Of a stretch of 64,000 nucleotides of DNA, positions 1 to 64,000 are shown piece after piece. Under the pieces are notes generated by a model. The model was given only the letters and a program-made list of their open reading frames with translations. It searched no databases and was not told where the DNA came from. The DNA is from Klebsiella pneumoniae. GTDB lineage: Bacteria; Verrucomicrobiota; Verrucomicrobiia; Limisphaerales; SXTU01. The stretch spans positions 1 to 64,000 of the forward strand of contig CALQJI020000021.1 of the NCBI GenBank assembly GCA_943330855.2. Direction: 5' to 3'. Position numbers and translations under genes: made by a program. Position 1 is the stretch's first letter. Each line of letters begins with the position of its first letter.

Positions 1-3000
1 GCCGGCCACCACGTCGAGGCTGCCGCTCGTGGCCGCACTGCTGCTGGTGCGGAGGTCGGCCGTGCCGGTGAACACCACGCTCCGGGCTGCCAGCACGCTG
101 AGGTTGCCGCTGCCACTCACGAGGTCCGCATTCACCGTGAGGTCGGTGCCCGCACCCAAGGTCTGCAGCAGCACGTTGCCCGAACCATTGGCGCTCACCG
201 CCGTGTCGTCGTCCGGCGCCGTGCCGTTGTTCAAGGTCAGCGAACCCGCCGTGGTCCGCACCACGATATGCCCACTGCCGCCCGTGGTGCGCAGGTCGCT
301 CTGCACCGCATCGCTCACCGGCGTCACACTGCCATCCGCGTTCACCGCCTGCACTGTCACCGCCGTGTCGCCCACCGTCAGAGCGTCGCTCTCCAGCAGG
401 TTGATCCCACCACTGGTCGCCCGCGCGCTCACCGTCGTCACGTTCGTCTCGATCGGGTTCACGCCCGAGCCCAGCAAGCCCACGCCCAATCCCGCCCACA
501 GCCGCAGTTGCGCGGAGGCAATGTCCACCGTCGTGTCGTCGTCCGCGTCGTAGATCGTGCCCGTGTGCGCCGTCACGCTGGCGTTGGCGCCCGTCGCGAG
601 GAGACCGCCCAACCGCACGTCCGTCCCCGCCCACAGCCGAATGTCCCCGTTGAGACTGGTCTGGTGGCTCGTGCCGCTGAAGTCGATCGTGCCCGCGCTG
701 CCGACGGAGCCTGCCACCACCTGGATGGTTCCGGTCCCGGCCGTCTGCAGATCCGCCCCGGCCAAGAAGGTCACATGCCGCGCTGCCAGCACGGTGAGGT
801 GGCCCGTGCCGCTCGCCACGTCCGCATTCGCGTTCACCGTGAGCGAAGCACCCGCGCCCTGCGCCTGCAGCAACACGTTGCCACTACCCTGTGCGCTCAC
901 GCTGATGCCGTCCGCAACTGACGCTCCGTCGGTCACCGTCAGGTCACCCGAGACCGTGCGAATGACGATCGAACCATTACCCGAGGTGGTGACCGCGTCA
1001 CTCTGCGCCTGATCTTCCAGTCGGGTCGTCGAGTCGCTGACCGCCATCACACGTTGGACAAATGCCGCAGTGTCGCCAATGACCAGCGCGTTGCTCTCTA
1101 TTAGGTTGATACCGCCGCTGCCCGCACGGGCACTGACGGTGACGACCGTCGTCTCGATCGCATTAGCCTCGTTGACAGGTGAAGTTGCCGGATCATCTAG
1201 CTGACCCACGCCGATACCGGCCCAGAGACGCAGGCTGCCGGCGACGACATCCACGAGCGCATCTCCGCCGTCGAGGATGGAGCCGGTCGTGGCCAGCACG
1301 CTGACGGTGCCGGAGTCGGCCACAAGGCTGCTGATCGTCACGTTCACGTCCGCCTTGTAACGGAGGTTGCCGCCCGCGGTTTTGGCGAGCGAACCGTCAC
1401 TCATGGTCACAGAGCCCTTGAAGGCTTCGACATCGATCGTGCCCGTGCCGCCGGTGGTCACCATGCCAGAGATGGATTGGAGGAGGTCGCGATTGGCGAT
1501 CAGCGAGATATTGCCGCCGGTCGAAACGACGCCGGCGTTCAGAATCAGATCCTTGTCGTTATTGAGGGTGGTGGTCTGCGACTGGAGCAGGACGTTGCCG
1601 GTGCCATTCGCACGCACGCCCACGCCGTCAGCGGGCGTGGTGCCATCCGTCACGGTGAGGCTGCCGTTGAGCGTCTGGACGATGATGTTGCCGTTTCCAG
1701 CAATGGTGACCAGGTCGCTGATGGTCGCGCTGGTTTGCTGCATTCCGATCGGCGTGGTGCCGTCGGTGTCCACGCGATTCACGGTCACCTGCGCGACGGT
1801 GCCAATGGTGAGCGCGTCGTCTTCCGCGAGGTGAATGCCTCCGATCCCGGCGCGCGCCGCGAGGGTGCTCAGCGCGGTGTCAATCTGGTTGGCCGTCACC
1901 CCGATGCCATTCGCTGCCGTCAACTGGGCGGAAGACGCCGCGATGTCCTGGTCGGCATCACCGTTGTCTAGGATGGAGCCGTTCGTGGCGGTGATACTCA
2001 CCGTGCCGGTCAGCGCGCTCAAACCACCGAGCGCCACGTCATTAAGCGCGAGGTAGCGGATCGTGCCTGCGCCCACCTGCGTCACGGCTCCGTTCGCCAT
2101 CGTGATGGAACCCGTGGCCGCGACGGCATCCACCGTGCCGCCGTTCGTGGTGATGTCACCGACGACTGATTGCAGGATGTCGCGGTTGGCGAGGACGGAG
2201 ATATGGCCGGTGCTGGATTGGACCGCGGCGTTCACCACGACATCCTTGTCGTTGGCAGCGGTCGTGCGGGCCTCGAGACGGAGGTTGCCGGCGCCATCGG
2301 CCACCACGGCCTGGTTGAGGGTGAGGGTGCCATTCAAGGCCACGAGGACGATGGAGCCGCCGCCGGCGGTCGTGCGCACTTCGGTCAGCGCGGCATCCGT
2401 CTGGAGCGAACCCGCCGGGGTCGAGCCATCCACGTCCACACGGCTAACACTGATCGCGCCGAGGGCATCCACGGCCAGCGCGTCGTCGTCCGTGACGAAG
2501 ATCCCGCCCGCGGCCGCCCGCGCCGCCAGCGTGTCAATGGCCACGTCAAGGTGGTTCGATCCCGCGCCGATGCCCACGCCCGCGACGAGGCGGGCACGCC
2601 CGGCGCGCAAATCTTTGTCCGCATTGCCGCCATCCAAGATCGAGCCAGCCGCAGCCCTCACGCTCAGACTGCCCGTGCCGGCGCTCAAGCCGCCCAAAGT
2701 CACGTTCACGGCCGCTAGGTAGCGGATGGAGGCGCCCGCGGTCTGCGCGACCGCCCCGTCGGCCATGGTGATGGATCCGTTCGTCGCCTCGACATCAATC
2801 GTCCCGTTCGTGAGGAGGTCACCCGACGCGGACTGGCTCACCCCGCGATTGGCCAGCACGGTGATCCGGCCGGTCGCGGAACGCACCACGGAGTTAAGCA
2901 CTATGTCTTTGTCGTTCGTCCCCGCATCTCCGGCTTCCAACCGGACATTGCCAAAGGTGTCGGCACTGACGCCGATCCCGTCGGCGGCGGCTATACCATC

Positions 3001-6000
3001 GTTGATCGTCAGGGAACCGTTCACCGTGCGCAGGACGATGCTGCCGCCACCGAACGTGGTAAGCACGTCGCTCTGCGCCGCGTCGATGCGCTGGAAGCTC
3101 GTGGCATCCGCAGCGACGCGGTTCACGGCCATCGCCTCGACCGTGTCCACCGTTAGCGCGTCCACATCCGTCACGAAGACACCGCCACTCCGGGCGCGCG
3201 CGGAAATCACGTTCACAGCGGTTTCGAGATGGTTGGAGCCCGCACCGATGCCGTCCCCGGCAAAGGCACGCAACTTGGCGGCGCGCACATCCATCGCCGC
3301 GTCGCCGCTGTCGGTAATGGAGCCGGCGGTCGCGGTCACGCTCACAAAACCAGCACCGGCATTCAGCCCGCTCAACGTGACGACGCCCGCCGCTAGGTAG
3401 CTGAGGTTCCCTCCGGCCGTGGTCGCCGTGGCCCCGTCGGCCATGGTGATGGATCCGTTCGTGGCCTCGACATCAATCGTGCCGCTGCCGCCCACCGTGA
3501 GGTCCCCGGCGGCGGCCTGCGTCACGCTGCGATTGGCGAGCACGGTGAGATTGCCCGAGGCGGTGGAAACGGTGGCGTTCAACACCACATCCTTATCGCT
3601 ACCAGACGCGGCCTGAGCGGCGAGGCGAATGTTTCCGGCCACGTCAACCGCCACGGCTTGGTTCAGAGTCAAGGTGCCGTTTAGCGTCCCGAGCACGATG
3701 TTACCGCTGCCGGTGACGCGCACTTCCGCCAGCGCGGAATCGGTCTGCACCAGCAGCGCGGGCACCGTGCCGTCCTCGTCCACACGGTTGACGGCGATCG
3801 AGCTCAAGGCGCCGACCGTGAGCGCGTCATCGTCCATCACGAACACGCCGTTACTGACGCTGCGGGCAGCCAACGTGACGAGCGCGGTGTCGACATGGTC
3901 GGCGGCCGTTCCGATCCCGGTGGCAGCGGAAAGCCGCACCTGACTGGCGCGAATGTCCTTGTCGGTGTCCCCATTGTCGCTGATCGCGCCGGTGGTGGCG
4001 CAAACGCTGACGCTGCCCGTTCCGGCGTTCAGGCCACCCAGCGCCACGTTCACCGCCGCTAGGTAACGGATGTTCCCGCCGCTGGTCTGCGCCACTGCGC
4101 CGTTGGCCATCGTGATGGAGCCAGTCTGCGCCTCGACCTCGATGGTCGCGCTGCCCGTCGTCAGGTCGCCGGTGGCGGACTGCGTGACATTGCCCAAGCC
4201 GCGGAGGCTCAACGAACCGCTCGTGGACTGGACCGCGGCGTTCACCGTGAGGGCGCCGCCCGTGCCGAGCGCCTGCAGCAGCAGGTTGCCACTGCCCTGC
4301 GCAGTGACCGCCTGGCTGACCGTCAAGACGCCGGTCAGCGCGCGGTGGACGATGCTGCCGTTGCCAGCCGTGGTCGTTGAACCAGTCAGTGCAACCGTGT
4401 CCTGCTCCGGAGCGGTCTCGCCCGTCGTGGTCACGCGTTGCACCGGGACCAGACCAACGGAGTCCACCGCCACAGCATCGCTGTCGGTGACAAAGATGCC
4501 CCCGCCGGCCGCGCGCGCGGCGATTCCGGTGACGGAGGTATCCAGATGGTTCGCGCCGGATCCGATGCCGATGGCGGCCGTCAAACGAACGGAGTTGCCG
4601 GCCACATCCGCAGCCATGTCACCGTTGTCGGTGATGCTGCCCGCCGTGGCCACCACGCTAACATCCCCTGTCCCGGCGTTCAGACCCGTGAGCAGCACGC
4701 TTTGGGCCGCCTTGTAACGGATGTTGCCGCCCGCGGTCACCGCCGTGGCGTTGGCGTTCATTGTGAGTGTTCCGTTCTGGGCCTCGACATCAACAGTGCC
4801 TGTGCCACCAGTGGAAAGGTCGCCGGTCGCGGCTTGAGTCACGCTCCGATTGGCGATCACGCTGAGGCTGCCCGTAACGGAGGTCACAACGGCATTCACA
4901 AGCACATCCTTGTCGTTCAGTGCGGATGTGCGCGATTGGAGGAACACGTTGCCGGCGCCGCCCGCGGAGACGGCCTGCGCCACGGTCAGCGTGCCGTTCA
5001 GCGTGAACATCACGATGTGGCCGCCGGCGCTAGACGTTAGGCCGCTCAGGGGGACTGCGGCGGGAGCCGGGTTCAACGCCGCCACCCCATCCCCCGCCAC
5101 CCGCTGAACCTGCACCCCGGCCACGGTGCCGACACTGATGTCGTTGTCGTCCGCGAGGAAGATGCCCCCGGCGCCGGATTGCGCGGCCAGCGTATTGACG
5201 GCGAGGTCGAGGGCGTTGCCCGCGCCGATGGCCGTGCCGGCGGTGATGCGAACCTCCGTGGCGGTCACATCCTTGTCGCCGTCGCCGTTGTCGATCACCG
5301 ACCGACCGGCCTCGAGGGAGACGCGGCCCGCGCCCGCGTTCAACCCGCCCACGGCCACGTCCACCCCCGCCTTGTAACGAATCGCGCCGCCGCCGCTCTG
5401 GGCCACCGCGCCGTCGGACATATTGATGGAGCCGGTCGTGGCCTCGACGTCGATGGTGCCGCCGGAAACCGTCAGATCGCCGATGGCGGACTGGCTCACG
5501 TCTCGATGCGCGAGCACCGTGAGGTTGCCGGTGGACGAAATCACCGTGGCGTTGATGACCACATCCGTGCCCACACCCAGCGCGGCAAGGCGGACGTTGC
5601 CGCTGCCGTGGGCCAGTAGCGTCTGGGTGATGGTGAGTGTCCCCGCCAAGGTTTCCTGAACGATGTTGCCGTTGCCCGCAGTCGTAGTTTCACCCGTCAA
5701 TGACGCATCGGTGATGATCACCGTCGAGCCGGAGGTCTGCACTCGGTTCGCGATCACCAAGCCCACCGCCCCCACCGTGAGCGCGTCGTCGTCGGTGAGG
5801 AAGATACCACCGCCCGCCGCCTGAGCGGCGATCGCGGTCACGGCGGTGTCGAGGTGGTTGGCCCCCGAGCCGATGCCCGTGCCGGCCACGAGGCGCAGGC
5901 TGAGTGCCGTGACATCCTTGTCGGCATCGCCAGCATCCGTGATCGAACCAGCGGTGGCGGTCACGCTGACCACGCCGGCGCTGCCACCGGCGTTGAGGCC

Positions 6001-8560
6001 GCCCACGGCCACATTCTGCGCGGCGAGGTAACGGATGGTGCCGCCAGCCGACTGCGCCACCGCGCCGTCCACCATGGTGATCGAGCCGGTCGTCGCTTCC
6101 ACGTCAATGGTGCCGCCGCCCGTGATGATGTCCCCGGCGGCCTGCTGGATCACGTGGCGGTTGGCCAACACGGTGATCCGGCCACTGCCGGATTGCACGA
6201 CGGCGGAGAGCTCCACATCGTGGATAGCCGTGGTGGTGGTCGCCGCCCGGAGGAGGATGTTGCCGGCGCCATTCGCATTCACGGACTGGCTCACCGTGAG
6301 CGAGCCGTTGAGCGTCACCTGCACGATGCGCCCGTTGCTGCTGGTGGTTTCGCCGCTCAGGAGAGCATCGGTCTGCTGCTGCGAAACCAGCGTCGCGGCG
6401 TCCGTGCCCACGCGATTCACCGTCACCGGTCCGACACTGCCCACAACGAGCGCGTCGTCGTCCGCGAGGAAGATGCCACCGCTCCCAGCCATGGCGGCCA
6501 AGGTGCTGACGGCGGTATCGAGCAAGTTAGCCCCCAAGCCAATGCCAGTTCCGGCGCTGAACCGGACGAGCGCAGCGGTGACATCTTTGTCCGTGTCGCC
6601 GTTGTCGGTGATGGAGCCGGCGACGGCGACCACGCTGACCGAGCCCGAGCCGGCGTTCAGGCCGCCGAGCGCGACGCCCAGCGCGGCCCGGTAGCGGATG
6701 ACGCTGGTGAGCGCCTGGGCCACCGCGCCGTCCGCCATGGTGATCGAGCCGTTCACGGCCTCCACGTCAATCGTGCCAGCTCCCCCCGTCTGCAGATCGC
6801 CCGCCGCTGACTGGGTGAGGCTGTTGTTCGCGATGATGCTCAGGCTGCCGGATCCGGAACTAACCGTGGCGTTGAGGACGACGTCCTTGTCGTTCGCACC
6901 CGTGGAGCGAGTCTCGATGCGGACGTTGCCGCTGCCGATAGCGCTGATCGCCTGATCCACGGTGAGCACGCCGTTCAGCGTGTAGAGCACGATGCTACCG
7001 TTCGCGGCGCTGGTCGTGAGGCCAGTGAGGCTCGCCGGCGTGACCGCCGGATCCGCCACTGCCAGACCGGTGGCAGCCACGCGCTGAACCTGCACGCCCG
7101 CCACGGTGCCCACCGTGAGGTCGTCGGACTCCGCCAGGAAGAGGCTGCCGGCGGCCTGCGCGGCAATGGTCGTGACGGCGATGTCGAGCGCGTTGGCCGA
7201 GGATCCCGCCCCCGTGCCGGCGGTCAGCCGCAGGCTTCCAGCCCGGACATCAACGCTGGTGTCACCACCGTCCGTGATGGCGCCCGCCGTGGCGGTGAGG
7301 CTCACGCTGCCGGCACCCGCATCCAGGCCACCCAACACGATGTTCACCGCCGCGGAGTAACGCAGGTTGCCCCCACCGGTGACGGCGAGTGCACTGTCAG
7401 TGCCGCTGTCGGTCATCGTGATGGAACCGGTCTCCGCCTCGACATCAATGGTCCCGCCGCCCGTGGTCAGATCGCCGGTCGCCGCCTGAGTCACGTGGCA
7501 GTTACCGATGACGGTGAGGTTGCCGGTGCCCGAGGTGACGGGCGCGTTAACGAGCACATCCTTGTCATTGGCACTCGCGGTCTGCGCGCGTAGCAACACG
7601 TTGCCAATTCCGCTCGCATTGACGGCCTGCGAAACGGTCAAGGTTCCGTTCAACGTGACAACGACGATCGGCCCCTGTTGCCCCGGTGTTGCTGAAGTGG
7701 TCCGCAAGCCAGCGAGGCTCGCATCCGTCACGGTTGTCGTGGCGAGGCTGCTGTTCAGGTAATCCACCGCGACAGTGACGGTGCCGAGAGTGAGCGCGTC
7801 GGCTTCATTGAAGAACAGCGACGAGCCAGCCTGCGCAGCGAGAACTCCGACGACCGTGTCGAAGGCGTCGGCGGAGGCACCCACGCTGGTGCCGGCCTCG
7901 ATCCGCAACTCGGCCGCGGTGACATTCGCCGCCGCACCATTCAGATCGGTGATCGCACCGCCAGCCACGAGGCTGACCTTGCCGGCACCTGCATTGAGGC
8001 TCGTAAGATTTAGGTTGGCACCGGCGGCGTAGCGGATATTGCCGCCCGCGGTCTGGGTCAGGACAGAGGATGCCATCGTGATCGAACCAGTCACCGCGAC
8101 GGCGAAGATGTCCTTGTCAGCCGATGTGGTCGTGATCGCCTGATTCTGCAGCAGCGAACCGCCGGCCTGCAACGTGACATCGCCAACTGCGGCGATGACC
8201 CCTGTGCCTGTGGCCGCCACCGTGAGGTCACCCGCCGCCGTGAACAGCGAAAGGTGCCCGTTGACGGTGCTCAGTCCCTTCACCGTTACCGAGTCAGCCT
8301 CGTTGATTACGAGGTTGCCATTGGCCGTGCTGGTGGCCGTGAGCGAGTCCACCGCCGTGCGCAGGCGGATACCGCCGGCGGCGGTGGCCATCAACTCGCC
8401 GGTCGTGAGCACCGCAGTGCCCGGAGTTGTGATGTTGCCATAGAGAGCCGTCAAAACGGCCTTCACCGGGACAGTCACGTCGCCGGTCACGGCGATGCTA
8501 CGGCCAAAGATAAACGTCGGGTTCGTGAACACCGCTTGGCCGAGCTCGACATCGCCGCTG
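1..8560 (-). repeat. ~660-bp tandem beta-helix repeats, about twelve units, running off the window
   Basis: Unit boundaries (the RYxAG strand) fall near 8,030, 7,357, 6,692, 6,029, 5,375, 4,714, 4,061, 3,397, 2,718, 2,053 and 1,357, giving units of 653-696 bp (about 220 residues). A diverged unit occupies roughly 1,357-660, with a partial one below it. Each unit reads GGLNAGAGTVSLTATAG, DVTAxxLRLxAGTG, DTAVTxIAAQAAG, DDDALTVGxVG, GETTTAGNGxIV, GTLTVxQAV, GNVRLxALG, NDKDVVLNA, TGNLTVLAxRDVxQ, and GGGTIDVEATTGSITM. The leading part (8.0-8.56 kb) is beta-helix without the full unit. Strand spacing matches FHA-like adhesins. One cysteine is at 7,498-7,500. Copies are homologous but not identical in DNA. 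Confidence 0.93.
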
Positions 8561-11500
8561 GTGCCGCTGTCGGTGGTGACCGCAGCGGTGAAAGCCACAC
8601 TCGTGACGGCGGCCGCGATTTGTGCCGCCGTGTGGGCCACGCCGTTGGGCGAGTCACTGAGCCGCGCCTGAATGGTGAGCACTTTGGTGCCCCCATTGGC
8701 CTGCACGGTCACGGTGGCCACGTCACTGTTCACGAGGGCGATCGTCCAGCCATTGCTCGCTGAGCCAGTTGCGGTGGCCGTGAACAAAAGGTTATTGCTG
8801 GCACCCGAAATCGGAAGTTGGGCCGTGGCCGCCACCGCATCAGATCCACCGGCGATCTTATCGGAAATGACGGTCACGAACACGCCGGAACCGTCCGTGT
8901 AATCCGTGGTGCCGGTGACGAGGAACGGCTGGCCGGCGATCGCGTTCACCTGGGCCAGAACGGTGGCGGCGGTGGTGTTAGTGAGGCTGACATTGACCAG
9001 GAGTTGTTTCGTGCTGGCGTTCCAAGTGGCGACCGCCGTGTTCGTCGTGAGCGTGCCGTCATCGAAGATGCGCACGATCGCGTCATTCATCGTCGCACCG
9101 GCGGTCGTGGCCGTGAACCGCAGATCGTTATTCGCTCCGGGCGACTTGATCACCACCACCGCCGCCGCCAAGTCACTGCCACCAGCGCTGAGTGCCGTCA
9201 ACGCCGCGAGCAAGTTCGCCGTAGCGGGGACGCTCGCACTCTCCCAACCGACGCGCACTTCGCTGAACCGAACATTGATCGCCAGCAAGTCACTGGTGGA
9301 CAGATCCAACACGCCGGTGCTGGTGCCCGCCGCCACGCCGAGATTGATAGGCACGACCGAGGACGACGGACGGAGTGTGATCACGCTGTTGTCAACCCCC
9401 GCGCTGGTCACTGAGCCAGCCCCACCCAAGAAGTTGATCTCATCCGCCGCCAGCAGAATATGGCCGCCGGAGACAACGGAAAGACTGGCGTCGAAGGTCA
9501 GGTCGGTCGTGGTGATATCGTAGCTATTGGCGGTGACGGGGCCGTGGAAGACGGTCGTGTTGGAGCCGAGCAGTTGCTTCATTGCGCCGACCACAATGGT
9601 GCTGCCCGTGAACAGAAGATTGCGGGCGGCAGTGATCCGGAGTTCGCCGGCCGAAGTGACATTTTGTTTGAACGTGATCGTGCCGGACGCGGTGTTGGTC
9701 GCCACCTGAATCGAAGGCGAGCCGACCAAGGTGGTCAGGACAGTGCCTTCAAAGATAATGTTGTCGGTGCTGGTGACGTCGAGCGTGCCAGCCGTGACAT
9801 CGCGCGCGGGATTCCCGACCACGAGCGGAACGCCGATGTTCACCAAGCCTGTGGCCTTCACGATCTGGAACCGGCCACGGACGTTGATGCGGCCGTTGAT
9901 GGTCACGCTTCCGGCCGACACGATCGTCAGGTTCTCCAGCGCTTCCGTCCCGCCGATGTCGCCCTGGATCACGACGTTGCCGGTGCCGGCGATGATCGTC
10001 AGGCTCTCCGCCGCCCCGGCGGTGCCGCCCACGCCGTCAGCCACGCCGTCGAGACGGCCCGTAATTGTGACATCGCCGCCCAACGGCCCCGTGCTGATCG
10101 TGATGTCCTTGCCGGCACCAATAATGACACTGTCGTCAATCAGCTTATCGTCCCCGTTCGTGTAGATATCGTTGTCGAGAACCGTCGTGTGAGATGATCC
10201 CAGGAAGTGGATGGTGGCATTCCCAATAGTGCTCAAGAGGCCCACAATATGGATGCCTCCCGGCACTTGCGGGGCGCGAACCGTCACGGAATCGCGGAAG
10301 GCATAGGTGCCCATCTCGACCTGATGGCGGCCATCCGCACGACCGATGGTGATGCCATCGAACCGGTCCAGCGCCGTGCGGCCAAAGCCATTGATGACCC
10401 GGTTGAGCTCGTTGTTGTCCAACCGGAAGCCGCCGACGGCCCCCAACCCGACGCCGATGGACTGGTAGGCGCTCAACGGCTGCAGCACCAGCGTGCCGCG
10501 CGCGGCATCGCTGCCACCAGTCTGGCCGAGATACCAGCTCCGGAGATCGGCGTTGATCTGGATCAGGTCGGTGGTCAGCACCAGGTCGCCGCCGCCCGCG
10601 TCAATCCCCGGCAGGCTGGCATTGGCACTGGTGACGATCATTTCGCCCGTGAGGTTCAGGAGCATCACGTCGCCACCGAGCGTGTGAATGCCGCTCTCGG
10701 TGTCGGGGTAACCCGACACACTCACGTTGCCGATGGTCAGGCCGTCCAGTTCCACCAGATACACCCCAGCCGCATTGCTGCCCGTGCCGGCGGTGGTCAC
10801 CTCGAGAAGGGCCACTTGGATATAAACCGGCTGCGTCTCGAGCCCGACGCCGGCGGCATTCAAGATGCGGAGGTTAACGGCTTGGATCAGGATCGGCGCA
10901 CCCAAGCCATCCGGGCCCGAGGCGGGCTGCGCGACCAGCAGCGGGTTGGTGACGTCGAGGAAGATCGTATCCGCCTTCACGCCGGCCTGCAGCTGCAACG
11001 TGCCCGTGCGGATGACGAGGTTTTTGCTGATGTCAATGGCACCCGTCACCTTCACCACCCCGCCGAGGGCGACGAACTCCAACTGGTTGAAACCCGTGTA
11101 GGTGACCGGCGCGTCCGTGCCGCGGGTCAACTGCGTGCCCGTGACCGCGAGTTGGTCGCCCGGCAGATTGACGTTGAATGCGCGGACCGCATCGCCGCTG
11201 GTGGCGGCGAGGAAGGTCTCGATGCGGTTGCCCGTGTGCGTGATGATGTTCGCGCCGGAAACCGTATTGACGGCGAAGTTCACCGTTACGGCAGTGTTGC
11301 CAAGCGCGGTGAGGTCGAGCGTGTCGCGGCCTTCGTTCGGGAATTCAACGATCGTGTCGTTGCCGTAACCGGCCGCAAAGACGTAGCTGTCGTCCCCGGT
11401 GCCGCCCGCGAGTGTATCACTCGCCGCAGTGCTGACGAGCGTGTCGTTGCCCGCACCGCCGAAGAGTCGGTTACCCGTCACGCCACCGCGCAGCCAGTCG

Positions 11501-14500
11501 TTGCCATCGCCGCCGTAGGCGATCACCGGCACGTCCACGCTGACATCAATCTCCAACCGGTCGTCACCCGCGCCGCCATCGAAGTAGATGCCGGTGATGC
11601 CGGTGAAGTTTACCGGGGTGCCGGCGACACCATTCACCCAGCGGGTCACCTCGTAGTTGCCCCCAACCTTCCGGACTTTGAAGTGCTCGGCCACGTCGGC
11701 GGTGCCGCTGGGATCCAGGCGGTTCGTGGCATTGTTGCCCGCGCTCAGAATCAGCGTGCCGGCCGGGAGGACGTCCACCGAGCCATCCGAAGAGGTCACG
11801 GTCGTTGGGGCTGCGATCTTTTCACCGAGCACGCCGGTGATAGTCGGCGTGGTGTTGTTGAGGCTCAGGAACACGAGCCTGTTCATCGCCTGAACCACAG
11901 CGAAATAAGCCGTGGTCGCGAAGCTGTTCCCGTCGAGGGTCACGCCCAGAAGCAAGCCGCTGATCTGCTGGTCCGCCAGCGCACTGATGTCCGAGGTGCC
12001 GGCGTTGGCGTCCATCGCGAAGTAACGGAGCTTGGTCAATCCGATGGCCATGCCGGTCCCCGCGTCCGTGCCAGGAACGAGTTCACCGAGGCCATTCAGC
12101 GTGCCGATCGTGTTGCCACTGAGGTTCAGCGATTCCAGATTCGTCAGGAAACGCAACCCGCGCAGGTCAGTCACGCCCAACCGCGACGCGTCGAGTTGCG
12201 TGATGCGGAAGAGTTCGCTGGAGAAGAGTGTGCCATGCGCGAGCAACGCCCCATTGTAGCCCAAGGTCACGGGCAGGCCGAGCGCCCGGCCAATTGCCGC
12301 GCGCAGGGCCGCATCGTTGATGAGAATCTCGGGATCGGTCAGGCGCGGCACGATCACCGCGAACTCCGACTGCCTCGGCAGGGTGCTGCCCTCGCCGGAA
12401 ACGGCATCCCGGACTTCAAACAGCTCCCCGATGAAGAAGTCCACGCCGCTGTCCCCAAACAGGGAATCGGCGCCACCGTTGCCGATCAGGATGTCCTCGC
12501 CCTCCCCACCATGGAGGATGTCGCGGTCTGAGCCCGGATCAGCTTCGCCGGCAAAGGGCGCCCAAGTGTCAATCTGGTAGAAGAGGTTTCCGTTCAGGTC
12601 TCCACCGGTGCGCAGGTTTCCGGGGGTTCCGGCGCTGTAGTAGAACGCGCCGCCGGAGCCCGTCATCCGCGAGATACTCCCCATGCCGGAGACGTAATCA
12701 CGCGGCACGTTCTCGGTCGCGCCGACACGCAGAATCTTGTTGGTGGTCTGACGGACGTAGAGCGTGTTGGCCACAACTGTCAGCGAGTCCAGAGTTTCCA
12801 GCGTGCTCGTGAGCATCCGGGCGGTGTAGGCCTCCGTATTGTCCAAGATGCGCCAGAGTTGGTTGCCCAAGCTCCCGGCATTCACCGTGAGGAACAGGAT
12901 GCCGTCCACGCGTGCCGTGCGTTCCGTGGTGCGGCTGCCGAGCGTGATGTAATTGACCGTCTCCATCGCCGTCAGGGCTGTGATGGAACCGCTGAAGCTG
13001 CGGATGTAGCGTGTGATCTGCACGCCATCCGCACCGGTGTAGCTCACCCAGAGCTCGGTCGGGTTGACCGCGTCGCCGATCGTGCGATCAATCGCCAGAT
13101 ACAGGCGGCTGTTCACTGCCACAGCCTGCACCACGGCCCCCGGCAGCGACGTCATCTGGCGGAAGGTGCGATTGCCCGCGGTGCCCGTGACGGTGCGCCA
13201 CAGGCTCGGGGCCGTGGTGTTGTTCGAGACGAAGTAGAGCTCGCCACCCACGGCCGTCAGGTTGCTGACGGCGGCTAACAGCGCAGTGGCCGTAATCTCC
13301 GCCGTGCTGCCAATCGCGCGCCAGACCTCGGTGGTGCCATTGTCGGTTCGCTTCACCGTGAACAGGAGCGTGCCGCGCTTGATCGTGAGCGTATTCGCCC
13401 CGCCAACACTCAAGCTGGCTTGGCCGACGCCGGCGCTCTGCGCGACCAGATAAGCCGCACCTTTGCCGTCGTTCAGCGCTTCCACCGTCTTGTCCAATGT
13501 GCCGGAGAAGCTCGCGGTGGTGACCAGCGCGAGGAGAATCTCGCTGGCTGAAGTCACTCCGCTTTGGATGTTCACCGTGACCACGCGCGAGGTCTGGTTG
13601 AACTCTGCCGTGGCAGTTCCATTATTGATCGTGCCGGTGTCCACAACCTTGACGATCACCCCAGTGAGCGTGCCACCACGGAGCCGGTCGCTGGAGATGA
13701 ACAGGTCATTGTTCGCTCCGGGCAGGCGGAGTTGCGCGGTCGCCGCCACGCCGAGCACGCCGCCGCTGGAGGCGAGTTCCGGAGCTGCGATGGCGCTACC
13801 AGCCACGGTGCCCAAGCCAGTGTTGTTGAATTCCCCGGTGTCAGTGGCCGCGCTCCAGTCGGTGAGCCCGTTCACCGCCGCAACGATGGCCGCCGCTGTG
13901 CTCACGCCGGTGTTGAGCGTGATGGTGAGCGTGTTGCCAGCGAAGGCGGCGGTGGCCTGGTTCGCTGTCAGGCTGCCGTTCTGGACGAACACCAGGCTCT
14001 TGCCGTTCCACGTGGCGCCGGTCTCCCGCGCCGTGATGACTAGGTCGTTGAAGTTGCCGGACGGTTGCAGGCGGAAAGTGGCCCGACTGAGCGTGTCCCC
14101 GTTCCCTGAAACCAGCGCGCCTGCCGGGATGCTCGCCACTGTCACCGCGCCGAGACCCGTGTTCGAATAGTCAAGCGAGGCACTCCAGTCATCCAGGCGA
14201 TCCACCGCTGCGACGATGGCCGCGGCCTTCGTCACGGTGTTGTTCAGGAAGACGGTAAGCGTCGTGCCGTCGTAGTCCGCGCGGGCCTGGTCCGCGGTGA
14301 GCGTGCTGTCCTGCACGAACAGAAGCTGCCGGTTATTCCACGCCGGGCCGTCCTGCACGGCGGTAATGATGAAATCGTTATTCTCGCCAGCCGGATGGAT
14401 GCGGAAGGAGGCGAACACCGCGTCCACGCCGCCCGTCACGGACACCTGCGTCAGGCCCGTGAAGGGCAGCGTCGCGGACGAACCGCCCATAGTGGCGGTG

Positions 14501-17500
14501 AAGCCGAAGAGCGCGTTGATCGCCGTGGCGATCGTGTTGGTGGTCGTCGAGGCCATCCGCACGTTGACCGTCAACACGCCGGTGTCGAAGCGCGCGGTGG
14601 CGGTATCGCCCACGAGCGTGCCGTCGTCAATGATGCGCACTTGGAACTGCGGCTCCACGCTCAACAGGTCGGCGGGGCCAGGCAGCGTCGCGGTCAACAG
14701 CGTGCCTGTCGTAGTGCCGTCGCTGCGCCAGAGCTGATACGCCGACGCCGCGTTCTGGACCGTGAAGTAGAGCACGGAGTTGCCGGCACCGACGAGGTCG
14801 GAAGCGGTCGTCCCGGCCGGCAGCGAAGCCACCAAGACGCCTGCGGTGCCCACCGTGCCGGACGCCGCATTCCAGGTGATCTTCCACAGCTCGACCCGAG
14901 TCGGGTTGATGGCATCCACCGTGTAGTAGAGGAAGCCGTTCATGCTTACCACGTCCTTCGCCGGCAGGCTGCCCGGCACGAGATCCACGAGCGCAGGCTG
15001 CGCCACAGTCGCGCCGTCGCTGAACCAAAGCGCATTGCCCTGCGTAAAGAAGAGCCGGTCCCCGGCAGCGCGGAGGTTTTGCGGCGTGCTGACCGCGTTG
15101 CTGACGCGCGTGGCAGTGCTGTCCGCCACCCAGAGTTCCGTCGTGCCGACCGTGAAGAACACGCGCTGGCCGACGGCGGTGAGGTTGGCCGGGGCCAAGG
15201 TGAAGGCCGTGGTGTTCACCTTCACCGCCACGCCTTGCACCACGCGGAACAGATCGAACGCGCCACCACTGGCCTTCACGAAGTAGGGCGTCCCACCGAC
15301 ATTGGTCAGGCTGGACAGGTTCGCCCCGACACTCGCGCCTGCGGCATCCTTGGTCTCCAGCGCCACCGTGCCGCTGGTGAACCACAGCCGGTCACCGGAC
15401 GTGAAGTAGAGCGTGCCGTTCACGTCCGTCAGATTCGTCGGCGCGGGCAGGTTGATGCCGGAATCATTTTGCACTTCGATCGTGGCGGCCGAGGCGGACG
15501 GGTCATAGACGCGGACGTAGTAGGTGCCGGCCACCATGTTCCGCAGGTCAATGATCCCCTGCCCCGCCGCGAGGCGCCGGCCTTCCGCCGTGAAGACATC
15601 CGCCAGCACACCGGCCTGCGCCGCCAGCTTGAACGTCAGCGTGCTGTCCGTGCCGGCCTTATCCGTGAAGGTGCGGATCGAGAACGGCTGGGCCGTCGAG
15701 GCCTCGATGCGCAACGCCATGCGGGTCCAGCCGTTGCGCAGGAAATGCCGCACCGCGTTGGTGAGGTCCACCTCGGTTACGACCCCCTCGGAGGAGTAAG
15801 TGAAGAGCGCGCCGCGCGTCGCGTCGGCAAGGGTCACCACGCCGTCGCTCTCGAGGTCGAGCACCTTCACCGTGAAGGGCGCGAGCACCCCGCCGCCGAA
15901 GTCGGCCAGCCGTTTGGTGCTCCGGACCACGGTGGAGCTGAGCGGATCACTGCGATACAACTCCCGGGTCACGCCGGCCAGGAAGAAGAGCTTGTTACCG
16001 ATGGCGCCGAGCTTCAACGCGCTGCTGATCAGCGTCGTATCGCCATCCACCTTGAGCTGGTTCACCGCAGTCGTGTTCGCGACGTGTAGGACACCGAGGC
16101 TGGGACTATCACTCGTCGTGTAGAACAGGGCATCCTCGACGGCCGTCAGGTTGTCCAGCGTCTCGGGGTGCTCCGAGCGTTTCACGAACGTCGTGCCGGA
16201 CGTGTAGAAGAGCTTGAACGGCGTCGACCCACCCGTCGGCACGTTCGCCACGAAGAAGAGCGTCCCACCCACATCCACCGTCTTCACTACCGTCGTGCCC
16301 GCGCCGGACAGCGTGAAATTCGAGTCCGCCGCGCTGAGCGGGCTGGCCGCTCCGCTACCGCTCCACTTCCACAGATTCACACCGGTTGCGGCGCTCGTCG
16401 TGAAGAAGACATTCGAACCGGAGGCGGTGAAGTTCGCAAAGCCGGTCGCGCCCCCCACCGTTGTGCCGAGCACGGCCTCGCGGCCACCGCTGGCCACCTT
16501 GAGGAGATTGACGCCCAGATTGAAGACCAGGTCATTGCCAAACAGCACGAGGTTATCCGCCCCGGTGACCACCTCGAGGCCGGCGACCGCTGCCGGCGTC
16601 GCACTCGCAGAGGTGACGACCTGCAGCCTGCGCGCGGCCTCAACTCCGGTGCCGGTCGCCGTGAAATACACGTTCGTGCCGACCAACGTGGCCTCGGCAG
16701 GATTGCTGTTCCCGTTCACGGCGGTGTTTGCCTCGATGACGGTGAAGGAGATGCCGTCCGTGCTGCGATACAGCTCCACGCCGCGCGTGCCACCGCTTTC
16801 CAAGGCCGACAGGTAAAGGGTGGAGCCGAGCACCCGGAAGCCCTGAACCTGCGTGGGTGTATTGCTATTGAACGTCACCTCCACGGCGACCTCATCGGTG
16901 CCCAGGCGGTAGAGCTTCACGGGGCCCGCCGGATTGCCCGCCAGCAGGTAGAGGAAACTGCTACCCGTGCCGGTGGTGAAGGCCCCGAGGATCTGGATGT
17001 CGTAGGTGACCATCGGGGAGACCTTGAAGCCATTGTTGGCCTGGCTCTCAGTGGTGCCATTCGTGGACCACAGTTCGTCCCCGGTGCTCACATGCTGCGC
17101 GACGAAGTAGAACTTGCTGTTGAACGTGGCCCCGGCCACATCCGCCGCCGTGTTCAGGCTGCTCAGGAGGCTGGCCGTCAGGCTCTCCGGCGCATTGATC
17201 GTGCCCGTGGCATCATTCGAGGCGGATTCAATGTCGGTCCCCTTCTCGACCGTGAACTTCCCATCCGCGTTGACCGCTTCAATGAGGTCCTTCGTCAGAG
17301 TCACTCCGGGCACGAACTGGATGGTGTAAATGTTCGATGCCAGCGTGAGGACCACCGCGCCGCTGCTGCTGCTGGTGCGGTCATAACGAATCGTGACCGA
17401 GGTGTTCCCCAGATAGGTGAACCGGATCGCGTTGTTCGCGCCCACCGGATCAATCGTCACCGGCGCGCTGCCCGCCGCGCCACCCGTGTTGCCCGTGGTG

Positions 17501-20500
17501 ACGTTGGCAGTGTGGATGACGCCGGTGCCAGTGTTGGAGTCCGCATTAGTGACGGTGAAGATCGGGTTGCCCGCGCCCGGCGTGTTCCCGCTCGTGAAGC
17601 TCAAGGAGGTGCCGCTGCTGTTGTAGCGCAAGCCGTTGATCGCCATGAGGATGGTGCCTGCCGTGGTTACGCCGTTCTTGATGTTAAGGGTGAGTGTCTT
17701 GGCAGTGTGGTTGTAAGTGGCGGTCGCGACGTTGGTGGTGATGGTGCCGTCATCAATGAACTTGACGGCGATTGTGTTGTTCACCGCCAGGCTGGTGGAA
17801 TCACCAGTGAACTTGTTGTCAGCAGTGGTGATCACCACGTCGTTGTTCGTGCCGCCGGGTTGGAGCGTGCCGGAGGCGGGCGTGCCGGTGGTATTGGTTG
17901 CGGCTGTGATCGAGACTATCTTTTTCAACGAGGCGGCCGAGAGGTTGTCGCCATTGCTGCGGGTGATGGTCAGCTGGTTGGCATTCCAAGACGCCGTCAG
18001 GGCGCCCGCAAAGAGGCTGGTCAACTTCGTTGCGAGCGCGGCTCCCGTGCTGGCGGAGAATCCAGTCAACTGCGTCTCCGTATACGACAAGGTGGTCGGC
18101 CCCGACGCGATGGTAATGCTGAAGATCATCGCGGTCGTCACATCACTATTGGACAGATCGAAGACCGCCGTGGCTACGGTGGCGGTGCTCCCGTTGGTGA
18201 TGGTGGGGGACCCGGTATAGGCGTTGACCAGCGTAGTGCCGTCTAGGTCGGCATTGGCCAGGACCCGTCCCTGTGAATCGGTGATAGTGAGCTTCGTGCC
18301 TGCGCTAGTCCAAGCGGCGCTCAGGCCCGCGCCGACGAAGGTGGCATCCGCATTCAGCACATCGCGCAGGGAGGTGCCGCTGCCCGCGCTGATGCCGGAC
18401 AAGTTGGAAATCTTCGGCACGCCGCCCACATTAATGGTGAACGTCATCGTGGCGGTGATGCTGGCGGTGCTGACATTGAAGACCGCCGTGGAGGAGACGA
18501 CGGTGCTCCCGTTGGTGATGTTGACGGCGGTGTAGGCGTCGGCCGACGTGTCGTCATCCAGGTCGGCATTGGCCAGGGCTCGGCCGAGCGCATCGGTGAT
18601 GGTGAGCCGGTCGGGCGTAGTAGTCCAAGAGGCAGTGAGGCCCGCGCCGACGAAGATGGCATCCGCATTCAATTTGCTGGCCAGCGAGGTGCCGTCGCCC
18701 GCGCTGATGCCGGACAAGTTGGAAATCTTCGGCACGCCGCCCACATTAATGGTGAACGTCATCGTGGCGGTGATGCTGGCGGTGCTGACATTGAAGACCG
18801 CCGTGGAGGAGACGACGGTGCTCCCGTTGGTGATGGTGGGGGACCCGGTGTAGGCGTTAGCCGGCGTGGTGTCGTCCAAGTCGGCGTTGGTCAAGGCTCG
18901 GCCGAGCGCATCGGTGACCGTGAGTTGGGTGGTTCCGCCATTCCAAGAGGCGGTGAGGCCCGCGCCGGAGAAGGTGGCATCCGCATTCAGCTTGCTGGCC
19001 AACGAGGTGCCGCTACCAGCAGTGATGCCGGACAAGTTGGAAGTCTTGGTCACCCCGGCCACGTCAATGCGGAACGTCATCGTGGCGTTGACACTCGCCG
19101 TGGTGACATTAAAGACCGCCGTGGAGGGAACGGCATCCCCGGTGGTGTAGGCAACGGAGGAGTCCACTTCGTCCGCCCTGAGCAGCGAGACGTTGGTAAA
19201 GGCGGCGATGCCGTCGTCCAAGATCGTCAGCACGTTCCCGCTCCAAGTGGCGGATAACCCTGCGCTGGAGAAGCCACTATTATTGTTCAGCGCCGCGGCC
19301 ACCGCACTGCTATCGGCCAAGCCCTTTAGATCGATCAGGCTAACGTTCGTCGAGCCAATCGTGACCGAGAAGCTGAGCAACTTCGTCGCGTCCGTATTGG
19401 TCAGCGGGAGGGTGAGGGTGGAGCGAACCGCGCCGGTCAGGGTGAGCGTGTCGGAGGTCGTGCCGGTCGCGAGCGTGCTGTTCACTGCGTGGATCACGCC
19501 CGAGCCATCGTTGTCGGCCTCGGACGAATCCAACGCCACGGTGAAGCGGTTCGCCGCGCTGGCATTGACGGCGGTCCGCACCTGCGCCGCGGTCGTAGTG
19601 CCGTTACGGAGGTTGATGGTGAGGACGGGGTTGACGCCGCCCGCCGTGGTCTGCGATGCCGCCGTGACTTTCTGGCTGGTTTGCGTGGTGGTGAAATCGA
19701 AATTGCTGCGAAGATTGCCGCCCGCCCCAAGGCGGTTGAGGGCTGCGATCACCGTGCCGATCGTGACGTTTCCGCCGCCGATGCTGATCGTGACCGTGTT
19801 GCCTGATTCCGTGGCCTGTGCCGCCCCGTTCGAGACCGAGGCTCCGTCTTGAATCACAATAACGGTCCCATTGTAGGCGGTGCCGCTCTGCTTGGAGGTG
19901 AACACGAGCGAGTCACCGGTGAACGTGAAGGTGGCGATGGCGAGACTGCCCGCGTAACTCACCATCGGTGTCCCCGCCCCCGTCACCGTGCCGTCGTCGA
20001 TGAAGCGGATGGTGGTGTTATTGTCACTCGTGCCGGTCGCGATCGCGGTGAAGGTGAGGTCATTCTTCGCGCCCTCCGGACGGACGGTCACGCTGGCATT
20101 GGTCGCCGCCCCGCTAGTAATGGCCGTATCGGCGACGTTGACGGTTCCATTCCCAGTGCCTTCGGTGGTCGCGGCCACCCAAGGGCCGGCCGCGGTCGAT
20201 AAGGCACTCACCACTGTGACGATTTGATTGGCGGTAGTAACCCCCGCCTGAATGTGGATGTTCAGCAGCTTGGTGGCGGCGACGAAGTCCGCCGTCGGGG
20301 TTGACGTGGAGCGATCGTTGATCAGCACCACCGTGACCCCGCTATAATTCGCCTCGCTGTTCGGGGCGGTGACTTGGAAGTCGTTGTTCGCCCCCGGCAC
20401 GATCACCGTCACCGTCGGCTTGCTGCCGATCAATGTGCGCGGTAGGCCGGTGCCCGTATGGACGAAGCGCACCAGCTTGATGCCCTCCGCATCCTTCGCG

Positions 20501-23500
20501 GTGAAGAACAGTTGCAGCCCGTCATTGCTCACCACGAAGTCCTGCGGGTTGGAACTGCTGGCACCGGCAACGAGATTGAACCGGGTCATCGTCCCGGCAG
20601 AGTCCACCGAGTAGAGTTCCGTATCGGCCGAGGCGGTGGCGGCGAAATACAGCTTGCTCGCGAATACCGTGAGCCCGGTCGGATTCGTCAACGCGGCATT
20701 GCTCTGCGTGGAGTCCGTCACGCGCGTCGGCGAACCACTGCCCGAATAAACCCACAGCCCGGTGGCCGCCCCATTCGATGCGACGAAATACAGCTTGGTG
20801 GACAGTGCCGTCAGGGACGCCGGATCCGCGCTGGCGGAACCGGTGTTGAGGTCAGCCACGAGCTGGGCCGTGGCAGCGGTAGCGTCCACCTCATACAACT
20901 CGTAGCCCTTGTCGGCGGCACCCGACGCCTTGGCCGCGATCATCAGCTTGGAACCCAACGCGGCGATGCCGTAGAAGTCCGTCACGGCATTGCCCCCGGA
21001 GGCCGTGTCAAACGCCACGGCCGTGAGCGTATCCGCGGTCGTCAGGCGGAACAGGCCGGCCGAGGTGGCGCTGCCGGGCGTGCCAACGCGAGCGGCGAGG
21101 TAGAGGTTGGTTCCGACAGGGACGTATTCATAGAAGTCCGCGCCGGGCACCACACCGATGCTGTGCGAGGCGCTGCCATCCACCTTGAAGAGCAAGGCCT
21201 CACCAGCGGAATCCCCGACGTAGTAGAGCGCGTTGTTGAAGTTCACGAGCCCCTTCGGATTCGCCACCGCCGCGCCGGCTTGGCGGACATAGGAAACATT
21301 TTGGCCCTGGGCCTGATAGAGCGCGGTCGTGGCGAGGTAAGTCGCCCTGAAATACAGCGTCTGGCTCGCTCCCGCGGTCAGTTGCGTGGGATCGGCGATG
21401 GGGTTACCCAGGGGATCGGCGACCTGGTTGAGCACCGCGCCGCTGGTGGACCAGAGTCGGTCGACGCCGGCATTGATCTCCACCAGGTAGAGCGCCTCAC
21501 CACTGCTGCGCAAGGTGGCCGCCGTGCCCGTGGGCAAGGTCGCAGACTGCGTCGCGGTGCCCCCCGGCAGCAACACCGGCACCGCCACCGGCCCGCCGCC
21601 CGTGCTCTTCCAGAGCGTGTTTCCATCGCGGATGAAGTAGAGCGTGTCGCCGACCGCCGTGAGGTCAGTCGGCTGGGAGGCGAGCGTCGCGAGTTGCTCC
21701 GTCCCGCTGGCCGTGCCGTTCGAGAGGTAGAGCTGCCAAGGGCCGGCGGGGTTTGTGATGTCATTCGCCACCAGGTAGAGGCGGTTGCCCACCACGGCGA
21801 GATCCACGAGATTTTGCGGCAGCGTGCTCTGACCCACGGCCGCGGACCGGAGGAAGAGCTTCACGCTCTCGATGGCTTCCGGGGTATTGATGAACGGCAG
21901 ATACGGCGAGAGATCAAACTCGCCGATCGCGATGCGCTGGTTGGCCTCGTTCTTATACGCGCTGGCGGGCACCTCCACCTTCACATTGCTGGTATCCGCG
22001 CCCGAGTAGAAGAGCTGCAGCGATGCCCCACCACCCTGCTGGAAGAACTCGAGCTTGATCGTGTGTGCGCCCGCCGTCAGGGCAAATGCGGACGAGGAAA
22101 GCTGTGTGGTTGCGTGCAGCCCGTCGTGGTTCACCCGCACGACTCCATCAATCGTCAGCCGGCTGCCGTCATCCGAGCCCAGCGTGAAGGTGTAGTTGCC
22201 CGCCGTCGTGATATTCAGGAAGCCTTCGAACTTCATCGCATAATTCGTGGAGCGCTGGCTCGCCCCGAGGTCGGGCTTGGCGACGAAGCCGGTCTTCTTG
22301 ACCTGGCCAGCGGCGGTGAATGCCGCGTCCAGCGTCTGCGGGTAATCCACCACCGTGTAGGTGTAAGGCGTCGAAACGTAGTAGCCACCCGTTCCGACCG
22401 TCACAAACCGCGAGTAGTAGCCCGTCACCGTCCGCGACGTGCCCTCATACTCATAGTAGCTGAAGGAGAGGCCGTTCGGGGAGCGCACATCCAAGGTGCT
22501 GCCATCCGGCAGCAGCGTGAAGCTCGGGCTCGCCCCGGCAATACTCCCGACATCGGCGGGGCGGAGCGGTTCGGTCCGGGCCAGCACGGCGACCGGGGCA
22601 AGCCGGATGTATTCGCCGGCCTGACCGTCACCGAGGGTGGTGAAGCGATACCAGCGCTCGTGCTCACCGGCGCGGAGAACGTAGCGGTTGTCATCCGGGA
22701 AGCCGTCGCCATCCAGATCCGCATCGAGGAAGCTGGAGGGTCGGCCGGTGCCGATGTTCACGAGGAAGTCACCGCTGCCGCTGATGGTGCGGTTGGTCAG
22801 GATCGCATACGCCTCGGGCAGGTCGAACAGCAGGTTGGCTCCGTAGACGACATGGAGGCGGCCCGCGTCCACTTTGGTCACGCCACTCGCGAAGCCGTCG
22901 GCCAGCGGCGCGCCCAGGATTAGATCGGCGATGCGGTCGGCGTTCAGGTCGAGCGCCGGTGTATTGGGCAGCGTGCCCAGGCGGTCAGTGGCCGCGGCCC
23001 CCTCAACAATGAAGTTCGCGTTCGTCAGGAGCATCTCGCTCGTCGCTTTCGCGATGGAATAGAAGAGGAACACCCGGCCGCGCTCCTGCTGGTCGAGCAC
23101 CGGGACCAGCGCTGCATTCAACTCATCCGAGTAATCCGTCGTCTGGATCACGCGCGGCTGGCTGACCGCGAGATCCATCTCGCCATCGCCGTTGAAATCC
23201 CCCGCTGTCGCCCGCAGCGCACCGAGCAGCGAGGTGGCGCCAAACTGGTCGATGGCCAGTTGCAGCACCCGGATGTTCGCCCGCGCCGTCGCGTCATAGA
23301 ACGTCGGCGGACCGCTGTTCCGATACGTGCTGTTGCCGAAGTAGACCAGCAGGCCGCCGGTGGCTGTAAAGCTGTCCTCGCGCGTCCGGCTGACGGCGAA
23401 ATCCCCATAGCCATCCCGGTTCACGTCACCCAGCGCGTAGGCCCCGCCGGCTAGCGAAACACCTTCGAGAATCGCCGCGCTATCGCGCTCCAAGCGCACG

Positions 23501-26500
23501 GTCACGGGTGCCGCCGCGGTCCGGCCGGGCAGTAGATACACCCGACCGATGGAAGGCGCACCCTCCAGCGCCGGATCACGATACACGAAGCGCGGCTCAC
23601 TGAACGCGAGGTCGTCCAACCCGTCGCCGTTCACATCGCCCACGAGATCGGTTTGCACCCGCGTCGGCGCGTAGGAGATTTCCAACTGCCAGTCCACGAG
23701 CACGCCCGAGAGGCTACTCCCGGTCGTATCGGTCAGACTCAACTTCCAGACGCCGTTCGGATTCTTCCCGTTGAACGACGTCAGTGACGGCAGGTTGAAC
23801 GTGCCGGTATAAGGCGCGGTGGTGAGCGCGCCGCCCAAGTTGTCGAAGGCCATGTTGACCAGGTTCGCTCCCGTCAGCGTGCCGTTGAAGAGCGTCACCG
23901 CCGTGCCATCTGGGGCGACGAGTTCGCCCTTCAGGCGCTGCAGCTGGGGATACGTCAGGTTGAGTTTAACGTTCAGGTCAGTGATGTAGCCGGGCAGGCC
24001 AGAGACCGGCAGCGTCGACTCGGTCGGATTGGTCCGGACACGAATCTCCCAGTTGCTCAGCGTGCCCTGATAGTCACCGTTCGCGTCCACGATCTCCAGC
24101 GTCCACGTCGCGTTCGGCGTGAGGGTGTCCAAGGCGCTGAGCAGCGATCCCCCGCCGTCCGGCTGGAAGGTCCCACTGAACGTGCCGGAGCCAGAGCTCA
24201 ACGACGTCGCACAGTCCTGGTCAAACACCGTGCCGGAGAATGCCGTCCCGGTGCGTCCCGTGCCAGAGGCAGTCAGCCGCACCGTCCGCGTCGTGCCCGC
24301 GCCGTTGTTGTAGAGGAGATTGAGCTGCAGTCCGCCCACGTTGGCGTGGGTGAGTGTCACAGACACGTCCACATCGCTGATCAAGCCGCCGCGGCCCGAG
24401 GTCACGATCCGCGAAATCACGGGGTCGTTCGTCTTCGTGGTCACCGCCCAGTCGATCAGTTTACCCACCGCTTCCGAGCGATTGAGCAGCGTCAACACCC
24501 AGCTCCCCTTCCAGTTCGTTCCCACGGCCGCAGTCTTCGTATCCCACGTCCCAGAGTCCGCTGGTATGGGCGATCCGGTAATGTTGAAGGTGGCATTTTG
24601 GAGCGCAGTGCCACTGAGCGAGCCGAAGCCAAACAACGTGAACTGTTGCCCAGTCGGGCTGGTCACATAGGCCCTCAAGTCGCTCAGGTTCGGATGGGTC
24701 AGGTTCAGACGGAAATCCACATCCGTCAGCGCGCCGGTCAACGAACTCGCCACGTTGACGGTTGACGTCGTCGTGCCATCTCCTCCACCCGTCGTGCTCA
24801 CAACAAGCTGCCAGTTGGCCAGCACACCGCTGTCTGCCCCCGCAAGATCGCTAATCTTCAGGGTCCACATGCCATTGCCGGTCGCGCCATCGAAGGCCGA
24901 CAGGGGCGCTTCGGGGCGGAAACTCCCACTGAACGGGGCGCCGCCCGAGGTGATCAGCATCCCCGCCTCGTCATCGAAGGTCGTGGCTGCCATGTTATCC
25001 CCACCGCCACCCCTGCGATTGAACAACTGCACCATCGTGCCATTTGGAGAACTCAGCCAAATCGCCAGATCACCCGTGTAGGTGTGGGTAAGATTGACGA
25101 CGACGTTTACGTCTAGGACCGAACTCGCTCCGGATATGGTGATGTAGGAATAGATCGTGGTGTAATCGTAGATGCCCAGATTGGGTGAGGCGGTGCCGCT
25201 GACGTTGGCAGGTGAGGCGGGATTAATGGACACGTTGGCCACCGTCTGGCCGAAGGCCGACGGCGTGGTCGGCACCACCTCGGTGCTCTGGTCGCGATAG
25301 AACGTCGGCACCGGCTGATTGATCGTGCCCGTGCTCACGACGGTGGTGAAGAGCTGCAGATCCACCACCTTGGCCGCATGCGCGGAGCTGATCGAACTTA
25401 CGGCCGTGCCATACGCCGGCAGATCCCGACCGCTGAAGATGTAGCCGTAAATGTTGGCCCCGTTGGCGGTCTCCGACACCACGGCCACGTCCGAGTAGGA
25501 GCGGCCGTTCGCGGAGTTCACTCGGCCCAGATAATTCAACAGAATCACCTTGGCGGTGGCGCCGTTGATCTCCGTGCCGCTCAGCACGATCTGGCGGGTG
25601 TAGCGCGCATCGAGGCTCGCCACGCTGCCGAGGGTGCGCGGCAACAGGTGGAAGGTGCCACCGGAGAAGATCGTCACCGTCGTCGTCAGCGTCGCCGCGT
25701 TGTAGCTGCTGAAGGCGAGGTCGGCGAAGCCGTCGGCGTTGACATCGCCCGCCCGATCAGCCGGTTTGCCGAAGGTCGTGAGATCAATGATGTGGTCGGC
25801 CTTCGAGGTCACAAGCTCAAGCCCCAGCGCCGTGAACGGCCCGAAGAAGACGTAAGCCTTCGTGCGGCCATAGACCATGAAGTCGTCGCGCCCGTCGCCG
25901 TTGAAATCACCGATGTTGAGCGCGTTGGCGAGTTGCTCATTGCCGTCCACGCCCTCGACCACGAACGCCTCGTTGATCTGCGGACTCTTGTTCGCGCCGG
26001 TCGAATTCGAGATGTCAATGCCCTGGTAATTGGCCGCGGACGGCGGGGTCAGGGACGGCGTCGTCAGGTCGAAGCGATACAGCCGCTCCATTTGCGGCGC
26101 AACCTGGCCGGCGGGATCAAAGAACGGCACGCGGGTCAGGCCGTTAAACACGCGCAGGGTCGAGCCCAGCAACTCCGCCAGCACGAGGTCCGCGTTCGAC
26201 GGGATCACGACCACGTCGGCGAACGTCGCGCCGCTGCTCACGGGGGTCGCATTACCACCCACCGCGCTGAAGTCCGCCAGCGCGTCCAGCGCTGCCACGA
26301 TCTCCGCCGTCGTGCTGCTGCCATTCGAGCGCGCGCTGACCGTGATGACGTAGCGGCCGGCGCCCTGCGAGATGTTGAGCGCCGCCGTCGGCGTGCCCGT
26401 GCCGAGCGTCAACTGCACCACCACATCCACGCCGCTGAAGCGCGCATCGGTGCTGGCCGGCGTGAGGGTGATCGCGCTGCCCGCGAGGGTGAATGAGCCG

Positions 26501-38500: not shown

Positions 38501-41500
38501 AGACGGAAGATCTTCGCACCCTGGTAGACGACCACTCCGACCGTGTCGCCGGTCTTGAGATCGTAGTTGGCAACGGTCACGGGCGTTGCTGCATTGCCTG
38601 CCACGGCGAAGGACGGCGGCGTGTAGGCGGAGCCGAGGGTGACGCTGACTCCAGTGGAGTTGATCACATCAAAGACCTGATCGCGGCGATTGTGGATGTA
38701 GGCCTGGCTGCCGAGGTGGAGGAAATTGCTACCATCACCATTTCTCACGACCACGCCGCCCTCGTCATAGACCTGCTCACCGCCGAGATAGCGCAGCACG
38801 TCCCCGCTGCCGGAGATCACCGGGTCACCAGCGGAATGGAGCACCGGTTCGCCGCCGAGATACACACGCGGATTACCTGCGATGTCGAACAACTGCGCTC
38901 CCGTGAAGAGATCATAGACTATGTCACCGGCCTGATGCAGGAGCGGCTGTTTGGTGAACGGATCAACGGCCGGCTCGCCCCCGACATAGATCTTGGCGGT
39001 CGGACTCGAATTACCAATGTGATATTGGATCTTGCCCGCAGCCAGGTCATAGACCGGGACCTGATAGCCAGCCAATTGAGCCGTGACGGCCGCAGTGTTC
39101 GCCGTGTCGATCAGGATCAAGCGGTCATTGCCTCCCGATCCAGCCGAGTAGATGTCCTCACTGCGCAGCCAGGGGATCACGCGAACCTCTTGGACCGGGA
39201 TGAGCGACGGCGCAAAACCGGCGAACGTGACGGTGCGATTGTTGGACAACCCGATGGACTTCTGAGAGTCCGGCACAATCGCCCGGCTGTTGGGCGCGCC
39301 AATGACGGCTAGCAGATTATCTCCCGTAGTGTTGGCCAGAATAGTCGGGAAAGCCGGCGCATTCGCCCCCGGATGAATGATGCCAATAGCATCCAGATCA
39401 AAACCGCCGATTGAGCTGTCCGTGCCCGTTATGCGGATATACCGAGCGCTTGAAAGGCTGCCCAGATCATACGAGCGGGCGAAGCTGTTGTCGGCGAAGC
39501 CCTCGTCGCCAGCGATGCGGATCGGGGATCCCTCACTGGACTTGACGCTCACCCAGGTGGAACCGTCCTGACTGACCAAGACGTCAATCTTACCGAACTC
39601 CACGAGGCCATCGTCGTGTTCATAGATGGTGAAGTCCTTGCCGTCGCGGTTCACCACGAGCGTGGCATCGTCAACACGAACGCCGTTCTGGTCGATGAAC
39701 AACGACTGGCGGCCAGCGCTCGTGAAATCGCTGACGAAGGCTTTCTTCGGCGCCTGAATCGAAGGATACAGCGCGGTCATGGGAATAGTTGCCTTGACGC
39801 CTCCGGGCGGGGTCCAAGACAGCTGCATATAGGCCGGCCCCCCCTGGTCATAGAAGAAGATGTCTATCGGGTAGAGTTCGCCCTGATTAAGGAATTTAGT
39901 GTTTGAATACTCGGTGGCCCCTTGATCGATCAATTTATCAATAAGGATCTGACCACCGACCGTGAGCCGGACCCCGTCGTCGGACTTGGTGTAGAATCTA
40001 TAAGTTCCCGAGGCTGGTGCCTGGATATACCCAGTCCAGCGGGCGGAGAAGTCTCCACCGTCGATCGAGGCTGCCGGCCCTCCGTTGCCATAATCGAAGT
40101 TGATCGTAGGATCCACCCGGACCAACCCGGAGCCGGTGTAGTCCTTGTTATTCCAATACTCGGCGAACAGGCCCGTCCCGCCACCAATCACCGGCGACTC
40201 AATCGTAAAGACTTCTTTGCCCTTCGAGTTCAGATACACGGGCATCGCACCCGGGGTGGTTCGGTCGCCGACGATCACCGGTATCCCGGTGGCGCTGTCT
40301 GCGGTTTCGCCGCCGTCCTTGTCGAACCATAGCAACGGGCCACTAACACCCTGCCGTTTTTGAACACCGTATTTCTGGACGCCGTTTTCCTGCACCAGAT
40401 TCTCTTTGACCGTGCCATTCGGGTTCTGGACCACCGCCCGGAGGTCCACATTGCCAGCATTGTTGAGAAGGATCTTACCCATCGTCGGCAGCGCGTAGGT
40501 CGTGGAATTCCCGGAACCATCCGTGAATCGGAAGCTCTGGTTCTCGGAGTTGATGAAGACGCTCGATGAATTCGCGATGACGGTAGCATACGGTGCTGCA
40601 CTGACCGGGAGATTCAGTTCCTGAATGTCCCCGTCGCCGTCGAAGGTGATGCGTGCATTGATCTTGTCGAGTCGGTTGCCATCATGCACCTCGACCGTAT
40701 CGTCACCAGCGCCGCCATAGATCGTGATGGCGCCGCTGGCCTCTTCGATGTTGACACGATCGTTGCCTGCGCCGGTCACGAGGATGGTCTTCACCGGTTG
40801 CAGAACCTTCTGCACGTCAACGGTTGTGGTCTTGAAGGTGAACTGGTCATCCCCGGCAGCCAGGCGGATATCGAGGCTTTCAATTCCATCGAGCAGCACC
40901 CCGTAGATTGGCAAGGTATCCTTCCCGACCCGGCCCGTGGGTTGGCCCAAGCCTTCCAAGCTGCGATAGGTGTCGTAGAGCAGTCCACCGGTATCAGCGT
41001 CCCGATCTTGGGTGAACACCAGATTCCCGTAGCGATCCTCACCGGTCTGGCTCATCCGCGGCGCCGAGCGGGTAATCAACTGCCCCGGAGCCGAGGGGCC
41101 ATCTTGATTATGGACCACCACCCGGTCGCCAGCGTCCTCGAACTGGTCGCCACCTTCGATGGTCAACTTGCCGCGGATACCGGCCAGATTCCTGACTCCT
41201 TCTGGTTTAAAGACGAACGTGGGCGGATCCACCGTAATGGAGGGAGGTTGCACGAGCTTGGTTCTGGCCTCCAGCCGGCCAACCTCGTAGTCCACTACGA
41301 AATTACTAACCCGAACCTCCACCGTGGTGCGGGGAAAGCTAAAAAACCACCAGCCGCGCCACACCGTTCGTGTGCTCACTTGGATCTGCGCCTGACTGAT
41401 ATCAAAACCGTCCGAGCGGAAGTAGGGAGTAGAGGCTGCCTTCTCCCTGAGAATTGCACTGACCTTGTCGGAGAGAATCTTGCGGGCAACCTGATTCACG

Positions 41501-44500
41501 TCTGGCCCCACCCCGAAGAGGGAAAGGATACTCTGCCAGAATCCAAGTTCGAACTTAAAGGAGAGTCCACTGAGGTTTAATGACTGTTCGGTATAAACCA
41601 CTTCTGGCGGCAGCGGCACCTGAATGGCGGGTGGTGTGTAAGTATATGCCGGCGGGTCGACGACGAGCGGCGGTGGTTCGCCCCCGATATGGATCGTGTC
41701 GTCACCCGACCCGCCGGTCACCGTGGTCTCGAAAGACGAACTGGTGCTCAGCACATAGATCTGATCCGGCCCGCCGCCGCCATCCACCTCAATCGCCTCA
41801 ATGTTGGTGAAGGTGACAATGCGCCCCGCGCCGGCGATGTATTTGTCGGTCACGACGAACACATCGCCGATCGGCGTGCCCACAATCACGATCGTGTCCA
41901 CGCCGGTGCCGCCGTTGATCTCCACCGGCGCATTCTGGAGATAATCGTAACGATTGAAGCCAGCTCCACCGAAGAGAGCGGCCAAGTTGGTGACCTCATC
42001 GGGGTTATCGGCATTCTCACGGAGCACCAAGAAAGTCTTGAGCAGGAACCGGTCATTCCCCGCACCACCATGGAGGTAGAGCTTGGCACGGTTATGGTTC
42101 ACCTCGAACCGGTCATTCTGTCCCTGGCCCAGCACCACCAAGGGCGCCGAATTGCCATGTGTCATGTTCTCCGTGTCGGCCACAGGCACGCCATCCGGAT
42201 ATTCCAGATTGCGATTCCCCTTGTCCGGCACGAGCGGCACTGTGCCGATGATGATCTCGTCATCGCCACCGCCCATAATGATCACCGTGAAGGTCACGGT
42301 GTCATTGGAGAGCACGCGGTCGTTCCCGGCATAGGTCTGCACGAAGACCCGCTCCACCTGCTTGTAAGAGGCCACGTCTCGCGTGCCGGCGTTAAGATCG
42401 CCGAACGTGACGGAACCGGACCGGAAAGCACCAGCGCCCGCCGCATCCAGCGTCACGGTATCAGACTGGTTGGTGCCGTTTACCAAGAGGAAATCAACGC
42501 CGGAACCCTCACCACTGTCGTTGATATTGACACGCACCCCTGTGGCGCCGTTGAGATTGATGATGTAATGCTCCGCCCCTGTGGATTCGTTCGTGCGGTT
42601 GTCCAGTGTGACTACGCCGGTCCACGTCGAAACCGTCAACGTGCTGTTACCCACGGTTATCGTCCGATCCATGTCGCCGAGCACCATCGTGTTGTTCCCT
42701 GCGCCGCCCGCCAACACCGCGATCTCGAATATGCGGCTCAGGTTTTCCACCGTGGCGCCCGCGGCATAGCGGTCCCCGCGGTTCGCGATGGTCAAATCGG
42801 GTTCATCCAGCCTCGTCTTGGCAATGACGGCAGCCTCCGTCTCATAGACTTGCACCGCCGCAAATCGGAGGCTGCCACTGTTGGCGAGGATGGTGCCGAC
42901 AATGAAGGTATCGTCCGTGAGCGTCACGTCCTGATCGAATACCTCGGCCAGCGTGTCAATGCCACCGGCATCCACGAAGGTATCCAGCCCGAAACCACCC
43001 GTGACCGTGTCGTTGCCTAACCCAGAGTCCAAGACGTCGGCAAAGGGCGAACCGATGAGGATATCGTTTCCGGCTTCGCCCATGAGCGTCATGGCCACCG
43101 CATCCCGCACGGTGTAACCCTCATCCACCACGCCGACGCTGCCGGCATCAATGGTGTCATTGCCTGCGCCGGCCATGATGGTGAGCTTGTCCCCCTCGGA
43201 ACGGAGACTGTCCGTTAAGGTGATGTCATAGACGCCCTGACGGTTAATCCGCACATCCTGATACTCATGGGTAGTGGTCGTTGGGTTCTCCGCGGTCAGG
43301 ACGAATTCATCATTCCCTGACGAGCCAACGACAATCAGACTGTCCGTCCCCCCGTCGTCCAAGTCGATAATGTTTGGAACTACCTGATCCACAATGTCCG
43401 TGGTCGTGGCCCAGCTAGCACCAACAAACGGTGCCACGCCTTTGCTCTCAGCTTTTGCATACCAGATCGCACCGTTGTAAGTAACGGCATCATTGATCAT
43501 GTAGGCGAGCTTGGTGTTCCAGATCCCCTGGTAGGTCAACCCGATGTCGCCCATATCCACCTTGTCGATCTTGGTTCCATTCACCGTCACTCGCTTTCCG
43601 AAACTAACCGTCAACGACGTCATGCCCCCGCCAATCAGGTCCGTGATGGTGATCGTGTCTGAGCCTAAGCCCAGACTCAGATTAGCGTCCTCTACGCCAT
43701 AGGTCGTAAGCGTCTTGCCGTTCGTGGTGATGTTGATCTGCTTGGCTCCGGAACCACGCTCAACGCGCACGATGTCGCTACCTTCCGTGGCGCTGAACAC
43801 TAGGAAATCGCGATCACCGGCATCATCATTGCCATAAATCGTGCTTCCAAAGGCATCCGGCCCAATGCGCACCACGTCGTTGCCCGTCCCCAAATAGATC
43901 GTGTCATTGCCATGCACCGTGATGATGTCATCTCCGGCATCGCCATAAATGGTGTCGGTGCTGCTGTCGCTCGTGATGGTATCGTCACCGCTACCACCGC
44001 GAATCACACCCGGGGCGGTGCCGTTGTGGTGGATGATGTCGATGCCGTCCCCACCGTCCACCAGCACGATGTTCGGACTGTCGGTCTCGATGTAATCGTT
44101 ACCCGAACCGCCACGAATGGTCACCGGGCCGACGCCATGGACGATGATGACATCGTCGCCAGAACCGCCATCAATGGTCACCGGAATCTTCACGCTGGGA
44201 TTGACAAGGATGTAGTCGTTGCCGGAGCCGGTGTTGACGAGCAAGTCGGTTACGTTCTGGTAGGTGTTGTTGCGGCCATAACCAGAGACTTTGATGGCCC
44301 CCTTGCTCGCATCGCCAGAGACTTGGTCAAAGGTCAGCGTCTCATCCGGCTGCGCACGCCCGCTCGAATCTAGCCCGATATTTCGGGCGTCCCCGCGGAA
44401 GTCCCCCGCGTTGGCGACCAATTCCCCGCCGGTGTTCGTGTCCCAGCTACGATAATCCGCGATGCTGCCGCCGCCGGGTGCGCCGGCGAGGAAGACCGGC

Positions 44501-47500
44501 TTCGGCAGTTCAACATAGCCTAGATGGAAGCGTGCAGTAGCCCGGAAGGTGAAGAAGAGGAACTTGATCTTGAACCGCACCTCCAGCTTGATCGGCACGC
44601 TGCCGGCTCCCTCGACCGTTACCTGGGCAGCTACTCCCACCGACCCCAGTGTGAAACCGAAGGCATACGCTCGAACATCCGCGCCTATCTCGAGTTGAAA
44701 TTTATAGTAAGGATTTCCGATGGCGTCGGAAGTGTGGGTCGATTGGATGTGAAAGTTGAAGTTGCCTTCCAACCCGAAGGAGCGCGAACCAAGCAGCACG
44801 TTCGCCGACACTCGGATATCGAAGTCGCCATCCGACTCCAAATGAATGTTCCCATAAAGGGTGAACACGCCGAAGACGTTCAACTGTGCCTGAGCGTCAA
44901 TCGTCCATGCCCCGTCAACAATCACCACCTTGAAGCTCGCCGCAAAGGTCAAAACCTTGAGCAACTTCACGGTGCCGGTCATTGACAGCATGAAGCTCTT
45001 GGCGGGAGCAGTGACTCCGCTAAACGTCTGCCGTGCAACTCCGGTCGTGTTCAGTTGCAACCTGCCGGCCGCGCTGATCTCGAAAATAGCCGCATCCGCA
45101 CTCGCGCTTACCGCTAGATCCAGCACGAGGCCCGGATTGCTGTCGTAATAGACCGCCGCAACGCCATCGGCGCTGAAACTCAGGAATCCGATGTAGAAGC
45201 TGACGTGGAATTCGAGTTGAGTTTTCTCCGGCGTAATCACGAAGTCCACACTGCCGCTTCCCTTGGCGAACCCGAGGAACTCAATTTCACCGGCGACGTG
45301 GATGCGTAAGCCAGCCTGAACGACCACTCTTGGAATTCCCGGTGCCTCAAAGCTCTGGTCCCGTCCAGTGGTGTTCAGATCGAGGAATGCGGCCGCTACG
45401 AACTTCAGCCCGATGTCCTTGCCAAAGTCAGCGCCCAGACTCAGGCCGATGTGTGCGATTAACCCCTCGCGGGTAATCCGCAACATGCCCTGAACCGTTA
45501 GTTTTCCGATGGGGGCTAGTTCGATTTCCCCGAAGGCAATGATCTGAAACTGCGTGGCTGAAATCTCCAGCTCGAAATATCCTTGGATCTTAATGGTGTT
45601 GGCGATGTTTAGATCGCCACGCATCATGAGCTTGAAGCCGCTGACAACAGTCAATTGTTCCTGGATGGCAATTAGCGCGTTGGTGGGACTGCGGGCAAAC
45701 CCATTGAAGCGACCAGCGGCATCGCGGTTGATCTTAAACGTCTCGATGCTTTGCGTGGTGGAGAAGGTGTTGAGTTCGAGGAGCAACTCGCCGTTCAAGC
45801 TGACGTGCGGGATTTCATTCGAAACACGTGTCAGGTGAATGCGCCCCACGATGCCAGAACTTGAACCCAGCGTGGCCACCAAACTGAGCGTGCCCGTGAC
45901 CGACCCAAGGCCGATAATCTTACCACCCACCGCGCCTATGATCTTGAGCCGACCGCCGCCTGAATTGGCCGCCACTTGGATCTGCAGGAATCCGTTCAGT
46001 TCCACGACTCCACCGATCGTCAACTGGGCCTCAATGGTGACCGAGAAATAAACCTCGGCCGCGGCGTTCACATTGCGGGTGCCGTCGAGTTGGGGCGCTG
46101 CTTTGAAGATGTCGATGACCGTCGGATCGCCAGGGGGCAGCAGCGGCAGGAACTGCTCCGGGACCTCAAATCGCTGGTCCTGCATCGTCGTGTTGAACAT
46201 GATCGTCACCGACCCTGAGGCCGAGAAGACGCTGCCCATATTCGGAAGGCCGATGTCCGCGCCCGCGCCGACTTTAAAGTAGCCGGCCACGCCCGGCGTC
46301 ACGCCCGGCTTCGGGTTGCCCAGACCATCCAGGCCGGTCACCACCACGAGGTAACCGGTGGTCTTGGCGTAAGCGATGCCACTAAAGGAGAGGGAGGCGG
46401 TCTCAAAGATCTCGAACCGCTCCGGATTAATCTTCAGGCTGAAAGCGCCTTTCAACTCAAACAAGTCAGTGTTTGATCCCGCCGCACGCACCGCCAACCT
46501 ACCCTCCAAATCCAGACCGAAGGAGAGCGGTGCCAGCACAAACGTGCGGAGTGCGTCGCCTCCATTGGGGCCGATGCCCACGAGCGTGAGTGTCTCGGTC
46601 TTCTGGTAGAGCGTCGTGTTGATCTGGAGCGTGCCCTTGGCGTAGAAGAAGATACCGTATTGCTCCAACGCCTTCAGGTTCGCCTCGACGGTTGCGACAC
46701 CCCAGAACTGCGGCACAGCACTGACGGTTCCGCTCAGATCAAGGATGAAACGGCCCGCACTCGAACCCACCGTGCCGAGTTTGATGATGTTCAGCTGGCC
46801 GGAATAATCCAGGGTGATGACGTTTCGGGTGTAATCGACCTCCAGCGTCTGCTTTGACTTGAGCGAGATCACCGGCTCGTCGAAGAAGTCCGCCAAGCGC
46901 AACTCGATGCCGCCCGACAACTCGATGTAGAAGTTCGAAGCTTGGGTGATGATCTTCACCGCCCCGGTCGAAGCGGTAGCCGTGTTCCCCTTCGCGTCCT
47001 GCCAACTTCCCGCCGTGAAATTGACCGTGAGCACGCCGGCATTCAGCAGGCCGCTATAGGAGTAGCGGAAGGTGTTGGTGCCCGCGAGTGCTCCGGGTTG
47101 TGTCGGGGTGCCGTTGAGGACAACGTTCTCGCCGCCGGCCCCGGTTAGTGTGAACTCAGGCGCAGAGTCTAGGATGGAGGCCTGATCGAGAATCGCGCCG
47201 GTGGTGGGCGTAAAGGTGACATCAATGAAATGATTCGCGTTCAGCGACTCGCGATTCACCGTCTGGCCCTTCAGCGCGGCCCCGAGGGCGGCCGTGGCCA
47301 CTTCCACCGTGAAACTCTCGGTCGCCGCGAGATTGCTGATGCCGCTGTCGTCCGTCCACGCGGCTTGATTGTATTGCACCGTGTAGACGCCCGCTGCCAG
47401 CGTGCTGGTGAAGCTGAAGCGATAGGTGTTGCTGGTTCCGACGCGCTGCGGTTGAGCCAGACTCACAGCCGCCCCGGCAGCATCTTTGAGGACGAGTTCG

Positions 47501-50500
47501 TCGCCATTGATGCTCGCATGATCCAGCACGCGGCCCGCTGTCGGCAGGAAGGTAACCTCGAGGTAGCGCTGCCCGTTGATCGTCTCGCGGCCGACCATGC
47601 CGCCCGCGCCCGGATTCACCATGCTGGCCGTCGCACCCTGCGCCGTGAACTCCTGGCTGAAGGCGAGGTTCAGGCTGCGTTCGCCCGTGGTGTCAGTCGC
47701 GTCTTTCCAAGCCCCGGCGCTGAAGTCCACCGCGACCAAGCCAATATCGAATCCGTTCGGTGACGTGGACAGGTAATAGCGGAAGGTCGTGCCGTTTAGT
47801 TTCGAGGGCGTGCCATTGACCGCCACGCCGCCCGCTGCCGCGCCCGTGAGCGCAAACTCCGCATTCGCATCCAACACACTGGCTTCATCCAGCGCGTTGC
47901 CATTCGTTGGACGGAACTTCACGTCCATATAACTGCGGCTGTTCGTCGTTGCCAGGTTGCCCAGCGCGAGCAGTGCCCCGCCCTGCGTGCCGCCGTTAAC
48001 GGAACCATCCGGCGAGGGGGTAATCGACCAACTATCCGCCAGATAGGTCAGCGTCACCGTGCCGCTTGAGGCGAAGTCGCCCGCCAGCCAGTAGCGGAAG
48101 CGCAGGGTCCCGCTGGTGGGGTCGGCGAGGCGCAACGGGGCCTGCCCTCCATCCAGACGGATCGTGCCCAAGCCGTCCCCGGTCAGCGTGAACTCCGGCC
48201 CGAGATCAAGGATCGTCGCCGGATCGATCACCAACCCGCCGGGGGAAGTGGGAGCGACGAAGTCCACATCCACCCAGTTTCGTTCGTTGAATTCACGCAC
48301 GTCCACGCTGGCTCCGGCACCGGGGTTCACCACCGTCGCCGTAGCGCCATTCACAGTGAAGCTCTCTGAGTCGGCGAGACTCGCCATGCCCGACACCACG
48401 CTCCCGTTGGCCATGGTGGTGTCCGCATTCTTAAATGCGCCACTGATGAACTGCACCTCCGCCACGCCGCGGGGGAAGTTGAAGTTCGCCTGCGTGATGA
48501 AGTAGCGGTAGCGCGTGACGCCCTCGCGCTTGATCGCTTTGAGCAGGCCCTGCTTGGCCGTAGCGCCATTAAGGTCGGCGGAGGTGGCCGTAAGCACGGT
48601 GGTTTCAGACACACCACTCGCATTCACCTTGGTGACGATGGGCACCGGGGTCCCATCCACAGTGATCGTTTGGCCGCCCACGATGAGATTGAACTCTGCA
48701 CCCGCATCAAGAATGGAATCGTAGTCCAGATTGGAGCCCGGCGGCGCATTGTAAAGAACGTCAATATACGGCTTGTTGGTGTAGGTGGTCCCAGCGACGG
48801 TCTGGGCACTGGCGGTGTGACTATTGATGGCGCTAACGTCCATCTCGCCCGACGGATCCACCAACACGGCGCCCGGGCTCATTTGCACCACCGTCTGGGC
48901 CGATGATTCACCAAGGTCGATCACGACCGGGGCGCCATTGGCATCGCGGAAGCCCATCTTGAGCCGGCCATAGATGGTCAATAAGCGGAATTGGTCCGGA
49001 ACGTCCGCGAGGAAGAGGACGACGACATTCCCCGAGGCGACCTTGCTCATATCCATGTAGAGCTTCGCACTGAGGCTGATCGCGCCACCCGCCAGATTCA
49101 GTTTGACCCCTATCAGAATCTTGCCGTCCGTGGAGATCACGATCTGACCCTCGCCGTTCAGCACATAGGAGGACAAGGCAGTGTGGGCAAATTTGATCCC
49201 TGCACGAATGATGAGCGGCGAGGTGAAGGCCGCTGCGAACCCGCTCATGGACGGGTTGGCCTTGAGGGCCTGATATTGCCCGACCACCTGCTGTCGCAGC
49301 CCCGTCAGCCATACCTCCGCTGAAATGGCAGCCCCGGGGAAACCAAAGGCCGGGTCGCGCAAAGCGAGCGGATCATCAATGGACGGCAGGGTCTTGAAGA
49401 ATTCAATGCCTCCGCTGAGGCTGCTGATCTCGAATCCGAACGGCAGCGGTATCGGGACGTCAGCGGTGACCATCACGTTCAGCGGACCCAACTCGGACAA
49501 CCCGAGCCGGATGCTCAACCCCATGCCGGCCATCGTAAACCCGCCCGCTAGGCCGACGAAGAACACCCGATCAGCCACCGGCGTCGTGCTGTCAAAGATG
49601 CTAATCTCATTGCCGCCCGCATCGAGCTTCATGATGCCACCGATCAAAGTGGCTGAGATCTCACCGCCGAGCATTGGCCCCTTCACGCTGACCCCGATCG
49701 AGGCGATGTCGGTGATCGGGAACTTGCCCTCGAAGAGCAACTTGGGATCAATCCTGACGCCCTCGATCGTGCCCGAGAACTGCAGGCCAGTAACTCCCTT
49801 TAGGCTCTCAACACTGGCGGAGAGTGTGATGATGAAATCTTCCGGATGGTTCTCAATATCCGCCCATTCGAGGCCCAGTGCGTTGATTCTGATCGGCAGC
49901 CACGACGGCCACTTGAAGCTACCGCCTGACGCGGCGCCGACACTGATAAACACACCAAAGCCGGGCTTGGTTTTAAAACTACCGTCGCCCAGGAACGCAA
50001 AGTTGCGCGCCTCACCGCCGAGTTCCAAACCGCCAATGTTCACCCGCGCGCCCAGCGCAGCGAAGGACACAAGCTCCTCGCTGTCTGCCGCCCCGGTATT
50101 GAGCATGAAGTCGCGAGCGGTGAGGGCGAGGAAGCTGCCGAGCTTGATCTCCATCGTGTCCGCCTTGAATTTGAAGGCGTCCACTTTGCCATTGCTGAAG
50201 GTGAGTTCCGCCCGCAGCGCCTCGGTGTTCTGCGTCCCGTCGGCGTTTCTGTCGTCCGACGTCTTCCGGTCGCTAATCGACGCGGAGACGGGTTTCCCGG
50301 GGAAGAACTTCGCACCGCCCGTGGCGAAATAGATCGAGCCGTTGAACTGCATCGGATTCTCGGCGTCGAAGTTGACCTCGAAATTGGTCACGCCCACCCG
50401 GATGTCATCAAACTCCAGAATGCTCCCGATGCGAATCTTCCCGTCGCCACCCGACTGCGAGGATTGCGCCATGCTCGGTGTGGGTTGGCCGGCCGTCGGC

Positions 50501-53500
50501 GCCCGGGGGATCCCACCGTATTGCAGTTCCGCCTGACCGAGCGTGAAGCCGTTCCGGCGAACAATCAGGCCCGGAAGCAGGGCATTGCTCGGATTGTTGG
50601 GTTCCAGATCGAACGGCGAAATGCTACCGCGGATGTTAATGGCCGGGAACGTGATCGAGGCTGAGTCGATACGCACCATCTCCTGCGTGCGATCCCCCGC
50701 TGGATCGTAGTTGATGACAATGCCCGCGGCATCCACGGTCACCACCCCGGGCACCACCACGCTCAATCCAGCCACGCGCAGGCTGAACTTTCCGGGAACA
50801 TCCACGCGGACGTTGCCGCTCAACAGGCCGAACACGTCCACCCCGATGTCGAAGGTGCCTAGAATGCCCGTCAAATCCGCGGTCACGCCGCTCTGCTGCT
50901 GCTGCTGCGAAGCTCCTGCTGCCGCGGAACCCGAACCGCCGAAGGCCAGACTCGCGCGGTTCAGACCAACGGCAATGGTGAGATAGAGCAGGCCATTCTT
51001 GAATGCGAAGTCAGCAATGCTGATCGTCGGTCCCTGGAGTGTCAGCGGGCCAAGGGAGAGCGCGTTCGTAGCCGTGGCTGAACCGGCCGCATCGGCCGTG
51101 ATGGTGAATTTCTCCACGCGCGCCGCGTTCCCTGTCTGATCCTGCGTGCGGAAGGAATTGGCGCGGATGTTCACCTGAACCTCGCCAGCGATGAACAACT
51201 CCACACTGTTGGCCGTGTTCTTATCCTTGAGGTAATACCGGTAGGTGGTGCCCGAGAGTAATGTTGGGGCCCCGATCAAAACCGGGCGGCCGTCCGCGAA
51301 CAGATCGACATCGCCCAACCCCGCGCCAGTGAGCGTGAACTCGTCGCCGGTTATCGTCGCCGCTTCGATCGGGCTGCCGTTCTGGGTGAGGAACGTGACA
51401 TCTAGGTAACGGCCCGCGTTCAAGGTCCCGGCGGACACCGCCGCGCCGCTCTGCGGATTGCGGAGTTGCGCCGTCGGACCAGGCTTGGGCAGCACCCCTT
51501 CGAGGTTCGTCGTCGTCGCGAAGAAGGTTTGGACCGATCCCAGGTTGTTCGTGCCACCGCTGTCGGACCACGTGCTCGGCAGGAACTCCAGCGCCACGTC
51601 TCCATTCTGCGTGAAACTTCCTGTGAACGCGTAACGGTAGGTCGTGCCGCCCACCTTCGTAGGCGCACCGAAGGTCAGGCCGGAGGCGATCTGGCCATTC
51701 ACCCGCACGTTGAACTCCGGCGCGGCGTCCAAGATGCTCGCCTCGTTCAAGCCCACACCGTTCGGATCCAAAAACTTCACGTCCAGATAGCGCTGCGTGT
51801 TCAACCCCACGCGATCGACAACCTGCCCGGAGAACGGCTTCGCCAGATCCGCGGTCGGGAAGAGCACTTGCGTCTGCGCCCCCAGCGCCGCCCCCACCCC
51901 GAACAGCGAGAAGCCATTCAGGCGGAAGCTGTCCAGCTTGAAGCCATCCGCCCCGCCCACCGAGAAGCTTGCGTTGCCACCGAAGGAGAAGATCTCCGTG
52001 CCGCCCACGTTGACCTTCATGGACGCACCGGAAATTGCCACCAACACCTGCCCAGTGGGGCGTTTCGTGAATGCCACCGTGCCGCCAATCTCGATGAAGC
52101 TGGCTACCTTGATCGTGACTGAACCGACGAACTTAGTGATCTCCTCCACCGACGGGAAGTTCACCGTCACGCTACGGGCCGGGCCGCTGGTGCTGGGGAT
52201 CGTCAAGGTGCGCGTCACGACCGTGCCCGTGGTGTTGATGTCCACAACGGCGGTGCCTTGCACGGTCAATCCGTCGACCCCAATCAAGGCGATGTCGCCC
52301 TCGGCATGCAGCGCATACTTGCCACCGGCGCTGATGAAACCGACCTTTGCATTTGTAAGCGCCACGCCGGTGGCCGCCGGATTCAGCACGCCCTTGGACA
52401 ATTCGTAGGGGCCTTCACCGAGGAAGATGGTGATCCCATCACCGGCAAACGATCCATCCGAACCGACGGTGATGTTGCCGTGGAGGGTGACGAAATCGCC
52501 GATGTTCAACTCCAAATCTTCGGCAAACACCTGAATCGCCGGGGTCGCCCCTTGGCGGATAACGATGTCGCGGCCATCCAGAGTGATCGTCTCGTCCACG
52601 GCTACGCCCGTGGTGTTGATCGCGACCCCCACCGTCGCGCCCAGGGAGAAACCAGGCACTGACAAGGCGATTTTTCCACCGATGACGCCCGCAATCCCTG
52701 TCCCGGTGAAAATCAAGGCCGCCGAGCCTTCCTTGATGCCCTTGCCATCCACGGTGAGGCTGACATTCGACATCACGAGTCGCGTGAGCTTGGCCGTCGT
52801 TCCCTTGCGCGTGACCTGATCAAAGTAGAAGTCGCCCGTCAGTTCGTAAACGCTGCCGCCCGCCGTCAGCCTAGCCACCGTGTTATCCGCCGTCACGCGC
52901 ACGAACGGGCCGGCGGGCAATTTCATCAAGATCGTCGTGTTAGCGACCTCGAAGCTCTCGTTCACCGGCAGGGCGATGGTGTTGAACGCGACGGTGAAGG
53001 TCGTGTTGAACTGGAAGCTGGAGATGCTCGCATTGAACGGCATGGAAACCTGCCCCGCCAGTCCCTGCGGCGTGATGAGCAACGAGCCGCTACCGCCCGA
53101 AAGCCTGAGAATCTCAGTGCCGTCACTCTGGAGCGAGAGGCCGAGGTTCGCCACCGCCACCCGGACGACCTTCTTATTCGCCAAGGTCGTGATCTGCTGG
53201 AAGGTGAAGTCGGCCCGGACCGTGACGTCGAGGATGGTCAAGGCGACATTCGTGCCGGAGACCTCGAGGAACGGCCCGGCGACCAAATCCATGGTCACCG
53301 TTGTGCCACCCACGCTGAACGATTCCCTCACCGCCACGTTCGTGTTGTTGATCTTCACCCCGAACGTGCCCGAGAAGCTCACGCCCGAGATGTTCTGGAT
53401 GGCGACCGTGGCGCTGAGTTGCCCCGCCAACCCTTCCGGCGTGATGAGGAGAGAACCAGTGCCGTTGGACACTCGCACGTAATCCACTTCACCGTTGCCC

Positions 53501-56500
53501 AGTGCGAGCGACAGGTTGGCCACCGCGACCCGGATTACCGAACGACTCGTGTTCCCCACGATCTTGGTGGAGGTCGACTTCTCAAACGAGAAGTCGCCGC
53601 TCAGACGCTGGCCGAGCATCTCCAGCACGACGCCCTGACCACTGATCTGGATGTAAGGGCCAGCCGGCAGATTCAGCACCATCACCCGGTCGCCGAGCAT
53701 GAACGTCTCGCTGACGGCGGTGGTCGTGTTGTTGATGGCCAGACCGAAGGTGCCGGAGAAACTGACTCCGGGAACATTCAGCTTCACCTTCCCGCTCATG
53801 GCTCCAGCAATACCATTGGCGGCAATCAGCAGCGCCCCTTGGCCGCCGGTCATGACGACAAAGTCCGTAGTCCCATCGCCCAGACGCAACTCAACATTCG
53901 CCGCGATTACCTTCACCGTGGTCTTGTCATCCGCCGTGCCCAGCGCCCGGTCCGCTCCCGCGGTGGTGGCGCGCTCGAAAGCGAAATCGCCCCGCAGGCT
54001 CTGGGCACCAATCGTCAACTGAACGTTCACCCCTTCCACGCGCAGGTAAGGACCCGCCGGGAGTTGCAGTGCGACCGTGTCGCCACCGACTTGGAAGCTG
54101 GTGTTGACGGCGGAGGACGTGTTGTTGATTGCCAGCGAGAAGGTTCCAGTGAACACCACGCCGGGAACATCCAGCGTAACGGTCCCGGTCACTTTGCCAG
54201 CCAACCCCGCGTTGGTGATCAAGAGCGCCCCCGACCCGCCGGTGAGACGCACGTAGTCGGTCGTGCCATCGCCTAGGCCCATGGAAACGTCTGTGGCTGC
54301 GATGCGGATCACAGAGCTCGGCACGGCTCCCGTCGTGGTCGTCTTCTCGAAGGCGAAATTGCCGGTCAACGTCTGGCCCGCGATGTTGAGGCTGACTCCG
54401 ATGGCCTCAACGCGCAGGAACGGCCCGGCCGGCAGCGTGAGCGCGATCGTCTCGTTCCCGATGCTGAAATTCTCAGCCACCGCAACACCAGTGTTGTTGA
54501 TGGAGATTTTTATCGGCGCGACCAGCGACACCGACGACACGTTCTGCAACGTCATCGTCGCGCTTACCTGACCGGCAAGGCCCGCGTTCGTGATGAGGAA
54601 TGTTCCCGTGCCGCCACTCACGACAACGTAGTCCTTGGTGCCATCACCGAGCGCGAGACGCACATCGCTGAAAGCGACCTTCACCGTCTTCATGCCGTTC
54701 GGCTTCTTCACCTGCTCGAAAGCGATGTTGCCGCTCAGGCTCTGGCCAGCGATTCCGAGATTGATGTTCAATCCTTCGACGCGCAGATACGGCCCGGCTT
54801 GGAGTTGTAACGAGACGGCCTCGCCGCCGACCGTGAACGACTCGTTGACCGCCACGTTTGTGTTGTTGATGGACAGCGAGAGCGTGCCGCCGAGCGTGAC
54901 GCCGGGGATGTTCACCTTCACCGTGCCGCTCAACTTCCCGGCCATCCCCGCGGCGGTGAGGATGAACGCGCCCTGGCCGTGGGTTAGCGACACGAAGTTC
55001 GTCGTGCCATCGCCGAGGCCCAGCACGACGTTGCTCGCCGCGACGCGAGTGACCTTGAGTCCATCGGTCCTGGTGACTTGCTCAAAGGAGAAATTACCAC
55101 TGAGCGTTTGGCCGAGAATGTTCAGGTTGATGTCCGTGCCCTCGACGCGCACATAAGGCCCGGCCTGCACCTGCAACGTCTTCTGCACGCCGCCGACGGT
55201 GAGCGTCTGGTCCACCGCACGGTTCATGTTGTTGATCGCCAGAGTGAAGTTGCCGCTAAAGGTGATTCCCGCCGGCAAGTTCAACGCCACCGTCGCGCTC
55301 AGCGTGCCGGCCATGCCGCCGTTCTCGAGCAGGAACAGGCCGGTGCCGTTCGTGACGCTCACCACGGTGCCGAGCGAGAGCGAGACGTTCGAGGCGGCGA
55401 CGGTGAGTTTCTTCTCGCCGGTGGTTAGCGAAACCGACTCGATGGCGAAGTTGCCGACCAAGGTCTGGCCCGCGACCGTGAGCGAGAGGTTGTTGCCTTC
55501 GATACGGAAGAACGGCCCGGCAGGCAGCACCACGTTGAACGCGACTCCGCCCGCGCTGAAGGACTGGTTCACGGGCGCCGTGGTGTTGTTAATGCTCAGC
55601 TTGAGTGCGCCGCTGAACTGCACGCTGCCGAAATCGATGCCTGCCGTGAGATTAATCTGGCCCGCCATGCCGGCCGGCGTGATGACAAATCCTGCGGTCG
55701 GAATCGTCAGCGCGATACCGCCGAGGTTCAGGCTCACACTTGTCATCGCAAGCGTCACGACGCGCGAGCCATCCGACTTGGTCACCTGCTCGAACGCGAC
55801 GTTGCCCCTGAGCGTCTGCTCCGCAATCGTGATGGCGATGTTCGACCCCTCGAAGCGCAGATAAGGACCGGCGGCGAGGTTCAACGTGTAGCTCTGCGTT
55901 CCGACAGTGAACGTCTGGTTGACCGCCGCGTTCGTGTTGTTGATGGCGACGCTGATGGTGCCAATCAAACTCACGCCCGGAATCGAGACGGCGACATTGC
56001 CCGAAACCGTGCCGGCCAGGCCCGCCGTCGTCGTGATCAAGAGCGCCTGACCGCCGCTGATGCTAAGGAAGTCGCGCGTGCCGTCGCCGATGCCGAGGTT
56101 GAGGTTCGTCGCCGCGATCTTCACCACCGTTGCGCCGCCCGTGAGTGTGGCTTTCTCGAACGCGAAGTCGCCGCTCAACCGCTGGCCCGCAATCTTCAGC
56201 ACGATGCCTGTTCCCTCGACCCTCACATATGGCCCGGCCACGACGCTCAACGTGCGCGTCTCGGAGCCGACCATGAACTGCTCGTTAACGTCCTTCGCGG
56301 TGTTGTTGATGGCCACGCTGAGCGTCCCGGTGAACTCCACGCCCGGAATGTGCAGCGCGACCTTGCCGCCGATGCGACCCGCGAGCTCGCCGTTCTTGAT
56401 CACGAAGAAGCCCTCGCCCTCCGAAAGAGTCACAAGGCCCGCGAGGTTGAAGGCAATCTTCGTCGCCGCAATCTTGATGACCTTCGCCGGTGCCCCGTTG

Positions 56501-59500
56501 CCGATCGAGAGGCCGGTGTATTGCTCAAAGGAAAAATTACCGGTCAACGTCTGCCCCGCCACCGTCAAGGCGACATTCAAGCCCTCCACCTTCACGTAAG
56601 GTCCGGCTGGCAGCGTCACGGGCAATGCGCCGGGCAACGTGACCGCTGCGGTCGTAGTGTTGATGAAAAGATTGAACGTGCCCGCGAAGTTCACGTCGCG
56701 GATGTTCGTCGTGACGGTTGCGGTGACCACGCCGGCCAGGCCGCCGTTCGTCACGCGGAACACGCCGCCGCCATTTCGAATGCTGACGGACTCGGTCGTG
56801 CCATCGCCGAAGCCCATGCTCACGTTGCTAGCCGTGAGGGTGAGCGTCTTCTCTGTCGGGCTGATCGTTTCCTGCGTAAAGCTAAAGCGACCGCTCAATG
56901 ACTGACCCGCGATCGCGAGCGTCAGATCGGCGGCGAAGCTCAGTTCGCCGTGCGCCACATTCACCACGACAATGCCGCCCGAGCCGCCCGGGATGGTGAT
57001 GGTGCGGTTGATCGCCCCGCCAGTGTTATTCACCCGGATAACCCCGCGACCCAATACGGACACGCCGGAGACGCCCAGCACTTCCACGTCGCCCTCCGCG
57101 TAGAGGGCATACGTCGTGGTGCCGATGGGCCGGATGAGGCCGAACTTGGCATTGCTCAACAGGAAGCCTCGCGCCGCTGGATTCTTCGTTCCGTCCTCGA
57201 GCAACCCGGGGCCGTCGCCCATGAAGATGCTCGCACCGGTCGCGCCGAGTTCGTCACCGTTGAAGGTGAAGCTGCCCTCGATGACGACAAAATTTGCGAT
57301 ATTGAGCGTGAGATCGCCGTAGAAACTGAAGACATCCGCGCCGGTGGTGAAGCGCACGTTGTAGGACTGCCCGTCCAACTCGAAGGTCTCGTTGACGGCG
57401 AGCCGCGTTTTGTTCACACGCAGACCGAAGCTGCCACCCACCCCCACACCGCCGGCGGCGATGGATGCCTGACCGGAAATGTAGCCCGCAATGCCCCCCG
57501 AACCGGGCACAGCCGGATCCGCCGGCAGGATGACGAACGCGCCCTGTCCGTCCGTCAACCCCTGACCACTGACCGTCACGCTCACATGGTTCACCGCGAC
57601 GCGCGTGACCTTGTTCGCACCGCTGCGGGTCACATCCTTCCAAATATCCTCACCGTCGGTGTAGTTGCCGCTGCCGTTTGCGTCGTTGTAGAACAGGCCT
57701 TGCTGGAGGCCCTGGGTCCCGACGGCAGTGTCCCAGTTTCCATCGCCGCCGTCATAGACCTTCACATCTCCCGCATCATAAGCCCCGACCACGCCGCCCG
57801 CCGCATCCTTCCAGATCTCGTTCCGTGGCGAGTAATCCAGGCTCCTGTCTGCGTCGTGGTAGTAAAGTCCAGCCTGTGCGCCGGTGGCATTCGCCAGCGT
57901 GCTCCAAGCTCCGTCGCCGTTGAAAACCTGCACGTCGAGCCCGTCATTAAATGCACCGGCGGCGCCCTCAGTGCTGGAAGTCTGGTCAAAGGAGAAATCG
58001 CCCTCCAGAACCGCCCCGCTGGGGCCACCCACCTGGAGGCGCGCGCCCATGGCCACCACGCGCAGGAACGGCCCGGCAGGCACCTCGAGAGGCACCGTAA
58101 CACCGCCGACTTGGAAAGCCGTTTCCACCGCCACCGCACCGGTATTAAACTGGAGCCGATAACTGCCGCCCGCGAGCGTGATTCCAGGCACAGAGACAAT
58201 GACACCCGTCAGGAGGAAGTCCGCCGCCACCCCGGAGCGGGTCACCAGGACGGCACCTTGGCCACTAGTCACCCGAACGAAATCCGTCCCGCCCGCGCTG
58301 ATTTTCAGGCTGAGATTCGAGACCGCGATGGACACCTTCGACTCGTCGTCGGCCGTGCCGAGCAGGCCATCCACGCCTGCGGACTTCACTTGCTCGACCA
58401 CAACGGATCCGGAAATCTTCTGGCCGAGAATCTCGAGTGTAACCGGCGTCGTCGTGCCGCCCTCGAATCGCACGAATGGCCCGGCCGCGAGGTCGAGCGT
58501 CTGGGTCGAACTGCCGACCTTCAATTTGTATTTGACCGCTGCGGTCGTGTTGTTGATGCGCAGATTGAAGTCGCCGTCGAACTTCACTCCCGGGATGTCC
58601 ACGACGACCGTGCCGCCGAGTTCGCCCGCGAGGCCGCCGTTGCGAACGACGAACAAGCCGTGTCCATCCGTGATGCGAACGAACGTGTTCGTGCCGTCGC
58701 CTAAGCCAAGTTGCGCCTTGCTCACGCCGAAGAGCACGATGGTCTCGTCGTCCGTGGTGTTTGCAACTCCGTCGGCGCCGAGCGTTTTCGTCTGCTCGAA
58801 GGTGAAGTCGCCGGCCAAGGTCTGCCCCACGACCTGCATCGACAGGTTCGTCCCCTCGACGCGCACGAAGGGCCCGGCCGGGAGCGTGAATGTCACCGGC
58901 ACATCGCCGACGTTGAACGATTCGGAGACCGCCGACGTGGTGTTGTTAATCTTCACGCTGAGCGAACCGCTCAGCGAAACGCCCGGTAGATTCAAGGCGA
59001 CCGTTCCGCGCAACGAACCGGCGATGCCCGAGTTCGTCATCAGCAGGAAGCCGTTGGCGTCGGTAATTGAGAAAACCGCATTGGCCCCGTCGCCCAAACT
59101 CAGACTCACACCCGTCGCCGCCACGCGGATGACCTTTTCGCCGCCCGTCTTCGTCATCTGCTCGAACACGAAATCCCCCTCCAAGGTCTGGCCGGCGAGG
59201 GTCAGGCGAACGCCTTGGCCGGATACTCGGACATAAGGGCCGGCGGGCAAGTCCAACGACACGGTCGTGGATCCTACTAACATCTGCTCAGACACCTCCG
59301 CGCCGGTGCTGTTGATTTCCACGGTGAATCTCCCGGCAAATTTCACGTCCGCGCCCGCATTCACGCCGACTGTTCCGCTGAACGAGCCAGCCAACCCCTC
59401 GGCCTTCGCCACCAAGAATCCAGACCCACTGCTGACGGTGACAGTGGCCGGACTCCCGCCGCCCAGCTCCATCGAGAGATTGGATGCCGCAATACGAACA

Positions 59501-62500
59501 AGGGGCTGCCCGCCCGACGTGGTGAACTGCTCGACCGCGAAATCGCCACGCAGCGTCTGGCCGAGGACGGACAGCGTAAGGCCGTTGCCTTCCACGCGTA
59601 GATACGGACCGGCGGGCAGGTCCAGTGAAACGCTCACGCCGCCGGCGCTCATGGTCTGCTTCACTGCGGCCGCAGTGTTGTTGACCTTCACGATGAAGCT
59701 GCCGGAGAAGGAAACATTCGGAATATTCAGCATCACGCTGGCGCTCAACTGCCCGGCCATGCCAGCGCTAGTGATCAGGAACGCCCCCGTGCCGCTGGTG
59801 ACTCTAGCCAGCGGCGCTGCCCCGCCCAAAGCAATGGCCACATTGGTCGCTACCACCTTGACCACCTTGGTCCCATTGGACGCGGTGGCCTGCTCGAACG
59901 CGAAATTACCAACGAGCGTCTGCCCCGCGATGCTCACACCGATATTCGTGGCCTCGAACCGCAGATAGGGACCGCTGGGCAAGTCCAGCACGGTCGTCGT
60001 CGCGCCCACCCGGAAGGTCTGATTCACTCGCGATCCGGTGTTGTTAATCTTCAGGCTCAGAGTGCCGGCGAGAGTGACGCCGGGAATGTTCACCGCGACG
60101 GTGCCGCTGAACGCGCCGGCCAATCCCTGCGCCGTCAGAACGAAGGATCCCTGCCCGTTGGACAGGCTCACATAGTTTGTCGAGCCATCGCCCAACTGAA
60201 CCGCCAGATTAGCCACGGCCAAGCGAACGATCTTCGTCGGCGTCGTGGAGACCGTGGTCATCTGCTCGAACGCAAAGTCACCGCTCAGGGTCTGGCCGAG
60301 CAGACTCATCTGTAGGCCCAACCCCTCGACGCGGACATACGGGCCAGCGGGCAGTTCCACTTCCACCGTCGTGCCGGCGAGGGTGAAGCTCTTGCTCACC
60401 GCCTGAGCGGTGTTATTGATGCGGAGGTTGAAGCTCCCGACCAAGGTGACGCCCGGGACGTTGATCCCGATTGTTCCGGACAACTGGCCCGCCAAACCGG
60501 CTGAGGTCAGGAGCAACGCACCCTCACCATTTGTCACCGAGACGAAACTAGTCGTTCCATCGCCCAGACTCAGGCTCACGTTGCTCGCGATCACGGTGGT
60601 CAACTTCTCCCCACCAGCGGCCGTCACCTGCTCGAAAGAGAAGTTGCCGGTCAGGGTCTGGCCGAGCACCGAAAGCGTCACTCCCTCGCCCGTAACGCGC
60701 ACGAACGGTCCGGCGGGAAGCTGCAACGTCAAGGTCTGACCACCGACCTGAATGGTCTCATCCACCGAGGCTGCAGTCGTGTTGATCTCCACGGCGAAGT
60801 TCCCGGCGAAATTCACGCCCGGCACCGTCAGTGAAACCGTGCCACTGATGGAGCCAGCCATCCCCGTGGGTGACAGCAGGAAGAAGCCGGCCGCATCAGC
60901 CACCCGCACGGCATCGCCGCCGAGATTGAGGCTCACGCCGCTCGCCGCGACACGGATTGATCCGGCGGAAGCACCGGTCGTCACCTTGTCGAAGGCGAAA
61001 TTGCCGCGCAGCACCTGGCCGAGGACGTTGAGCTCGATGTTCTCCGCGGAGAAGGATGTGACCTTCATCGCCGTGGGGAAGTAAACGCGCACGCCGGACT
61101 GCGAGCTGTTCGGGATGCTAAGCGTCTGGTCCACGGACAAGCCCGTAGTGTTCACCAACACCGTCGCCGTGCCGCTGAAGCTGACGCCGTTGATGCCAAT
61201 AATCTCGACCGTGCCCGTGGCGTTCATCGCGAACGTGCCATCGTTGAACTTGATCAAACCAATCTTCGCGTTGCGCAGCAGGACGCCCGTGGCGAGCGGG
61301 TTAATCTCGCCGCTCGCCAGCTTCACAGGGCCTTGGCCAAGGAACACGAGCAAGTCGGTGCCCGCGAAAATCTGGCGGTCCGACAGGCTCGTGAAGTTCA
61401 CGTTGCCCTCTATGGTCACGAAGTCGCCGATGTTGAGCGACAAGTCCTCGCCGAACACCTGGAAGACATTCCCCTCGGACGGGCCGAACTTGATGGCGAT
61501 TTCCCGCGAGCCGACGGTGATGGTCTCGTCCACCGCGCCGCCAGTCTTATTGATGCGCAAGCCGAGCCGGCCGCTGACGCTCGCGCCGCCGCCGGAGGCG
61601 GAGATGTTGCCCGTGAGCACGCCGGCGACGCCCGATGAGTTAGTGCCGATTTTCCAAAGCTCAAGGCCGTTGGTTCCATCGTCCGCAGCCAGGACGAGCG
61701 AGCCATTCAAGTTGATGAGACTCGCCGGCCGGGAGGTGATGCTTCCGACATTGATATCCTTCACCAGCACCGTGCCCACCGCCGTGCCGTCGCTCTTCCA
61801 AAGCTCGCGACCATTCACTCCGTTGTCCGCGGAGAAATAGAGCACGCCATTCACCGTAGTCAGGTTCAGCGGAGCCGACGCCGCGGTGCCGGTGCGAATG
61901 TCCTTCACCAACACCGTGCCTGTCGCCGTGCCATCGCTTTTCCACAACTCGCGGCCATTGGTTCCGTCATCGGCGGAGAAGAAAAGCGTTCCGCCCATGC
62001 CGGTGAGATTCAGCGGCGCTGAACCGAGGCTGCCGTTGCGAATGTCTTTCACCAGCACGGTGCCCGCCGCAGTGCCGTTGCTTGCCCACAGCTCCGCCCC
62101 GCCCACGCCGTCGTCAGCCGTGAAGTAAAGCGTGCCGTTCACATTGACTAGGCTGGTCGCAGCCGACGTGGCGCTGCCGGCGCGGACGTCCTTCACCAGC
62201 GTCGTGCCCGTGTCGGAGCCATCGCTCTTCCAGAGTTCGCTGCCCGTCAGACCGTTGTCAGCGGTGAAGTAAAGCGTGCCGTTGACCGCCGTGAGATTCG
62301 CCGGATTGGAACTGAGCTGGCTGGGAGCCGTGGTGGACTTGAGATTGAGCCCGGTGAGTGACGCCGTCGCCCTCACTGTTGACGAACCGCCCGCAGCCGC
62401 GGAGGAAGTGCCGAGGGTTGACTGCGGGTCATCCGGTATGACCAGCACGAAGGCCAATGTCGCCACATCGAAACTCGAGGTGATGTCGAACGGTGAATTG

Positions 62501-64000
62501 GTCGAACTGTTGATGGCGGTGAGGAGCGTCGCCAGCGTGGTCGCAGTGGCCGACGGCACGGTGATGGTCAGGACCGAGCCGCTGACGGCGCCAACCTGCA
62601 CGGAGGTGACGGCTCCCTTGACGATGCGAATCGTGGTTCCGTTGACCGACGCAGTGTTCGAGTCAGACAGGAAACTCAGAGTCACTGCCGACGTCGGAAC
62701 CGCGTTGACGTCCTTCACGAGCACCGTGCCCACCGTTGTGCCATTGCTCTTCCACAACTCGATGCCCGTCAACCCGTCGTCCGCGGTGAAGTAAAGCGTG
62801 CCGTTGAGGTCCGTCAGGTTTGTCGGGTTGGAGCTAAGCTGGCTCGCGGTGGACGCGCCACTGACGTAAGGCTGGAGGTCTTTCACCAACAGGGTGCCTG
62901 CCGCGGTGCCATTGCTGGTCCAAAGTTCGCGGCCCACCACGCCGTCATCGGCGGAGAAGAACAACGCTCCGTTCGAGCTTACGAGGTTCTGCGGAGTCGA
63001 AGCGGTGCTGCCGCTGCGGATGTCCTTCACGAGCTTTGTGCCTGCGCCGGTCCCGTTGCTCGTCCACAACTCCACGCCATTCACGCCGTCGTCCGCGGTG
63101 AAGTAGAGCACACCGTTCACGCTGACGAGATTGGTGGGACTGGAGCCCGTCGCGCCGGCGCGGATGTCCTTCACGAGCACGGTGCCCGCCGCCGACCCGT
63201 TGGTCTTCCACAACTCGACGCCATTCACGCCGTCGTCTGCGGTGAAATACAAGGTGCCGTTGGCCTCGGTGAAATTGGCGAGCGCTGAACCACCACTGCC
63301 GGGAGCGATGTCCTTCACGATGCCATCGTAGCTCGCCAACACGACCAGCCCGCCCGCGACTCCGGTCAGTCCTTTGCCGGCCACGGTCACGCTGACATTT
63401 GCGATGGCGATGCGCGTCACTCTCGCTCCGCTTGGCTGCGTGCTCTGGTCGAAGACGAAGTCGCCGGCGAACACGGGCCCACTCTCGCTCACGAGGGCCA
63501 GGCTCGCACCGATCACTTCCACGCGCACATACGGGCCAGCCGGCACAGTCACGGTCACCGGCATGCCCGCGACGACGACCGTCTCGTTCACGGCGACCAT
63601 GCCGGTGTTGATGGCGAGCTTCACTGTGCCGCCCGTAAGATTCACTCCCGGCAAATTCAAACTGGGACTGACCGTGAACGAAGCGGCCAGACCCTGCGGC
63701 GTGATAACGAGCAGACCGCTGCCGTTGCTCACGGAGAGGAAGGCCGTGGTGCCGTCGCCGAATGAGAGCGAGAGATTGGTCACCGCTACGCGGACAATTC
63801 TCGTGCCCACGCTGTTCGTCGACTGTTCGAACACGAAGTTTCCGCCGAGGCTCTGGCCCGCGACCACGAGCGTGACGGCAGTGCCGCGGACGCGGACGTA
63901 ATTATTGGCGGCGACGGCGTTGTCCGTCCGCAAATCCACCGTGAACGCGCCGGCGAAGCTCACGCCCGTGATGTTGAAGGCCACGGCGCCGCTGAAGTTG
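1..64000 (-). CDS. Interior of one giant modular repeat protein (both ends outside window)
   Basis: A single minus-strand reading frame (codons ending at coordinates 1, 4, 7 ...) is open over the whole window, about 21,333 codons, without start or stop. I translated lines near 1, 7.5 k, 11.4 k, 12.5 k, 14.3 k, 22.7 k, 31.4 k, 41.3 k, 45.9 k, 57.7 k and 63.9 k, and all fall in this same frame and give recognisable protein. Modules seen are RTX calcium-binding repeats, FG-GAP, P-domains, PA14, discoidin-like, PPC-like, leucine-rich, Ig-like and filamentous-haemagglutinin-like repeats. The protein is rich in Gly, Ala, Thr, Val, Asp and Asn. I noticed only two cysteines (7,498-7,500 and 24,211-24,213), which fits an extracellular protein. 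No signal peptide, membrane helix, secretion signal or enzyme motif is visible; these would lie in the missing ends if present. Likely a secreted or surface adhesin or scaffold. Family resemblance is to giant beta-strand-repeat proteins of PVC bacteria. The open frame is near certain; the function is inference. Confidence 0.95.
8560..9170 (-). repeat. GxNND domain cluster, two copies inside the beta-helix region
   Basis: IKSPGANNDLRFTATTAGAT with IVRIFDDGTLTTNTAVATW and LLVNVNLTNTTAATVLAQVN; then LPISGASNNLLFTATATGSA with TIALVNSDVATVTVQANGGT and HTAAQIAAAVTSV. They are inserted between beta-helix strands on both sides. Confidence 0.8.
9170..11340 (-). repeat. Filamentous-haemagglutinin-like beta-helix region
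   Basis: Short beta-strand runs such as GAIDISKNLVIRTGTLQLQA, LLVAQPASGPDGLG, GDVMLLNLTGEMIVTSANAS, GDITISTGPLGGDVTITGRL, NVVIQGDIGGTEALENLTIV, SAGSVTINGRINVRGRF, GTITFKQNVTSAGELRITAA and NLLFTGSTIVVGAMKQL. Regular VxIxGxI / LxIxxAGxV strands are characteristic of right-handed parallel beta-helices of FHA type. Exact repeats are not visible here. Confidence 0.78.
11340..11640 (-). repeat. RTX block with the cadherin-like YVF ending
   Basis: DRLEIDVSVDVPVIAYGGDG, NDWLRGGVTGNRLFGGAGND, TLVSTAASDTLAGGTGDDSY, VFAAGYGNDTIVEF. The last element, GDDxYxFxxGxGxDTIxEF, is the classic terminating form of RTX arrays. Confidence 0.92.
11640..12400 (-). other. Leucine-rich repeat-like segment
   Basis: ILINDAALRAAIGRALG, SSELFRITQLDASRLGVTDL, RGLRFLTNLESLNLSGNTIG, LNGLGELVPGTDAGTGMA, LTKLRYFAMDANAG, and NRLVFLSLNNTTPTI. 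The L-x-x-L-x-L-x-x-N pattern, a leading xxL..AI..ALG cap and the order 'Lxx..LTxLxxLNLSxNxI' fit bacterial leucine-rich repeats of the sort often placed in surface adhesins. It is short, four to five repeats. Confidence 0.75.
12400..12570 (-). repeat. Short RTX block
   Basis: DRDILHGGEGEDILIGNGGA and DSLFGDSGVDFFIGE. Three turns, separating the propeller-like repeats from the leucine-rich segment. Confidence 0.88.
12570..13480 (-). repeat. Propeller-like LYF/LWR repeats
   Basis: LLFTVKRTDNGTTEVWRAIG, LYFVSNNTTAPSLWRTVTG, LYLAIDRTIGDAVNPTELW, ILFLTVNAGSLGNQLWRIL, LYVRQTTNKILRVGATENV and AFYYSAGTPGNLRTGGDLNG. About six blades of ~50 residues, then NLFYQIDTWAPFAGEADPG leading into an RTX turn. 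Confidence 0.75.
13480..14690 (-). repeat. GxNND domain cluster, four copies
   Basis: Copies begin with PQFQVRIIDDGTLVGDTATA (partial), then IHPAGENNDFIITAVQDGPA (line 14,341-14,400 translated), LQPSGNFNDLVITARETGAT, and LRLPGANNDLFISSDRLRGG. Each continues with LLFVQDSTLTADQARADYDG or similar and a LTxxLNxxVxxAAAIVAAVN helix. Period about 310-330 bp. These are the copies that look most like the phage virion domain. Confidence 0.82.
14690..17200 (-). repeat. Propeller-like LYF/ELW repeats with an embedded PPC-like domain
   Basis: Units such as LYLSALESGGTRGVELYRS, NVFFTTSAATGVNLWKWSG, LFFVANVPTGGSTPFKLFY, LYFTSGDRLWFTSGT, FLYYTVDAINPTRVELWKI and LYFTVQNAASAYQLWRSDG recur. Between about 15,800 and 15,460 lies an insertion: WTRMALRIEASTAQPFSI, LTFKLAAQAGVLADVF and RNMVAGTYYVRVYDPS, whose GTYYVRV ending is PPC-like. 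ELYRSDP near 15,955 and VTLADATRGALFTYSS mark its edge. Confidence 0.72.
17200..17890 (-). repeat. GxNND domain cluster, two copies
   Basis: LQPGGTNNDVVITTADNKFT with IAVKFIDDGTITTNVATATY and TLTLNIKNGVTTAGTILMAI; then VTIDPVGANNAIRFTYLGNT with YTIQFVPGVTLTKDLIEAVN. The second copy is followed by GKFTVEKGTDIESASND. Confidence 0.78.
17895..19450 (-). repeat. ~105-residue tandem repeats, partly near-identical
   Basis: Five units. The middle three share STAVFNVSTASITATMTF, VGGVPKISNLSGISAG, GTSLASKLNADA, VGAGLTASW and LTITDALGRALANADLDD. Spacing is 315 and 318 bp (GATGCCGGAC at 18,391, 18,706 and 19,024). Bases 18,382-18,520 and 18,697-18,835 are identical over 139 bp. The outer units (17.9-18.2 and 19.15-19.45 kb) are clearly diverged. 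This is the most recently duplicated part of the gene that I can see. Confidence 0.92.
19450..20440 (-). repeat. GxNND domain cluster, about three copies
   Basis: VIVPGANNDFQVTAPNSEAN with LLNIHIQAGVTTANQIVTVV; VRPEGAKNDLTFTAIATGTS with TTIRFIDDGTVTG; and a copy with SLVFTSKQSGTAYNGTVIVI, QDGASVSNGAAQATESGN and IGTVIAALNRLG. Each has a strand pair ending in TA, a V-x-[FL]-I-[DN]-D-G turn, then a strand plus TTAxQIxxxxxxL helix. Confidence 0.78.
20440..21870 (-). repeat. Propeller-like LYF repeats
   Basis: Recurrent ~45-60 residue units with LTxxxxxLYFxAxxxxxxxLW or LYxxxG: VVGNRLYLVANDITNPAG, AVGDTLYFIRDGNTLW, TLYFRATYLATTALYQAQG, NNALYYVGDSAGEALLF, TKLYFVASNGAATGLW and SKLYFAATASADTELYSVD. 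A run of this type usually forms a beta-propeller. Relatives are at 12.6-13.5 and 14.7-17.2 kb and the ELW arrays at 61.6-63.3 kb. Confidence 0.75.
21990..22330 (-). other. PA14 domain, copy 2
   Basis: TNYAMKFEGFLNITTAGNYT, FTLGSDDGSRLTIDGVVRV, NHDGLHATTQLSSSAFALTA, GAHTIKLEFFQQGGGASLQL and a final FYSG. The SDDGSRLxIDG, NHxGLH, LxxGxHxIxxxFFQxGGxxxLxL order is diagnostic for PA14. It is followed by a segment with VEVPASAYKNEA. Carbohydrate binding is the usual role. Confidence 0.93.
22690..23660 (-). repeat. FG-GAP / EF-hand-like repeat region, block 2
   Basis: DVNGDGLDDL (near 23,630), DVNRDGYGDF (23,410), DFNGDGEMDL (23,185), DLNADRIADL (22,930) and DADLDGDGFPDDNRY (near 22,690-22,725). 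The intervening FSEPRFVYRD, VYLLPGR, LLVYFGNSTY and LHVVYGANLL strands are typical of FG-GAP units. The four P-domains sit between blocks 1 and 2 as if inserted in one propeller. Confidence 0.9.
23660..24020 (-). other. Proprotein convertase P-domain, copy 4
   Basis: YITDLNVKLNLTYPQLQRLK, GELVAPDGTAVTLFNG, NMAFDNLGGALTTAPYTG, SFNGKNPNGVWKLSLTDTTG and GVLVDWQLEISY. The APDGT, NPNGVWxLxxxD and GxLxxWQL landmarks are present. It passes straight into FG-GAP block 2. Confidence 0.87.
24020..24425 (-). other. Proprotein convertase P-domain, copy 3
   Basis: LISDVDVSVTLTHANVGGLQ, TVFDQDCATSLSSGSGTF, LLSALDTLTPNATWTLEIVD, GTLSNWEIRVRTN. It contains one of only two cysteines I noticed (24,211-24,213). 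The domain is complete but the SPxGT loop is replaced by NNGAGTT. Confidence 0.82.
24425..24780 (-). other. Proprotein convertase P-domain, copy 2
   Basis: ALTDVDFRLNLTHPNLSDLR, AYVTSPTGQQFTLFGFGS, NWKGSWVLTLLNRSEAVGKL, IDWAVTTKTN. More diverged: the TYxGDL element is HPNLSDL. Follows copy 1 after a TTGGGDG linker. Confidence 0.8.
24780..25240 (-). other. Proprotein convertase P-domain, copy 1
   Basis: VLDVNVVVNLTHTYTGDLAI, WLSSPNGTMVQLFNRRGGGG, TTFDDEAG, PLSAFDGATGNGMWTLKISD, GVLANWQLVVST. The features V-x(5)-HTYxGDLxIxLxSPxGT, FxGxxxNGxWxLxxxD and GxLxxWxL define the P-domain of subtilisin-like convertases. No subtilase catalytic domain precedes it. This is the best-conserved of four tandem copies. 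Confidence 0.92.
25240..27960 (-). repeat. FG-GAP / EF-hand-like repeat region, block 1
   Basis: Integrin-alpha-type FG-GAP repeats carrying calcium loops: DFNGDGFADF (near 27,800), DLNGDGISDL (27,505), DLNGDGKDDL (27,270), DFNGDGKADF (27,090), DYDNDGFNDI (26,750), DFNGDGRDDF (25,900), DVNADGFADL (25,735). A dockerin/EF-hand-like run DLNNNGVFDAGEDLNANGKF lies near 27,640-27,710. Text such as YLGGHLNEDLN or VLFGRPDDLN between loops is typical of FG-GAP blades. A GxNND-like segment is inserted at 26,180-26,540. The repeats probably form a seven-bladed propeller or two; they are commonly adhesive. Confidence 0.9.
27960..28280 (-). other. Flagellin/hook IN motif-like domain, copy 7
   Basis: LARFTVTLGTESFVISLNDD, ADLDSLVADVNTQFAAAGI, GYLVFSRVSAGDIAVTLDS and ASVLGFSALQTSGG. 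Last copy in the reading direction, directly before the FG-GAP region. The LGF after the strand pair is also typical of IN-motif proteins. Confidence 0.6.
28560..29050 (-). repeat. RTX block
   Basis: VVDLRAGNDVFHGDPAYLF, IHGGSGNDRLFGGPYADLLF, GDTGNDFIAGGEGDDVIDGG, AGKDLLAGYTT. A well-formed run of seven or so turns, ending in NGVDGGNDDVNFASLVPEV. The stretch 28,280-28,560 that follows has no recognisable motif. Confidence 0.9.
29070..29420 (-). other. Flagellin/hook IN motif-like domain, copy 6
   Basis: ADITFGLVLGGVEYSITVPV, then TSHSDLAKDIIVAMRTATNQ, and GRLVFLTTELAKTQPLNASA. Strand-helix-strand order as in the other copies, with a longer helix. It lies between two RTX blocks, keeping the alternation seen from 34 to 28 kb. 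Confidence 0.55.
29540..30070 (-). repeat. RTX block with adjoining beta segment
   Basis: VRKDVILGGVGNDRLQGG, MGEDWIFGGPGNDVISGG, ASDLLFGGPGDDSFQI, and near 29,560-29,620 QMFGGDGDDRVLFVGGD. About six RTX turns, interrupted by a 40-residue linker. Residues before it (29,880-30,070) form a GYTILNLSGKAGGSISLG strand segment of uncertain type. Confidence 0.85.
30070..30350 (-). other. GxNND domain, dispersed copy
   Basis: INPSGANNGFKISGAAGVIV, RILDTAASAGAETASFSAG, TLTIGIKDGQSTAAQIIAVI. Same fold pattern as the clusters at 8.6-9.2, 13.5-14.7, 17.3-17.9 and 19.4-20.4 kb: GANNxxxxxA, VRxxD, then LTxxIxxGxSTAAQIxxxIN. Confidence 0.7.
30350..30945 (-). other. Two pre-peptidase C-terminal (PPC)-like domains
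   Basis: Copy 1: TGLTMDSADDVDYFVFQLG, LGLAIYDLNQLSELGIF, AFLLVNIDDLG. Copy 2: LSIHGAVDVDYFKFTLGHD, LEFAIVDLNNNVLKNS, and LKGLPKGTYYARVKSGS. DxDYFxFxL near the start and GLxxGTYYxRV at the end are PPC hallmarks. PPC domains accompany secreted hydrolases but here no enzyme is attached. Another likely copy lies near 15.5 kb. Confidence 0.75.
30945..31670 (-). other. Flagellin/hook IN motif-like domains, copies 4 and 5
   Basis: Copy 4: KFNLLLNGSRDAFVLSLP, ATLADLVSDLNAVLKGADL, AKLAFIPALSSSVTSIQI. Copy 5: DIEFSVSINRGTTVKLRV, QSLDDLVADLNAAITQVGL, NRIRLYTLLATANPTLRLTI. These two are the clearest matches to the strand-helix-strand pattern 'LxDLVxxLNAA ... L ... RLxLxTL'. Confidence 0.65.
31680..32150 (-). 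other. Spacer with one RTX-like turn, no other feature seen
   Basis: Contains FHLITRLTNNNGN-like and FTFAASVKLNFNATNSAG strands (near 32,040-32,100), a Gln/Glu-rich stretch YQQQEMEASLLPPEGDF near 31,850-31,900, and IIDALDGNDQINVGP followed by VDAGPGDDTVLFTSGN near 31,740-31,850. The latter two are RTX-like. The rest is unassigned linker. Confidence 0.55.
32150..32440 (-). repeat. Degenerate RTX block
   Basis: DTGLNRMLGGKRDDDLYGG, NGLDFMYGNGGTDTMYR and SLDGGLSGDDW. Three to four weak RTX turns. The following residues (WYYRATNADDVINVDF) return to an ordinary beta segment. Confidence 0.8.
32440..33130 (-). other. Flagellin/hook IN motif-like domains, copies 2 and 3
   Basis: Copy 2: GQLTADAHFALVVGSGKPVD, QSVSDLVADINAALAQTSL, GLSIAFSTLGTTLSITSI. 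Copy 3: ASLTLRNNNTSATISLPA, TSLDQLVGQINDQIEQSLL, AGRLVFRSLTTSLKFI. The helix with SLDxLVxxIN and the RLxFxSLTTxLxI strand are conserved in both. They are joined by a ~40-residue linker. Confidence 0.6.
33165..33440 (-). repeat. RTX repeat block
   Basis: VDGGPGNDTILGSTGRDRLD, GGFGSDTVYGFGGDDRLFG, WLFGGQGNDDVIAGQGTN. About five GGxGxD-type turns in a row, between two IN-like domains. Confidence 0.9.
33690..34010 (-). other. Flagellin/hook IN motif-like domain, copy 1
   Basis: ASFTLALGTKSHSFNVNLS, then LDSVVDSLNQAF, a strand AEVEAVRRGARVVIISRG, and SVSGANDYAVSRLGL. The arrangement is strand, a 'SxxDLVxxLNxA' helix, and two strands with LxLTS-like ending. It resembles the IN motif of flagellins and FliD, which also occurs in other extracellular repeat proteins. 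Six further copies lie between 28 and 33.1 kb. Confidence 0.55.
34100..38050 (-). repeat. Main RTX array with ~125-residue higher-order period
   Basis: The densest calcium-binding region, with dozens of GGxGxD nonads: GGAGNDVLFGG, DGDGGEDVLVGDGG, LGGSGNDTIHGG, LRGGLGSDVILGDNG, FGGSGDDQIYGG, MGGSGNDIINGNGGDDF. Between 37,230 and 35,880 a longer unit of about 370 bp recurs. It begins with GGNDxID (36,610; 36,240; 35,880) and contains ILLGDNG or VFIGDNG (36,905; 36,530; 36,160). So short RTX turns are nested in a larger repeat. Beyond 35,200 the order becomes irregular (FGGRGNDILLGGAGDDFLVG, GGADSDVLLGGDNDDIL). RTX arrays fold on binding extracellular Ca2+, usually after type I secretion. Confidence 0.93.
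38050..39100 (-). repeat. YLGGEPV short repeat region
   Basis: Imperfect ~25-30 residue repeats containing YVGGEPAVDPFTKQPL, VYLGGEPVLHSAGDPV, RYLGGEQVYDEGG, LHLGSQAYIHNRRDQVF, then, after a gap, YYGDERVQVG, FHLRGEQVYRL and LFLGNEPVLRTGGEQVF. The middle part (38,400-38,650) carries an unrelated strand segment, VTVANYDLKTGDTVGVVVY. I know no family name. The G-x-E-x-V spacing suggests one beta-hairpin per unit. Confidence 0.75.
39360..39740 (-). other. Discoidin / F5-8 type C-like domain
   Basis: The segment shows FTIYEHDDGLVEFGKIDVLV, SQDGSTWVSVKSSEGSP, SFARSYDLGSLSSARYIRIT and GGFDLDAIGI. The order FxVYE..., VxVSxDGxxW, ARYIRIxD, GFDLDAI matches the second half of discoidin-like domains seen in secreted bacterial proteins. 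It follows PA14 directly, a pairing common in glycan-binding proteins. The short length makes the family call moderate. Confidence 0.65.
39785..40185 (-). other. PA14 domain, copy 1
   Basis: Begins GTGLFAEYWNNKDYTG, then VRVDPTINFDYGNGG, FSARWTGYIQAPASGTYRF, YTKSDDGVRLTVGGQILID, IDIFFYDQGGPAYMQLSW, and ends with a TPPGG loop. This is the classical PA14 order (LxAEYY...; FSVRWxGxxxxPxxGxYxF; DDGxRLxVDG; ExxxxxGxAxxxLxW). PA14 domains typically bind carbohydrate. A second copy is at 22.0-22.3 kb. Confidence 0.9.
40190..41150 (-). other. Mixed segment with short RTX-like pair
   Basis: The core reads VTGAGNDRVNIEEASG and IYGGAGDDTVEVHDGN near 40,680-40,790, a two-turn RTX-like patch. It is preceded by LDGIESLDIRLAAGDDQFTF. 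After it come strands such as FRFTDGSGNSTTYAL and GNVDLRAVVQNPNG, and a linker up to the PA14 domain. The remainder is not assigned. Confidence 0.6.
41150..41640 (-). other. Non-repetitive island rich in Trp and Phe
   Basis: About 160 residues unlike the surrounding repeats. They include FELGFWQSILSLFGVGPDV, then VARKILSDKVSAILREKAA (probable helix), ISQAQIQVSTRTVWRGWWFF, SFPRTTVEVRVSNFVVDYEV and LEARTKLVQPPSITVDPP. Charged helix, aromatic cluster and proline-rich linkers contrast with the Gly/Thr/Asn-rich background. No family recognised; it could be a folded recognition or oligomerisation domain. Confidence 0.6.
41640..43560 (-). repeat. Degenerate RTX-like repeat region
   Basis: Scattered GG[AST]G-[NDF]-x elements such as GAGNDTIDAG, LGNDTVTGGFGLD, LAGGAGNNTMVLGD, IMGGGDDEIIIG, LHGGAGNDRFLLK and VTGGSGDDTIHIGG. 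They are separated by 50-100 residue inserts that lack the motif. The inserts contain VRVNINDSGEGSGVDFLLVN-type strands. Calcium binding is likely but sparser than at 34-38 kb. Confidence 0.8.
43560..44480 (-). repeat. RTX (hemolysin-type calcium-binding) repeat block
   Basis: GGSGDDVIIVHG, IRGGSGNDYIETD, VDGGDGIDIIHHNG, IRGGSGDDTITSD, IYGDAGDDIITVHG and YLGTGNDVVRIG follow one another at about 20-residue spacing between 44,300 and 43,830. GGxGxDxUx nonapeptides bind Ca2+ and form a parallel beta-roll in RTX proteins. The block's tail (43,560-43,800) is a less regular beta segment. Confidence 0.9.
44480..46935 (-). other. Second amphipathic all-beta region (about 820 residues)
   Basis: Long strands with aromatic residues, e.g. 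LADFFDEPVISLKSKQ, VVELNGFLQIQVAANSGGG, GDLNIANTIKIQGYFELEIS, FGEIELAPIGKLTVQGML, GLIAHIGLSLGADFGKDIGL and VRFKIKFLFFTFRATARFHL. Loose repetition of an LxxxGxxxINxTG element relates it to the LNIGDF modules. It ends directly before an RTX block. I recognise no named domain. Confidence 0.6.
46935..48870 (-). repeat. Ig-like ~125-residue repeats, five copies
   Basis: The D-V/I-x-F landmark occurs near 48,770 (KPYIDVLYNAPPG), 48,260 (NWVDVDFV), 47,925 (RSYMDVKFRPTNG), 47,565 (QRYLEVTFLPTAG) and 47,225 (NHFIDVTFTPTTG). Each is followed by SILDxxxEFxLTG, a GTxxFRYxxxG strand, and VxFxAGxWxDxxG. Spacing is about 340-360 bp except for the first, which is longer. Same unit as at 51.2-51.8 kb. Confidence 0.8.
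48870..51185 (-). other. Amphipathic all-beta region with a short polyglutamine tract
   Basis: About 770 residues of alternating hydrophobic and polar strands without strict periodicity, e.g. SIADFAFKNGLLYLTIAVG, VFGLLSGNVRVDVPGKFSL, KFKADTMEIKLGSFLAL, GLSIRLGLSELGPLNVMVTA. A run of five Gln (CAG codons) lies near 50,893-50,908. Some strands echo the junction modules (IGxxxxxxG, NxxG). There are no catalytic motifs and no membrane helix, although several hydrophobic stretches occur. Function unknown. Confidence 0.6.
51185..51835 (-). repeat. Ig-like ~125-residue repeats, two copies
   Basis: Two units with QRYLDVKFLDPNG (near 51,790) and GRYLDVTFLTQNG (near 51,400). Each continues with an ASILDxxxEFxxxG pattern, a GTTYRYxxxG strand, then F-x(4)-W-x-D. 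Five more copies of the same unit are at 46.9-48.9 kb. The strand pattern looks like an immunoglobulin-type fold; that is inference. Confidence 0.75.
51835..52780 (-). other. LNIGDF junction module, copy 3, and flanking beta strands
   Basis: Third punctuation module: LNIGDFVTLHGNITV, IFLGEGPYELSKGVLNP, VALTNAKVGFIS, YALHAEGDIALIGVDGLTV, NTTG and RTLTIPST. It is followed by FVGSVTIKVASFIEIGGTV and by strands ending near 51,840 (FRLNGFSLFGVGA). It closes the long beta-repeat superblock before the Ig-like repeats begin. Confidence 0.65.
52780..56900 (-). repeat. ~122-residue beta repeats, block of about eleven copies
   Basis: AGP[YF] elements lie near 56,598, 56,230, 55,862, 55,512, 55,155, 54,790, 54,420, 54,045, 53,655, 53,270 and 52,905, spaced 350-390 bp. 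The unit is as in the 58.0-61.1 kb block, e.g. AGPYLRVEGLNINLGIAGQ, LSGNIAFEQVKK, and DGTKDYVVVSGGTGTFLI. One copy has the GADRALGTADDKT insertion near 53,925-53,960. Copies are clearly homologous but diverged from one another, unlike the near-identical repeats at 18.4-18.8 kb, so this is an old expansion. Confidence 0.85.
56900..57600 (-). other. LNIGDF junction module, copy 2, with adjoining beta repeat
   Basis: Equivalent of the 61.1-61.6 kb module: LNIANFVVIEGSFTF, IFMGDGPGLL, GFLLSNAKFGLIRP, YALYAEGDVEVLGVSGVSV, an NNTG element and RTITIPGG. Upstream in the reading direction (57.3-57.6 kb) is a diverged 122-residue-type unit with NETFELDGQSY and GQASIAAGGVGVGG. The module separates the eight-copy block from the eleven-copy block. 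Confidence 0.7.
57600..57960 (-). repeat. Two tandem ~50-residue IWKD repeats with EF-hand-like acidic loops
   Basis: Two copies share the pattern DVxVxxGxGxW, GLxYxDA, then IWKD. They read DVQVFNGDGAW ... GLYYHDADRS ... EIWKDAAGG and DVKVYDGGDGNW ... GLFYNDANGSGNY ... DIWKDVTRSG. The acidic loops look calcium-binding. The pair replaces the short loop that normally sits between two strands of the 122-residue repeat, so it is a domain inserted into a repeat unit. Confidence 0.75.
57960..61070 (-). repeat. ~122-residue beta repeats, block of about eight copies
   Basis: AGP[YF] elements lie near 60,706, 60,341, 59,966, 59,604, 59,236, 58,867, 58,475 and 58,070, a spacing of 362-405 bp. Each unit carries: AGPYxRVEG, a GQTLxGxFxFEQ strand, RVAxxNVxLxLGDG, a GxGxxLIxxxGxAG turn, PGVxFxGxxxLxINNT, then SFxVGG. 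Two copies carry an insertion of the type GADGxxxTxDD (near 58,340-58,380 and 58,755-58,790), which lengthens the unit and could bind calcium. No Cys seen. Probably a stacked beta fold; the family is unknown to me. Confidence 0.85.
61070..61625 (-). other. LNIGDF junction module, copy 1
   Basis: This is a distinct module that punctuates the 122-residue repeats. In order it shows LNIGDFVTIEGNVNF, VFLGQGPVKLASGEINP, VLLRNAKIGLIKF, then a GTVEIIGINGVSFSGTA strand, an NTTG element and TLSIPNSS. Two equivalent modules lie at 56.9-57.4 and 52.0-52.5 kb. It seems to mark boundaries between superblocks of tandem repeats. I recognise no named family. Confidence 0.7.
61630..62334 (-). repeat. ELW-x-S-[ND]-GT repeat array, five units
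   Basis: Second array of the 48-residue unit, with ELW positions near 62,230, 62,085, 61,943, 61,798 and 61,655. The period is 143-145 bp and the VKD codons sit near 62,187, 62,044, 61,900 and 61,757. The last copy (ELWKIGT) is degenerate and passes straight into the next beta module. With the array at 62.7-63.3 kb it makes nine units. Confidence 0.85.
62335..62700 (-). other. ~120-residue beta/alpha spacer domain between ELW arrays
   Basis: The segment contains TTIRIVKGAVTSVQVG, a strand LTITVPSA, then TTLATLLTAINSSTNSPF. This resembles the second half of the GxNND domain found repeatedly at 8.6-9.2, 13.5-14.7, 17.3-17.9 and 19.4-20.4 kb: a beta strand followed by a TTA...AIN helix. It splits the ELW repeats into two arrays, which suggests insertion of one module into another. 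Assignment to the same family is tentative. Confidence 0.5.
62700..63315 (-). repeat. ELW-x-S-[ND]-GT repeat array, four units
   Basis: Four units of mostly 48 residues (144 bp; one spacing is 168 bp). Each has the pattern LVKDI, NLxxxNGxLYFTADDG, then ELWKTNGS or ELWTSNGT and a following GT. ELW codons lie near 63,207, 63,064, 62,919 and 62,752. Such ELWxSDGTxxGT repeats are common in very large planctomycete and verrucomicrobial proteins. The strand pattern suggests propeller-like blades, but that is inference. Confidence 0.85.
63370..63999 (-). repeat. ~122-residue beta repeats, most N-terminal copies seen
   Basis: About two copies of the unit that dominates 52.8-61.1 kb. Hallmarks are an AGPYVRVE strand near 63,520-63,540, a G-[QP]-x(2)-G-[ND]-F-V-F-[ED]-Q strand, RVAVTNLSLSFGDGTTAF, and LLVITPQGLAASF. 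The array continues beyond 64,000, so the repeat block starts outside the window. The fold is presumably all-beta from the alternating hydrophobic pattern; I do not know a named family. Confidence 0.75.

Follow-up and report, generated by a model that had tools for sequence, protein, structure and literature searches.

A giant stop-free reading frame, its homologues in several phyla, and a second-SecA operon as their putative exporter

Introduction

The DNA analysed here, a stretch of 64,000 nt that we call the window, is filled from end to end by one reading frame. Is this frame a single real gene, what are its relatives, and by what route might a chain of such length leave the cell, as the initial annotation had asked?

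Several giant or repetitive bacterial proteins have been described. Omnitrophota contain giant ORFs of up to 39,678 residues in which transmembrane helices are reported (PMC10066038), a Vibrio protein of ~8,000 residues carries LEPR-XLL and RTX sequences (PMC10868602), SiiE is a 595 kDa type I secreted RTX adhesin, and MpAFP carries a PA14 lectin. A separate line of work concerns a secondary SecA_DEAD, type-I-like locus described by Kamneva and colleagues in 2015, who termed its biological role completely unknown, found no ABC transporter at the locus and proposed SecA as its possible ATPase (PMC4452313).

Results

One frame spans the whole contig

The window comprises bases 1-64,000 of contig C21 (G000:C21:1-64000), a contig of 65,925 bases in an assembly (G000) of 5.42 Mb and 153 contigs that is 86% complete. 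In the minus-strand register reported by the initial annotation (codons ending at 1, 4, 7 and so on) there are no stops in 21,333 codons, and the frame runs off both window ends. The remaining 1,925 bases of C21 are open in the same frame, so that the entire contig reads as 21,975 codons without an in-frame stop. The frame is open at both contig ends, and reading of the whole contig gave neither a gene start nor a stop codon. About 264 stops would be expected in C21 from the frame's own position-specific base composition versus the zero observed, and in each 1,000-codon block (22 of 22) GC was highest at codon position 3. Among internal repeats of C21 in stretches of at least 200 bases, the closest pair is 82% identical.

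A contig from another genome bin (G047:C301) matches 6,861 bases of C21 at 98.5% identity without gaps. The 101 differences comprise 74 synonymous and 27 nonsynonymous changes and introduce no stop (pN/pS 0.125), a pattern that shows purifying selection on the frame. The G047 contig (L065; window 47164-54024) sits in the bin of another family, either as a stray contig or through recent transfer. The window is probably the middle of one intact, constrained gene for a giant multi-domain protein, whose product would act at the cell surface or extracellularly.

Domain organization of the window protein

The features of the frame are collected in Table 1. The ~123-residue repeat array extends past the window into C21:64001-65925 and contains 21 anchor motifs, most of them 117-136 residues apart. 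The core is 41-48% identical to two homologues and 43-60% identical in 13 homologous stretches other than that of G047, and the second conserved stretch is 28-46% identical to homologues across 400 of its residues. Pfam placed 12 PF00353 stretches within the piece 28801-43800. The NCBIfam RTX haemolysin, serralysin, ZapA and xylosidase models matched in the RTX and PA14 stretches with scores far under cut-off, and Pfam detected no enzyme domains in the window frame at E 0.001. The C-terminal array resembles haemagglutinin repeats by eye and has no Pfam match.

Table 1 Features of the window frame, in window coordinates (the protein N-terminus lies at high coordinates)
Feature	Position	Strand	Basis and remarks
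Whole open frame	1..63999	-	N-terminus at high end; goes on to C21:65925, beyond the window; open at both contig ends
Array of ~123-residue all-beta repeats	52126..63999	-	Self matches, anchor motifs, model; borders approximate
ELWxxDGT repeats within the array	61663..63216	-	NCBIfam TIGR04534, 540 bits vs cut-off 65; motif positions
Most conserved core of the family	47179..51828	-	Sequence identity to homologues
Second conserved stretch, beta-rich	42886..47175	-	Homology; collinear chains
PA14 domain, overlapped by GLEYA	39781..40176	-	Pfam PF07691 E 3.6e-23; PF10528 E 9.1e-8
RTX calcium-binding nonapeptide region and linkers	28792..37413	-	Pfam PF00353 E 2.3e-76; motif positions
Proprotein-convertase P domain, best of three	24802..25113	-	Pfam PF01483 E 2.8e-39
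FG-GAP repeat, best stretch	23530..23643	-	Pfam PF01839 E 3.4e-32
Second PA14 domain	22000..22257	-	Pfam PF07691 E 3.2e-12
Three tandem repeats of 105 residues	18183..19127	-	Period 315, 82% matches
C-terminal array, long diverged repeats	1..8193	-	Self matches; comparison with C152

Three ~123-residue repeat units were modelled as a run of antiparallel strands (pLDDT 95), for which Foldseek found no solved chain at E 0.001. A second structure comparison returned outer-membrane barrels (Z up to 13.6, rmsd 12-20 Å), which we take to reflect a common antiparallel-strand run rather than kinship. The core model was of middling quality (pLDDT 75.5), and its seven matches under 0.001 all had TM-scores of 0.32 or less. 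A search by sequence found no solved relative of the core.

The missing ends and the full length

Window bases 1-2000 gave no DNA match to other contigs. A protein search found contig C152 of the same assembly (3,263 bases), which opens in a repeat of the C-terminal type of the window gene and reaches a stop after 507 codons. It is 48% identical over 520 columns to the last 520 residues of a frame of 10,068 codons closed at both ends (G012:C161), the two sharing the same terminal domain, and a homologous barrel-like gene lies downstream of both. By sequence comparison C152 looks like the 3' end of the window gene, and 22,482 codons are assembled on C21 plus C152. Repeat register gives an estimated gap between them of ~70 residues, or of ~70 plus whole repeats. 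The arrangement of terminal domain and downstream barrel-like gene was also seen more widely (L050 545-2312 plus 46 listed loci) and is possibly a separate surface-anchoring pair general in the order.

The start was sought in G000 with the N-terminal 2,600 residues encoded by G012:C161, which matched nothing in a search that had no positive control, and by eye in the bases after the SecA gene of contig C130 (see below), where there was no LEPR-XLL start. In closed or near-closed homologues the point that matches the first residues of C21 falls at codon 1,201 (G058), 2,525 (G059), 4,804 (G070) and 10,600 (G062). The full gene may perhaps be about 23,700 codons or more, a length that is rough when taken from homologues because the repeats are alike. 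We estimate the mass of the window protein at above 2 MDa.

A family of giants in several phyla

Searching with a core profile yielded 22 loci, with record labels of Verrucomicrobia, Pirellulales, Rhodopirellula, Desulfobacterales, Desulfuromonadales, Coriobacteriia, Actinomycetota, Flavobacteriales, Rokubacteria and two alphaproteobacterial isolates. In the 18 genomes searched, which cover 19 of the 22 loci, the core was always present, the best open frame per genome having 2,849-22,555 codons and several being cut by contig ends. The homologue on VFJQ01000092.1 (G059) is closed at both ends at 22,555 codons, and C21 residues 11-10,278 chain collinearly with it. Such chains along the window protein also join it to the LEPR-XLL proteins of G058, G062, G012 and others. 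The window gene belongs to a family of giants that spans several phyla and whose members mostly begin with LEPR-XLL.

The initial annotation had considered the frame to be probably among the largest known bacterial coding sequences. It does belong among the larger bacterial ones, but a place near the record or an exceptional kind is not supported, since a protein of 39,678 residues is in print (PMC10066038) and the G059 homologue is closed at 22,555 codons; record size was accordingly rejected. Another homologous locus, G062:C252 12643-116594 (L105-L110; CAFBRK010000252.1), has a 21,117-codon LEPR frame, then an overlapping frame of 10,683 codons and, past one stop, 2,892 further codons that reach the end of the contig. 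These three pieces add up to ~34,600 codons, the breaks being due to read errors or decay.

The LEPR-XLL motif at the start of the giants

An N-terminal LEPR-XLL-like motif is present in 11 of 13 homologous frames that start within their contig (two of them judged by eye), the exceptions being those of G069 and G074; broken pieces were left out of this count. All four homologue starts given to the NCBIfam model NF012209 (LEPR-8K) passed its cut-off. In a check for a signal peptide, the highest 12-residue hydropathy mean near the motif was 1.1-2.0 in 17 of 18 starts, with start codons uncertain and the G050 start falling under the length threshold of this reading. G050 has nine LEPR-XLL frames on nine contigs (4,993-17,972 codons). 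Within the order NF012209 matched above cut-off in 10 of 58 genomes. It gave no match in G000, where the start of the window gene lies outside the assembled contigs; for that gene an N-terminal LEPR-XLL would be a prediction from its homologues. In G012 a weak LEPR-XLL match lies in a 98-codon frame after SecA, and the control genome of Deinobacterium chartae also matches the model.

A second SecA in an operon that accompanies the giants

Five genes lie upstream of the giant in G070. One encodes a 660-residue SecA, and the others an M50-like/HlyD fusion, a GAF/HlyD protein, an adaptor and an OEP/TolC protein. The domains of all five were assigned on the G070 proteins with Pfam and NCBIfam, which found no ABC domain among the five. 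In G059 SecA is ~70 bases before the giant frame, and in G069 the giant is followed on the same strand by GAF/HlyD, M50/HlyD and SecA. All five genes were matched by tblastn, with the G070 proteins as queries, on contig C130 of G000, where the second, shorter SecA scored 925 bits; the housekeeping SecA of G000 is on C61.

Strong M50/HlyD matches and a second SecA occur in the same 10 of the 58 genomes, which represent ten different families. GAF/HlyD adjoins M50/HlyD in all ten and SecA lies beside both in nine, the operon of G047 being split over contigs; the adaptor was matched in nine. The repeat array of the window was found in nine of the 58 genomes (G000 included). The operon accompanies it in 9/9 array genomes versus 1/49 genomes lacking the array (Fisher p = 9e-10; p = 1e-6 for the operon with LEPR-XLL; 58 genomes, uncorrected for kinship). 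Several observations count against an export reading: G022 has the operon with neither array nor LEPR match, G013 and G053 have LEPR matches above cut-off and no operon, the giants of G069 and G074 lack the motif, the window gene has no assembled start from which LEPR-XLL could be read, TolC was matched in six of ten operons, and in G000 the operon (C130) and the giant (C21) are on different contigs and may lack linkage.

Giant and operon side by side on plasmids

With M50/HlyD of G070 as query, matches were obtained in 64 complete plasmids, 15 of which were examined: as cases the 11 best matches plus H25, and as distant controls H12, H20 and H28. In all 12 case plasmids SecA, M50/HlyD and GAF/HlyD stand together with a giant frame as their same-strand neighbour, an arrangement that in two plasmids crosses the start of the record, whereas the three controls have no SecA. 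Carriers of operon and giant on a plasmid include the culturable, non-pathogenic Pontibrevibacter nitratireducens (NZ_CP049813.1) and Pseudosulfitobacter sp. DSM 107133 (NZ_CP085155.1). In H7 the giant is frame-broken and in H8 SecA is split over two frames. The giant frames of H1-H6 and H9-H11 were read up to the edge of the stretch, the annotated length being used for H2, H5, H9, H10 and H11. Six annotated giants measure 24,447, 26,544, 30,156, 31,557, 31,812 and 38,757 bases, and two are annotated 'LEPR-XLL domain-containing protein'. The motif was found in all seven plasmid giant starts read; in two of them its first letter is M or Y. Of the controls, H12 has a 3,405-codon frame beside its SecA-less operon, and no frame exceeds 1,500 codons in H20 or H28.

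Other features of these neighbourhoods were seen. SecA-less M50/HlyD operons (L225, L227) stand beside a 3,405-codon Ig-like frame in Azospirillum and an ELWxxDGT repeat protein in Magnetospirillum; in five plasmid operons (L212, L213/L223, L215, L221, L222) the gene for a small DUF3467 protein separates the giant from the HlyD gene; and the G070 giant is followed by a protein, haemagglutinin-like by eye, of 1,236 residues or more (L117 3-3710).

Discussion

From co-occurrence and gene neighbourhood we consider it probable that the giants with LEPR-XLL are the cargo of the second-SecA operon and act as adhesin-like proteins at the surface or outside the cell. We also lean towards the more specific proposal that giants ranging from several thousand to over 22,000 residues have their own SecA-driven HlyD/TolC exporter, in which the type I ABC engine is replaced, and that LEPR-XLL is its address tag. 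In such a type-I-like machine a dedicated second SecA would take the place of the ABC engine, recognise the LEPR-XLL segment as an N-terminal address, and feed the chain through the membrane-embedded M50-like/HlyD protein and the HlyD adaptors into the TolC channel. Outside the cell the RTX part would fold with calcium, the beta arrays would serve as a stalk, and the PA14, P and FG-GAP modules would attach to surfaces or sugars. Anchoring at the outer membrane may fall to the terminal domain and the adjacent barrel.

The giants could instead reach the periplasm by the ordinary Sec route, with the terminal domain and the neighbouring barrel then carrying or anchoring them at the outer membrane. 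Among the matches listed, a barrel-like match follows the terminal domain within 700 bases in 39 of 46 cases compared (49 of 55 barrel rows were used, six weak or second-piece rows being left out), and C152 supplies a 40th pair, placed outside the 700-base rule by a 76-base overlap of the frame used. However, the same pair also stands behind proteins of a few hundred residues, the 3' ends of G059, G070 and G058 have neither terminal domain nor barrel in the flank tested, and the co-occurrence with a second SecA is left unexplained, so we judge this route unlikely. We think it slightly less likely still that operon and giant are found together only because both ride on mobile or hitch-hiking DNA, without the giant being cargo. 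Patchy distribution, the plasmids and an island are what such co-travel would give, and array, M50/HlyD of this kind and second SecA are absent from all ten other genomes of the same genus. Yet in distant taxa the genes are same-strand neighbours a short distance apart (31 bases; ~70 in G059), and the association persists where operon and giant are on separate contigs of a genome. An exporter gene beside a large RTX protein is, moreover, the usual cargo layout of type I systems. Export by the second-SecA machinery is the reading that we prefer.

Doubts can also be raised about C21 itself. That the frame arose in assembly, by the merging of repeats from different genes into a single contig, is very improbable: contigs are short, repeats are present, both ends of C21 lie inside the gene and start and stop are missing, but the repeats of 200 bases or more reach 82% identity at most, a 6.9-kb stretch recurs gap-free in another bin, and homologues are collinear over 10,000 residues, one of them closed. 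That C21 is foreign to the organism of this bin is a good deal more plausible, although still not the reading we favour, and it would change the host rather than the gene. The tetranucleotide correlation with the bin is 0.56-0.72 versus 0.86-0.89 among six other contigs, its near-identical piece occurs in G047, whose operon is only ~67-71% identical in DNA to that of C130, and no other genome of the genus (0/10) has the gene. On the other side GC agrees (61-66% versus 64-65%), the bin also contains C130 and C152, and odd profiles are normal for repetitive genes. In tetranucleotide profile C130 also departs from the bin, as C21 does; this counts against our preferred explanation, and the profiles are not decisive on the host. 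We retain the view of C21 as part of one intact giant gene.

The operon has its closest published counterpart in the secondary SecA_DEAD locus, with which it has SecA, M50-like/HlyD, GAF/HlyD and OEP genes in common; the available text of that paper names no substrate, and giant LEPR-XLL proteins are proposed here (PMC4452313). In Methylobacterium extorquens AM1 the operon is META1p2399-2402, and its genes other than the GAF gene showed very weak or no expression (PMC4452313), which counts against the export reading. AM1 also encodes META1_2412, a protein of 15,831 residues with RTX and haemagglutinin families, on an island (2402-2415) that starts at META1_2402, where the operon ends (PMC2680597). 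We liken it to the window protein by its published description, and the available text of that paper does not mention an exporter. In a literature search, without bioRxiv and most subscription journals, no publication was found that connects the secondary SecA locus with LEPR-XLL or with giant proteins.

The window protein resembles the LEPR-XLL proteins of NF012209 in the motif of its collinear homologues, in giant size and in RTX repeats, but it is much longer than the ~8,000-residue Vibrio protein and its start is unassembled (PMC10868602). With the Omnitrophota ORFs, compared by description, it shares a single giant frame and a presumed surface role, whereas those reach 39,678 residues and have transmembrane helices (PMC10066038). 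Type I RTX adhesins such as SiiE and MpAFP likewise combine a long repetitive stalk with calcium binding, and in MpAFP a PA14 lectin; they differ from the giants in that the operon here has SecA instead of an ABC engine, and SiiE is 595 kDa versus an estimated mass above 2 MDa for the window protein.

These data join an orphan exporter locus, described in 2015 (PMC4452313), to giant bacterial proteins that have no known way out of the cell. The putative second-SecA exporter is thus a concrete candidate answer to the question of how such a chain leaves the cell. Culturable alphaproteobacteria carrying operon and giant on plasmids offer a direct test ground. If the proposal is true, there would be a SecA-powered type-I-like route for megadalton proteins, with a short N-terminal tag marking the cargo.
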